From assembly GCA_937916515.1 (NCBI GenBank), contig CALFSX010000144.1:1-47718 (forward strand): a stretch of DNA of 47,718 bases, written 5' to 3'. A program made the translations under genes and the position numbers. How positions within the stretch are numbered: the stretch's first letter is position 1; each line of letters begins with the position of its first letter. Shown one piece after another: positions 1-47,718 of this stretch. The notes beneath the pieces are model-generated. The model saw only the letters and a program-made list of their open reading frames with translations, made no database searches and had not been told where the DNA came from. The stretch comes from an uncultured Planctomycetaceae bacterium (GTDB lineage: Bacteria > Planctomycetota > Planctomycetia > Planctomycetales > Planctomycetaceae).

Positions 1-2248
1 CGGTGGCGGACGCGGTGGGTTTGGTGGTCCCGGTGGATTCGGCGGCGGGCCGGGCGGTGGTCGCGGCGGATTTGGCGGGCCGCCTGAAGGCGCCGGTGGA
101 ACGCTTAAGCCGGAGCAGCTGGATTTCAAAGATGGAGTCGCAACAGTTCCCGACATAGACACTTATCACAAGCTGGCCTACAAGGGGCCGGAAGTGATGA
201 TTGATACTTTTCTGGCGGATCTTGAATTCGTGAAGTTCACGCTTAACGACGCCGCTTCGGATCAGCGCCAACTGTATTTTATCAACACCAAAACTCACCG
301 AGCCCACCCCATGTTTGGACGAGTCGCCGGGCTATCCAACGGTCGCGGTGATGAGCAAATGAAGGGAGTGCTGGTCTTCCGACCCAACCTGACTTCTGCT
401 AATGGCGAAGCGGGATTGTTTACTTATGAATTCGAACCGTTCGACGGCTATTCGTTCAAAATGGTCGACATTTGTCACTCCGCTTTAACGAGCAAGATGC
501 CTTTGCTGAAGGGCCGTATCGGCTACTATCCTCGCGGCGAACGAGCCACCGCAGCCTATTGGCAAGACAAGGCCTTGTACGAAGCAGCCAACTTGCCAGT
601 CTATATGGACAGCGATCTGGCCAACGCCGACGCAAAGTTCCAACCACTTAACATGGAAGCAGGGTTCGGACGCCTAAGAATTATGGAACTTGACGAACGA
701 CCGAGCCCGCGTGACGTGGTTCTGTATCGCTCGCTACCCAACGAAATGCCTCGCGTGGCGGGCATCATCACCGAAGTGCGTCAAACTCCCCTGTCGCACG
801 TTAATCTGCGAGCCGTTCAGGATAAAGTGCCAAACGCATTCATCGCCGACGCCACGACGAATCCGCAGATCGCTGCATTAGTCGGGCGCCAGGTTGCGTA
901 TGAAGTGACTCGCGATGGCTTTGAAATCAGAGAAGCCACGGAAGCGGAAGTTGAAAAGCACTTTGCGAAAATCCGTCCGACAAAGACGCAGATTCCAGAA
1001 CGAGATCTGACCGCCAAAGAAATTCGCCCGCTGGATGCAATTGCATTTGAACAATCAACTCAGGTCGGCGTTAAAGCTGCCAACATTGCAGCGATGCGCC
1101 AATTCAAACTGGTAAAGGACGTCGTTCCCGATGGGCATGCGGTTCCGTTTTACTTCTACGACGAATTCATGAAGCACAACGGCTTCTATGAATACGCGTC
1201 AAAGCTGCTTGACAATTCGGAATTCCAGAACAGTCCCGAAGTTCAGGAAGCGGAACTGAAAAAGTTTCGGTCCCTGATTAAGAAAGGCAAAATGCCCGAA
1301 TGGATGCTGACCGCGTTTGGAAATCTGCAACGGCAGTTCGAACCAGTTACTTCATTGCGTTGCCGGTCCAGCACCAATAACGAAGACCTGCCCGGTTTTA
1401 GTGGAGCTGGATTGTACGATTCGTTTACTCACAAAAAAGATGAAGGACATCTGTCGGAAACGATGAAGCAGGTGTACGCCAGTTTATGGAATTACCGAGC
1501 ATTCGACGAACGAGAATTTTATCGAGTTGATCATCTGGCAGCAGCGATGGGTGTGCTGGTACACCCCAACTTTAAGGGAGAACTGGCGAATGGCGTTGCC
1601 GTCACCGATGACGTGCTGTACGGAACTACCGGCAACTACTATCTGAACACTCAGGAAGGCGAAGACCTTGTCACCAATCCTGATGAGCTGTCGTTCCCGG
1701 AAGAACTGCTGCTGGATTGGACGGACACCGGTCGAGTACAGGTCATGCGTACGTCCAGCCGGTCGGTTGATGGCAAGCTGCTGATGTCTGACGAGCAACT
1801 GGATCTGATGCGTCGCTGTCTGGGCCAGATTCATGGTCACTTTGCAAGACTTTACGGTAAAGATCCCGAAGCAGCCGACTTCGCCATGGAGATTGAATTC
1901 AAGATCGACAAAAACAACCTGGTTGTCATCAAGCAGGCTCGCCCATGGGTGTATTCAGAAACCGCCGCTGAACGAAGACCGGCAAACAGCGGCGGTTTCG
2001 GCGGGCCAGGCGGCGGGCCAGGCGGTGGGCCTCCAGGCTTCGGTGGACCAGGTGGCCCCGGCGGAATGGGCCCCGGCGGAATGCCAGGCCCGCCTGCATT
2101 TGCTCTGTTGACTGCGATTGATGAAAACAATGACGGCAAGCTTTCGCCCGACGAAATCACAAAAGCCGAATCCAGATTGCAAAAGCTGGATGCCAACAGC
2201 GACGGCGAATTATCAGCCACAGAAATCGGCTGGCCACCACGGTTCTAA
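1..2248 (+). CDS. PEP/pyruvate-binding (PPDK-like) protein with C-terminal EF-hands, 5' end outside window
   Basis: The reading frame is open from the left window edge, so the N-terminus is missing; the GTG at 194 is only an internal codon. What is visible: a Gly/Arg/Phe/Pro-rich linker (nt 2-110), a region with a phosphohistidine-like motif PLSHVNLRA (His near nt 797), then a pyruvate-phosphate-dikinase-type ATP-grasp region with RCRSSTNNEDLPGFSGAG (near nt 1361-1415). This is followed by a second Gly/Pro-rich linker (nt 1985-2095) and two canonical EF-hand loops, DENNDGKLSPDE (nt 2120) and DANSDGELSATE (nt 2189). In PPDK and PEP synthase the ATP-grasp part precedes the swivelling His domain; here the order is reversed. 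Function is inferred only at the level of a nucleotide/phosphoryl-handling fold with calcium-binding loops; the substrate is unknown. Glycine-rich spacers suggest a large extracytoplasmic protein, but a signal peptide would lie outside the window. Confidence 0.8.
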   Translation, partial: GGGRGGFGGPGGFGGGPGGGRGGFGGPPEGAGGTLKPEQLDFKDGVATVPDIDTYHKLAYKGPEVMIDTFLADLEFVKFTLNDAASDQRQLYFINTKTHRAHPMFGRVAGLSNGRGDEQMKGVLVFRPNLTSANGEAGLFTYEFEPFDGYSFKMVDICHSALTSKMPLLKGRIGYYPRGERATAAYWQDKALYEAANLPVYMDSDLANADAKFQPLNMEAGFGRLRIMELDERPSPRDVVLYRSLPNEMPRVAGIITEVRQTPLSHVNLRAVQDKVPNAFIADATTNPQIAALVGRQVAYEVTRDGFEIREATEAEVEKHFAKIRPTKTQIPERDLTAKEIRPLDAIAFEQSTQVGVKAANIAAMRQFKLVKDVVPDGHAVPFYFYDEFMKHNGFYEYASKLLDNSEFQNSPEVQEAELKKFRSLIKKGKMPEWMLTAFGNLQRQFEPVTSLRCRSSTNNEDLPGFSGAGLYDSFTHKKDEGHLSETMKQVYASLWNYRAFDEREFYRVDHLAAAMGVLVHPNFKGELANGVAVTDDVLYGTTGNYYLNTQEGEDLVTNPDELSFPEELLLDWTDTGRVQVMRTSSRSVDGKLLMSDEQLDLMRRCLGQIHGHFARLYGKDPEAADFAMEIEFKIDKNNLVVIKQARPWVYSETAAERRPANSGGFGGPGGGPGGGPPGFGGPGGPGGMGPGGMPGPPAFALLTAIDENNDGKLSPDEITKAESRLQKLDANSDGELSATEIGWPPRF

Positions 2249-2701
2249 GGATGCACCGCAAATTTACGGGGCTACCAGCCTGCTAAATAGATGCTTGTCG
2301 AAATGGGAACGCGATGGGACCGGGGTTAAAGCGAGCTTGCGAGCGAAACCCCGGGGGCTCCTTCGCTTCGGTCAGCCCAACACCAGATCGCATGAAAGGT
2401 CATCCCGCAGACTGCCGTTGAGATCGAAACCTGCTGATTCTTTGCTGCATCTTTCGACGCGGCATGTCGTAACAATTTCGCGGCGGCGGTCAAACCTTCG
2501 TGGCCGCTGTATTCAATCTGGAATTTGTGCTTGGTTTGATCTCCTTGTTGGGCGCCAACGCCTGGCACAGAGCGGCCTTGGGAGTGTACAAGTGTTATTG
2601 CGAATTATACGGAAGTACCGCGCGCTGACGATTTGTTCTGTGACTTTAAACCAGCAACGATAGAATGACGGTGCAACTTCCACCTTACCCGGGGTGTCAA
2701 G
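2249..2701. other. Intergenic region with one strong inverted repeat
   Basis: No convincing gene. Open frames here overlap one another on both strands and have no recognisable motif. The only clear structure is the hairpin at 2320-2354, listed separately. The 3' part must contain the promoter and leader of the kinase gene that starts at 2702, but no confident -35/-10 pair was found. Confidence 0.5.
2320..2354. repeat. Inverted repeat, possible terminator
   Basis: CCGGGGTT at 2320-2327 is complemented perfectly by AACCCCGG at 2347-2354, with a 19-nt loop. It lies about 70 nt after the stop of the upstream gene. There is no T-tract, so it is either a factor-dependent terminator structure or part of an interspersed repeat. 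Confidence 0.45.
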
Positions 2702-3985
2702 ATGAACGAAGACGTCAATCCAGTTGAGCCTGAATCACGGCGCAAGGGCGAATCACAAATTCACGCGGTCACGCACGTTTGGCAGCACGACACTGCTCCT
2801 GAATTATCCGTTCCCCCAACGCTGCAGGACAACTCAAGGTACCAGTTAATCAACCTCCTGGATCAGGGAGGTATGGGCTCCGTCTTTCGGGCTCGCGATG
2901 TGGTGATTAAAGTCTTGCGTGTCGATTCAACGCAGAGGCCTAATGCTTTGGCAGCGTATGCAAACGAAGCCAGGGTTCTGAGCTATCTTTCTCATCCAGG
3001 CATCGCTCCCATTTACGATTGCGGAACAACGACAGAGGGGCACCCGTATCATGTGATGAAGTTGATTTCAGGGGAGACCCTGGAGCAAATCCTTCAACAG
3101 GGCGATTGTACGGCGGCTCAGCTAATCGGCATTTTCGCCGACATCGCGGAAACAATGGCATTCGCACATTCGCGTTCGGTGATTCATTTGGATCTAAAGC
3201 CGGCCAACATCATGGTCGGTGATTTTGGCGAGGTCTATGTGATGGACTGGGGGTTGGCAAGATTCGAATCCTCAGCTCGCGACAACTGCTCGGAATTTGC
3301 AGCACCTGAACGATATCCAATCGCTGGCACACCTGAGTATATGTCTCCCGAACAGGCTCGCGGAGAGAGCCTTGATGCCCGTGCCGATGTTTTCGGACTT
3401 GGAGCATTGTTGTGCGAAGTGCTGACCGGACAGGCACCTTATTCCGGCAAGAATGTCGGTCAGGTGCACCGTAAAGCGTTGCGAGGTTGTACGGGCGATC
3501 TGCTTGACAGGCTGGAACTGTGTGACACCGATCGCGCACTGATTCGTCTGACCAAACGCTGCCTTGCTCCCAGCCGAAAGGACAGACCGCGGGATGCCGG
3601 CGAAATCGTCGCGGCGGTGTCAGACTACAGAGAGTCCGCATTGCAACGCGCTGAAAATGATATGGATCGCTTTTTCGAATTGTCACTGGATCTGTTCTGC
3701 ATTGCCGACTTCGATGGCTTCTTCCGAAGGATCAATTCTAATTTTTCGCGAGTGCTTGGTTACACAGAAGCCGAGTTGCTGGCACGTCCGTTTATGGATT
3801 TCGTTCATTCCGAAGACATCGCCCAAACACAAAACATCATGCAGACTTTGGGAGAAGGTCGACCCGTCGTGCGATTCGCCAACCGCTACCGAACGTCGCA
3901 TGGACGCTATGTTAAGCTGGAATGGACTGCAAAAGCGGTCCCGAGTGAAGATGTGATTTTCGCGGTGGCTCGAGATATTCGATGA
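2702..3985 (+). CDS. Serine/threonine protein kinase with C-terminal PAS domain
   Basis: A 427-aa protein with an N-terminal Hanks-type kinase domain (about residues 46-310) and a C-terminal PAS sensor domain (about 322-427, DRFFELSLDLFCIADFDGFF onward, with the GYTEAELL helix). Catalytic features are the VVIKVL lysine (K70), HLDLKPANI (D164; Leu replaces the usual Arg of HRD), DWG (182-184, instead of DFG), and GTPEYMSPEQARG as activation segment and P+1 loop. The glycine loop is odd: LLDQGGMGSV lacks the first glycine, and only nine residues separate its last Val from K70, so the beta2-beta3 turn is shortened. There is no transmembrane segment, so it is probably cytoplasmic. The PAS domain suggests control by a small molecule, redox state or protein partner. 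The ATG start follows a stop-rich leader. The kinase assignment is firm; the target is unknown. Confidence 0.9.
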   Translation: MNEDVNPVEPESRRKGESQIHAVTHVWQHDTAPELSVPPTLQDNSRYQLINLLDQGGMGSVFRARDVVIKVLRVDSTQRPNALAAYANEARVLSYLSHPGIAPIYDCGTTTEGHPYHVMKLISGETLEQILQQGDCTAAQLIGIFADIAETMAFAHSRSVIHLDLKPANIMVGDFGEVYVMDWGLARFESSARDNCSEFAAPERYPIAGTPEYMSPEQARGESLDARADVFGLGALLCEVLTGQAPYSGKNVGQVHRKALRGCTGDLLDRLELCDTDRALIRLTKRCLAPSRKDRPRDAGEIVAAVSDYRESALQRAENDMDRFFELSLDLFCIADFDGFFRRINSNFSRVLGYTEAELLARPFMDFVHSEDIAQTQNIMQTLGEGRPVVRFANRYRTSHGRYVKLEWTAKAVPSEDVIFAVARDIR

Positions 3986-4322
3986 ATGAATCGCGATGGC
4001 ATGAGTGCCGGTTTTCTGTGGATAGAAACGTCGGAAGGTATGACCATGCTGGCGTTAGACGCGTTGGCCTGAAACCTTGACGCGCCTGGCCTGAAAGATG
4101 CGGCTGCCGTTCGCACTTCGCGTGATTGTTTAATCCGTGGTCGCAGACCAGGCCGCAAAGCTGATCGATTAAATCGCATTCTTGCAACGCGACAGAAACG
4201 CCGCTGGTCAGCGATGTGTGGCATTCCCAGTGAAGCAGTTTGGAACGTCACGCTAATGCCGCTCACGCTGTTGCCAACCACCCACCGCTCTGATACTGGC
4301 GAAGGTCGAAGCAGGCAACGAA

Positions 4323-4355
4323 AAAGGGAGACCGGATATTCTCCGATCTCCCTTT
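4323..4355 (-). terminator. Rho-independent terminator of the 4388-5296 gene
   Basis: A 14-bp stem with one mismatch (4323-4336 against 4342-4355) and a 5-nt loop. Read on the minus strand, it follows the stop codon of the Gly-rich exported protein by about 30 nt and runs into five T residues. The plus-strand side is also followed by a T-run (about 4359-4364), so it may act in both directions between this gene and the convergent kinase gene. The rest of 3986-4387 shows no gene. Confidence 0.75.
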
Positions 4356-4387
4356 CAGATTTTTCGTATCACAAAGCTGATGGAAAC

Positions 4388-5296
4388 CTATCGCGTTCGG
4401 CTGCGAACGGGAGTTGTTTCGTCGGCTGACTTGCCGGCATTTTCAGCCTTCTCGCGAACGCGACCTTCTGCTGTGGCCACGATTGTTTGAGCGGTCTGCA
4501 GTTGTACTCCACTGAAGTATGGGATTTTGGCTCCCAATGCGTTGTACGAAAATTTCTGAGACAGTTCCTGCCAGCTCATGTTGTCGGTGCGAGTCCAAAC
4601 AGCTGCCTGAGCTCCCTGAGCCGGAAGGCGACCGGTTCCGACCATTGTGATCAACTCCTGAAGAACAGGATCTTTGGTGTATTCATCAACTGGAACGATT
4701 TTGTAGTTCGCTCGTGGAGTTGGGTCTGCTTTACCGTGCTCAAGGCACACTGAAACGTAAGGCAGTCGAACAGTCTTTTCCGGTGGAATCGAAAAGAATC
4801 CAGCTCCACCGCCTTGACCGCCCATACCTCCACCCATGCCACCGCCGCCTAAGCCACCGCCGCCTTGACCGCCACCAAGACCTCCGCCCTGATTCTGCTG
4901 GCCTCCGCCGCCTTGACCACCCATTCCGCCGCCCATGCCACCACCGCCGAAGCCGCCTCCACCTAAGCCTCCACCACCCATGCCTCCAAATTGCTTCAGA
5001 ACCTGAACGGTTACGAAGGCTTGTGGCATTTCAACTGTAAGTGGTTGGTCCGAATTGTTGGTGATCAGCAAGTTGCCGCCCATTGGGCCATTGGCGATGA
5101 CCTTGGTTTCCAGCAGTCCTTCTTCCATTCCCTTGAATAGCTCAACGGATTCAGCCCCCGGATCATATTGCAGTTTGGTGATTGGGCGAGAATTATTTCG
5201 CTCGCTTTTCGATTCTGCCTGTGAAGTCGAGGTCAGTAGCCCAAGCCCGGCGATAGCCAATGCAAGGAAGCGGATTGCTGAAAATTGCAGACGCAT
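4388..5296 (-). CDS. Exported protein with a glycine-rich central tract
   Basis: A 302-aa protein with a clear N-terminal signal peptide (hydrophobic core FLALAIAGLGLL, likely cleavage after TSQA near residue 27). A small N-terminal domain (about 30-103; LLITNNSDQPLTVEMPQAFV suggests a beta-sandwich) is followed by a Gly/Met/Gln-rich low-complexity segment (about 105-165, GGMGGGGLGG-like units). A C-terminal domain (about 166-302) has VRLPYVSVCLEHGKADPTPRANYKIV. No enzyme motif is recognised. It is probably secreted to the periplasm or cell surface. It is monocistronic, with a terminator about 30 nt downstream. Long glycine tracts in exported proteins recur across this window (also 1-2248 and 40276-43173). 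The real gene is secure from signal peptide, length and terminator; the function is unknown. Confidence 0.75.
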   Translation of the reverse strand: MRLQFSAIRFLALAIAGLGLLTSTSQAESKSERNNSRPITKLQYDPGAESVELFKGMEEGLLETKVIANGPMGGNLLITNNSDQPLTVEMPQAFVTVQVLKQFGGMGGGGLGGGGFGGGGMGGGMGGQGGGGQQNQGGGLGGGQGGGGLGGGGMGGGMGGQGGGAGFFSIPPEKTVRLPYVSVCLEHGKADPTPRANYKIVPVDEYTKDPVLQELITMVGTGRLPAQGAQAAVWTRTDNMSWQELSQKFSYNALGAKIPYFSGVQLQTAQTIVATAEGRVREKAENAGKSADETTPVRSRTR

Positions 5297-5692
5297 AGAA
5301 CTGAACTCCTGTATGGATTACCGGTTAAATTGGGCCACAAAAAGCCGCTTTGGGGCCGAGGTCCGGGTACACAAACGCGATTTGGTTAAAGCCTTACGTC
5401 AGTTTATCGCTGATTTTCACAGGTTAGCAACAAAAATCTAAAGCCTTCACAGACATAAGCCACCAGATTTAGGCAACCAGTCCGATGAAGGAAAAGCGTT
5501 CAATTCCGTAAACAGTGCCCCTTGCTTCGGTTTTGCGGCCTGCAGCGTGCTGTTTGAGGTGCTTCGGGGCGTCACGAAGGCGAAAGCCGACGGCTGGAAT
5601 CAATTTGCCCGCGCGGCGGCTGTGTGGAAAGGTTCGCGGATCGCAGGTTACGCAAGCAAGATCGGAAATGGTTTCGTTGTGAACTTCTGCCC
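5297..5692. other. Intergenic region between two minus-strand genes
   Basis: The left part should hold the promoter of the exported protein ending at 4388. An 88-codon frame on the minus strand (5469-5735) overlaps the end of the neighbouring gene and lacks motifs, so it is not called. No repeat or strong hairpin was noticed. Confidence 0.4.
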
Positions 5693-6214
5693 CTAAGATT
5701 TGCCTGAAAAGATCGCTCCTGTCATGACGATGCACGCCACAATTCCGACTAAAAACGTGGTTAAGGTGGGCCCGCCGTTCATTTCGGCTTCTACGGCTCC
5801 GCGTCCGGCAGTCGCACGGCTTAGTTGCCAGACGCTGGTTTCGTTGTGGTAGACGCCTTTTTCACGTTCGGCCACCAATGAGGCATCAACTTCCCATTCG
5901 TCGAATGGAGTGTCCTGCTGCAGTTTTTCCAGCTCTTCTTCGTCTGAGATCATTGGTGCTGAAAGACTGCCTCGACCGTCGTTTTTGTGAAGGCCCTGCA
6001 GAGAAACGGTGGCAGGCCTGTCTTTTTTGCCCTTGCCCGTTCGGTTTTGATTTCTGCGTTCGTCGTCGTCTTCGCGGTATTCCAGTTGCCACAAGTCAGA
6101 TTGAAACGGCTTGACGGAATCCTGACCACCAGATCCTCGCTGAGCCACGGCTGTTGACCATGCGCTGCAGACAATGCAAATCGCAAGAAGTGCGTGAGTC
6201 GTCCTGATGTTCAT
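5693..6214 (-). CDS. Exported or membrane-anchored protein with C-terminal transmembrane helix
   Basis: The frame is open from 6316, but the ATG at 6214 is preferred because it places a signal peptide at the N-terminus (MNIRTTHALLAICIVCSAWS, cleavage near AVAQ). The product is about 173 aa. The middle is charged (EDDDERRNQNRTGKGKKDR) with an acidic stretch (SDEEELEKL). The C-terminus has one hydrophobic helix (TLTTFLVGIVACIVMTGAIF) followed by a short tail, giving a bitopic protein with most of its chain outside the cytoplasm. No family is recognised. It lies upstream of, and on the same strand as, the Gly-rich exported protein, but nearly 400 bp separate them, so co-transcription is uncertain. 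Confidence 0.65.
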   Translation of the reverse strand: MNIRTTHALLAICIVCSAWSTAVAQRGSGGQDSVKPFQSDLWQLEYREDDDERRNQNRTGKGKKDRPATVSLQGLHKNDGRGSLSAPMISDEEELEKLQQDTPFDEWEVDASLVAEREKGVYHNETSVWQLSRATAGRGAVEAEMNGGPTLTTFLVGIVACIVMTGAIFSGKS

Positions 6215-6701
6215 ATTTCGCAAACCCCAATCCTCAAACTTCAACACGTCGTCAATTTCAAAACACGTCAAATCCGCCATCCGGCGAAGCAATCTTGAAG
6301 CAAACGTGTCGTTCACTGACTTGCCCGGCCAGTTCTGCTGGAAGGCGTCGGATCATGCTTCCGTGGATACGCTAGCTCACCAAAACAGCGTTTAGGGGCC
6401 TTCAATCTGGCGAATCGGTTAATTTCCATGTTGATTTTCTGCAACGGGGCATCGCGTGCGGCCCTTTTCAGTCGGTAAAGCCAATGGACTGCGGCGGTCA
6501 GTCGCTTTTTGGATTGCCTTCTTGTGAAGTCGGAATTGCGTCCTTGGCAAACTGAGACGGATCTGCCAGCACAGCTTGACCGCAAATCCATACGAGTCTT
6601 ATACTTCCGATCCAACGCACACGGGCTGGACATTTTTTTGAAATGTTTGGTTGCCCCAACGATTTACAAAGCACGCTTTAGATAACACGAAAATCAGTAG
6701 C
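6215..6701. other. Divergent intergenic region
   Basis: This separates the minus-strand membrane protein from the plus-strand TPR operon. A minus-strand frame of 106 codons (6313-6633) is Arg-rich with no motif and is regarded as chance. Promoters for both directions are expected here; none could be assigned with confidence. Confidence 0.4.
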
Positions 6702-7745
6702 ATGTCGGAACATGAGACGTCACCGCATCACGACGAACGAACAGAGTTGGAAAAGCTGCTTCTAAACAGCAAACCATGGTTTCAGGAAAACGGTACGGTT
6801 TTGATTTACGCGATGGCTGCCTTTATGGCCATTGCCGCAATCTACGTTTACGTGAATCGAACGCCGCCCGCCAACGTGGAAGCTTCTCGCGATCTGCTGT
6901 TGGCTCGCACACCTGAAGAATACCGTGACGTTGCTGATGCGTATCCGGATACCGCCATCGGCACGTGGGCGAAGTTGCGTCAGGCGGAACGCCTGCTGGA
7001 CGATGCCGTGACCAACATGTTTACCAATCGTCCTGAAGGCAAGTCTTTGCTGGAACAGTCAGACACTGCTTTTCAGGTGCTAATCGAACGTTCGGGGCTG
7101 GACGATCAGGTTCGCGAACGAGTACTGATCGGTTTGGCTCGCATTGCTGAAACAAAGTCCGACGGCAGCGAAGAAGCCACGAAAACAGCCGTTGATGCGT
7201 GGCAGCGAATACTGAACGAATACGAAAAAACGATCGTTAAGGAACACGCTGAAGCTCGCGTTAAAGAACTGAGCACCGACAAAAGTAAGGCCTTCTATGC
7301 ATGGTTTCAGGCTCAAAACCCAACACCGGCGGATCCCGGACTTGCTCCCGGACAACCAAACGTGCCAGATGTTCCAGACCTGGATAGCATGGGCCTGACG
7401 ATTCCTGGCGTGCAGACTCCGGAATCAGTCACTGGAGAAGAAAAGCCAGCGGAAGGCTCAGAAGGCAAGACTGAAGAGGCCAAGCCAGCTGACGAAAAGC
7501 CTGCGACGCCAGCTGCTGAAACGCCTGCTGAACCCGTCAAAGTGGAAGAAGCCAAGCCGGAAGCTGCGGCCAAGCCTGCGGAACCCACGGCTGAGCCTGC
7601 TAAGGAAACTCCTGCTGCAGAGCCCAAGGTAGAAACTCCAGCAACGGAACCCCCTGCTGCAGAGCCGAAGACGGAAGCTCCTGCTGCTGAAGCTCCTGCA
7701 ACGGAGCCTCAGGCAGACGCGGCTGCCGGGGATTCGCCAAAGTGA
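6702..7745 (+). CDS. Single-span membrane protein with TPR-like region and Ala/Pro/Glu/Lys-rich tail
   Basis: About 347 aa from the ATG at 6702; an in-frame TTG at 6651 exists but gives an unlikely extension. The short cytoplasmic N-terminus (SEHETSPHHDERTELEKLL) is followed by one transmembrane helix (VLIYAMAAFMAIAAIYVYV, about residues 35-55). A helical region of roughly 150 residues looks like tetratricopeptide repeats (YPDTAIGTWAKLRQAERLL; LIGLARIAETK; AVDAWQRILNEYE). The architecture resembles YfgM/TPR_21 proteins, which assist the Sec translocon. The last ~110 residues are a disordered tail of AEP/AKP/ETPA units, typical of a periplasmic linker. The stop overlaps the next start (GTGA), so it is translationally coupled to the pseudouridine synthase. 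The family assignment is by architecture only. Confidence 0.75.
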   Translation: MSEHETSPHHDERTELEKLLLNSKPWFQENGTVLIYAMAAFMAIAAIYVYVNRTPPANVEASRDLLLARTPEEYRDVADAYPDTAIGTWAKLRQAERLLDDAVTNMFTNRPEGKSLLEQSDTAFQVLIERSGLDDQVRERVLIGLARIAETKSDGSEEATKTAVDAWQRILNEYEKTIVKEHAEARVKELSTDKSKAFYAWFQAQNPTPADPGLAPGQPNVPDVPDLDSMGLTIPGVQTPESVTGEEKPAEGSEGKTEEAKPADEKPATPAAETPAEPVKVEEAKPEAAAKPAEPTAEPAKETPAAEPKVETPATEPPAAEPKTEAPAAEAPATEPQADAAAGDSPK

Positions 7746-8812
7746 CGAATCACGATCGCTCTTCTGAGCGGCCGGACGATGAACTTGCGGACGCCATTGA
7801 CGATGACGCCTCTGTTGATAGTACCGAATCCGATATTGGTAGTGTTACGCAGCCGGTCGATCTGACGGTGGAAGCCCGCGCTCATGGATGGCGGCTGGAT
7901 CATTATCTCAGCCGCCTGTTCGGGAATCATAGTCGAGCTCAACTTCAGCGTGCGATTGAATCCGGGCAGGTCACCTTAAACGGTCTCACCGTCAAGCCGT
8001 CTCGCCGATTGCGTGTCAACGACCGAATTCACATGGCGTTGGAAGCGGCGGAAGAACGTCACTTCCTTCCGGAAGACGTGCCTCTGGATATCATCTACGA
8101 GGACGATGCTTTAGTGGTGGTTAACAAACCGCCGAACATGGTCGTTCATCCCGGAAAAGGCAGCTATTCCGGCACATTGGCCGCAGCGTTGCAGTTTCAT
8201 TTCGACAGACTAAGCGACGTTGGTGGGCGACATCGGCCGGGAATCGTACACCGGCTGGACCGCGATACAACGGGAGTGATCTTGATCGCTCGCGACAATC
8301 AGGTTCATCAGAAGATCAGTCGTCAGTTTGAAAACCGAGAAGTCAAAAAAGTTTACCGAGCCATTGTTCGCGGGGTTCCTGAACTGAACGCGGACTTCAT
8401 CAAGACACACGTTTGCGTGTCAGCACGAACGCGTGAAAAGATGACCGTGTGTCCCCCAGGTGGACGTTCGCGAGAAGCTGTTACGTTTTATCAAACGTTG
8501 GAGCGATTCGGTCGTTATGCCTATATGGAGTTGCATCCGCATACCGGGCGAACTCACCAGTTGCGTGTTCACATGCAGCATATTGGTAGTCCGATTGTGG
8601 CCGACCGACTTTATATTGGAGAAGATCACTTCACCACCGGCCATATCATTGGCAAGCCACTGGAAGGTGAAACTTTGATTGCTCGGCAGGCTTTGCACGC
8701 TTTTCGTATCACTTTTTCCCACCCAGTGAGTGGAAAAGAGATGACATTTGAAGCACCATTACCGCAGGACTTTTCTGCGGCGTTAGCAGCGTTGCGGCAG
8801 TCTGTTCTGTGA
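7742..8812 (+). CDS. RluA-family 23S rRNA pseudouridine synthase (RluD-like)
   Basis: A 356-aa protein. After a 40-residue acidic leader comes an S4 RNA-binding domain (about 47-100; RLDHYLSRLFGNHSRAQLQRAIESG). The RluA catalytic domain follows (about 112-330), with VVNKPPNMVVHPG and the signature HRLDRDTTGVIL, whose Asp173 is the expected nucleophile. The HTGRTHQLRVHM motif is also present. The protein converts specific uridines of large-subunit rRNA to pseudouridine; the domain order (S4 then catalytic) is that of RluD/RluC. The GTG start at 7742 overlaps the previous stop by 3 nt (GTGA), so translational coupling is likely. The following gene starts about 40 nt downstream, which makes a three-gene operon. 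The exact target position is not inferable. Confidence 0.93.
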   Translation: MTNHDRSSERPDDELADAIDDDASVDSTESDIGSVTQPVDLTVEARAHGWRLDHYLSRLFGNHSRAQLQRAIESGQVTLNGLTVKPSRRLRVNDRIHMALEAAEERHFLPEDVPLDIIYEDDALVVVNKPPNMVVHPGKGSYSGTLAAALQFHFDRLSDVGGRHRPGIVHRLDRDTTGVILIARDNQVHQKISRQFENREVKKVYRAIVRGVPELNADFIKTHVCVSARTREKMTVCPPGGRSREAVTFYQTLERFGRYAYMELHPHTGRTHQLRVHMQHIGSPIVADRLYIGEDHFTTGHIIGKPLEGETLIARQALHAFRITFSHPVSGKEMTFEAPLPQDFSAALAALRQSVL

Positions 8813-8855
8813 TTTGTTTACTCCTTTTACTGCACCTTTCAGGACAATCGCAATC

Positions 8856-9722
8856 GTGAAACTGGCTAGAATCCGCCTTGCTGATGGCACTCAAACCGTC
8901 GCCGCCGTGCATCCCAACACTGTTCAGCCGCTGGATCTGACTCAAGTCAGCAACTGTCATTCGCTAAGCGATGTGCTGCATTCAGAAGATCCCGCTGGCC
9001 TGGCTCGCTTTCTGCTGCGTCCAGACACTCAGCCAATTGCCATCGAAGAAGTTGAACTGCTGGCACCGATCGACAGCCAGGAAGTCTGGGCAGCCGGTGT
9101 CACCTACAAACGCAGCCAGGTTGCTCGGATGGAAGAATCCGAAAGCGGTGCGTCTCACTACGACAAAGTTTACAACGCCGATCGCCCTGAACTGTTCATG
9201 AAGGCGACCGCCAATCGAGTTTCCGGGCCTGGCCAACCTGTTCGAGTTCGAAAAGACAGCAAGTGGTCTGTTCCTGAACCCGAATTCACGCTGGTCATCA
9301 ATCCCGCCGGAAAGATCGTGGGCTATACCATCGGCAACGACATGTCTGCACGAGACATCGAGGGCGAGAATCCACTTTACCTGCCACAGGCTAAGGTTTA
9401 TCGCCAATGTGCCGGTTTGGGGCCATGCATATTACTTGCTGATGAGCCGGTTAATTTGAAAGATACAGCAATTGAACTGATCATTTATCGAGCTGACCAG
9501 GAAGTCTTCAAGGGCACGACCGATCTGGGACAGTTGCACCGAACATTCGACGATCTTGCAAAATGGCTGTACACCGAAAGTGAGTTCCCCAATGGCGCGT
9601 TCTTGATGACCGGCACTGGAATTGTTCCGGACGACAATTTCACTTTGGAAAACGGAGATTCCGTTTCCATTACCATCGCGGGCATCGGCACGCTTCGAAA
9701 CCCGGTTGTAAAAGACGCCTGA
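8856..9722 (+). CDS. Fumarylacetoacetate hydrolase (FAH) family protein
   Basis: About 288 aa from the GTG at 8856 (VKLARIRLADG), preferred over an in-frame TTG at 8814 because the family fold begins here; AGGA lies about 12 nt upstream. An N-terminal domain (1-90) precedes the FAH catalytic domain (about 90-285). Visible motifs include VWAAGVTYKRS, the metal-site acidic stretch VPEPEFTLVI, and YTIGNDMSARDIEGENPLYLPQAK. These enzymes hydrolyse, isomerise or decarboxylate 2-oxo-dicarboxylates with a divalent cation. Planctomycete paralogues of this length with the ENPLYLPQAK segment are often annotated as 2-hydroxyhepta-2,4-dienedioate isomerase-like or sugar-acid lyases; the substrate cannot be fixed here. 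It is the third gene of the TPR-rluA operon. Confidence 0.85.
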   Translation: MKLARIRLADGTQTVAAVHPNTVQPLDLTQVSNCHSLSDVLHSEDPAGLARFLLRPDTQPIAIEEVELLAPIDSQEVWAAGVTYKRSQVARMEESESGASHYDKVYNADRPELFMKATANRVSGPGQPVRVRKDSKWSVPEPEFTLVINPAGKIVGYTIGNDMSARDIEGENPLYLPQAKVYRQCAGLGPCILLADEPVNLKDTAIELIIYRADQEVFKGTTDLGQLHRTFDDLAKWLYTESEFPNGAFLMTGTGIVPDDNFTLENGDSVSITIAGIGTLRNPVVKDA

Positions 9723-9723
9723 C

Positions 9724-9855
9724 GCGGGTGAAGTCCTTGCCCATTGGCGTAGACGGCCGCAAGGCGTGGAACGTTTTCATCGCCGAGCCGCTCCGTTGTC
9801 GCTGCGAGAGTCAGGCCATCGGAGTGCGTTCCTCATTTTCATGTAAGACTTTAAC
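9724..9855 (-). repeat. Interspersed repeat family R1, copy 1 (reverse)
   Basis: Read on the minus strand it contains the family core GCGACAACGGAGCGG followed by CTCGGCGAT, then GTTCCACGCC and a degenerate terminal hairpin. At its other end (9842-9855) it carries the complement of the GTTAGAGTCTTACTT arm, in slightly degenerate form. It begins right after the stop of the FAH-family gene. It pairs with the opposite-facing copy at 9928-10065. Confidence 0.75.
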
Positions 9856-9927
9856 TGGGCGGCGGCAGGTTCAATGACACGTTAATGTTGCTGTTGTCTC
9901 AATCAGCCGCACGCGGCAACGCTAAGA

Positions 9928-10065
9928 GTTAGAGTCTTACTTAAAATGATGGGCGCACGGTGCGCGCATGTTGTTCGCAGCGACAACGGAGCGGTTTGGC
10001 GATTCGAGTGTTCCATGTCTTGCCGCATTCCACGCCACTGGGTCAAGGGCGAAGCCCTTGTTAGG
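9928..10065 (+). repeat. Interspersed repeat family R1, copy 2
   Basis: The complete module order is visible: left arm GTTAGAGTCTTACTTAAAA (9928-9946), a small GC hairpin GCGCACGGTGCGC (about 9953-9965), core GCGACAACGGAGCGG (about 9979-9993), TTCCA...CCACGCCACTGG, and terminal hairpin CAAGGGCGAAGCCCTTG (10044-10060) followed by TTAGG. It lies between the FAH gene and dgkA with no gene inside. Confidence 0.8.
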
Positions 10066-10171
10066 ATTTCAGGTCGTGGATCTTTGACAGGATCCACGAC
10101 CCGATGACTGAGCTGTGTCGTTGATGCTGAACTAAGGTTAAGGCGGGCGACGGTTTGAAGGGCGAGTTATC

Positions 10172-10537
10172 GTGTTAAAAAAACGTATCGCCAGTTTTGT
10201 CTACGCAGGACGTGGCGTTGTCACGTTACTGAAGACTCAAACAAATGCAAAAATTCACCTGCTGGCCACGGTGCTGGTGATTATTTGCGGCTTTGCCTTT
10301 GGCGTGACAAAGACCGAATGGTGCCTGCTGACACTGTCGATAGGGCTGGTGTTGGCTGCTGAAGCCTTGAACACGGCGATTGAATTCGCTGTTGATTTGG
10401 CCAGCCCTGAACAACACGAACTTGCTAAAAACGCCAAAGACGTGGCTGCTGGCGGCGTATTGCTTTCTGCAATCGCCGCAGCTGTTGTGGCCTTGTTTGT
10501 ATTTGGCCCACACTTCTGGACGCTTCTGTCACCATAA
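10172..10537 (+). CDS. dgkA: Diacylglycerol kinase (DgkA family)
   Basis: A 121-aa integral membrane protein with three hydrophobic helices (about 30-47, 50-75 and 93-115). It has the family signature EALNTAIEFAVDL (the catalytic Glu lies in this stretch) and HELAKNAKDVAAGGVLLSA. These enzymes phosphorylate diacylglycerol or undecaprenol at the inner membrane using ATP, feeding phospholipid turnover or carrier-lipid recycling. Length and motif order match the family. The start is the GTG at 10172, with GAAGGG about 12 nt upstream. It is followed by a large bipartite hairpin before a convergent gene. Whether the substrate is diacylglycerol or undecaprenol cannot be told. Confidence 0.92.
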   Translation: MLKKRIASFVYAGRGVVTLLKTQTNAKIHLLATVLVIICGFAFGVTKTEWCLLTLSIGLVLAAEALNTAIEFAVDLASPEQHELAKNAKDVAAGGVLLSAIAAAVVALFVFGPHFWTLLSP

Positions 10538-10542
10538 GTCAC

Positions 10543-10618
10543 CGTAGGGCCGGTTCCCATTGGCCGAGTCAAACGTGCAACCAAGTCGAAAACTCGGCCG
10601 GTAGGAACCGGCCCTACG
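10543..10618. terminator. Large two-tier hairpin between convergent genes (repeat family R2)
   Basis: The outer stem is 15 bp and perfect: CGTAGGGCCGGTTCC at 10543-10557 against GGAACCGGCCCTACG at 10604-10618. The inner stem is 8 bp (10562-10569 against 10592-10599, GGCCGAGT/ACTCGGCC). It starts 6 nt after the dgkA stop and ends 14 nt before the stop of the convergent hydrolase gene, so it probably terminates both transcripts. The 15-mer recurs at 18970-18984, which shows that it is also a dispersed repeat. Confidence 0.7.
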
Positions 10619-10631
10619 TTTTTGAATGCTG

Positions 10632-11726
10632 CTACGTTTCCAAGGCGACCAGGTTGGACATGCGCTGAATGGGTGACTGACTGGTTTCGTACGGCGTGGT
10701 TGTTAGAAACACGGCGTAGCGGCGTGAGGTCAGGTCCATCCACATCAATGTGCCGGTGGCTCCCCAGTGGCCGACGGTATCGTTGGATACAAAGTCGCCG
10801 AAAGATGCGTGGTGAGCCGCCCATTGGCGACGCCAGCCGAAACCCCATGGACGCCGGTTTCCGGCAAAGATTGGATCGACTGCCATCGGCAACAGCTGAT
10901 TTTCGAAAGACGCTCGAATCAATTCCGGATGCAGCACCGGTTGCTCCAGTTCGCTTTGTCCATCAGACAACAGCATGCGGGCCAGTTTGCCCAGATCTTC
11001 TGCCGTCGACACCATCCCACCCCATGCGGCTCCCAACATCCGCCAGTAACGACTATTCCAGCCCCAGTCTTCAGCGTCCGGTTGCCAGATGGGAAGTTCG
11101 CACGGCAACAGTGTCGGTAGAACGGTTGTGGCCTGTTCGTCATTCAGCCCAAGCCACGTGTTGACCATCCCGCAGGGTTCGAAGATCTGGCGTCTAAGAT
11201 ATTCACCCGCTGAGACGTTTGTCAGTTGCTGGATCAGTTCGCCCAGAATCAGGTAACCGACGCTGGAATACCGACACTCCGTGCCTGTGGCAAACTCCAA
11301 TTCAGCGGAAGCCGCTTCTTTGCGAAACACGTGCACAGAAGCATGTGCCGCTCGAAGTTCACGATTATTGGGCAGCATGTCCGGAAAGCCGGATGTGTGC
11401 GTCAGCAGATGACGCACGGTGATTCGTCGGTACGCGGCCCTGGAAAAATCCGGCAATACGGAACCGATGCGATCCGACAGACTGACCAGTCCTTCGCCGG
11501 CCAGTTTCAGTACGGCCATTGCGATCAGAGGTTTGGTGATGGACGCCACCAGGTATCGGCGATCTGCCGCTGGCGACGTTGTGGCCTCTTCCGCGTCAGC
11601 GGAAAACCGGGTGGCACTAAAGTTGGCACAAGTGCCGAATTCAATGTCTGCAAATTTAAGCTGGCCGTTGCGAGCGATGTTGTGAAGCTGATCGATAAGG
11701 GACATGTTGCTGTTGAGTGTCTGCAT
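10632..11726 (-). CDS. Beta-lactamase-fold serine hydrolase (class C / esterase-like)
   Basis: A 364-aa protein with the three signature sites of the serine beta-lactamase/DD-peptidase-like superfamily. These are SITK (S62, K65) as the SxxK nucleophile motif, RYSSVGY (Y153, second Ser at the position usually occupied by Asn) as the YxN-like motif, and HWGATG near residue 330 as the KTG-equivalent HxG motif. The conserved HLLTHTSGFPD follows SxxK as in class C-like esterases and peptidases. No signal peptide is evident, which suggests a cytoplasmic esterase or peptidase and not a resistance enzyme. An alternative start is Met8 (11705); no strong ribosome-binding site distinguishes the two. It is downstream of and co-directional with the large helicase (140-nt gap). 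Confidence 0.85.
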   Translation of the reverse strand: MQTLNSNMSLIDQLHNIARNGQLKFADIEFGTCANFSATRFSADAEEATTSPAADRRYLVASITKPLIAMAVLKLAGEGLVSLSDRIGSVLPDFSRAAYRRITVRHLLTHTSGFPDMLPNNRELRAAHASVHVFRKEAASAELEFATGTECRYSSVGYLILGELIQQLTNVSAGEYLRRQIFEPCGMVNTWLGLNDEQATTVLPTLLPCELPIWQPDAEDWGWNSRYWRMLGAAWGGMVSTAEDLGKLARMLLSDGQSELEQPVLHPELIRASFENQLLPMAVDPIFAGNRRPWGFGWRRQWAAHHASFGDFVSNDTVGHWGATGTLMWMDLTSRRYAVFLTTTPYETSQSPIQRMSNLVALET

Positions 11727-11865
11727 TCTGGAGTGATGTTTGAATGGTTATCGACGTGACTGAAACGTGCGTTCGATTAACACGTGGCCAGCTGCCAGGT
11801 TTTTGACTGCCTGTCAGGCTGTTTCTTTGCCACTGGCGGCGGGGTGAACGGCGGACGATTCACCG

Positions 11866-14781
11866 TCACATAAAACAGTCTCGAATATGCGGTAAAGAGT
11901 TCGGCATGCGATTTTCATTCTTTACGGTGTTCAGCGTTTCCTGACCATCGCCCTGCTGAGTGTAAACGGCGGCGCCTGTGCTGACTTTGTCGTTCCAGTG
12001 ACTTTGAAAAATATCAACGATATCTTTGTTTCGAGACAGAGCAGACGGAATTGCGTGATACCGAATAAGCGTGGATTCTTTTTCCTGAAACATCTTGCCA
12101 AACAGCTTTGGCATCCACCCGGTTAGACGCTTCTGTGTGATGTGATTGACGGAAAAGGGGATGATGTAACGAGGACGCTGGAACGGTGAACACAGTTCGT
12201 ACAGGCTTGACGTAAACAGCTTATTTTCTGCGTCGGTCGCATGTTTCAGGTAAAAGCGGATATAACCGCCGCTGCGTTCTGCCCAGTTAAGCTGCTGTGC
12301 TCCACTAAGTTGTTCGGTTTCAAACAGCGTTTCCAATACGGACTCTGCCAGCGCGGTCGATAAGCTTAGTGGCGTCCAGAATTCTGCGGCTGCTTTACTG
12401 GATGGCACTAACCCCTTGCCGATGCCCTTCTTTTCGACCTTCAGTTCAATCGCCGTTGTGGAGTCGCCTGAATAGGGGATTCCAATCTTCCAGAGCTCTC
12501 GAGCAGCGTCGCGATTTGCCGCTCGCTTCAGCATATCGCGATTGATTGAATCGGACGCTCGGTGCAGGTCGTCCGGGTTGGCTTCAGAAAGAGCCGCATG
12601 GACGTGCCCGACGCCTTTTTCAATGGCTCCATCGTCGGTGACTCCAAAAATGGTGCGGTGCTTTTTGCAGAAACGGTGATAGTCGTCGAGTCCTCTGGCA
12701 AAATCCGGAGCAATACACACGACATCCCAATTGTTGGCCAGCTTTTCTGGTTGCTGCGGATCAAGCCGAATCGAACGTCCTCGCAGTTGATTCACTGTCA
12801 TTGACGTCGAAACGGTGGTTAAATCGACCAATACGTTAATTTTGTTGGCGTCCCAGCCTTCGCCTAACAATCCTCGGGTGCCAACCAAACAACGGGTGAT
12901 GCCATCCTGAAACAGCTGAGTCACCATTTGTATGTAGACTCTGGGGCACCAGTCTGTTCCGGAACCTCGCACAACATGAAACGTGCGTTCGTCAACAAGT
13001 TCCAGTTGAACGTTGAAGCTGTTTTGCTGTAGCCAGTGTTGCGCGGCCGACAGAAACAGTTCTGCCATGTCGTGGTCGATTAAGATTGTGCTGCCCGTAA
13101 GCAGGATGGGATCAAGAGTGTTCGTGACCGGGTGATCAACCAGTTCACGAAACGCGGCGACAGCTCCACCGGCTTCTTCGTTTAACACGTGAGCCACGTC
13201 TGTGGAAACGGCGGACGCTTTTTCGTAGTCCGTGATGACGACTGCTCGCAGGTGTTCGTCCAGCTGTTCAAGTTCACATTCCAGAATGGGAACTAACGCT
13301 TTCACCTTGTTGTGCGTGTAGCCCAGAATTCGCGTGACGGGTGACGCACACGCTTGAGAACCGGTTTCAGTAATTTGCACTCCCAACAGTCGCAACCGAT
13401 CAATTGCCTGTTCGCAAAGAACCGCGTCTTCTGCGGCTGAACTGCGACGCAGGCCGTGACGGATATAGCGATCCAGCACGGTTTTCAAAACGTCTGACGG
13501 AAGGTCGGCCAGCGTCTGCGAACGGCGTAGCACAAGGCGTTCGAAAAAGCCGCCCACAGCGGGAACGTTTTTCGGCAGTTCACGATCGCTGGCGTTCAGG
13601 AATACTCGAGCCGCTTCTGCGAAATCAGGATCGCGGCGCTGAAACTCTTTCCATGTTTTGCAGGTTGCAGCGGGAAGTTCAAGTCGATCCAGAGTTTGAT
13701 AAAGCCAATCCGGCAAGGCGGGGACAGCGTTGTTTTTGACGGCGTTTTTTGGCTGGCACAGGGCGTCCAGCAGTTTCCGAAAATTGCGATCCACTTCGGA
13801 TACAAATGCCAGTTCCTGCTCGGTTGGTTTGGTGAACCACACAAGGTCCTGGTAAGGAGCCAGAAAGCCGTCTCGCACAACGGCGGGAACCGGCACTTCG
13901 TAATCGATGGGGCCGAAGTAGTCGTCGTAACGCAGAATGTCGTCCGCTTTCTGGCCGTCTCTATCAGGTGGAGTTGCGGTTAGTCCAACGATGACCGGGT
14001 TATCAAGAATCTCGTTGGCCGCTGCCAGAATTCTTCCCCAGTGCCCCATCAGATGGTGGCATTCGTCAAGGATGATCAGCCCGACTCCCGCGTCTTTCAA
14101 CCGCAGCAACGCGTCCATGGACGAACTGTTCAGCATATCCAGAGCCTGCCCATCAAACGCTTGCTGTTCGCGAGCTTGCTTTCGCCATCCGGCAAGTCGA
14201 GTGTTGAAGTAGTTCGGATTGCGTTGTTTAAGATCGTTGATCCATTCGTTGGCGGCTTCTGGACTGTCTGCGTGTTCCTGATCGATCAGTCGTTCAACCC
14301 ACAACGCGGTGGCCGCAAGATCTGTGTCGTCGCAGCCGCGAGCTGGCAGTGTGATACTTTGATAGGTGAGCGAAGTGAGAAGTCCCGGCGACAGCGGCGA
14401 CGTGCTGACAAGACTGCGATCGTTGGAATCTTCTGGCTGGTCGTCAAACGGAGATGTGGCGTCTTCGCGAAACAGGCTGACGCGAGAAGCCCACTGAGCT
14501 TGAACGGCTGAATTCGGCGATAGCACAAGTGCGGGCGTTCGAACGCATTCGGCCCACAGGAACAATCCCAGCACTGTTTTGCCGGACCCCGGTGGAGCCA
14601 CGATGTGCAGTTTCCGTTGCCCCGATTCCAGCTTTGCGCGAGCGATCTGTGCGACGTCCTGTTGTGATGGTTGCAGCTGTCCCTGAAACTTCAAATTTGG
14701 AAACGTACGTGTTTGCATGACGGCGAACGATAACGGATTCCCGTTCTGATGGCGATAGATTGCTGGTTGTGCGTATGGCAC
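11866..14781 (-). CDS. Large superfamily-2 DEAD/DEAH-type helicase of unknown role
   Basis: A 971-aa protein. Motif I is APPGSGKT (K68), motif II is DECHH (239-243) and motif III is LTATPPDRD (267-274). Motifs V and VI lie in the second RecA-like domain: LVGTRGLLGEGWD and NQLRGRSIRLDP. The layout resembles the translocase subunit of type I/III restriction enzymes and related phage-defence helicases, but no nuclease or methyltransferase neighbour is seen. A ~230-residue insertion between motifs III and IV and a C-terminal ~250 residues (about 720-971; PYSGDSTTAIELKVEKKG then RYIIPFSVNHITQKRLTGW) match nothing I recognise. Met22 (MQTRTFPNLKF) is a possible alternative start. The helicase call is firm; the biological role is open. 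Confidence 0.85.
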   Translation of the reverse strand: MPYAQPAIYRHQNGNPLSFAVMQTRTFPNLKFQGQLQPSQQDVAQIARAKLESGQRKLHIVAPPGSGKTVLGLFLWAECVRTPALVLSPNSAVQAQWASRVSLFREDATSPFDDQPEDSNDRSLVSTSPLSPGLLTSLTYQSITLPARGCDDTDLAATALWVERLIDQEHADSPEAANEWINDLKQRNPNYFNTRLAGWRKQAREQQAFDGQALDMLNSSSMDALLRLKDAGVGLIILDECHHLMGHWGRILAAANEILDNPVIVGLTATPPDRDGQKADDILRYDDYFGPIDYEVPVPAVVRDGFLAPYQDLVWFTKPTEQELAFVSEVDRNFRKLLDALCQPKNAVKNNAVPALPDWLYQTLDRLELPAATCKTWKEFQRRDPDFAEAARVFLNASDRELPKNVPAVGGFFERLVLRRSQTLADLPSDVLKTVLDRYIRHGLRRSSAAEDAVLCEQAIDRLRLLGVQITETGSQACASPVTRILGYTHNKVKALVPILECELEQLDEHLRAVVITDYEKASAVSTDVAHVLNEEAGGAVAAFRELVDHPVTNTLDPILLTGSTILIDHDMAELFLSAAQHWLQQNSFNVQLELVDERTFHVVRGSGTDWCPRVYIQMVTQLFQDGITRCLVGTRGLLGEGWDANKINVLVDLTTVSTSMTVNQLRGRSIRLDPQQPEKLANNWDVVCIAPDFARGLDDYHRFCKKHRTIFGVTDDGAIEKGVGHVHAALSEANPDDLHRASDSINRDMLKRAANRDAARELWKIGIPYSGDSTTAIELKVEKKGIGKGLVPSSKAAAEFWTPLSLSTALAESVLETLFETEQLSGAQQLNWAERSGGYIRFYLKHATDAENKLFTSSLYELCSPFQRPRYIIPFSVNHITQKRLTGWMPKLFGKMFQEKESTLIRYHAIPSALSRNKDIVDIFQSHWNDKVSTGAAVYTQQGDGQETLNTVKNENRMPNSLPHIRDCFM

Positions 14782-14980
14782 GGGAAAATTGCCTTCTTAT
14801 TCACATGCGTTGAGATGTCGTAGATTGTTTGGCCGCGATTGTTGCTGGCTGTCACCAAATGGGTGGAAGACGGACCTCACGCTGTAAACGCCGAGCAAAA
14901 ACGCCTACACTGAAGCTTATTAGTACCGATTGCGCCGGTGTTGCATGGCGGTGCAAAGGCAGTGTGTTCGCGAGTTCAAT

Positions 14981-16870
14981 ATGGCAGTTCTCAAACATAT
15001 TTCGTGCAAAGAGCCTCACACGGAGTTTCCCGTGTCCAGCGAGACGAACGTCTTTGGCAGGCACGAAGACTGCGATATTGTTGTTAATGCGTTGCCGGTC
15101 AGTCGTCGGCATTTTCAGATTCTTCACGACGGCAGCCATTTTTTTATCGAAGACCTGCAAAGTCGCAACGGCACTGTCTTAAACGGCAAACCTCTGCGAG
15201 TGAAGACGATGCTGTTTGATGGCGATCGTATTGAGGTTTCGAATCTTCGCTACGTGTTTTTGACACGTGACTCACTTTCGGAATTCTCAGGCAGCTGGGG
15301 GATCCGCGCTGAGGTCATCAAAGTCTCCAAAACCATGAACGGCGATGATGATGGCGACGACGATTCCGTGCGTCGCCAGACCGTCGGCTATGGAGACATT
15401 ATTTCCAGCGAAGAACTCGGTTCCGATCCGATCGACGCCAGTTGCGTTCAGGCTCGCATCGCGGTCAGCGATGGCGGGGCAGCGTGGCCGGTCACCAGCG
15501 AATCGACGCAAAAACTAAATCACTCACTGCGTCTGCTGCATGCGTTAAGGCGAACCAACCGTACCGAAGAAGTCATTGCTCGCTGTCTGCAGTTTCTGTT
15601 CGACACATTTCCACCAGCCGAACGTATCTCTTTGGTGATGCGTGACGAAAGCGGTGACGGTGTCAGAGTTGTGGCGGCTGTGTCGCGATTGCCTGGACAG
15701 GTCGTTGAAATTTGTCTTCCTGTCGTGCGAACAACCATGCAGACATCGGAAGCCCTGCTGTTTATGGATCACAGTCGTCGGAAATCTTCCAGCATTCCGG
15801 AGCTTCATACCGACGCAGTTAGAATCGTATTGGCTGCTCCGTTAGCCGGACTATTGGGACGCTGCTTTGCCGTGTTGCAGATGGATACCAGCAACGTAAA
15901 ACAGCCACTTACCAAGAATCACCTGGAACTTCTTGTCATTCTTACTCACGTAATTTCAGCGGCTGTGGAGCAGGCTGAAGATATTGAAGTGCGAGTAGTT
16001 AAAGACGTCAAACGGCAATTGGCGATCGAATCAGAACGTCAGCGATTGCTGCTTGAATCGATTTCTGCGCCGGCGATGTCGGGGTACCGACTTATGCATC
16101 AGCGGCTTGGGGGGCACGCTAAGGCCACAGAGTTTGTCGACTATGTTCGGATCCCGGATGGCCGGGTTGCCTGTGTTTTATGTGATGCATTTAAACAGCG
16201 GCCGAATTCGGAATGTTCAGTCACGTTGGTGTTTCGAATGCTTGCCGAATCTTTGTGCACGACGTATTCGGCAGGCGAAGCGTTGTCAAATGCTCAAATT
16301 TCAATGCACCTGCGACGAGCCAGCATTGCCGTCGAACTGTCGGTGGCCGTGATTGTTCTGGATCCTGAGTCTTCAACCGTTTCTGTGGCGATGGCTGGCG
16401 ACTTCTGTGTGAACGTCATCAGCAACAGTTGCCTGTCCACGCTTGATACGTCCGAATATTCGGGGCCGCGAGTCAGCGGAAATACGCAGTCCGGTTTGGT
16501 AAAGGAGTTCATGGCCGCTGCGCCGTCGGCTGACGGCCATTACCAGATGGATCTTGTGTTGAATCAAGGTGATCGATTGCTGGTGTTCACGAATGCGATT
16601 TCGAATCTGGATTCTGCGTCAGGCAGTTTCATGGATTCCGATGGCGTGCGTGAACTGGTGTCAGAAGCTTCATTGGAACCCAGCGAATTATTTGAAGCTC
16701 GACTTAGCGAACGTATTGTTCAGTCCTGCAACAACAGGGCCGTTAGAAATTCAATTGCCTTTGTCTCGATTCAAAAGCACAGTTCAATTACAGCCGGAAA
16801 TGTCGCGACTACAGTCACCGATATGAGAGACGGTCTTATCAAACAACACGACGGGATCGGAAATCGGTAA
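14981..16870 (+). CDS. FHA - GAF - PP2C/SpoIIE-like signalling protein with degenerate phosphatase site
   Basis: About 629 aa from the ATG at 14981 (MAVLKHISCK), preferred over an upstream in-frame start at 14930 because the FHA fold begins immediately. FHA domain (about 5-95): FGRHEDCDIVV, VSRRHFQI and LQSRNGTVLNG, the residues that bind phosphothreonine. GAF-like domain (about 185-340). PP2C_SIG-like C-terminal domain (about 365-610): MSGYRLMHQRL, CVLCDAF, SVAVIVLDPESSTVSVAMAGDF and DRLLVFTNAISNLDS. The GGDFYD, D-V-SGKG and YTDGvtE acidic motifs of active SpoIIE/RsbU phosphatases are altered (ATEFVDY, CDAFKQR, FTNAIS), so catalytic activity is doubtful. It is probably a scaffold reading kinase output. 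Its stop is 3 nt before the helicase start. Confidence 0.82.
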   Translation: MAVLKHISCKEPHTEFPVSSETNVFGRHEDCDIVVNALPVSRRHFQILHDGSHFFIEDLQSRNGTVLNGKPLRVKTMLFDGDRIEVSNLRYVFLTRDSLSEFSGSWGIRAEVIKVSKTMNGDDDGDDDSVRRQTVGYGDIISSEELGSDPIDASCVQARIAVSDGGAAWPVTSESTQKLNHSLRLLHALRRTNRTEEVIARCLQFLFDTFPPAERISLVMRDESGDGVRVVAAVSRLPGQVVEICLPVVRTTMQTSEALLFMDHSRRKSSSIPELHTDAVRIVLAAPLAGLLGRCFAVLQMDTSNVKQPLTKNHLELLVILTHVISAAVEQAEDIEVRVVKDVKRQLAIESERQRLLLESISAPAMSGYRLMHQRLGGHAKATEFVDYVRIPDGRVACVLCDAFKQRPNSECSVTLVFRMLAESLCTTYSAGEALSNAQISMHLRRASIAVELSVAVIVLDPESSTVSVAMAGDFCVNVISNSCLSTLDTSEYSGPRVSGNTQSGLVKEFMAAAPSADGHYQMDLVLNQGDRLLVFTNAISNLDSASGSFMDSDGVRELVSEASLEPSELFEARLSERIVQSCNNRAVRNSIAFVSIQKHSSITAGNVATTVTDMRDGLIKQHDGIGNR

Positions 16871-16873
16871 CGA

Positions 16874-18883
16874 ATGAGCGACGAAGTAATTCGAGCTGAA
16901 CAGGTTATTGGCGACGGCGGCAGTATTGCCCGGCGGCTAAAATCCTACGAATCGCGGCCGGAACAATTAGCTTTGGCCAACGCCGTAGAAGCGGCCATTG
17001 GCAACAAAGAGCACCTGGTTGCAGAAGCGGGAACAGGAGTCGGCAAAAGCTTTGCCTATTTGGTTCCCGCAATTCTGGCTGCGCGACAACGAAGAACCAA
17101 AGATGACAAGTGCAAACGCATTATCGTATCAACTCACACGATCAGCCTTCAGGAACAGCTGATCAATACCGACATCCCGTTTCTGCAGGCCGTGTTGCCT
17201 GTGGAATTTTCGGCTGTGCTGGTGAAGGGGCGCAGCAACTACATGAGTCTTCGTCGAGCCGGCAAAGCCCTGCAACGTGCCTCGCAGAAAATGATCTTTG
17301 AAGCCGACGGACAGCGGCAACTTGCTCAAATTTCCAGTTGGGCCCAAAACACAACCGATGGCAGTCGATCAGATCTTCCGTTTCAACCGCTTTCGCCCGT
17401 TTGGGACGAAGTGCAAAGCGACCATGGCGACTGCATGGGCAAGAAGTGTCCCAACCACGATGACTGTTTCTATTATCGAGCTCGCCGACGAGTCTGGAAC
17501 GCTGACCTGCTGGTCGTGAATCACGCTTTGTTCTTTTCCGATCTGGCTCTACGCAGAGACGGCGCTTCTCTTCTGCCTGATTATGACACCGTAATCTTTG
17601 ATGAAGCTCACACGGTCGAAGCAGTCGCCGCCGATCACCTGGGAATTCGTCTTTCAGAAGGGCAGATCGACTATCAGCTGAACAAACTGTACAACGATCG
17701 GTCTCAGAAAGGACTGCTGCTGGTTCACAAGATGGAACGTTCTCAACGGCAAGTAATGACAATTCGTCACCTGTGCCGCGACTTCTTTCTGGCTCTTGAT
17801 GATTGGGTTCGACGCTTCGGCCGCAGCAACGGACGACTGGATTCTCCCATCGACATCACCAACACGGTTACTCCCGCGTTGTACGACTTGTCCAGTCAGA
17901 TAGAAATGCACGCCGACAGACTGGCCAGCGAAAGCGACAAGGTAGAATTAAAGTCCGCCGCGGCACGATGTCAGGGGCTGGCGGAAAGTCTTTCCAACTG
18001 GTGTCAGCAGACAAATGCAGACTATGTCTACTGGCTGGAACGTTCCGGTGCTCAGCAGTCGCGACTCAACCTGTTGAGTGCTCCCATTGAAGTCGGGCCG
18101 ATTCTGCAGGATCAGTTGTTCAATAAAGTATCCAGCGTCATTCTTACAAGTGCCACCCTGGCCGTCGGAGCAAAGGACTTTCGCTTCTTCAGAAATCGCA
18201 TCGGCGTGACCGACGGCAAGGACATTCGTCAGGGTAGCCCGTTTGACTACAAAAAGCAGGCTCGACTGATTCTTTCTAAAAACATGCCGGATCCGTCGAC
18301 GCAATCGCGAGACTTCCAGCAGGAATGCTGCAACCGAATTCAACGCCACCTGCTGGAAACCGAAGGCCGTGCGTTCGTGCTGTTCACCAGCTACGGCATG
18401 ATGATGTTTTGTGCCGAACGACTGCAGGGCTGGCTGGCGTCCAACGACATGACACTGTATTGCCAGGGCCGAGGCATGCCTCGCACTGCCATGCTGGACC
18501 GGTTTCGTAACGACGAGCGAGCCGTTCTATTTGGAACCGACAGTTTTTGGCAGGGAGTCGATGTTCCAGGAGAAGCTCTGCAGAACGTAATCATCACTAA
18601 GCTTCCCTTCAGCGTTCCCGATCATCCGCTGCTGGAAGCACGAGTCGATGCAATTAAGGCTCGCGGCGGAAATCCGTTTCAGGAATATCAGGTGCCGGAA
18701 GCCATCATCAAGCTAAAGCAGGGATTCGGCAGGCTTATTCGCAGTCGTTCAGACACCGGTCGAGTCGTCATTTTAGATCCTCGCATCCTCACCAAATACT
18801 ACGGACGCCTATTCCTGGAAAGCCTTCCCGACTGCACTCTGGAAGTCGACGACGGCCAAACAATCGAAGAAATCCCAACCTAG
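16874..18883 (+). CDS. DinG/XPD-like ATP-dependent DNA helicase
   Basis: A 669-aa superfamily-2 helicase of the Rad3/XPD/DinG group. Motif I is EAGTGVGKSF (K58), motif II is DEAH (243-246), motif V is FGTDSFWQGVDVPG and motif VI is QGFGRLIRS. The Fe-S region has three cysteines (C187, C192, C198 in DCMGKKCPNHDDC). The position where the first cluster cysteine is usually found (KGRxNYxC) reads KGRSNYMSLRR, so a four-cysteine 4Fe-4S site looks incomplete. The family unwinds damaged or structured DNA 5'->3'. The gene begins 3 nt after the FHA-GAF-PP2C-like gene, so the two are co-transcribed and probably linked functionally, for example in a DNA-damage or stress response; that link is inference. 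Confidence 0.88.
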   Translation: MSDEVIRAEQVIGDGGSIARRLKSYESRPEQLALANAVEAAIGNKEHLVAEAGTGVGKSFAYLVPAILAARQRRTKDDKCKRIIVSTHTISLQEQLINTDIPFLQAVLPVEFSAVLVKGRSNYMSLRRAGKALQRASQKMIFEADGQRQLAQISSWAQNTTDGSRSDLPFQPLSPVWDEVQSDHGDCMGKKCPNHDDCFYYRARRRVWNADLLVVNHALFFSDLALRRDGASLLPDYDTVIFDEAHTVEAVAADHLGIRLSEGQIDYQLNKLYNDRSQKGLLLVHKMERSQRQVMTIRHLCRDFFLALDDWVRRFGRSNGRLDSPIDITNTVTPALYDLSSQIEMHADRLASESDKVELKSAAARCQGLAESLSNWCQQTNADYVYWLERSGAQQSRLNLLSAPIEVGPILQDQLFNKVSSVILTSATLAVGAKDFRFFRNRIGVTDGKDIRQGSPFDYKKQARLILSKNMPDPSTQSRDFQQECCNRIQRHLLETEGRAFVLFTSYGMMMFCAERLQGWLASNDMTLYCQGRGMPRTAMLDRFRNDERAVLFGTDSFWQGVDVPGEALQNVIITKLPFSVPDHPLLEARVDAIKARGGNPFQEYQVPEAIIKLKQGFGRLIRSRSDTGRVVILDPRILTKYYGRLFLESLPDCTLEVDDGQTIEEIPT

Positions 18884-18898
18884 CCGGGACGCCCCGGC
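18883..18898 (+). terminator. Short GC hairpin at the helicase stop codon
   Basis: GCCGGG (18883-18888) pairs with CCCGGC (18893-18898), loop ACGC. The stem begins with the last base of the TAG stop. There is no T-tract nearby. Confidence 0.4.
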
Positions 18899-18969
18899 GG
18901 GCGATGTCTTGGCGTGATGGGATCTGTTGAAGAGAGCGTTTTCAGCCGAGTACGCCGGATAGCTGTTAT

Positions 18970-18984
18970 CGTAGGGCCGGTTCC
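18970..18984. repeat. Single arm of repeat family R2 (CGTAGGGCCGGTTCC)
   Basis: Identical over 15 nt to the arms of the hairpin at 10543-10618, and again located between convergent genes (the DinG-like helicase and polX). The similarity to the arm at 10604-10618 (reverse strand) continues for a few more bases (TRCCGG) and then stops. The partner arm is missing here. Confidence 0.65.
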
Positions 18985-19024
18985 TGCCGGGCAAGGGCAA
19001 CTTTGGGTTGTTAACTTAATTTCG

Positions 19025-20734
19025 CTATCGCAGCAGCTTTTTAAACTGGGCCCACGTCTTTGTATTGGCGACATCGTCTTTTGTTAATCCGGCTCGGCGT
19101 GCCTGATCGACTCCGTAGGTCAGCACGTCAAAGCCGTTAACGTTGTGCGAATCGGTACTGATGACAATTGGAATTCCCAGGTCTCGCGCGGCGGCGGCGT
19201 TGACGTCGTCAAGGTCCAGCCGCTTGTAGTGAGCGTTGATTTCCATCATCACTCCATGATCAGCGGCTGCTTTCAGCATTTCGGTCATGTCAATGTCCGC
19301 TCCTTCGCGTTTACCAACCATTCTTCCGGTGGGATGACCGATGATGTTTACGTGAGGATTCTTGATGGCGGTCATCAGGCGTTTCATAATCTGTTCGCGA
19401 GGTTGCTGAAGTCCGTAATGCATCACGGCCACAACCCAGTCGGCTTCTGACAATACTTCGTCGTCAAGGTCCATCGTGGCGTCTTCCAGAATGTCGCATT
19501 CGATTCCGCACAGAATTTCAATGCCGCTGATCTGTTTGCGAGCTTCCTTGATTTCAGCCCAGTGAGTTCTTAGCCGAGCGGCGTCCAGCCCATTCGCCAT
19601 GGAAACTCGCTTGCTGTGATCGGTAATTGCGATGTATTTGAGCCCCCGCTGCTTCGCGGCTTCGGCCATTTCCAGAATACTGGCAGCTCCGTCCGATGCG
19701 GTTGTGTGCATATGCAGATCGCCTTTGATGTCGCCGATTTCCACCAGCCGAGGCATTTCACCGGCTGTGGCATAGTCGAACTCCAGGCGGTTTTCTCGCA
19801 GTTCCGGCGGAATCCAGGGCAGTCCCAACGCTGCGTAAACGTCTTCTTCGGTCGCTCCAGCGATCTGTTCTTCATCGCGGAACACTCCGTATTCGTTTAC
19901 CTTCAGGCCCAGATCTTTGGCCATCTGGCGAACCACCACGTTGTGTTCTTTGGAACCGGTGAAATACTGCATCGCGGCGCCGTAAGATTCGTCCGGCACG
20001 ACTCGCAAATCCAGTTCCAAACCAGACTTCATGCGAACTCGCTGTTTCGTGCCACCTCGCATTAACACACTGTCAACCAGTTCGTGAGCTGCCAGACGGT
20101 CCATGGCGGCATCGGGATCGCTGGACGTCGCCAACACGTCCAGATCGCCGCACGATTCTTTGCGACGGCGGCAGCTTCCGGCGACGGCAGCCTGAGTAAC
20201 AGAATCCAGCTTCAGCAGATCTTCCACTACAGCTTCTGCAGCTGATCGAGCGGCAGCAATGGAGATGCGTTTGCCCGCTTCGGCGGCCATGTCGATGTTG
20301 TCCAGAATCGACTGTTCTGTCTTCTTGCCGAAACCCTTCATTGCGGCCAACTGGCCAGCCTGAGCGGCGGCCTTAAGTTCATCCAGCGATGTCAGGTTCA
20401 ACTTGTTAAAGAACACGGCCACCTTCTTCGGCCCGACGCCGGGAATTCTCAGCATGTCAACCACCCCGGCTGGCACCTGAGCCTGCAGTTCGGCCAACTG
20501 ACTGTGAACGCCGGTTTCAATGATCTCCACAACTTGTCTGGCAAGATCTTTGCCGATGCCTTGGAACTGCGTCAGGTCCGTTCCATCTTTGACCATCGAT
20601 TCAAACGATTCCGACGTGGTGGAAATGGTGCGACTGGCGCTGCGGTAGGCTCTGACGCGAAATGGGTTGGCTTCGGTAATTTCCAACAGGTCTGCCAGTT
20701 GATCGAAGATCGCGCCGATTTGTTCGTTTTTCAT
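19025..20734 (-). CDS. polX: DNA polymerase X with PHP domain (PolX)
   Basis: A 569-aa protein. An N-terminal helix-hairpin-helix/8-kDa region (about 1-130) contains [15 protein letters not shown] and [13 protein letters not shown]. The polymerase palm (about 140-310) has [16 protein letters not shown] and LELDLRVV carrying the metal-binding Asp residues. The C-terminal PHP phosphoesterase domain (about 335-569) has [30 protein letters not shown] and the late histidines in HPTGRMVG and [10 protein letters not shown]. The enzyme performs gap-filling synthesis and 3'-5' exonuclease or AP-site processing in base-excision repair. Length and domain order match bacterial PolX. It lies 108 nt downstream of vsr on the same strand, next to two helicase genes, so this segment is rich in DNA-repair functions. 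Confidence 0.95.
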
Positions 20735-20842
20735 GAGGTCGTCTTACAGCAAATTGGTTGGTACGGCAGATGGTGGCGATGGAGAGTGTTGAACTTAGAA
20801 GTTGGCTGCATCATAGATTGACAGACTCTCGTGGACATTCGG

Positions 20843-21253
20843 TTAATCGAAAAACTGTTCCAGTCGAGGCAGAACCTGGGTCTCAATGTCTCGCGTCCAG
20901 CATTCCCAGATAACAAGTGTTTGCCAACCTTCGTCTTTGAGCTTCTTAAGATTCCGTTTATCGCGATCGACGTTGCTCTGACGTTTGTTCTGCCAGAATT
21001 CTGCGTTAGTTTTAGGTACCACTTTCCCATAGCGGCAGCGGTGCATGTGCCAAAAACAGCCGTGCACGAAGACAACCTTGCGATGTCGCGGCAATACGAT
21101 ATCCGGTTTGCCCGGCAGGTCTTTGCGATGCAGCCGGAAGCGAAATCCCATCTGATGAATCAGTGAACGCACGATCAGTTCGGGCTTCGTGTCTTTGCCG
21201 CGAATCTGCGACATGTTAAACGATCGCTGTGCTGAAGTATGAACGTCAGTCAT
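20843..21253 (-). CDS. vsr: Very short patch repair endonuclease (Vsr)
   Basis: A 136-aa protein with the complete Vsr signature: SFNMSQIRGKDTKPELIVRS at the N-terminus, HRKDLPGKPDIVLPRHRKVVFVHGCFWH with the catalytic Asp and His, and WQNKRQSNVDRD plus GWQTLVIWECWTRD at the C-terminus. Vsr nicks 5' of the T in T:G mismatches produced by deamination of 5-methylcytosine. Usually it accompanies a cytosine-5 methyltransferase; none is present in this window. Its start overlaps the 3' end of larB by 8 nt, and polX follows 108 nt downstream. That puts a mismatch endonuclease directly upstream of a gap-filling polymerase on the same strand. Confidence 0.95.
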   Translation of the reverse strand: MTDVHTSAQRSFNMSQIRGKDTKPELIVRSLIHQMGFRFRLHRKDLPGKPDIVLPRHRKVVFVHGCFWHMHRCRYGKVVPKTNAEFWQNKRQSNVDRDKRNLKKLKDEGWQTLVIWECWTRDIETQVLPRLEQFFD

Positions 21254-22076
21254 TGTCAGACGGTTCGCTGTTTTGCTTCATCACTTCAACGGCATTGCCG
21301 CTGGCAATCATTCCGGCAACATAACCGCCTCGAAACCCAGCATCGATATTTACCGCGACGACGTTTGAGGCACAGCAAGTGAGCATCGACAGCAAGGCCG
21401 TAATTCCGCCAAGCGACGCTCCATACCCCACAGAAGTTGGTACTCCAATGACGGGGCAGGAAACGTGTCCGCCAAGTACTGAAGGCAACGCGGCTTCCAT
21501 TCCGGCCACACAAACAATGGCTGTCATTTGCTGCAGTAACGGAACATGTTTTAGCAATCGTTGAGGTCCCGCGACGCCAACGTCTTCGATTAAGACTGCC
21601 GGCACGCCCATCCAATTCAGCGTTTCTAAAGCCTCGGCAGCCACTGGATAGTCGCAGCTGCCGGCACTCACAACCGCCACAATGGGATGCCGTGCACCGG
21701 TCTTTTGCGATGCTGCGGCAGGCAACGGAAGCCGCAGTGTTTTGGCGCGATGGTGATAGATTGCGTTCGGCAAAGCTGTGAGAACGTGTGCTGCCTGCTC
21801 AGCGTCCACTCGAGTTGCGAATCCGGCCTGTCCAGCGTCTTGTTGCTTCTGCAGAATCTCCACAATCAGCTGTGCTGGCTTTCCCTGTCCGTAAATCACT
21901 TCGGGGAAACCACAACGTTCTTTACGAGCCAGATCAATCGCGGCACCAGTAACTTCTGCGGTTGATGATGCGGTTGCGGACAAACGCGAAAGCTCATCCA
22001 CGATCGCTGAGCACTTCGCGGGGTCGTCAAAATAGCGAGCCAGCACGTTCAGGATTTGGTCGGATGCAGGCAGCAT
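21246..22076 (-). CDS. larB: LarB-type nickel-pincer cofactor biosynthesis protein
   Basis: A 276-aa protein. An N-terminal helical region (1-120) contains RCGFPEVIYGQGK, and the C-terminal PurE (AIR carboxylase)-like domain (about 125-270) has VVSAGSCDYPVAAEAL, DVGVAGPQRLL, GMEAALPSVLGG, PTSVGYGASLGGI and a CASNVVAVNIDAGFRGGY segment. The last carries the Cys used in LarB chemistry. LarB carboxylates the pyridinium ring of nicotinic acid adenine dinucleotide, the first step towards the nickel-pincer nucleotide of lactate racemase-like enzymes. LarC and LarE are not in the window. The gene overlaps vsr by 8 nt. The GSCD sequence replaces the common GTSD, but the rest fits well. Confidence 0.88.
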   Translation of the reverse strand: MLPASDQILNVLARYFDDPAKCSAIVDELSRLSATASSTAEVTGAAIDLARKERCGFPEVIYGQGKPAQLIVEILQKQQDAGQAGFATRVDAEQAAHVLTALPNAIYHHRAKTLRLPLPAAASQKTGARHPIVAVVSAGSCDYPVAAEALETLNWMGVPAVLIEDVGVAGPQRLLKHVPLLQQMTAIVCVAGMEAALPSVLGGHVSCPVIGVPTSVGYGASLGGITALLSMLTCCASNVVAVNIDAGFRGGYVAGMIASGNAVEVMKQNSEPSDND

Positions 22077-22193
22077 TGTTTGCGATCAATGACAACAGGT
22101 GCGAACGTCGCAATAGCGAATTCGTGGCTTCAGTTGAGCGTGCGAAAGAACGGTTATTCTGGAAACGCCCCCATGAGTCTTTGACGTTGCCGC

Positions 22194-22538
22194 TTAGTCT
22201 TCCAGGTCAAACTTTGGAGCTTTGAATTCATCGTCGGCTTCACCTTCGATTTCTGCCGTAGGCCGATTAGCGGATGACGAAGTGTTGCTTCCGGAATAGT
22301 CGATCCTGCGATCTGAGTCTTTGGTGGCGGTGCGGATTTCATCCTGAAAACCCGTCATACCCTTTTTGAATTCAGACAGGCCTTTGCCAAGATTTCGAGC
22401 CACTTCGGGAAGTCGTTTGCCGAACAGCAGCAAAGCGATGACTCCCACAACAAGCATTTCTCCCGGCCCGGGGCTGAAGCCGAATCCGAGCATTGGAAGG
22501 GAATGAATCAGTTGCGAAGTTGTTTCGACGGAGAACAT
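22194..22538 (-). CDS. TatA/TatE-like twin-arginine translocase subunit
   Basis: A 114-aa protein. A short N-terminus precedes one transmembrane helix (GEMLVVGVIALLLFG), then the diagnostic hinge FGKRLPEVARNLGKGLSEFKKG, an amphipathic helix, and a polar tail rich in Ser, Asp and Glu. TatA oligomers form the pore-like component for folded-protein export. The 20-residue extension before the helix is longer than in typical TatA. It is the second of two TatA-like genes in tandem; no tatC is present nearby. Confidence 0.92.
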   Translation of the reverse strand: MFSVETTSQLIHSLPMLGFGFSPGPGEMLVVGVIALLLFGKRLPEVARNLGKGLSEFKKGMTGFQDEIRTATKDSDRRIDYSGSNTSSSANRPTAEIEGEADDEFKAPKFDLED

Positions 22539-22611
22539 GGCGGTGTCTTCAATGTAAATAACTTAGACTACTTATTGCAGGGAACATGTTCACGTTGAGT
22601 CAAGTTTTCGG

Positions 22612-22671
22612 AGCGACAACGGAGCGTTTCCGAGCGGCAGCTCGAATGGTCTGAGGCACCGCCTCGTTAGA
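22612..22671 (+). repeat. Interspersed repeat family R1, variant arm (type 2)
   Basis: The copy starts with the family core GCGACAACGGAGCG and continues with a different arm. This arm contains two small hairpins, CGAGCGGCAGCTCG (22631-22644) and GAGGCACCGCCTC (22653-22665), followed directly by GTTAG. The same arm occurs at 32941-32983 in reverse orientation. The copy lies between the two tatA genes. Confidence 0.75.
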
Positions 22672-22717
22672 ACGTCATTGACGCGGCAGGCTGAAAATGT
22701 GCAGAAGTGCGAATTCG

Positions 22718-22939
22718 TTATTCGACCTTGTCAGGGTCTTTATCGTTGATGTCTTCTTCGCCTTCTTTAACGCCCTTTTTGAACGCAGAGAAACTCTGCC
22801 CCAAAGATTTGGCCGCACCCGGAAGGCGATTGCCAAACAGCACCAGCACAATCACGGCGATAATCGTCATTTCCATCGGACCGCCAAAGCCGATAGCCAG
22901 AGTGTTTGACGATGAGGTAACAGACATAATGTCCAACAT
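22718..22939 (-). CDS. TatA-like protein, short form
   Basis: A 73-aa protein with a single transmembrane helix (MEMTIIAVIVLVLFG), hinge FGNRLPGAAKSLGQSFSAFKKGVKEG and a short acidic tail (EGEEDINDKDPDKVE). It is a typical minimal TatA. It precedes the longer TatA-like gene on the same strand, with a 180-nt spacer that holds a repeat copy. The two hinge sequences differ (FGNRLPGAAKSLG versus FGKRLPEVARNLG), so this is an old duplication, not a recent copy. Met5 is a possible alternative start. Confidence 0.92.
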   Translation of the reverse strand: MLDIMSVTSSSNTLAIGFGGPMEMTIIAVIVLVLFGNRLPGAAKSLGQSFSAFKKGVKEGEEDINDKDPDKVE

Positions 22940-23053
22940 TGATTGAGCTCCAGTTTATTGATCAAGGGCACCAGAATAACGCGCCGTCGACCGAATTGTT
23001 TCGCCGGAAAGTCTGCATCATTTTACAGAATTGGCGGTTTGGTGGGATGTGAT

Positions 23054-23212
23054 CTATCCATTGCCGCCTGACCCCCAGTACGACAATGGTTTATCAGCTT
23101 CTGCTTTGATTCTATCGCTGACCTGCGCGGAATCAACGTCTGCAACAATAACGCTTTGCGGAGCACCCTGATTTCCCGACGTTGACTCCGTTTGCGCAGT
23201 TATTGGCGACAA
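23054..23212 (-). pseudogene. Possible remnant or small ORF without ATG
   Basis: On the minus strand an open frame of 58 codons (23054-23227) reads with ordinary protein-like composition (APQSVIVADVDSAQVSDRIK, then AEADKPLSYWGSGGNG and a TAG stop). The only in-frame candidate start is a TTG at 23212, and an in-frame TAA lies just upstream. It could be the 3' end of a decayed exported-protein gene or a short real peptide. No family is recognised. The rest of 22940-23308 shows nothing. Confidence 0.25.
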
Positions 23213-23308
23213 ACGGGCGTTGAAAGTTTATGCAGGCGAGCGGATTTCGAATCAAATTGCACAACAAAATGCGGTGGTGGCTTCCAAAACGTGAAAAATC
23301 CGGCAGGG

Positions 23309-23995
23309 CTATCTGGATCCTGTATCAATATAGCCGCTTACCTGAATCTTTAGTTTTCCGACGCAGCGTGCTCCTTCCGGAACATTAACCTTCAGAAAAA
23401 CCTGCCCGGATTTCTTGGGAGTATGCTCCAGACCGGCATTGATTGGAAACGGCTTGCCGGGCTTGCCATCCACCACAACGGTGGCCAGCAGGCAACCCAG
23501 TGGAGCCCCCGGAATATAGTCTTTGGATTCTTCATCGGGAGCCAATCCGGTAACGCCAACCGTGGCAGAGAAAGTCAGCTTGTAATCGCCAGCGGCCGCA
23601 ATTCGGAATGGGCGACCTTCCATCACGTTGCCAATGGGTTCCCAGGTTTTGCGAGTATCCAGTTCAAACTCGTTTTGATTTTCCTGCATCAACTCTTCGT
23701 TAATAGACGTAATATGGTCCGAAAGTCCGTCCATTTTGGGATTCAACTGCTTCAGTCGTCCCAGCATTTCCATGGCCTTTTCTTTGTTGCCCTGCTTGTA
23801 AAATTCTTCGGCCACCTGCTTGTATTCTTCAACCAGTTGAAGTTCGGCCTTTTCCAACCGCACGGCCAGAGCTTTTTCTGTGGGAACTTCCTCACCGCGT
23901 TTTCTAGTTGTTTGAGCGTTAACGACTGATTGAACCATTAAGCCAAAAACAGCAACCATCAACGTCGCTCGAAACAAGTCAGTGAGAAGTCTCAT
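23309..23995 (-). CDS. Exported protein with helical region and beta-sandwich C-terminus
   Basis: About 228 aa from the ATG at 23995, chosen because GGAG lies about 7 nt upstream and a signal peptide follows (MRLLTDLFRATLMVAVFGLM, cleavage after VNAQ). Residues about 28-100 are helical and charged (KAELQLVEEYKQVAEEFYKQ then GNKEKAMEMLGRLKQLNP), like one or two TPR units. Residues about 105-228 look like a beta-sandwich (GRPFRIAAAGDYKLTFSATV; PLGCLLATVVVDGKPG; GQVFLKVNVPEGAR), reminiscent of LecA-type galactose-binding lectins or CBM-like domains. Lectin activity is only suggested by this pattern. It is monocistronic. Confidence 0.72.
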   Translation of the reverse strand: MRLLTDLFRATLMVAVFGLMVQSVVNAQTTRKRGEEVPTEKALAVRLEKAELQLVEEYKQVAEEFYKQGNKEKAMEMLGRLKQLNPKMDGLSDHITSINEELMQENQNEFELDTRKTWEPIGNVMEGRPFRIAAAGDYKLTFSATVGVTGLAPDEESKDYIPGAPLGCLLATVVVDGKPGKPFPINAGLEHTPKKSGQVFLKVNVPEGARCVGKLKIQVSGYIDTGSR

Positions 23996-24275
23996 TAGTG
24001 ATCTCCGTTGCAAAAGTGCATTCGCAGGAATGTGTTAGATTGGCGGATTGGTCGCAGCGACATGCCAACAGGAAAGTATGAGAAGCTTGCAAACCAATTG
24101 AAAAGAATGGCCGGCGCGAAACGAGTACCCCTGTTCGACGATTGCCAAGGGGCTTCATTCAGCGAACGCCGTAATCTTTGCAGTTTGTTAGATCTCACGG
24201 CCTGAAACTTACGTTCAGCAAAACGCAATATGTGCGACATGTTCCGAAACATTTTGTCGATTTGTAGGCATTTCG

Positions 24276-24311
24276 GAAGCGTTTTATGATCTACAAGTCT
24301 GAAAACGCTTC
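24276..24311. repeat. 10-bp perfect inverted repeat upstream of the AAA ATPase gene
   Basis: GAAGCGTTTT (24276-24285) pairs with AAAACGCTTC (24302-24311), with a 16-nt loop, about 190 nt upstream of the ATG at 24504. It is followed by a T-rich run (24315-24325). It may be an operator, or an attenuator or terminator of an upstream leader or small RNA. The rest of 23996-24503 contains no gene I can support. Confidence 0.45.
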
Positions 24312-24503
24312 ACGTTTATTTTTGTCGCCCGCAGTTTCCGTCGCAATCGATCCGGTCGCCATTTTGGGTTTTGTGCGACGCAACCAGACCATTTAAGAGG
24401 CGGGTTAACGCTCGTTTTGCAAAGTCGCTACACTCTCGTCGGCTTGGTTTGCTGGAAAAATTTGGAAAAGAATGTCTTACTGTTCATCAGAAGCAACGTG
24501 ATT

Positions 24504-25994
24504 ATGCAGGACGAACTTCAGAACCTGATTCTTGCACGCCACAAGCTGCTTAGTCTGCATAGCACAGATGAGAGCGTTGAATTTCAAACGATTCTTGGCG
24601 TCGGGCAAATTGTCGAACGCAACGTGCTGGACTGGACGCAGACCAAAGGCGTCCGCATGTTTAGTCCCGATGTTCCGGAGCCGGCATCCGTGGGAGGAAC
24701 CGACAAACCGGAGCTTGCGTTGCAATATCTGCTGCGAAACCGTCGGCCTTCGATTGCCGTATTTAGAGGACTTGCGCCGTTCACGAATCAACCCGTTTTT
24801 CGGCGACTTATTAAGGACGTTCTGGAGCAGTTTGACGGTACTCGAGAATGCCTGATTCTAATGGATGACGAATCGCTGCACCCCAAAGTGCAGCGGTTGG
24901 CTGTTCCGTGGCGTCCGGGACTTCCCGATAAAGACGAACTGGCCCGGTTGGTGAAGGACACGTATCGCGATATCAAACGTACTTGTGCCAACAGCGTTGT
25001 TTCAGAACTTCGCAATGCAGAATTTGAACAACTGGTGCTGAACCTGCGAGGACTCACCAGGTCGGAAGCGATTCGCGTTGTTGAATCGGTCATCCTTGAC
25101 GACGGCAAGCTTTCATCCAGCGACTTGCAGGGAGTGATTGAAGCGAAGCGGCGATTGCTGGAGTCTTCCGGAGCTTTGGAATCGATTCCGATCGATTTCG
25201 AAATCAGCGAAGTGGGCGGGCTGCGAGGCCTGAAGAAGTGGCTGGCAGAACGTCGCGGCGGATTCACAGAAAAGGCTCGCGAATTCGGCATCGACCCACC
25301 TCGAGGCGTACTGATGCTGGGAGTTCCCGGTTGCGGAAAAAGTCTCTGTGCAAAAGCTGTTGCTGCCGACTGGGGGATGCCGCTGCTAAGACTTGATCCG
25401 GGAGTTCTTTATCAGAAGTTTGTTGGAGAAAGCGAAAGCCAGCTTCGACAAGCCATCCAACAGGCAGAAGCGATGGCTCCGGTTGTGTTGTGGATCGACG
25501 AAATCGAAAAAGCGTTTGCATCAGCCTCCAGTTCGTCAGCCGATGGCGGACTTTCGCAACGCATGTTTGGCACGCTGCTGTCCTGGATGCAGGACCACAA
25601 AGAACCCATCTTTATGGTCGCGACCGCAAACGACATTTCGTCTCTGCCTCCCGAATTAATGCGCAAAGGACGGTTTGATGAAGTGTTCTTTATCGATCTG
25701 CCATCTGTGGATGCTCGGCGACAGATCTTCGAAATCCATTTGAAACGCAAGAAACGTAATCCGGCAGAATTTCGTATCGACGAACTGGCGGATGCTTCCA
25801 AAGATTTGACAGGTTCAGAAATTCAGCAGGCCATTATGTCGGGGCTGTTCCACGCTTATGCGGGCAGTCGACAGCTGCAAACGGAAGACATTCTGAAAGC
25901 AATTGGCGAAACGAATCCGTTGTCCAGCCTGATGAGGGAAAGAATTGACAACCTGCGAACCTGGGCCACCAGTCGTTGCGTCGCCGCCGATTAG
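24504..25994 (+). CDS. Ycf46-like AAA+ ATPase
   Basis: About 496 aa from the ATG at 24504 (MQDELQNLILARHKLL); the frame is open from 24417. The N-terminal ~240 residues form the domain seen in Ycf46-type proteins (RHKLLSLHSTDE; VERNVLDWTQTKGVRMF; PSIAVFRGLAPF). The AAA module has EVGGLRGLKKWL, Walker A GVPGCGKS (K279), FVGESESQLRQAI, Walker B VLWIDEIEKAF (D332, E333), sensor VATANDISSLPPELMRKGRFDE with the Arg finger, and a C-terminal lid. Ycf46 is known from cyanobacteria and plastids with a suggested role in CO2 and photosynthesis regulation; its role in non-phototrophs is not established. It is an orphan, preceded by a 10-bp inverted repeat. Confidence 0.87.
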   Translation: MQDELQNLILARHKLLSLHSTDESVEFQTILGVGQIVERNVLDWTQTKGVRMFSPDVPEPASVGGTDKPELALQYLLRNRRPSIAVFRGLAPFTNQPVFRRLIKDVLEQFDGTRECLILMDDESLHPKVQRLAVPWRPGLPDKDELARLVKDTYRDIKRTCANSVVSELRNAEFEQLVLNLRGLTRSEAIRVVESVILDDGKLSSSDLQGVIEAKRRLLESSGALESIPIDFEISEVGGLRGLKKWLAERRGGFTEKAREFGIDPPRGVLMLGVPGCGKSLCAKAVAADWGMPLLRLDPGVLYQKFVGESESQLRQAIQQAEAMAPVVLWIDEIEKAFASASSSSADGGLSQRMFGTLLSWMQDHKEPIFMVATANDISSLPPELMRKGRFDEVFFIDLPSVDARRQIFEIHLKRKKRNPAEFRIDELADASKDLTGSEIQQAIMSGLFHAYAGSRQLQTEDILKAIGETNPLSSLMRERIDNLRTWATSRCVAAD

Positions 25995-26085
25995 TAAACG
26001 TATTCCGGAAGCTGCCACGCAGAATCGCAGTGAAAAACGCCTTACTCTAATGAAACAGGTGGGATGTTGACTTCGAACAAAATTG

Positions 26086-26550
26086 CTATTCGTTCGGACT
26101 GACCGAATCTGTTGTGACAGCTTCTACGTTTTCCTTGTCCTTTTCAGCCTGAATGGGCACCTGAGGCCTCGCGTTAAGCAGTGTGCCCAGCAAAAGCGTG
26201 CCGAAAACTCCCATTAGTAAGCTGCCAGACAATGCCGTTCCGACGGATGCCAGTGCGCGTGGGCGGTTCGGCTGAACAAGTCCGATCAAACACAGAACAA
26301 ACGCGACAAACGACAGCACCGCTGTCGAACAGCCCAAAATCAATAGACGCAGTTGATCCGGGCTGCCGGTCTCCAGCAGCTTAAATTCCGAAATTTCTGC
26401 CGGCATCTGGTCTGCCATCGAAAACATCAACGCACACATGGCAGTCGACGCAAAGGCCAGCACAGCTCCGATCACCGCCACTGTGTTGGGCGCTGATTCT
26501 GGAAGACTGGATTCATGGTTTGAATCATTCTTTTCGATGCTTGAAGACAT
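26086..26550 (-). CDS. Small membrane protein, three predicted transmembrane helices
   Basis: A 154-aa protein with a hydrophilic N-terminus, then hydrophobic helices at about 23-45 (NTVAVIGAVLAFASTAMCAL), 70-92 (LILGCSTAVLSFVAFVLCLI) and 100-125 (LASVGTALSGSLLMGVFGTL), and a charged C-terminal tail. The composition suits an inner-membrane protein of unknown function. It is convergent with the Ycf46-like gene, with about 90 nt between the stops. No family is recognised. Confidence 0.65.
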   Translation of the reverse strand: MSSSIEKNDSNHESSLPESAPNTVAVIGAVLAFASTAMCALMFSMADQMPAEISEFKLLETGSPDQLRLLILGCSTAVLSFVAFVLCLIGLVQPNRPRALASVGTALSGSLLMGVFGTLLLGTLLNARPQVPIQAEKDKENVEAVTTDSVSPNE

Positions 26551-27106
26551 GCCGCCATGTTACTCGTCTTCCCGTGCCGTTTTGTAGGCAGTCAGTGCCG
26601 AAACCACTCGAATCGTTGAACTCCGCGTCACAATTCTCCTCGTTTCCTGTCACAGCCAAGACAATAAACGGAGGTGTCGTATATGTAGGCGGCGACATGC
26701 AACTTCCCATTGCCAGTTGCTAAATAGCGGTGATGTCGGTGGCAGAAGGAAACACAGCAAGTGCTAGCCACAGATGAAACACAGATTTACACAGATGGTT
26801 GATTTGCCGGAGTCAAATGTGACACCAGATTTTCATCTTTGAACATCTGCGTTTCATCTGTGGCCCCGAACTCATCGATTCCACGGTTCCCAACAACATC
26901 GGAAAGTAATGCGAGGGCAAGGTCGCATGCTTTCTGAGGGCGGCCGGAGCGGCTGAGGCGATGCAACTTTCTATGTGGTTCATCGTTGCTCGGCAGCAAA
27001 TCGCAGGCGGAGGCCCTGTTGATTTGCTATCATTCTAATTCGAAGCCACTTACGCGTCGAGAAGTTTGTTCAGCCGCCCACTTCACCAGCCTTGAGGAGC
27101 CCAAAG
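26551..27106. other. Intergenic region with a CACAGATG-type inverted repeat
   Basis: No gene is supported here; a 70-codon minus frame at 26787-26999 has no motif. The notable structure is the inverted repeat at 26767-26864, given as its own entry. The promoter of the beta-propeller gene should lie near the right end. Confidence 0.5.
26767..26864. repeat. Inverted repeat of the CCACAGATGAAACACAGAT type
   Basis: GCCACAGATGAAACACAGAT (26767-26786) is mirrored at 26845-26864 with 19 of 20 positions complementary; the spacer is 58 nt. A further ACACAGATG unit follows the left arm (26789-26797). Motifs of this kind (CCACAGATGaaCACAGAT) are known as dispersed intergenic repeats in several bacterial phyla. 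No transposase is associated. Confidence 0.7.
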
Positions 27107-28378
27107 GTGATTGCACGTTCGATCATTTGCATCGCGATATTTCTTGTTGCTCTGCTGAACTCTTCAATACCAACAAGTTCATTGCAAGCCGACGACTGGC
27201 CGCAGATTCTGGGACCTGCCAGAGACGGTATCGCAAACGGCGAAAGCCTGCTGCCTCGCTGGCCAGCTGGTGGCCCGGAAGAATTGTGGACACGACCGGT
27301 CGGTGAAGGATTTGCAGGAGTTGCCGTCAAAGGGAATTCCGTGATCTTGTTTCACCGTAAAGGCAACGAAGAAATTGTTGATGCGTTAACGGCTGATACC
27401 GGCAAGGCTCAGTGGACATCATCCAGCACGTGCAGCTATCGAGGCGGAATTTCCAGCGACACAGGGCCACGTTGCGTGCCGTTGGTGACTGATAATCGAG
27501 TGGTTGTGTATGGCGTTGAAGGCATGCTTCGTTGTCTGAATTTCGCCGATGGAAAAGAAATCTGGGAACGCGATACGTGGACAGACTTCGGAGCACCGGA
27601 AGGGTATTTCGGAGCGGGCAGCACACCTGTTGTTGTTGGCGATAAAGTGATCGTGAACGTTGGAGGTCGAACAAACGCAGCCGTGGTCGCATTCTCTTTG
27701 GAGACCGGGAAAACTCTTTGGCAGAACTTCGATGACACAGCCAGCTATTCATCACCCGTTGCAGCTTCCATCGACGGAACCGAACACGTTTTTGTGGTGA
27801 CTCGCCTGAACGTCGTTTCACTAAATCCGGCAGACGGCAGTCTTCGATTTCAATTCCCGTTCGGCATGCGTGGTCCAACAGTTAACGGAGCCACTCCGGT
27901 TGTTGTGAAAGACCACCTGTTTGTCAGTTCCAGTTATCGAGTCGGCAGTGTTTGGGCAAAGATTTCAGACGCCTCCAGTTTGAATGTGGCCAGTGGTGAA
28001 GACCTGTTGGCGACTCAATATGCGACCCCCATCAAATACAAAGACGTGTTGTTTGCCGTAGATGGACGACAGGATAGCGGCACCGCCACGATAAAGTGTA
28101 TTGATCCGATCGCCCAGAAAGTACTTTGGAAACGTGGGGACTTTGATTACGGGACAATGCTGCGAGTTAACGATGATTTGCTGTTTTTGTCGTGCGGCGG
28201 CGAACTGATTCGACTTTCTGCCGACTTGCAGAAGTATCAGGAAATCCATCGCAGCACGGTTCTTGCCGACACTCCTCAAGGCTATCGGTTGCCGGCAATC
28301 AGCAATGGTCGCCTGTTTGTACGCGACAACGACGTGCTTAAATGCCTGAGGGTCGGCAAGACGGTCGTTGCCAAATAA
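27107..28378 (+). CDS. Exported PQQ-like beta-propeller repeat protein
   Basis: About 423 aa from the GTG at 27107, chosen because AGGAG sits 8 nt upstream; a TTG at 27092 is also in frame. Signal peptide: IICIAIFLVALLNSS, cleavage near LQAD. The remainder is a WD/PQQ-type propeller. It has DDWPQILGPARDGIANGESL at the start, recurrent blade motifs (ADTGKAQW, ADGKEIWERD, LETGKTLWQNF, ADGSLRFQF, IDPIAQKVLWKRG) and alternating VVVGDKVIVNVGG strands. Such outer-membrane or periplasmic propellers are abundant in planctomycetes; they lack the PQQ dehydrogenase catalytic residues and are generally treated as binding or structural proteins. The MoxR ATPase follows on the same strand after 180 nt. Confidence 0.85.
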   Translation: MIARSIICIAIFLVALLNSSIPTSSLQADDWPQILGPARDGIANGESLLPRWPAGGPEELWTRPVGEGFAGVAVKGNSVILFHRKGNEEIVDALTADTGKAQWTSSSTCSYRGGISSDTGPRCVPLVTDNRVVVYGVEGMLRCLNFADGKEIWERDTWTDFGAPEGYFGAGSTPVVVGDKVIVNVGGRTNAAVVAFSLETGKTLWQNFDDTASYSSPVAASIDGTEHVFVVTRLNVVSLNPADGSLRFQFPFGMRGPTVNGATPVVVKDHLFVSSSYRVGSVWAKISDASSLNVASGEDLLATQYATPIKYKDVLFAVDGRQDSGTATIKCIDPIAQKVLWKRGDFDYGTMLRVNDDLLFLSCGGELIRLSADLQKYQEIHRSTVLADTPQGYRLPAISNGRLFVRDNDVLKCLRVGKTVVAK

Positions 28379-28558
28379 TGTGACATCATTCTCTGCGTGG
28401 GTCTCCGGTTTCCTGAGGAAACGAGCAAAACGCTTGCCATGAGGCAGTTCAATAGATCCGCCGTTCATCTGCCGCTATCATTCTGCTGCGACAAACTGAA
28501 TCAGAGCATTCAGGCCATATTGGCTTCTTAAACCACAGTTGAATCCAGGGACGTAACG

Positions 28559-29575
28559 TTGGCTGACAAACGCGACTTCGAAGAATTCCTGACAAAGTTC
28601 CGCAAGCACCACGAAGTGATGGTGGAGGAGCTTCACAAAGTGGTGATCGGCCAGGACGCCGTCATTGATCAGATTTTGGCCGCTATCTTCACGGGAGGGC
28701 ATTGCCTGCTGGTCGGTGTGCCCGGGCTGGCGAAGACTCTGGTGGTCAGCACGATTGCCAAACTGCTGGACGTGGAATTCCGCCGCATTCAGTTCACGCC
28801 GGACTTGATGCCGTCAGACATTACCGGCACTAACGTGTTGGAGGAAACAGAACAGGGACGTCGTGAGTTCCGCTTTGTGGAAGGCCCCGTGTTTACCAAC
28901 GTGCTGTTGGCCGACGAAATTAACCGGACTCCGCCAAAAACACAGGCCGCTTTGCTGCAGGCGATGCAGGAAAAAGAAGTCACTGTCGGGCAGAAAACCT
29001 ACAATCTGCCGGAACCGTTTTTCGTCATCGCAACTCAGAATCCGATTGAGCAGGAAGGCACGTATCCTTTGCCGGAAGCTCAACTTGACCGCTTCATGTT
29101 CAACGTGAAAGTCGACTATCCAACGCTGGACGAAGAGGAACGCATTCTGGAAGCCACCACCACCGGCGAACGAGCTGAAGTTCGCACAGTGCTGACGGCG
29201 AAAGCGATTTTGTACCTGCAAAAACAAATCCGCCAGATTGTCGCGTCCCCTTTGATTATCAGCTATGTAACTCGACTTGTGCGAGCGACTCGCCCCAACG
29301 ATGAAGCGTCGCCGGACTTTGTAAAGAAACTGGTTGATTGGGGGGCTGGCCCCAGAGCCGGGCAATACCTGATTGCGGGCGCCAAGGCGATGGCCGCTAT
29401 GGACGGTCGGCCCAATGTCACAATTGCTGACGTTCGAAAAGTCGCCATTCCCGTGCTGCGACATCGAGTCTCCACGAATTTTCAGGCTCAGGCAGAAGGT
29501 ATGGCGTCAGAAGACATCATTCAGAAGCTGGTCAACGAAGTTCCGGAACCGAATATTCCAAAGTACGACAAATAG
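28559..29575 (+). CDS. MoxR-family AAA+ ATPase
   Basis: A 338-aa protein with Walker A GVPGLAKT (K59), VEGPVFTNVLLADEINRTPP as Walker B region, QEKEVTVGQKTYNLPEPFFV, sensor ATQNPIEQEGTYPLPEAQLD and the C-terminal lid with GAGPRAGQYLI. MoxR ATPases act as chaperones, usually beside DUF58 and von Willebrand factor A genes that they serve. None of these partners follows; repeat-rich DNA comes directly after the stop. The proposed start is the TTG at 28559 with AGGGA about 8 nt upstream; no ATG gives a complete N-terminus. Confidence 0.92.
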   Translation: MADKRDFEEFLTKFRKHHEVMVEELHKVVIGQDAVIDQILAAIFTGGHCLLVGVPGLAKTLVVSTIAKLLDVEFRRIQFTPDLMPSDITGTNVLEETEQGRREFRFVEGPVFTNVLLADEINRTPPKTQAALLQAMQEKEVTVGQKTYNLPEPFFVIATQNPIEQEGTYPLPEAQLDRFMFNVKVDYPTLDEEERILEATTTGERAEVRTVLTAKAILYLQKQIRQIVASPLIISYVTRLVRATRPNDEASPDFVKKLVDWGAGPRAGQYLIAGAKAMAAMDGRPNVTIADVRKVAIPVLRHRVSTNFQAQAEGMASEDIIQKLVNEVPEPNIPKYDK

Positions 29576-29629
29576 CCACCTGACCTCGCCATTACCAAAC
29601 AGGGGTGTCATTGAACCCGGCGATGTCGA

Positions 29630-29778
29630 GTTAGAGTCTTGCTTAAAATGATGCGCGCACGGTGCGGGAATGTTGGCCGTAGCGACAACGAAGCGGCTCG
29701 GCGGTTAGAAGGCTCCATTTCTTGCGACGATCCACGCCACAGGGGCAAGGGCGAACCCCAACGCCGTGAAGGGATTTC
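29630..29778 (+). repeat. Interspersed repeat family R1, copy 3
   Basis: Left arm GTTAGAGTCTTGCTTAAAA (29630-29648), hairpin GCGCACGGTGCG, core variant GCGACAACGAAGCGGCTCGG (from about 29682), TTCTTGCGACGATCCACGCC, and a degenerate terminal hairpin (CAAGGGCGAACCCC). It lies 55 nt downstream of the MoxR gene. Confidence 0.75.
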
Positions 29779-29851
29779 AGGTAGTGATTTTGGGGGTCAC
29801 CATGTAAATCGTCGTCCGCGAGGGTGATTCCGTCCTGAAGAGTTGCCGTCA

Positions 29852-29949
29852 CCGACCTTGCGTCGGATGGAGCAGCGACTTCTTGGCTACGGCGCGGGAA
29901 TTCCCGATGCAGTAGTTTGAAAGTCTGACTACCTCCGACACAAGGTCGG
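29852..29949. repeat. Pair of CCGAC/CAAGGTCGG palindromes in opposite orientation
   Basis: CCGACCTTGCGTCGG (29852-29866) and CCGACACAAGGTCGG (29935-29949) are nearly reverse complements of each other and are each self-complementary at their ends. The second extends to an 8-bp perfect hairpin CCTCCGAC/GTCGGAGG (29932-29952). They sit between two R1 copies and look like another short repeat unit. Confidence 0.55.
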
Positions 29950-30075
29950 AGGAGAGTTGACTCAAAATTCTCGACCAAACGTCAGCAGGCTTGCCTGTTT
30001 CATAGTAGTTTGGCGTACCTCAACTGTGGCGAACCTATCCCGCAAACAGTCACAGATCAAAATCCCATCACGGCG

Positions 30076-30183
30076 TTGGGCGAAGCCCTTGTTCGTAGCG
30101 ACAACGGAGCGGCTCGGCGGTTCGAAGGTTCCACGTGTTGCGACGACCCACGCCACAGAGTCAAGGGCGAAGCCCTTGTTAGT
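30076..30183 (+). repeat. Interspersed repeat family R1, copy 4, overlapping a stop codon
   Basis: It begins with a terminal-hairpin module (GGGCGAAGCCCTTGTT), followed by the core GCGACAACGGAGCGGCTCGG (from 30098), GTTCCACGTGTTGCGACGAC, CCACGCCACAGAGT, and a second terminal hairpin CAAGGGCGAAGCCCTTG (30162-30178) with TTAG after it. The TTA at 30179-30181 is the reverse complement of the TAA stop of the minus-strand BBP7 gene. Confidence 0.8.
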
Positions 30184-31492
30184 ACTGAAACAGCAGACCT
30201 ATGTTCCATGTCTGCAACATGAAGTCGTTGCTGGATTTCTTTAGTCGTGGCTGTTGAGGGGATCCGTTCCACGCAATCGATTCGGCTGGGCGGCTGAGGC
30301 TTTCAATCGCCAGCAGCGACCAGCCAACTCGTAATGCCAACGAGTTTTTGCCGCTGAAGGTTCCGTAACGCTTTAGCAGTCCCATCAGTTCAATGTCGGC
30401 GTAAATGTTCTGTTCGAAAAAGCCAGTGCCGTAAGAACGAGACCGGTTACTGGTCACTGTCAGTGTCTGATCAAATCCTGGAGCTAGCCCGTTGCCAATT
30501 CCCTGGCCGATCAGGGTCTGCTGTGTATCCGCGAATAATCCACCAACACGTGAATTCGAACTAAGGCGAAAACGTTTTCCCGTTGTGGCAAGGTTTACTC
30601 CAAAACACGGCCCGAAGAACCAACTATCTGAAGCAACGGCCAGACTCGATTGATACGGTGGCACTGCGGCGACGGGAGGCGTGAGCGATGATTCCACTGG
30701 AAGGCCGTTTGCTTGCTGAGTGTATGACAGACCACTGTGAGCTCCCGCAAAGTTGAACGTTTCATCGATGTCGATGTAGCGAACGCCGACCGTGGGTTGC
30801 ACCAGAATGGTTCCCATGTAGCCGCCGTATGGCGTGTAATCTGCACCCAACCCATACATACTGGTATTAAGCGCAACGCGAAAGTACTGATCGTAAGGCA
30901 CAGCATATCCACCGGCCCCATCGCTTAAAGGAAGCGCGGCGGTTACGCGCACGGTCGTGGGGTCAGCTCCAGCGTCGAATCCGCCCAGTCCGCGCTGCCA
31001 TGATCGCCCGGTGTCGCCAAACCAGAAGCCGTTGACTTCCAGGCCTGAGTTCTGCTGGCCTCGATAATTCAGCCGGTACTTCATTCCCGTATGAATCGAA
31101 TCGGAAACCTGCTGGCCTACAAGGCCCGGTTCAAGCGCGGTTCCGCCGACATGAGTTCCTTCAATCGCACCAAGATCGACCGACTTAAATCCGCCGCTGA
31201 CGCTTTGAGGTGCATTTCGTGCTCCCACTAAAACGTTGGAATCATCGATTTTGGCAAAAATTGCTTCTACAGAAAGCGACAGGCTGCCCACTGATTGTTG
31301 ACCGTTGCGTTGCTGCGGGTTATCGGCAAAGGCCTCGCTGGTGAAGGAAACTGGTTCAGCTGAAATTACAGCATCTGTGGTTGACTGTGCGATCACAGAT
31401 GTATGGGCGCCCAGCAACAGTAATCCCGCTGCAATGCATCGAATTTTGTTCAGTTGAGGCAACGTGACTTGGCAAGGTAGTAGCGACATCAT
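30179..31492 (-). CDS. BBP7-type outer-membrane beta-barrel protein
   Basis: About 437 aa from the ATG at 31492, chosen because GGAAGG lies about 8 nt upstream and a signal peptide follows (CIAAGLLLLGAHTSVIAQ). The frame itself is open from 31606. The remainder is beta-rich, with features of the planctomycete BBP7 barrel family: GMKYRLNYRGQQNSGLEVNG, GFWFGDTGRSWQRG, PTVGVRYIDIDETFNF, FFGPCFGVNLATTGKRFRL and LALRVGWSLLAIESLSRP. It ends in an aromatic residue (LLFQY), as is usual for outer-membrane barrels. Its TAA stop lies in the terminal hairpin region of repeat copy 4. It probably acts as an outer-membrane porin-like or structural protein. Confidence 0.78.
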   Translation of the reverse strand: MMSLLPCQVTLPQLNKIRCIAAGLLLLGAHTSVIAQSTTDAVISAEPVSFTSEAFADNPQQRNGQQSVGSLSLSVEAIFAKIDDSNVLVGARNAPQSVSGGFKSVDLGAIEGTHVGGTALEPGLVGQQVSDSIHTGMKYRLNYRGQQNSGLEVNGFWFGDTGRSWQRGLGGFDAGADPTTVRVTAALPLSDGAGGYAVPYDQYFRVALNTSMYGLGADYTPYGGYMGTILVQPTVGVRYIDIDETFNFAGAHSGLSYTQQANGLPVESSLTPPVAAVPPYQSSLAVASDSWFFGPCFGVNLATTGKRFRLSSNSRVGGLFADTQQTLIGQGIGNGLAPGFDQTLTVTSNRSRSYGTGFFEQNIYADIELMGLLKRYGTFSGKNSLALRVGWSLLAIESLSRPAESIAWNGSPQQPRLKKSSNDFMLQTWNIGLLFQY

Positions 31493-32093
31493 GTCGGCCT
31501 TCCGGTCTTTGAATTCATCAACATTTCGCTGCTGCATCATGCGTAGCGATGGGGACCCGCTGTTCGAAATTGCAATTGGTGTTTGCTGGTTTTGATAACC
31601 ATGCATGTCAGATCGACGGGGCCGCCTGCTGGCCTGAGTACAGCCACGACGACCGCGTATTGTGTTGATCGCAACAGTGTGAACGTTTGGTGAGTCTTTA
31701 GGGGGTGATTCAGGGGAAAGGCGTCTTGCATTTCAGCTCGACTGATGGTTTTCGATCACCAATAATTGGACTGTTGGCAGGATAGATGGATGAATTTGAT
31801 AATACGGTTTGGGCAATGCTGTGGCTCAAAGTGAATCGGTGCCGAAGCGAGGCTGTCAGTCGCGGATTTTGCGGCTTAGCGGTGTGGTGGATTGTCCTCG
31901 CCATAACAGACGCCTGTCATCACAGGCAGACATTTCCGCGAATTACCGGATGGACATTTACGGGATTCAGCACATGTGAAATGACATTGGTTCTTTATGA
32001 ATCTATGCTCTGCGGTGTGGCTTAGTGTTATGGTGACGCTGGTCTCTGCTTGTGTGCCGATTTTCATTCAATTGTTTAACATAAGTCCCCTCC
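31493..32093. other. Divergent intergenic region
   Basis: This separates the minus-strand BBP7 gene from the plus-strand hypothetical gene at 32094. The frames on either strand (for example a 79-codon plus frame at 31786) lack motifs. A small hairpin GCCTGTCATCACAGGC (31910-31925) is visible; otherwise no structure was noticed. Confidence 0.4.
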
Positions 32094-32696
32094 ATGTCGT
32101 CGAAGTTCTGGAATGAGTTTGCCAAACGCGCGGAAACTATCGAACAGGCGTTGCTGAATCGTGATGCCTCGGTGTTGTCAAAGTTGGCCGACGACCTGCA
32201 ACAGCAACTGTGGGACGTCGATAAGCGGCTGAACATTAACGTGTCCGGCCCGGAGCCATTTCAGTTAGGAATCTTGCCGCTTCCGGGGGCGGAATCAGCT
32301 GCAGGAAAATTTGTGTCTGGTCAACAGGCACCGCGGCACTGGGAGGTGGTTGTTGGGTTGCCGGAACTGGACGATCTTGAATCCGTTTTGATTCAGGATG
32401 ACCTTGGTGACACGCTGGAAGTGCAATATTCCGACGTGGAGGTCAAGGTTCTTCCACCGACTGAACGAGGCGTTTCGATCGTGCTTTCGTTGCTTGAAGA
32501 TTTCGATCCGGAAGGATCGCGCAAGCACCTTTATCAGGCAGCGGCGGACAACATAGTGAATACGCTGCTGGGCGGATTTCCACCAGAACTGGCGCAGGTT
32601 TTGATTCTTCCCCGGTCAGTCACAGGCCGATTCTCTCCAGCAGAAACGCTGCGACAACAGTGGCTTGATGTCACGCAGCAGTCCAGGAAATCCTAA
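32094..32696 (+). CDS. Conserved-looking hypothetical cytoplasmic protein
   Basis: A 200-aa acidic protein, MSSKFWNEFAKRAETIEQAL and on, with no signal peptide or transmembrane helix. The N-terminal helix looks coiled-coil-like (LSKLADDLQQQLWDVDKRL). It continues with a beta-rich central part (HWEVVVGLPELDDLESVLIQ; LEVQYSDVEVKVLPPTERG) and a helical C-terminus (RKHLYQAAADNIVNTLLGGF). It is not recognised; codon use and composition are those of a real gene. The TAA stop (32694-32696) falls inside the CTAACAAGGGCTTCGCCC end of repeat copy 5. Confidence 0.7.
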   Translation: MSSKFWNEFAKRAETIEQALLNRDASVLSKLADDLQQQLWDVDKRLNINVSGPEPFQLGILPLPGAESAAGKFVSGQQAPRHWEVVVGLPELDDLESVLIQDDLGDTLEVQYSDVEVKVLPPTERGVSIVLSLLEDFDPEGSRKHLYQAAADNIVNTLLGGFPPELAQVLILPRSVTGRFSPAETLRQQWLDVTQQSRKS

Positions 32697-32945
32697 CAAG
32701 GGCTTCGCCCTTGACCCAGTGGCGTGGCACGCAGAAACAGGTGGAAAGTGCGAATCGCCGAGCCGCTCCGTTGTCGCTACGGCCAACATGCGCGGATCAT
32801 TTTATACGTTGCGCGTCGGGAAATGATGTGTTTCCCGTTTAACCCGACTCGTAGAGGAGGACTTCGGTCCATTGCTGTCGACCTCCTCTGCGAGTCGGGT
32901 TAAACGAATCAAGTTATGCCGCGTGGGGTATAAGTAAGACTCTAA
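32693..32945 (-). repeat. Interspersed repeat family R1, copy 5, split by an insertion
   Basis: On the minus strand the copy reads left arm GTTAGAGTCTTACTTA (32945-32930), insertion, AAAATGATCCGCGCATG, core GCGACAACGGAGCGG, CTCGGCGATTCG, CCACGCCACTGGGT, and terminal hairpin CAAGGGCGAAGCCCTTG with TTAG. The stop codon of the plus-strand gene at 32094 lies in its terminal CTAAC. Confidence 0.8.
32805..32932. mobile_element. 128-bp MITE-like insertion inside repeat copy 5
   Basis: It interrupts the R1 left arm between ATCATTTTA and AGTAAGAC, which are contiguous in copy 2. TATAC (32803-32807) and GTATA (32928-32932) flank it as inverted ends, which fits a TA target duplication. Inside are a 7-bp hairpin CGGGAAA/TTTCCCG (32817-32837) and a 24-bp stem (32837-32860 against 32882-32905, one G:U) with a 21-nt loop. 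There is no coding capacity. Confidence 0.6.
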
Positions 32946-32983
32946 CGAGGCAGTGCCTCAGACCATTCGAGCTACCGCTCGGC
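32941..32983 (-). repeat. Type 2 arm of repeat family R1, second copy
   Basis: TCTAACGAGGCAGTGCCTCA followed by GACCATTCGAGCTACCGCTC matches, in reverse, the arm at 22612-22671 with very few differences. It abuts the left arm of copy 5 and shares its CTAAC pentamer. Confidence 0.75.
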
Positions 32984-33007
32984 AATAACGCGTTTCGTTT
33001 GAACGCT

Positions 33008-34273
33008 TTACTGCAGGATTTTCCCCGCGACGTTGGTGTCAGCTGACAGAGCCTGAAGACGCTCAAAATGATCCAGCAATTGCCATTCTCGCTCAATGAT
33101 GACGTTTGATTCTTCGAATGAATTGGATGCCAGACTGGCATTGTCTGCAGCTTCTAATGGTTGGCTGCCCACCTCAGAAGTCAGTGTGAAGTAAACACCG
33201 TTCTGGCTCAAAAGGGACTCTGGCGCCGTCACGCGAACCAACGAAATTTTTCCTGCTGACTTCACTACGTCATTGTGCCTGTATGTAACCGTACCGTCTT
33301 CGGCAATGGCCACGTTCACTGCTTCCGTCGGAATTACCTCCACTCCAGACAAGGCCAGCGAAACCGATTCGCCTTGAACGCCAAGTCGTCCATCGTCCAG
33401 GCGTTCGAACTGACCATTCCGAGTCAGCACACAACCGGGCTCCAGGCGGAACATGGCAAAAGGGTCATGCTGGATGGCCACGTGCAGGCTATTGTTGGAA
33501 ACACTGATCGCCCCCGGTGTGAAGTCGAACGCAGCGGTGCTGGTGGTGATTCTGTCGGATGACGTTTCCGGAGTTGGTACGGCAAGCGATGTGTTTGTCA
33601 GCCCACGCCGATAACCAACGGTGGCGGCGTTTCGCAGATTATTGATCACCGTACTTCGGAGTTGGTGAATGGGCGTCTGCGGAATTCGTTCGACCGGTTG
33701 AATGTTGATATCTGCACCGGGCTGAAGAAACGAATTTGATACCTGCAAAATTGAAGGCATCAACTTCTTCTGTTCCAGCAGAATGTTAAGCTCATCCAAA
33801 GGCATACCACAATAAGTATCGACCCAGCCGGATTTGACATGCGTTGGTAGGTCGGGAAAGTGGAACTCGATTGATGCCAGTACGTCGGCTTCAGAAGCTT
33901 GTGTCAGTTCCGAATCAGCAATGGTTTCGGCAAACACGTCACCTTCATCGGTGTCTGCGATGAATTCTCCAGCGGCGATTTGAGTTTCAGCGAATTCTGA
34001 AAAGGACGAGCCATCCGTGACATCGGAAGTATTCGGGAATGTTAGCTCAGCCGTTTGATCTGAAATCTGCTGGGCCGGGGGATCCACCAACATCAATGGA
34101 ACGACGCCATCAAAGATTTCCGGCTGCGGAATGAAATCTATTGGTTCATCGTCGGATCGAACAAGCACAGCCTCAGTTTGAGACTGCAGTTGGGGGGCCA
34201 TGAAATTTCCGGAAAGAAGTCCCACCAGAAAAAACAATGCCGCAAACAACGCTGTGGTTTTAATTCTGCTCAT
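33008..34273 (-). CDS. Membrane-anchored protein with flagellar rod/hook (FlgF/FlgG-like) domain
   Basis: About 421 aa from the ATG at 34273, which has GGAGG 8 nt upstream (the in-frame ATG at 34288 is inferior). A single N-terminal hydrophobic helix (TTALFAALFFLVGLLSGNFM) is followed by an acidic, probably disordered linker (about 35-130) and a small domain (about 135-190). The rest resembles FlgF/FlgG. STVINNLRNAATVGYRRGLT matches the rod-protein N-terminal NNLANvnTtGFKR pattern. LHVAIQHDPFAMF and LTRNGQFERLDDGRLGVQG match their LAIQGdGFF and TRdGsF/G-L regions. VAIAEDGTVTYRH, ESNVIIEREWQLLDHFERLQ and the final helix match the FlgG C-terminus. Classical FlgG has no membrane anchor and is exported by the flagellar type III system, so this is a divergent relative with a Sec-type N-terminus. 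Confidence 0.7.
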   Translation of the reverse strand: MSRIKTTALFAALFFLVGLLSGNFMAPQLQSQTEAVLVRSDDEPIDFIPQPEIFDGVVPLMLVDPPAQQISDQTAELTFPNTSDVTDGSSFSEFAETQIAAGEFIADTDEGDVFAETIADSELTQASEADVLASIEFHFPDLPTHVKSGWVDTYCGMPLDELNILLEQKKLMPSILQVSNSFLQPGADINIQPVERIPQTPIHQLRSTVINNLRNAATVGYRRGLTNTSLAVPTPETSSDRITTSTAAFDFTPGAISVSNNSLHVAIQHDPFAMFRLEPGCVLTRNGQFERLDDGRLGVQGESVSLALSGVEVIPTEAVNVAIAEDGTVTYRHNDVVKSAGKISLVRVTAPESLLSQNGVYFTLTSEVGSQPLEAADNASLASNSFEESNVIIEREWQLLDHFERLQALSADTNVAGKILQ

Positions 34274-34630
34274 GTGCCCAGCCTCCATGCTTCGTCATCC
34301 GTGAACGATTACGGAGTCTAAGTGCAAACCGTAAGATGCGGCAAGTCACGCCGCACAAAGGATGCATCAATCTTCATGGAGTTTTAAGAATCCAGACGTC
34401 GCCAAATCGGACATCGGGGATTCCACGCAACCGAGCCCAATGCGACGGGGCACAGGAAGCTTATGAGTTGCACCATCGCAACAGGAATTCCCCGGCAGAT
34501 GATGGTTCGCTTACCTTCTTCGCGGCCTGTTTTTTGTTAGCATTGTTCAGTAAAGCCGCTCAATGAACTCGGGAAGCCCCGAAGCTGATTGCACGGAGTT
34601 GTTGTAAACAAGGTTGTGGCGAGGCGTGAA
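34274..34630. other. Divergent intergenic region
   Basis: This separates the FlgG-like gene from the sulfatase gene. A 76-codon plus frame at 34336-34566 has no motif and is rejected. The region should carry both promoters; none is assigned. Confidence 0.4.
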
Positions 34631-37600
34631 ATGTTCAGAAATTGTTTCTCATTGGTTTTAGCAGTGACTCTGTCCAGCAACATATCGCTGGCCGCAGCGG
34701 CGGAACGTCCCAACGTTTTGTTGATTCTGGTTGATGACCTGAAGCCGTCATTTGGAGCTTACGGCGTCGACTGGGTGAAGTCTCCAAACCTGGACAGGCT
34801 GGCCGCCAAAGGTATGCGGTTCGACATGGCGTACTGTAATCAGGCGGTTTGTGCTCCGTCGCGAAACAATCTACTGATCGGTTCACGATCGACTTCTATT
34901 GGGGTCTATTCGTTGGGGCAAAACTTTCGCACGGCAGTTCCGGATGCTGTCACGATGCCGCAGTACTTCAAAAATCACGGCTACCATTCGGCGGGAATTG
35001 GCAAGGTGTTTCATGTGGGCCACGGCAACGTGAACGACGAAAGTTCGTGGAGCGTCCCGTTTCAACCCGACAAAGTGGTTGACTATGTTTTGCCGGAAAG
35101 CACAGGTGGCCAGTTAACTCGAGAAGAAGCCTATTTCAGCAATCAAAAGCTGGGCGACATTCGTTCTCTGCCGCGCGGTGCCGCCTGGGAAAATGCAGAC
35201 GTAGACGACGAAGCTTATGCCGATGGTCGTATCGCAACCGAAGGCATCAAACGATTGAAGTCGTATTCTGAATCAAAGCAGCCGTTCTTTCTGGCGCTCG
35301 GTTTCACAAAACCACACCTCCCGTTTTGTGCTCCGAAAAAGTACTGGGATATGTACGATCGTCAGCAATTGCCGCTGGCGGAAAATGTCAAGCCGCCGGA
35401 AGGTGCTCCCAGTTATGCCGGCAAAACTCTGGGAGAACTGTCGCAGTACAAGCCCGTTCCGGAGAATCCACCGCTTTCTGAAGACATGACTCGCACTCTT
35501 ATTCATGGCTACTATGCAGCGCTAAGTTATATGGATGCTCAGGTTGGGCGAGTGCTTCAGCAGGTCGAAACTTTGGGGCTCGACGACAATACCATCATCG
35601 TGTTGTGGGGCGATCACGGCTATCACCTGGGCGATCACGGATCGTGGACCAAGCATACAAACTATGAACAGGCCAATCGCATTCCGATTTTTGTGGTCGC
35701 TCCCGGAGTAACCACGCCAGGAACAAGTTCCAGCGCATTGATCGAAACGGTCGACATCTTTCCCACCGTGGCTGAACTTGCCGGGTTGCCAGCCATTTCC
35801 GGACCTCAACCAATTGACGGTTCCAGCTTTGTCAACGTGTTGAATCAAACTCAAACGTCCATCGACAGCCATGCTTATCACTGCTTCCCGAAGGGCGGAA
35901 GGCTGGGCCGAGCAATCCGAACGGAACGCTATCGGCTGGTCGAATGGAAAAGTGACAAGCGTGACGACAAACCGGAATTCGAACTCTACGACTACAAAAC
36001 CGATCCTCATGAAACGAAGAATCTTGCCAGCAGCCAACCAGAGGTTGCTGAACGGCTGAAGGCGATTCTGGCAACTCACCCGGAAGCCATCGTAAATGGA
36101 GGCAAGCCCAAGGATTCCAGCGCCGCCACCACAGTACCAACGTCTGCTTCTGAGGAAGCTGTTTCGCCATCAATCGCCAACACTGCGATTTCGATCAGCG
36201 TTGAAGCAGAAGCCAACATGCCAAACGGTGTCTTGCTGGCTCAGGGAGGTCGCGAACACGGATTCGCTTTGCTGTTTGTAGATGGCCAGCCCACGTTTGA
36301 TGTGCGAGTGGACGGGAAGGTGACTCGCTTACAGGCACCTAAACCGAAGGAAGCAAGATTCAAGTTATCTGCCAGACTTGCACAGGATGAAATGACTTTG
36401 CAGGTTGATGGACAGGTCGCAGAAACCTGCGCTTCGCCGGGATTCATTCCTGTTCAACCCAAGGACGGACTTTCGCTGGCCAAAGACGATCGATCTGCAG
36501 CTGGTAACTATGAAGCGCCGAATCCTTTTAACGGAACACTGTTTTCGACAAAGGTGCAACCGGATGGGGACAAACAGCCAGCAGTAGTGGCAGAACCAAT
36601 GAGCCGCGCAGAAATTGAAGCGGGCTTGCAGTCGCACGACAAGGCACTGTTTGTGCATAACAGCTGGATTAGAGACCCCTATATCGTTCGCGGACCGGAC
36701 GACTTCTATTACCTGACAGGCACAACGCCTCAGCCCAAAGACCCGGTGGAAGTGTCTGATCCGTACAACACCGGACTGGGAAATGATTCGATTGTTGGTT
36801 GGCAAATGCAGGTCTGGCGCAGCAAAGATCTTGTGGAATGGTCGTCACTGGGTGCCCCCTTTAATTTAAAGGACGGCGTGTGGGCAGAAGCTCGTCCGGA
36901 CAAATTCAAAACCGTTGCTGAACAACAATGGCGACTGTGGGCTCCTGAACTGCACTGGCTGGGCGATCGCTGGGCACTTGTGCATACCAGTCCGTCGCCG
37001 GTGGCGGCTGCCAACTTATCGCTAACGGCGAACAGCGACGTGCAGCGTCCGTGGTCGAACCCCATGGGCAGCAAGATCGGCAAGCGGCACGATCCTTCGC
37101 TGTTTAAAGACGACGACGGCACGTGGTGGATGATTTGGGGAGCCACGCAGATTGCCCCACTGAACTCAGACTTCAGCGACTTCACCGCAGCGCCGGTCGC
37201 GATTGGACCATCGGGTGACACGAGCAGAATGGGCCACGAAGGTTGCCTGATGCGAAAGATTGACGGCAAATACGTGCTATTCGGAACCGGCTGGTCGACA
37301 TCGGAAATGAGAAAAGGCAGCTACAACCTGTACTACGCAACCGCTGATTCAATCACCGGCCCATATAGTGAACGAAAGTTTGCTGGCCGATTTCTGGGGC
37401 ATGGGACTCCTTTTCAGGATCGCGAAGGCCAGTGGTGGTCGACCGCTTTCTACAATGGAAACGTGCCACCCATTTCACGCGACGGAGTTCAGCAGCGAGA
37501 CCTTTCAGAAACAGCTCAAACAATCAATCAACGTGGGACAACTCTGGTTCCATTAGATGTGCAAACCCTGCACGATGGCACGTTACATATCCGAGCCAAA

Positions 37601-37672
37601 GTCGCAGATTACGCAGTACCAGGTCCAGACGAGGCGCAGTCGTTTAATGATATAACGACGCCTCAAACGTGA
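34631..37672 (+). CDS. Secreted sulfatase fused to a GH43-like beta-propeller
   Basis: About 1013 aa from the ATG at 34631, with GAGG 6 nt upstream and a signal peptide (SLVLAVTLSSNISLAAAAE). Residues about 24-490 form a type I sulfatase of the iduronate-2-sulfatase kind: NVLLILVDDLKPSFGAYG, CAPSRNN (Cys74, expected formylglycine), FTKPHLPFCAPKKYW, LWGDHGYHLGDHGSWTKHTN and NRIPIFVVAPG. A Ser/Thr/Ala linker and a concanavalin-like domain (about 525-640) follow. The C-terminal part (about 675-980) resembles a GH43-type five-bladed propeller, with RDPYIVRGPDDFYYLTG (D682), RHDPSLFKDDDGTWWMIWG (D821) and GHEGCLMRK (E870) in the order base, modulator, acid. It probably desulfates and trims a sulfated polysaccharide in the periplasm or outside the cell. 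The exact glycan is unknown. Confidence 0.87.
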   Translation: MFRNCFSLVLAVTLSSNISLAAAAERPNVLLILVDDLKPSFGAYGVDWVKSPNLDRLAAKGMRFDMAYCNQAVCAPSRNNLLIGSRSTSIGVYSLGQNFRTAVPDAVTMPQYFKNHGYHSAGIGKVFHVGHGNVNDESSWSVPFQPDKVVDYVLPESTGGQLTREEAYFSNQKLGDIRSLPRGAAWENADVDDEAYADGRIATEGIKRLKSYSESKQPFFLALGFTKPHLPFCAPKKYWDMYDRQQLPLAENVKPPEGAPSYAGKTLGELSQYKPVPENPPLSEDMTRTLIHGYYAALSYMDAQVGRVLQQVETLGLDDNTIIVLWGDHGYHLGDHGSWTKHTNYEQANRIPIFVVAPGVTTPGTSSSALIETVDIFPTVAELAGLPAISGPQPIDGSSFVNVLNQTQTSIDSHAYHCFPKGGRLGRAIRTERYRLVEWKSDKRDDKPEFELYDYKTDPHETKNLASSQPEVAERLKAILATHPEAIVNGGKPKDSSAATTVPTSASEEAVSPSIANTAISISVEAEANMPNGVLLAQGGREHGFALLFVDGQPTFDVRVDGKVTRLQAPKPKEARFKLSARLAQDEMTLQVDGQVAETCASPGFIPVQPKDGLSLAKDDRSAAGNYEAPNPFNGTLFSTKVQPDGDKQPAVVAEPMSRAEIEAGLQSHDKALFVHNSWIRDPYIVRGPDDFYYLTGTTPQPKDPVEVSDPYNTGLGNDSIVGWQMQVWRSKDLVEWSSLGAPFNLKDGVWAEARPDKFKTVAEQQWRLWAPELHWLGDRWALVHTSPSPVAAANLSLTANSDVQRPWSNPMGSKIGKRHDPSLFKDDDGTWWMIWGATQIAPLNSDFSDFTAAPVAIGPSGDTSRMGHEGCLMRKIDGKYVLFGTGWSTSEMRKGSYNLYYATADSITGPYSERKFAGRFLGHGTPFQDREGQWWSTAFYNGNVPPISRDGVQQRDLSETAQTINQRGTTLVPLDVQTLHDGTLHIRAKVADYAVPGPDEAQSFNDITTPQT

Positions 37673-37678
37673 ATGCTG

Positions 37679-37960
37679 TCATCCAATATCTGAACAGACA
37701 TCCAGATAAAGACCTGAGATCGCACAGTCAGCCCGTATAATCGTTCGAACCGGCCATTGTCGACGAATCGCTTCAATTGTCGCCTGAGCCAGGCTTTCTT
37801 CTGTCGGTGAATTGCTGTTTGACGGGAACAGCAGGGGCTCACTCACCAGACAGAGTCTGTAGAGGTCATGGTTTGTCCACATGGAGGTGGCCGAACCAGA
37901 TTTTTCGGTCAAGAAGATCGTTTCACGCTCGATTCGTACTGAATATGCCAGTGCGACCAT
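37679..37960 (-). CDS. Possible small hypothetical protein
   Basis: A minus-strand frame that fills the gap between the sulfatase stop and the glycosyltransferase start. From the ATG at 37960 it gives 93 aa with ordinary composition (SVRIERETIFLTEKSGSATS; EESLAQATIEAIRRQWPV; ADCAISGLYLDVCSDIG). The frame is open further upstream, to 38062, into the glycosyltransferase gene. It is not recognised, with no strong ribosome-binding site. The plus strand here is also open upstream of the glycosyltransferase start (from 37881), but without recognisable content. Confidence 0.3.
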   Translation of the reverse strand: MVALAYSVRIERETIFLTEKSGSATSMWTNHDLYRLCLVSEPLLFPSNSNSPTEESLAQATIEAIRRQWPVRTIIRADCAISGLYLDVCSDIG

Positions 37961-38018
37961 TCGGCAGGCGACGTCTCCGAAATTCAAACGCCAACATCGC
38001 TGGCTGGAAAGACCAACG

Positions 38019-39344
38019 ATGACGATGCGCGTTTTACTTATGGCTGAAGCCTGCAATCCCACGTGGACCAGCGTACCGTTGGTGGGATATAACTTTGCCA
38101 GAGCACTTTCGGAACATCCGGATCTGCAGGTGACGTTGGTTTCGCACGTTCGGAATCAGTCTGCTCTGGAATCCGATGCAATTGCCGATACGGCTCGCCT
38201 GGTGTTCGTCAATAACGAATGGATCGCGAAGCCCCTGTTCAAGCTGGGCAGTATCGTTCGAGGTGGAAAGTCGCTGGGGTGGACGACCAATATGGCGATC
38301 AACTGGCCCGCCTACATCGCCTTCGAGCGACAGGCTTATAAGACACTGAAAGAGGAACTTGAATGCGGAGGCTACGATCTGGTTCATCGGATAACACCCG
38401 TGTCTCCGACGATGCCCAGTCCCATGGCGAAGTGGACTGACGTTCCAATGCTGATCGGTCCTTTAAACGGTGGACTTCCGTGGCCCAGTGAGTATCCGGA
38501 ATTGCGAAAGAAAGAGCGTGAGTGGTTGGTCCCTGTTCGTAACGCTTATCAAAAGCTGCCGTATTATCGCAGTTCCTACAGAAGGCTGGCGGGCGTGGTT
38601 GCAGGAAGTCGCCACACAGCGACTGAGACGCCGCTCGATTTCAGTGGTGAAAAATTCTATATGCCTGAAAATGGAATCGATCCTGCAAAGTTCCAAATCG
38701 CGGATGGCTGGACAGCTCCAACGGAACGATTTCGCTTTGTGTCTGTCGGGCGACTTGTGCCTTACAAGGGCTTTCATCTGACGGTGGCCGCCATGGCTCG
38801 TTCAGCGGCCCTGCAGAACTGCGACTTGACAATTATTGGCGATGGTCCGGAACGAGAGCGGCTGCAACAGCTGGCGGCAGAACTTGAACTGTCCGATCGA
38901 GTTCGCTTTGCAGGCTGGATGCCACAGGAAGAGTTGGCGGCTGAGTTACGAGATTCACAAGCTTTTGTGTTTCCCAGCCTGCGGGAGTTTGGTGGTGGAG
39001 TGGTGCTGGAGGCAATGGCTTCCGGGCTTCCGTCGATTATCGTCAACTATGGCGGGCCAGCAGAACTTGTCACTCCACAAACAGGATTTGCTCTGGAATT
39101 GCAGCACGAAGACGCTTTGGTGCGCGAACTGTGTGTATCGATGGAAACTCTGGTAGGCGACCACGGCATGTGCGAACGCATGGCAGATGCCGCGTTGCAC
39201 AGCGTACGCTCGCAACATACATGGTCTGCAAAGGCTGATCAGATGACCAGAATATATCGGCAGGTTCTCGGCGGCACGTCCCATCGTGAACGAATGCAGC
39301 CGACAAGCTCAACCGGTGCCAGCCAACAGCTGGTGAACGTATAG
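38019..39344 (+). CDS. GT4-family glycosyltransferase
   Basis: About 441 aa from the ATG at 38019 (MTMRVLLMAEACNPTWTSVP), preferred because the Rossmann fold begins immediately; GGAAAG lies about 9 nt upstream. It is a GT-B fold protein. The N-terminal half is the acceptor side (LVGYNFARALSEHPDLQVTL). The C-terminal half is the nucleotide-sugar side, with FVSVGRLVPYKGFHLTVAAM, DLTIIGDGPERERLQQLA, FAGWMPQEELAAEL and FVFPSLREFGGGVVLEAMAS, whose E-x7-E-type motif (EFGGGVVLE) is typical of retaining GT4 enzymes. It is likely involved in polysaccharide, lipopolysaccharide or glycoprotein glycan synthesis. It is not clearly in an operon. Confidence 0.9.
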   Translation: MTMRVLLMAEACNPTWTSVPLVGYNFARALSEHPDLQVTLVSHVRNQSALESDAIADTARLVFVNNEWIAKPLFKLGSIVRGGKSLGWTTNMAINWPAYIAFERQAYKTLKEELECGGYDLVHRITPVSPTMPSPMAKWTDVPMLIGPLNGGLPWPSEYPELRKKEREWLVPVRNAYQKLPYYRSSYRRLAGVVAGSRHTATETPLDFSGEKFYMPENGIDPAKFQIADGWTAPTERFRFVSVGRLVPYKGFHLTVAAMARSAALQNCDLTIIGDGPERERLQQLAAELELSDRVRFAGWMPQEELAAELRDSQAFVFPSLREFGGGVVLEAMASGLPSIIVNYGGPAELVTPQTGFALELQHEDALVRELCVSMETLVGDHGMCERMADAALHSVRSQHTWSAKADQMTRIYRQVLGGTSHRERMQPTSSTGASQQLVNV

Positions 39345-39398
39345 CCAACTGAAGTCGCCTGTCGTACTGCTTGCCGTTAAATTCGGCAGTGCGACAAA

Positions 39399-40142
39399 CT
39401 ACGACGCCGCAATCGCCTGGTTTAGTGGTACCAAAACTTCGTCAATAACAAACTCTTCCAGCAGCTCTTCGCATTTGGCTCGAAGCTGCGAAAGTCGGTC
39501 AGCGAATGATGCGTCGTGATCCATGCTGCCGTATTGTCGAACCGTGAAATAGACGCTGATCTGTTCTTCCGGAAACTCGCCGCGACGAACGTGATAGGCA
39601 TTGGTACGGGTTTCAATCATCAGGCGAGCCTGCAGGCGGCACGATTCGTCCAGACTGATGGTCATGTTTGGTTCGAAATTCAGAATCGTGGCGCCGTCGA
39701 TCTTCAGAAGTCCTTCCATCGCGGGAGAACATCCCAGCGCCTTTGAAACCAGCAGGTCGTGGTTACCGCGGTAGGCAAAGTCGAAGCCCATCACATAGTC
39801 CAGTGCTTCGCAGTCCAGCGGACTAACGCTCAGCATATAAGGCACCAGTTCCAGAATAAGTCGGTGCTGCTGTTCTGCCTCGTCCAGATCTGTCGGGTTC
39901 ACGCATCCGCTGCAGATGCGACGTGGTTCCAAAGAGACCCAACGATGGAAGGGAAGCTCCTTGTCTTCTTCCATCACAAAATCGCCGTTTTCGCGAGTGT
40001 AGAAGTTTTTCATTTGCGGGTACGACTTTTGTACACGCCCAAAGAACTCCAGAACCGCTTCCCGAGAATTCGGAAGAGCCATTTCTGTGTTGAGGTTCAT
40101 GTTGGCGTAAAAGTCAGTAACGAGCGAACTGTATCGATTCAT
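39399..40142 (-). CDS. Conserved hypothetical protein
   Basis: About 247 aa from the ATG at 40142 (MNRYSSLVTDFYANMNLNTE); the frame is open from 40208 but the upstream part is less protein-like. It contains ICSGCVNPTDLDEAEQQHRL and VSPLDCEALDYVMGFDFAYR, GNHDLLVSKALG, and a C-terminal beta-rich section (RLMIETRTNAYHVRRGEF; ISVYFTVRQYGSMD) ending in a charged helix (LRAKCEELLEEFVIDEVLVP). It is soluble, with no signal peptide. The CSGC pair may bind metal, which is a guess. No family is recognised. It lies convergent to the glycosyltransferase gene. Confidence 0.65.
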   Translation of the reverse strand: MNRYSSLVTDFYANMNLNTEMALPNSREAVLEFFGRVQKSYPQMKNFYTRENGDFVMEEDKELPFHRWVSLEPRRICSGCVNPTDLDEAEQQHRLILELVPYMLSVSPLDCEALDYVMGFDFAYRGNHDLLVSKALGCSPAMEGLLKIDGATILNFEPNMTISLDESCRLQARLMIETRTNAYHVRRGEFPEEQISVYFTVRQYGSMDHDASFADRLSQLRAKCEELLEEFVIDEVLVPLNQAIAAS

Positions 40143-40275
40143 GTCAGGAAAGCAGGACAGGCAGTGGGATTTGATGGGAAGAGAAACAGTAAAAGCAAAC
40201 GGCCTCACGCAGTCGGAAAAGAATGGTCGCGTGAGTTTAGTGAAGGGTTGTAGACCGAATGTCTAAGAAAAACGC

Positions 40276-43173
40276 TTAGTTATTGGCCGCGCTGAGTTTG
40301 GAATCCAGAGGTTCTACTGCTGGGTCGTTGATGATAACAACAATCGTTTCGATGGTGTACTGCCCCAATTGGCCTCCTCCACCTCCACCCCCATAACCTT
40401 CCGGACCCGGTGTTCCGCTACCGTAATCGCCGCCGCCACGTGGGGCGTTACCGCCTTGTGAAATAATGACGTCCTGCGATTGAACTTTTCCATCACCACG
40501 TTTGACACCATCCAGCCACAGAATTCCGTTGGCTCGATATTCTCGCTTAAAGCCCTTGGCTGTCTTTTCGTAGTACTCGACAAGTTCCTGCATTTGAATC
40601 GGACGTTCAGGAGCAACCTGAACTCGCGAATAGTAAACGTTGATTTCAGATGGAGCAGATTCGCCCAATAGGTCTTTCGCGTCATCCCGAACAGAAATTC
40701 CAATCGAAGCTTCCGGCACCGCGCCGCGATGCAGGCGAAACTTGGGAGCTCCCGAATAAGCCAGTTCAGCATTTCCTGACATCACACGCAGCTTATCACG
40801 AAGGGCCATCACGTTTTGATGTGTCGCATCTACCCATGATTGCTTCGCGTTCGCCAGCGGGTCTGCCGGAGATGATTCCGGGCGAGGGCGAGTTCTTGGA
40901 AGAGACTTCAAGACGCACAACAATCCGGGATCGTGGCCAATGGAAGACGTCAGCCCGACGTTCAACAGTGCGTCAGCTCCATTGTCAAAGCTTTTGGACA
41001 GCAAACTGAATTCAGCTCGACGAACAACGTCTGAAGGCACGTTCGCTGCCAACGCCAACGTTTCGATCGAAGTTTCGATGTCACTGGCGTCCTGCAGAAT
41101 CTTCGCCAAAGACGCCGTTGAAGCGGGGCTCCACAACGCGGTTGCCGCTGCTGACATGACCGTTTGCGAAACGTTGACCCTGTTAAAGATGGTGTCGCCA
41201 ATATTAATGCTGGCTGGCGGCTGCGGTTGTTGTTGCGTCCCGGAGCCAGCGTAGGGATCGTAGTTGTCTCCGTCGTATCCTGGACCCATGCCGCCGCTGC
41301 CATAGCCAGCTTCCCCGGACATGCCAGGTCCCGACATTTCCATACCGGGGCCACCCATTCCCGGCCCGCCTTCAGCCATTCCAGGAGCTCCCGGTCTACC
41401 ACGACCACCGCCAGGTCCGCCCATTCCAGGTCCGCCCATTCCAGGTCCGCCGTCAGCCATGCCTGGAGGTCCCGGACGACCGCGTCCAGCGCCTGGTCCG
41501 CCGGGAGGGCCGGATTGCATTCCCATCGGCCCCGGTCCGCCCGGTCCGTTTGGTTGCATGCCCGGACCTGCTGGTGGTGGAGTTCCCGCAACGGAAGTCA
41601 GCTGAAGATAATGATCGACAGAAGCCTGGCTGACTCCCCCAAGAACAACGAACGACGACAGTTTGTCGTTAGGAGCAGCAAAAGTCTGATCCACGACGGT
41701 CGTCAGAATTTGCTGAGCGTATTCCGGGTTTGCGGTGTCCGCCGCAAAAGCTTCTTCCACAACGATTCGAATATTTGATTCCGGAGGCAATGATGTATCG
41801 ATCGCGCCTTTGACAATTCCATGCAGGGTTTGCCACGCTTCGGAAGTGTTATTGGCCACAAGTGCGTGAGCGATGGCGCGAACAAGTTCAAATTCGCTCA
41901 GGTCCATGGATGGCTGAGCGTTCTGGTTTCCAGCCGGGCCGCCATAGCCCTGGCCGCCGTACGCCGGATTTTCTGATCCATAATTTCCTTCCATGCCCGG
42001 TGGCACATATCCGGGTGGCTCATAACCCGGCGGTTGATAGTCGCCGCCCGGCCCACCAGACATTCCACCAGGAGCCCCTGGCAATGCCATTTCGGAACTG
42101 TTGATGCCGGGAGCCGCTATACCGGGAGCGGACATGTCGTGCGAACCGTCGCCTATTCCCATGCCGCTTTGAAGGCGTGTTGCCGCACCGCGAGTCCCCT
42201 GAACGGCTTGAGGAACATAGGACAATAAGGCTGACCCAAGCATCACGTCGATGGAGTCCAGCGGAATTGTGGATGAATCTCGAAGCTGTTGTCTGGTGCC
42301 ATCCAAGTGTGCTCCACCGGGTGGAACTGGTGGCGTGCCACCACGATTAGGGCCTCCGGGCCTGAGTCCTGGTGGATAGCCGGGTTCACCGGGAATTTGC
42401 CTTCCGCTACCCGGCACCGATCCATTATCCATCGCCGACCCAACGCCTGACACTTCGGATAGCATGTCATTCATCAACGCAGCAAATTTTGGATCACCGA
42501 CAGACGTTTCGCCTTTCGCGTACACTGCGGCAACAACTCGACCATCGCGTTCTTCGATCGCTTCCAGAAAATCCTTGTCGGACCATTGGCTGCCATCGGC
42601 AGGGCGTTTCGAAACGTTTGCTGCGGAAGCTCCATAACCAGGTCCACCGCCACCATAGCCTGCTTGTCCCGGCATACCGGGTTGAGAAACGCCACCCGAG
42701 GAAGCTCCACCTGGACCGTACATCGCGGCCATCGCCGCGCCCGCTTCGCCGCCCTCCATGTCGTGGCCGGAAGACCCCGAACTGGCTCCACCAGGAGCCA
42801 TCATCATTGCAGAAGGTTCTGCACCGGGCGACATCATGCCGCCAGACGAAGCCGCCATTTCGGAACCGCCCATGTCGTGACCACCGGACGAAGATGATTC
42901 GCCGCCGGGAGCCATCATCATGGCGGCCGGTTCTGCGCCGGGAGCCATCATCATGGCGGCCGGTTCGCCTTGCATACTGCTTTCCATGCCGTGCGAACCG
43001 TCAGCATCGGCGACAGCTGCAGGTTCATTCGACGCTGCGGCTCCACCGCCATCAGTGTTGGAATTCGCCGCCGACTCGTCTTCTCCGCCACAACCGACCA
43101 GCGGCAGGCACAAAATCCCAGCGAACAGCAGAAAGTACCTGGCGTCAACACAACATCGAAAACTGTGCATCAT
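40276..43173 (-). CDS. Large lipoprotein with Met/His- and Gly/Pro-rich repeat tracts
   Basis: About 965 aa from the ATG at 43173, with GGAG 6 nt upstream. The lipoprotein signal is MMHSFRCCVDARYFLLFAGI with lipobox LVGC (Cys28). The first ~180 residues after it are repeats built on AEPAAMMMAPGG and GGHDMGG units, i.e. Met/His-rich. Two globular parts alternate with Gly/Pro/Met linkers: about 190-285 (WSDKDFLEAIEERDGRVVAA) and about 425-520. A long GPGGMGMQ/RGRPGPPGM tract lies at about 530-635. The C-terminal domain (about 660-965) has SINIGDTIFNRVNVSQTVMS, QSWVDATHQNVMALRDKLRV and EINVYYSRVQVAPERPIQMQ. It is likely anchored in the membrane facing the periplasm. No family is recognised. The repeats match the low-complexity style of other exported proteins in this window. 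Confidence 0.72.
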   Translation of the reverse strand: MMHSFRCCVDARYFLLFAGILCLPLVGCGGEDESAANSNTDGGGAAASNEPAAVADADGSHGMESSMQGEPAAMMMAPGAEPAAMMMAPGGESSSSGGHDMGGSEMAASSGGMMSPGAEPSAMMMAPGGASSGSSGHDMEGGEAGAAMAAMYGPGGASSGGVSQPGMPGQAGYGGGGPGYGASAANVSKRPADGSQWSDKDFLEAIEERDGRVVAAVYAKGETSVGDPKFAALMNDMLSEVSGVGSAMDNGSVPGSGRQIPGEPGYPPGLRPGGPNRGGTPPVPPGGAHLDGTRQQLRDSSTIPLDSIDVMLGSALLSYVPQAVQGTRGAATRLQSGMGIGDGSHDMSAPGIAAPGINSSEMALPGAPGGMSGGPGGDYQPPGYEPPGYVPPGMEGNYGSENPAYGGQGYGGPAGNQNAQPSMDLSEFELVRAIAHALVANNTSEAWQTLHGIVKGAIDTSLPPESNIRIVVEEAFAADTANPEYAQQILTTVVDQTFAAPNDKLSSFVVLGGVSQASVDHYLQLTSVAGTPPPAGPGMQPNGPGGPGPMGMQSGPPGGPGAGRGRPGPPGMADGGPGMGGPGMGGPGGGRGRPGAPGMAEGGPGMGGPGMEMSGPGMSGEAGYGSGGMGPGYDGDNYDPYAGSGTQQQPQPPASINIGDTIFNRVNVSQTVMSAAATALWSPASTASLAKILQDASDIETSIETLALAANVPSDVVRRAEFSLLSKSFDNGADALLNVGLTSSIGHDPGLLCVLKSLPRTRPRPESSPADPLANAKQSWVDATHQNVMALRDKLRVMSGNAELAYSGAPKFRLHRGAVPEASIGISVRDDAKDLLGESAPSEINVYYSRVQVAPERPIQMQELVEYYEKTAKGFKREYRANGILWLDGVKRGDGKVQSQDVIISQGGNAPRGGGDYGSGTPGPEGYGGGGGGGQLGQYTIETIVVIINDPAVEPLDSKLSAANN

Positions 43174-43629
43174 TCGTTGCTCCGAAGGAAACGAAAGGCT
43201 TAGAAAGAAGGGCCCGTCACGACGAACGTCTGGCAAGTCGAACTGACTGCCACTGGAGATATTATGTGCAGACAATAGACTGATTGGGAATCGTTTCACT
43301 GAAATACAGGAACGCTCCAAGCATGCTGTTGTGGCAATAGCTCTGAATGTGACAACAAACGTACCAAACGAACGAGCGATTCTAGCAAAACGACACCAGG
43401 AAATGGCGGAAAAAGCGGCAGTTCGCCAGAATATCGCCTCCGAATTCCCCACGCCGGTCAGCGTCAGAAGCAACGTGCCCACCCAACGCCAGGGCCTTTG
43501 CGCCAGGCTTTTGGGACTGCTGCGCGTGAGATTGTCGTCGGAGGGACGGGGAATCACGGCGAGCGCACTGTCCCTGCGAGCCCCTGAGGCAAGCCCCGGG
43601 GCAGGACGGCACGGGCAGCAGGTGGCTGG
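43174..43629. other. Intergenic region between purD and the lipoprotein gene
   Basis: The lipoprotein frame runs open on the minus strand back to 43557, but this part lacks a signal or motif. A 157-codon plus frame (43331-43804) overlaps purD and is rejected. A small GC-rich palindrome GCCCCGGGGC (43593-43602) is the only structure seen. Confidence 0.4.
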
Positions 43630-44898
43630 TTACGCCTTGTCGGAGATGTCCGTGCGATACCAGCTTCCCTGCCAGCTGATCTTTTCAGCTGCGGCGTACG
43701 CGTTCGCCTTTGCTTCGGCAAGATTGTCGCCGATTGCCGTTACTCCCAGTACTCGACCACCTGCCGTCAGTACCTTCATATCTTTGGCCGTCGTGCCAGC
43801 GTGAAACACTTTGGCTCCCGGCACATCATCGGCTTCTGACAGGCCGCTGATTTCCAATCCCTTTTTGTAGTCTTCCGGATAACCTTCTGCCGCCATAACG
43901 ACACAGACAGTGGGGCGATCGTCCCATTCCAGCGATTCCAGTTCGCACAATCGTCCGGAGGCGGCCAGTGACAGCACCTGGGCCAGGTCGGACTTTAAAC
44001 GCATGAACACCGGTTGAGCTTCCGGGTCGCCAAATCGCACGTTGTATTCCAGAACTTTGGGACCATTTTTCGTCAGCATCAGTCCGGCATACAGCACACC
44101 GGAAAACGGATTGCCTTCAACTCGCATCGTGTGTACGGTTGGCACCAGAATCTGGCGAATGATCTGATCCATGATTTCTTCAGTGACTAACGGAGCCGGG
44201 CTGTAAGCTCCCATGCCGCCCGTGTTGGGGCCTCGGTCACCATCGTGAGCTCGCTTGTGATCCTGGGCCGTTTCCAGCGGAATAATCACGTCGCCATCGA
44301 CAATGCACAGAATGCTGACTTCGGGGCCATCCATGCATTCTTCAATGACGATCGTTCGTCCGGCGACGCCATACAGGTCGCGTTTCAACATCAGTTCTGC
44401 AGCAGCCAGAACCTGAGCGTGATTTCGGCAAACGTAAACGCCTTTACCGGCGGCCAGGCCATCGGCTTTCACAACCAAAGGGCCGTCGTCCTGAGATTCC
44501 AGGTAGGCTTCCACTTCTTCGAAACGCTTGAATGTTTTATAGGCGGCTGTTGGAACGCCGGCCTTCTTCATGATTTCTTTGCAGAACGATTTGCTGCCTT
44601 CCAGGCGAGCTGCTGCTTTGGATGGTCCAAAGATTTTGAGTCCGTGAGCACGAAATTCGTCGGTAATACCGGCGACAAGTGGTGCTTCCGGTCCGACAAC
44701 GGTCAGATCGATTTCGTTGTGTTTGGCAAATGACATCAAGCGTCCCAGGTCGTCCGCCTGAATGTTGACGTTTTCGCCATCGATAGCGGTGCCCGCATTT
44801 CCGGGGGCGCAATAGACCTTTTCAACGCCTTCGCATTGAGCCAGCTTCCAAACCAAAGCGTGCTCACGACCACCCTGACCAATTACCAAAATCTTCAT
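43630..44898 (-). CDS. purD: Phosphoribosylamine--glycine ligase (PurD)
   Basis: A 422-aa protein with the full GARS layout: N-terminal MKILVIGQGGREHALVWKLA, VVGPEAPLVAGITDEFRAHG, FGPSKAAARLEGSKSFCKEI, ATP-grasp VVKADGLAAGKGVYVC, CMDGPEVSILCIVDG, AHDGDRGPNTGGMGAYSPAP and VLEYNVRFGDPEAQPVFMRL. The enzyme joins glycine to phosphoribosylamine with ATP, the second step of purine biosynthesis. Length and motif order match the family. No other pur genes are nearby, as is common in planctomycetes. Start ATG at 44898. Confidence 0.97.
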   Translation of the reverse strand: MKILVIGQGGREHALVWKLAQCEGVEKVYCAPGNAGTAIDGENVNIQADDLGRLMSFAKHNEIDLTVVGPEAPLVAGITDEFRAHGLKIFGPSKAAARLEGSKSFCKEIMKKAGVPTAAYKTFKRFEEVEAYLESQDDGPLVVKADGLAAGKGVYVCRNHAQVLAAAELMLKRDLYGVAGRTIVIEECMDGPEVSILCIVDGDVIIPLETAQDHKRAHDGDRGPNTGGMGAYSPAPLVTEEIMDQIIRQILVPTVHTMRVEGNPFSGVLYAGLMLTKNGPKVLEYNVRFGDPEAQPVFMRLKSDLAQVLSLAASGRLCELESLEWDDRPTVCVVMAAEGYPEDYKKGLEISGLSEADDVPGAKVFHAGTTAKDMKVLTAGGRVLGVTAIGDNLAEAKANAYAAAEKISWQGSWYRTDISDKA

Positions 44899-44998
44899 TC
44901 TTGAATATCCCTGCCGTCCATTTCGAACGTGCGCTGCGCTGTCATTTCAGCGTCGGCACTACGTTGATTTAGCTAATGTGCGCTCATTGAAACAAAAG

Positions 44999-45027
44999 AA
45001 GCCCGCGGAAAAGGATACCGCGAGCTT
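44999..45027 (-). terminator. Hairpin downstream of the DUF309 gene
   Basis: AAGCCCGCGG (44999-45008) pairs with CCGCGAGCTT (45018-45027) with one mismatch and a 9-nt loop. It lies about 57 nt after the DUF309 stop, read on the minus strand, and is followed by CTTTTGTTTC. It fits a transcription terminator for that gene. Confidence 0.6.
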
Positions 45028-45083
45028 CTGGTTTGTTGAACCTGTGGGCCAGTCTGTTCTCACAGCAGCCACAGGATTCCCGA

Positions 45084-45659
45084 TTATGTTGACGACTGAG
45101 TTGTCATGTCTGGTTCCAGCAGGAACGGGAACACTCGAACTGCAGCACCCGCATTGTGTTCTTTTTTGTACGCCAACTGAGCTGACCGGTCGGCGGCAAA
45201 CTGCAGTCGTGTAAAGTGAAGTCCACAATAGGTGTCTGTATCAGCTTCCGCAGCGACATCAGCAAACATCTCACCAGCAGACGCTGCGTGGCGACGAACA
45301 CCATGAATGCTGCGTTCACGAACCTTGACGCCAGCGGCAGACAGCTTAATCAAGCCTTTCAAGAATCGGCCTGCTGTTGTGTCAGCACCGGAAACACGCC
45401 AAAGGCGTTCCCACTCTTCGTGAGCTTCCCAGTAAAAGCCGAGGTTGAAAAAGTCGATCGCCAGCAAGTAGTTTCGATTCTCTGTCCACGTTTCCGGGCT
45501 CAGAGCTTTGGGACCTTGTCCAGGAGCATGCTTTCTTCCATAGCTGTGACCTTTGGGGTCACGAATCGGATGCGGCAGGCCGGACCCGGGATAGAAGGCA
45601 TATTCAGGAACAGGGATGGATGGAAGCAAGCGTGGACACTCCGCATCGGCCGTTATCAT
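45084..45659 (-). CDS. DUF309-family protein
   Basis: A 191-aa protein. The DUF309 core is clear at about 62-115: [28 protein letters not shown] and [17 protein letters not shown]. These helical-bundle proteins carry the conserved FNxGxYWEAHExWExLWR signature; the biochemical role is unknown. The N-terminal 55 residues ([20 protein letters not shown]) are proline-rich and specific to this branch. No signal peptide. It lies upstream of purD on the same strand, 185 nt away, with a terminator between, so it is probably a separate unit. Confidence 0.85.
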
Positions 45660-46291
45660 ATTGTCTCGACTCCAGTAAGAATCAGTGCAGTAGAATCTCT
45701 GTCACCGACATCATTCGCACAGAAACATATTTTGACCAGCTTTCGACTCGGCTTTTATGCATTCCGAATACCAATAGGCAGACCTTCATCCCGGTTGTGT
45801 CAAGTTGACAGAGCTGGGGAAATAGAAGATTCAGGCAGGAAACGGTTGCGTGGTACTTGACCAGCACGGAATCGAAGGAAAGGCGTTGTTCCGTTGTCGC
45901 GATTGTGGCGGGATGATTAACAAGAGCCCCGACTTTACCGTCTTTTTAACAAACTGCGAGTACTTCTTTCCACATTTCCATGGATTCCGAAGCTCCGGTA
46001 TCCGGCGGTGCAGATGCGAAAAACAGGCACTTGCTGACGAATGCTGCCAGATTTTCGGGCGTTTTTTCCGTTTTTCGGCTGCCGGTCGCTTTACATGAAG
46101 GGCGGTGAGAGAAATTGGGACAATTGCCGCTCGGCATGCGGGCTGGAGTCCAATCAGGTTCGCTCTGAGGCTAATGGGGGACGGTTGTGCAGCGGTGTCC
46201 TGCTTATTTGAAACGTCGACCAAAGCCCTTCTTGCGGCCAAAAGTTGGCGTAATGCGATAAAAAGAAGTCACCGGTTTTCGCTCAATGTAA
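45660..46291. other. Intergenic region without a supported gene
   Basis: Overlapping frames on both strands (136 codons minus at 45831-46241; 82 codons plus at 45850-46098) have atypical composition and no motif. The promoter of the DUF309 gene should lie near the left end. The phrase TTCCGTTGTCGC at 45889-45900 resembles part of the R1 repeat core but its flanks do not match. Confidence 0.4.
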
Positions 46292-47293
46292 TCAGCATGC
46301 GTCGCCAAACCACACGTCTGCAGTCAGCATTTCGCTTCCGACAATTGAAGGAAGCTGTGGCAGACAAAAGGTCTGGCCGCCCGCCCACAAGTCGCCGTCT
46401 GACGACAGTTCATCATGAATTTCTGCAAATTCCTGCTCAAGAAGATGGGCGTGCTGGTGCCGTTCATCGGGTAAATTGCTGCAGGCGATGTCAATACAGT
46501 TGGCTAGGCGTTCAGGAATATCGCTCATTAGCGTCGACAGGCGAGGCACCGTTAAATCCGGGCGAATTGTCTTCATTGTTTCGTGATCAACTTCGCCCCA
46601 AGGTTTTTGACCGGTCAGCAGTTCGTGCAGCGTGAGCCCCAGTGAGTAAATATCACTGCGTTCATCTCGCTGTTCGTTAAACACTTCTGGCGGTAGATAT
46701 CGTGAGGTGCCGGCTTTGTCACAAAGTTGCTGCCCCTTTGGGCCTCTTCGAATCCACGCCAGCCCGAAGTCCATCAGAAACGAATCTCCGTTTCGGTTCA
46801 TGATGATGTTGCCCGGCTTGATGTCCTTATGAATCACGCCTCCACTGTGGCAGGCTGCCAATGCACCTGACATCTGCATGCCTATGCGAGCGATCTGCTG
46901 CCACTGTCGATGCAGCATCGGGACGATCCACGAGTCTTTGTAGGCGCTCGATTTACTGGATGAGGGACGTCTGGAGGGGTCTCGAAGCCGCGTCGAGTTT
47001 GACAGTGTTGCTCCGTCGATGATTGGCATGGCCAGGTAGATATGGCCGTCTTTACAACCGTGGTCCAGAGTCGGTACGACATTTGTGTGTTTAACACGTC
47101 GTCCGACAACAATTTCCATCTGAAAGTCGGCAACTGAAACGTCCACCTCATTTTTAATGGGAGTCACCTTTAAGGCAACCTCTGTGTCGCTGTCGTCTGC
47201 GATGGCGCGGTACACCTTGCTCATACCGCCCGATCCGAGCCGTCCGGTAATGGAGTATTTCCCAATTCTTGTGGGACGATTTCTGCTGACCAT
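46292..47293 (-). CDS. Serine/threonine protein kinase
   Basis: About 333 aa from the ATG at 47293, with GAGGAG 8 nt upstream (the in-frame ATG at 47308 is inferior). Hanks-type kinase: GRLGSGGMSKVYRA glycine loop, VALKV (K42), HKDIKPGNI (D157; Lys replaces the Arg of HRD), LMDFGLAW (DFG 175-177), GTSRYLPPEVF, and ERSDIYSLGLTLHELLTGQK. An insertion of about 35 residues with a Ser/Arg cluster (RLRDPSRRPSSSKSSAYKDS) lies between the N- and C-lobe. The short C-terminal tail (LWAGGQTFCLPQLPSIVG) has no sensor or transmembrane segment, so it is a soluble kinase. The substrate is unknown. Confidence 0.9.
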   Translation of the reverse strand: MVSRNRPTRIGKYSITGRLGSGGMSKVYRAIADDSDTEVALKVTPIKNEVDVSVADFQMEIVVGRRVKHTNVVPTLDHGCKDGHIYLAMPIIDGATLSNSTRLRDPSRRPSSSKSSAYKDSWIVPMLHRQWQQIARIGMQMSGALAACHSGGVIHKDIKPGNIIMNRNGDSFLMDFGLAWIRRGPKGQQLCDKAGTSRYLPPEVFNEQRDERSDIYSLGLTLHELLTGQKPWGEVDHETMKTIRPDLTVPRLSTLMSDIPERLANCIDIACSNLPDERHQHAHLLEQEFAEIHDELSSDGDLWAGGQTFCLPQLPSIVGSEMLTADVWFGDAC

Positions 47294-47544
47294 GAAACGA
47301 CTCCTCAAAACTCATCATTTACAAATCGGCGAGTCGGTCAATACGCTGAGATATCCAACTTCGAATGTGGAGGTCGCGTAAGTACCAATGAGCATTGGCG
47401 TGGCAAGTCGACTATCCCACCGCACCAGATGGCTCGTTTCAGTTTCGCGCCGTTTGCTGGTTTCTGTGACGTTCTTTGAGAAGAAACATGCTTTGCGAAT
47501 CTGACTGTGTCGTTGTTTCAGCACAAAAAAATGAGGACAATCGA

Positions 47545-47596
47545 CGTGAGATTCTCACGACAAACAGGAGAACCCATCTGTCCGTAAGAATCTCAC
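47545..47596. repeat. Palindrome CGTGAGATTCTCACG and a second copy
   Basis: A 15-nt palindrome at 47545-47559 with a related copy GTAAGAATCTCAC at 47584-47596. Read on the minus strand the two copies pair into a 13-bp stem (one U:G) that begins about 24 nt after the stop at 47620. A run of seven T residues (minus strand) follows at 47524-47530. It may be a terminator of the minus-strand gene at the window end, or a pair of operator sites. The rest of 47309-47619 shows no gene. Confidence 0.5.
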
Positions 47597-47619
47597 TTGA
47601 TTGAATGTCGCTCTAAGAC

Positions 47620-47718
47620 TTATTTCATCTTCTTTCCAGAAGCCTTGGCTGACTTGTTGCTTCCAGACTTACCGGAATCGTCCTTGGCCGACTTGTTGCT
47701 TCCAGACTTACCGGAATC
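47620..47718 (-). CDS. C-terminal tail of a Lys/Ser/Gly repeat protein (5' end outside window)
   Basis: The minus-strand frame is open from the right window edge to the TAA at 47620-47622. The visible 32 residues are two copies of a 13-residue unit, DSGKSGSNKSAKD, the second one diverging at its end, followed by ASGKKMK. The units correspond to a 39-bp tandem DNA repeat (47643-47681 and 47682-47718). The basic, Ser/Gly-rich tail resembles disordered nucleic-acid-binding or surface tails. The protein family cannot be judged from this fragment. Confidence 0.6.
   Translation of the reverse strand, partial: DSGKSGSNKSAKDDSGKSGSNKSAKASGKKMK
47643..47718. repeat. 39-bp tandem repeat inside the partial gene at the right edge
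   Basis: Two visible units, 39 bp apart, differing only at one or two bases (for example GGCTGAC versus GGCCGAC). It codes for the DSGKSGSNKSAKD unit and continues beyond the window end. Confidence 0.8.

Follow-up and report, generated by a model that had tools for sequence, protein, structure and literature searches.

A gene-less repeat family with hairpin ends and TTAG feet in a marine planctomycete, suggestive of IS200/IS605-like mobility

The window, a 47,718-nucleotide stretch of DNA from a marine planctomycete of the genus Fuerstiella (genome 8.33 Mb), contains seven pieces of an interspersed repeat family, R1, recognized by profile search as five of type 1 and two of type 2 (Table 1). 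The six cores of the original prediction lie where it placed them, in both orientations, at 9788-9802(-), 9980-9994(+), 22613-22627(+), 29682-29696(+), 30098-30112(+), and 32763-32777(-), against a mean of 0.20 and a maximum of 1 in the shuffled window; the other modules that it described, namely a left arm, the hairpin GCGCACGGTGCGC, and two 3' arms, are present as well. The only complete type 1 unit is the one at 9928-10064. The pieces are situated between longer ORFs, with 4-base overlaps at the ends of ORFs 32094-32696, 30179-31606, and 33008-34288. ORF 30179-31606(-), which is convergent, has its stop codon under the right foot TTAG (30179-30182) of the 30088-30182 copy, while the right foot CTAA (32693-32696) of the 32693-32803 copy, whose left arm is interrupted by another, nested hairpin element, overlies that of ORF 32094-32696(+). 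The type 2 piece at 32942-33011(-) is directly followed by the left arm of this type 1 unit on the same strand. Apart from the 4-base overlaps and two short mechanical ORFs running across R1 pieces (29643-29978 and 29957-30244), the copies in the window are intergenic, as had been claimed of all of them; the claim does not extend to the genome, where 72 of 261 R1 matches of at least 60 nt overlap a called ORF of at least 100 codons by more than 40 nt, although some of these ORFs may be spurious.

Table 1. R1 pieces and their parts in the window.
Feature	Position	Strand	Evidence
Type 1, degenerate, left foot TTAA, right end decayed	9733-9855	-	profile positions 2-124 of 138; sequence
Type 1, complete, TTAG to TTAG	9929-10064	+	profile match 9928-10064, 146 bits; sequence
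Left hairpin of the 9929-10064 copy	9945-9965	+	sequence
Core of the 9929-10064 copy	9980-9992	+	sequence
Terminal hairpin CAAGGGC-GAA-GCCCTTG of the 9929-10064 copy	10044-10060	+	sequence
Right foot TTAG of the 9929-10064 copy	10061-10064	+	sequence
Type 2, complete, ends GAGGCACCGCCTCGTTAG	22563-22670	+	profile match 22562-22670; covariance match 22605-22670, E 1.6e-27 (sequence itself included in the alignment behind the model)
Type 1, left foot TTAG, right foot lost, continues into AACGCCGTGAAGGGATTT	29630-29759	+	profile positions 2-131 of 138; sequence
Type 1 right part, after GGGCGAAGCCCTTG / TTCGTAGCGAC	30088-30182	+	profile positions 44-138
Type 1, positions 17-138	32693-32803	-	profile match; sequence
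Type 2 right part, positions 40-111	32942-33011	-	profile match; sequence

R1 comprises two related units, type 1 of about 133 nt and type 2 of about 107 nt, with full copies mostly measuring 110-138 and 105-109 nt, respectively. Both share one layout, consisting of a left hairpin, a common core, a right terminal hairpin, and TTAG at both ends; the TTAG feet and terminal hairpins originally proposed are thus real. The two alternative 3' arms also exist, but they belong to two related units rather than to one, and these units form head-to-tail composites in which type 2 often precedes type 1 with one TTAG common to both. Among 32 full copies that are followed by another copy, 23 show this order, and a single TTAG separates the neighbors. 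Terminal inverted repeats are absent from the type 1 and type 2 consensus sequences, whose left and right ends differ.

Genome-wide, the core occurs 603 times at up to two mismatches, compared with 25 in a reversed control, a number about 60-fold above the ten or so copies taken beforehand as the lower limit for a mobile family. The proposed genome-wide count reveals a dispersed, high-copy family, larger than first described: profiles applied to 2.40 of the 8.33 Mb yield 278 matches (207 type 1 and 71 type 2; 145 on the plus and 133 on the minus strand), and none on the reversed sequence at E<1e-3. In 40 stretches chosen blind, the density is 119 copies per Mb, which by extrapolation corresponds to about 990 copies, or about 1.3% of the DNA, in the whole genome; the remaining stretches, mostly picked around known R1 copies, integrase or Y1 genes, or known contigs, were kept out of this density. 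None of 92 copies has a neighbor at 97% identity or more, which indicates that the copies are old. No match to R1 was obtained by blastn against plasmids and phages. Among relatives the distribution is patchy, with counts that represent lower bounds (class-level BLAST with at most two candidates scored per genome; covariance search with at most 35 and strict filters), and among the matches listed in the covariance search the genus is represented by G000 and G004 only.

The clearest indication of how R1 is inserted comes from an empty site, which the original prediction had proposed to seek. When the flanks of one copy (L151) are joined with a single TTAG, they align without gaps to an uninterrupted REP (L232) across 123 nt at 88.6%; as judged from this paralogous REP, R1 inserted precisely at TTAG. 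Paralogous sites were used because the protein chosen for finding orthologous sites in the genus matched only weakly, and most other spanning matches, which contain R1 sequence or come from loci that overlap, were left out. Another candidate, pairing the copy at 9929-10064 with L194 as its empty site, reaches 82.5% over 40 nt and is too weak to rely on. The left foot is TTAG in 79 and the right foot in 70 of 133 copies. That the left foot is the target follows from the 13 of 104 first-in-row copies that begin with the TAG stop codon of an open frame (at least 80 codons) lying upstream. In such copies the right foot is still TTAG when the left one is ATAG (L185) or CTAG (L231), and the same applies to L238 and L242 of genome G072; these four copies speak for an absence of target duplication, whereas the nine concordant pairs of deviating feet described below speak for some.

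We consider it somewhat better than an even chance that R1 is a small, gene-less mobile element of the IS200/IS605 kind, its movement following a single-strand route and depending on a Y1 (HUH) enzyme supplied in trans. This reading is supported by the empty site, the stop-codon copies, the composites with a shared TTAG, and the compensatory hairpins described below. Under it, one folded strand would most likely be recognized through its left and right hairpins, with cutting and joining at the tetranucleotide as in IS200/IS605. A unit ending in the right hairpin and TTAG would insert immediately 3' of its target, TTAG (or NTAG), and thereby be bounded by TTAG on either side. Composites of type 2 followed by type 1, and solitary type 1 units, could then arise if a unit already in place accepted the next one at its right TTAG, or if an inner TTAG were used as an alternative left end. 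Palindrome-associated elements (PATEs) of haloarchaea are gene-less IS200/IS605 derivatives. IS200/IS605 recognition is described as involving a hairpin near each end, a target tetranucleotide flanking the left end, and a final tetranucleotide on the right (PMC6006769), a layout that R1 matches and that also supports the reading. R1 resembles these elements in its end hairpins, in having no terminal inverted repeats, in inserting 3' of a tetranucleotide, and in the tetranucleotide at its right end. It differs in using the one word TTAG as both feet, in having several hairpins inside the unit, left ends that are modular, and composites, and in that no autonomous partner or TnpB was found. A larger element with R1 ends, whose absence from the 2.40 Mb read weakens the IS200/IS605-like reading, was also sought through two spacings from a left to a right end, 4.8 and 4.9 kb long; the two proved unrelated to each other, and an autonomous element was rejected on this ground. 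The base 3' of the right TTAG is strongly biased (G in 78% of 86 type 1 copies, A in 10 of 10 in G072), which weakens this reading as well; at the clean empty site the base is G, a position at which 37 of 42 REP arms carry C. A guide that varies with the foot was not detected (lowest p 0.015, with some 256 tests made in each group).

The hairpins themselves are kept between species. Folds consist of separate local hairpins, including one near each end, and type 1 folds with z scores of -3.99 as DNA and -3.16 as RNA. In an alignment of 39 type 2 right halves of equal length (66 nt; 30 of 41 from G000 and 9 of 19 from G005), terminal hairpins differ by paired substitutions between the two species, being compensatory in seven of the nine G005 rows, with 24 doubly changed cells against 5.2 after shuffling; conservation through paired changes is thus confined to the right half of type 2. 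Within this alignment, neither the number of doubly changed pairs (4, against 2.7 after shuffling) nor that of pair types (10 against 10.5) is in excess. Covariation in the decaying type 1 copies is weak or absent, and wobble pairs have no strand bias (GT 23, AC 25); the accompanying loop statistics cover 166 type 1 right ends that passed a filter of at most five substitutions. Both the non-excess and the missing strand bias weaken the IS200/IS605-like reading.

Which enzyme might act on R1 is a matter of inference from the genes present. Of the Y1 genes that were to be sought, six were found in the genome, but the anticipated link is missing: none of the six is flanked by R1, a further weakness of the IS200/IS605-like reading. 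One of them (L035) lies close to a contig end, and the other five adjoin other repeats, on both sides in four (L031, L033, L034, and L036) and beside the gene in L032, where the nearest R1, a type 1 fragment, is about 1.4 kb away. The covariance model used for these flanks was built from type 2 right halves and bears on type 2; type 1 was judged from a repeat scan. A TnpB partner had no match in the genome, and neither did IS91-type Y2 (PF04986), the latter search being uninformative in that control genomes were also without a match. Two of the Y1 genes (L033 and L036) encode class-3-like TnpA-Y1 proteins and are candidates for the mobilizing enzyme, although naming either is a guess. Repeats of class-3 TnpA-Y1 are described as having several hairpins with a 5' foot CnGA and as reaching about 600 copies in Solibacter (PMC6006769). 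R1 type 2 carries CnGA before hairpins 2, 3, and 4 in 36, 35, and 30 of 39 sequences; this feature, the hundreds of copies, and the occurrence in Planctomycetes are shared, and class-3-like genes exist in the R1 genome. However, those genes adjoin different repeats, type 1 lacks CnGA, and the motif overlaps two stems in type 2; with these reservations the CnGA feet, a post hoc lead toward class 3, speak for the IS200/IS605-like reading.

A conceivable though distinctly less probable view is that Planctomycetaceae have a single-strand transposition system of their own to which R1 belongs, with modular multi-hairpin units, composites at a shared TTAG, and a constant right end combined with alternative left ends. 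The units would be mobilized entirely in trans, either by a class-3-like TnpA-Y1 or by some other, unknown recombinase, and the gene of this enzyme would adjoin a different repeat or none.

It is unlikely that R1 is a MITE of a DDE-type transposase that duplicates a 4-bp TTAG target. Such an origin would fit TTAG on both sides, the concordance of deviating left and right feet in nine copies versus 2.2 expected (p 0.0002), and the same unusual foot at both ends of a copy in G004 (L254), as though the target had on occasion been duplicated, a pattern that weakens the IS200/IS605-like reading. Against it stand the lack of terminal inverted repeats in either type and the stop-codon copies that retain a right TTAG beside a left ATAG or CTAG.

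R1 had been likened to REP elements moved in trans by a Y1/RAYT enzyme, and the single-strand, IS200/IS605-like layout in this proposal stands, whereas membership in a classical REP/REPIN family maintained by a resident RAYT is quite improbable. Palindromic structure, high copy number, the presence of Y1 genes, and a location near gene ends, with convergent gaps preferred (61 convergent versus 24 divergent matches; background gaps 115 versus 132), are in its favor, but the Y1 genes seen contradict it, five of them having other repeats beside them and no RAYT among them being flanked by R1. REPs are short hairpin repeats of about 20-65 nt, while R1 units span 107-136 nt with several hairpins; and where REPs with a RAYT carry a 5' GTAG or GTGG foot at the hairpin (PMC6006769), R1 has TTAG 3' of its last hairpin.

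Similarly doubtful is the idea that an integron-type tyrosine recombinase moves R1, with the units serving as sites resembling attC that are joined at G^TTAG(R). As with attC, a folded single strand and a (G)TTAG(R) junction common to consecutive units are evident, and the genome has two integrase genes above the curated cut-off. Nevertheless, G precedes the left foot in only 43% of 103, and the ends do not pair into one long hairpin (R''/R', L''/L'). R1 is dispersed in both orientations with no cassette gene, and no array is seen: among the integrase surroundings inspected (L151, L152, and L153, and C43 up to the contig break inside its integrase gene, upstream of which is unseen), the 13.2-kb contig with the best integrase holds three R1 units and one fragment, and L152 holds none. 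Moreover, G010 and G011 have integrases above the cut-off but no R1 match, and G005, rich in type 2, has no such integrase. An integron origin was therefore rejected on structure, layout, and distribution.

Least probable is that R1 acts chiefly as a functional RNA, or as an element in the 3' part of mRNAs, and was multiplied by ordinary duplication. The stable type 1 folds and the position at gene ends would suit such a role, and the patchy occurrence in relatives speaks against it; an RNA gene was rejected given that Rfam returned no family at gathering score in the window and that type 1 decays without clear covariation or wobble bias.

By extrapolation, about 1.3% of this bacterial genome consists of one gene-less element with defined ends and a defined target. 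The behavior of class-3 proteins is said to need experiments still (PMC6006769), and knowing which of the few Y1 or tyrosine recombinases of this genome cuts folded R1 at TTAG would show whether a TnpA-Y1 can amplify elements besides the repeat adjoining its own gene.

R1, a dispersed family of gene-less, multi-hairpin DNA repeats, on balance works most like an IS200/IS605-type element, its cleavage putatively involving a single strand. Six matches to the core GCGACAACGGAGCGG with two mismatches or fewer were recovered in the window, as originally claimed, against a mean of 0.20 and a maximum of 1 after shuffling. The predicted family also holds genome-wide (8,331,375 bases, 343 contigs), with 603 cores at this tolerance (reversed control, 25) and 469 at up to one mismatch (control, 2). 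Profiles built from full R1 copies (E<1e-3) yielded 278 non-overlapping matches in the 2.40 Mb of genome read (207 type 1 and 71 type 2; 145 on the + strand and 133 on the -), and none in reversed sequence at the same threshold. Forty blind-chosen stretches (571,504 bases) contained 68 matches, or 119 per Mb, which extrapolates to ~990 copies per genome and 1.3% of its bases.

Units of both types carry the originally noted small 3' hairpin followed by a TTAG foot. The type-2 core is either GCGACAACGGAGC or GCGACGTAGTCGC-like, with the fully paired form in 16 of 38 distinct rows; the former appears to be that hairpin interrupted by two G.A mismatches. Copies with GCGACCAACGGGAGC, found in genomes G004, G072 and G246, would gain a further C-G pair. 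In many type-1 copies no left arm can be recognised. Among 32 full copies lying directly before another, the order is type 2 to type 1 in 23, 2 to 2 in four, 1 to 1 in three and 1 to 2 in two, and adjoining units have a single TTAG in common. Type-1 consensus positions ~89-96 are only 40-50% conserved between well-conserved blocks, and recurring alternatives there include CCAGCCAA, TCTGCGTG and GCCGCATT. Tandem type-1 arrays include short units of ~86-88 nt, in which CCCTTG is joined to TTCGTAGCGAC or TTCGCAGCGAC. A join of the GGGCGAAGCCC hairpin with AACGCCGTGAAGGGATTT-like sequence recurs in other copies (e.g. locus L056), perhaps the sign of a third unit related to these two.

Anatomy and locations of R1 units, Y1 genes and accompanying features
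Feature	Location	Description
Type 1		~133 nt; TTAG, AGTCTTACTCAAAATG, left hairpin ATGCGCGCACGGTGCGCGCAT, GTTGGTCGTA, core GCGACAACGGAGC, middle part
Type 1, right end		After middle part: CAAGGGC-GAA-GCCCTTG, TTAG
Type 2		~107 nt; TTAG, ACTTCTTATTTCAGGG, left hairpin AACTTG..CAAGTT, TTTCAGA, core common with type 1
Type 2, right end		After core: GAGC-GNNA-GCTC, GAGGC-ACN-GCCTC, G, TTAG
Type-1 tandem arrays	L092:14274-14669; L097:17458-17660; L096; window's genome C125:1-188	
Inverted pair	Window 29746-29777 / 30060-30091	Links GGGCGAAGCCC hairpin with AACGCCGTGAAGGGATTT-like sequence
Right feet	Window 30179-30182; 32693-32696	Cover stop codons of convergent ORFs
Nested hairpin element	Window 32804-32935	Different element within left arm of a type-1 unit; arms 32836-32860 / 32882-32906, 96% complementary; apparently TA either side
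Inverted repeat	Window 26767-26864	31-nt arms GCCACAGATGAAACACAGATTTACACAGATG, 87% complementary
Direct repeat	Window 47643-47718 (very end)	37-nt unit, 97% identity
Second hairpin repeat	Window 10543-10618; 18970-18995	GTAGGGCCGGTTCC..GGAACCGGCCCTAC
Y1 gene	L031	CCGGCTTTAGCCGG-type repeats on both sides
Y1 gene	L032	GTAGGGTGGGCG-type repeats upstream
Y1 gene	L033	GCCCGACGCTAGCG-type repeats on both sides
Y1 gene	L034	GTAGGGCCGGTTCC-type repeats on both sides
Y1 gene	L035	Close to contig end
Y1 gene	L036	GCCGCAGGGCGTTAGCCCCGG-type repeats on both sides
Integron-integrase genes	Window's genome C142:10258-11085; C43:7128-7799	Above cut-off; no evident cassette array; contig C43 stops within its gene
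Opposed pairs of integrase-profile matches	G004 1867139-1870135; 3459316-3462312	

TTAG forms the left foot of 79 and the right foot of 70 among 133 full copies. A paralogous empty site was found for the insertion at L151, where a type-1 tandem pair is inserted within a REP of a different family; the joined flanks, retaining one TTAG, align ungapped with the uninterrupted paralogue L232 (88.6% over 123 nt). Spanning matches at E up to 5 totalled 44. Thirteen of 104 first-in-row copies start on the TAG stop of an open frame that lies upstream and spans 80 codons or more; among copies with TTAG feet, and with the frame threshold raised to 120 codons, 9 of 58 do so against 7.2% expected (p 0.022). 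In these cases the host supplies the left foot. The right foot is TTAG despite a deviating left foot at L185 (ATAG) and L231 (CTAG), and likewise at L238 and L242 of another genus. At odds with simple TTAG insertion, deviating left and right feet are identical in nine copies against 2.2 expected (p 0.0002), and L254 of G004 (same genus) and, less clearly, L247 also carry matching unusual feet. The base 3' of the right TTAG is also G in 78% of 86 type-1 copies and A in 10 of 10 copies in G072 (another genus), while the clean empty site has G after the right TTAG, a position held by C in 37 of 42 REP arms.

The target and end features of an IS200/IS605 derivative are present in R1, which upholds the predicted single-strand layout. 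Evidence on target duplication, which such derivatives lack, is mixed: L185, L231, L238 and L242 argue against it, and the nine copies with agreeing deviant feet for it. The alternatives were rejected: a DDE MITE for one feature that R1 lacks, attC for two, and the RAYT REP membership also proposed originally for three. Integron integrases occur in the window's genome, but their distribution does not follow that of R1: they exceed the cut-off in 9 of 20 genomes, including G010 and G011, which have no R1 match, and excluding G005 (same genus as the window). The single contig of G004 has 49 integron-integrase profile matches, many of them equal in score with open frames 358 or 386 aa long and some in opposed pairs, which probably represent a multi-copy recombinase element. 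No description of R1 was found in the literature, judged by titles or abstract openings.

None of the six Y1 (HUH single-strand transposase) genes above cut-off in the window's genome is flanked by R1, contrary to the RAYT REP prediction; the closest R1 piece lies ~1.4 kb away, at L032. Flanking repeats and class-3 motifs were judged by eye. Because five of these genes have other repeats beside them and R1 flanks none, they look like ordinary repeat-transposase pairs, with R1 an orphan among them. The GTAGGGCCGGTTCC..GGAACCGGCCCTAC repeat, present on both sides of the L034 gene, accordingly looks like its GTAG-type REP. The L033 and L036 proteins bear NHVH, WT and Y....Q, the class-3 TnpA-Y1 motifs according to PMC6006769, in which class-3 genes have flanks with several hairpins and a CnGA foot, at ~600 copies in Solibacter. 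CnGA precedes hairpins 2, 3 and 4 of R1 type 2 in 36, 35 and 30 of 39 rows, respectively; however, this foot has no counterpart in type 1 and overlaps two stems in type 2, and as a tie to class-3 enzymes it is a post hoc lead. A TnpB search gave no match, and no autonomous partner was found within the 2.40 Mb read.

The exact type-2 32-mer also occurs in two Fuerstiella sp. MAGs and one uncultured Planctomycetaceae MAG, among them G001 and G005, which share their genus with the window. A covariance model from type-2 right halves (E<=0.01) matched 12 of 148 genomes of the class: at least 35 times in the window's genome, at least 25 in G004, at least 35 in G072 (same family), and once, weakly, in each of nine others. 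A type-1 consensus BLAST across the class matched at least 11 of 297. Within the genus, cores at up to one mismatch number 32 in G005 and 1-7 in the six other members, near their controls of 0-4. Type-1 copies share 87% identity with their consensus and 89% with their nearest neighbour; for all 92 copies compared, even the closest neighbour falls below 97%.

In an alignment of 39 type-2 right halves, all 66 nt (30 from the window's genome, nine from G005), 90.5% of cells are paired versus 85.6 when shuffled and 24-46% for slid pairings, and both sides have changed in 24 cells versus 5.2. No excess was seen there in pairs with a double change (4 versus 2.7; 61 of 500 shuffles as high) or in further pair types (10 versus 10.5). 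Seven of the nine G005 rows have a GCGGG-CCT-CCCGC-type terminal hairpin, and eight of the nine continue into TTAG. The loop of type-2 hairpin 3 is G-N-N-A in 32 of 39 rows, and among 166 type-1 right ends with at most 5 substitutions the terminal loop reads GAA in 132 and GNA in 147; C-GNA-G and C-GNNA-G loops are unusually stable in single-stranded DNA. Type-1 copies on their own display weak or absent covariation and wobble pairs without strand bias (GT 23, AC 25), which suggests that single copies decay freely, while new variants would retain the hairpins. Such a pattern appears to fit a mobile element and not an RNA gene.
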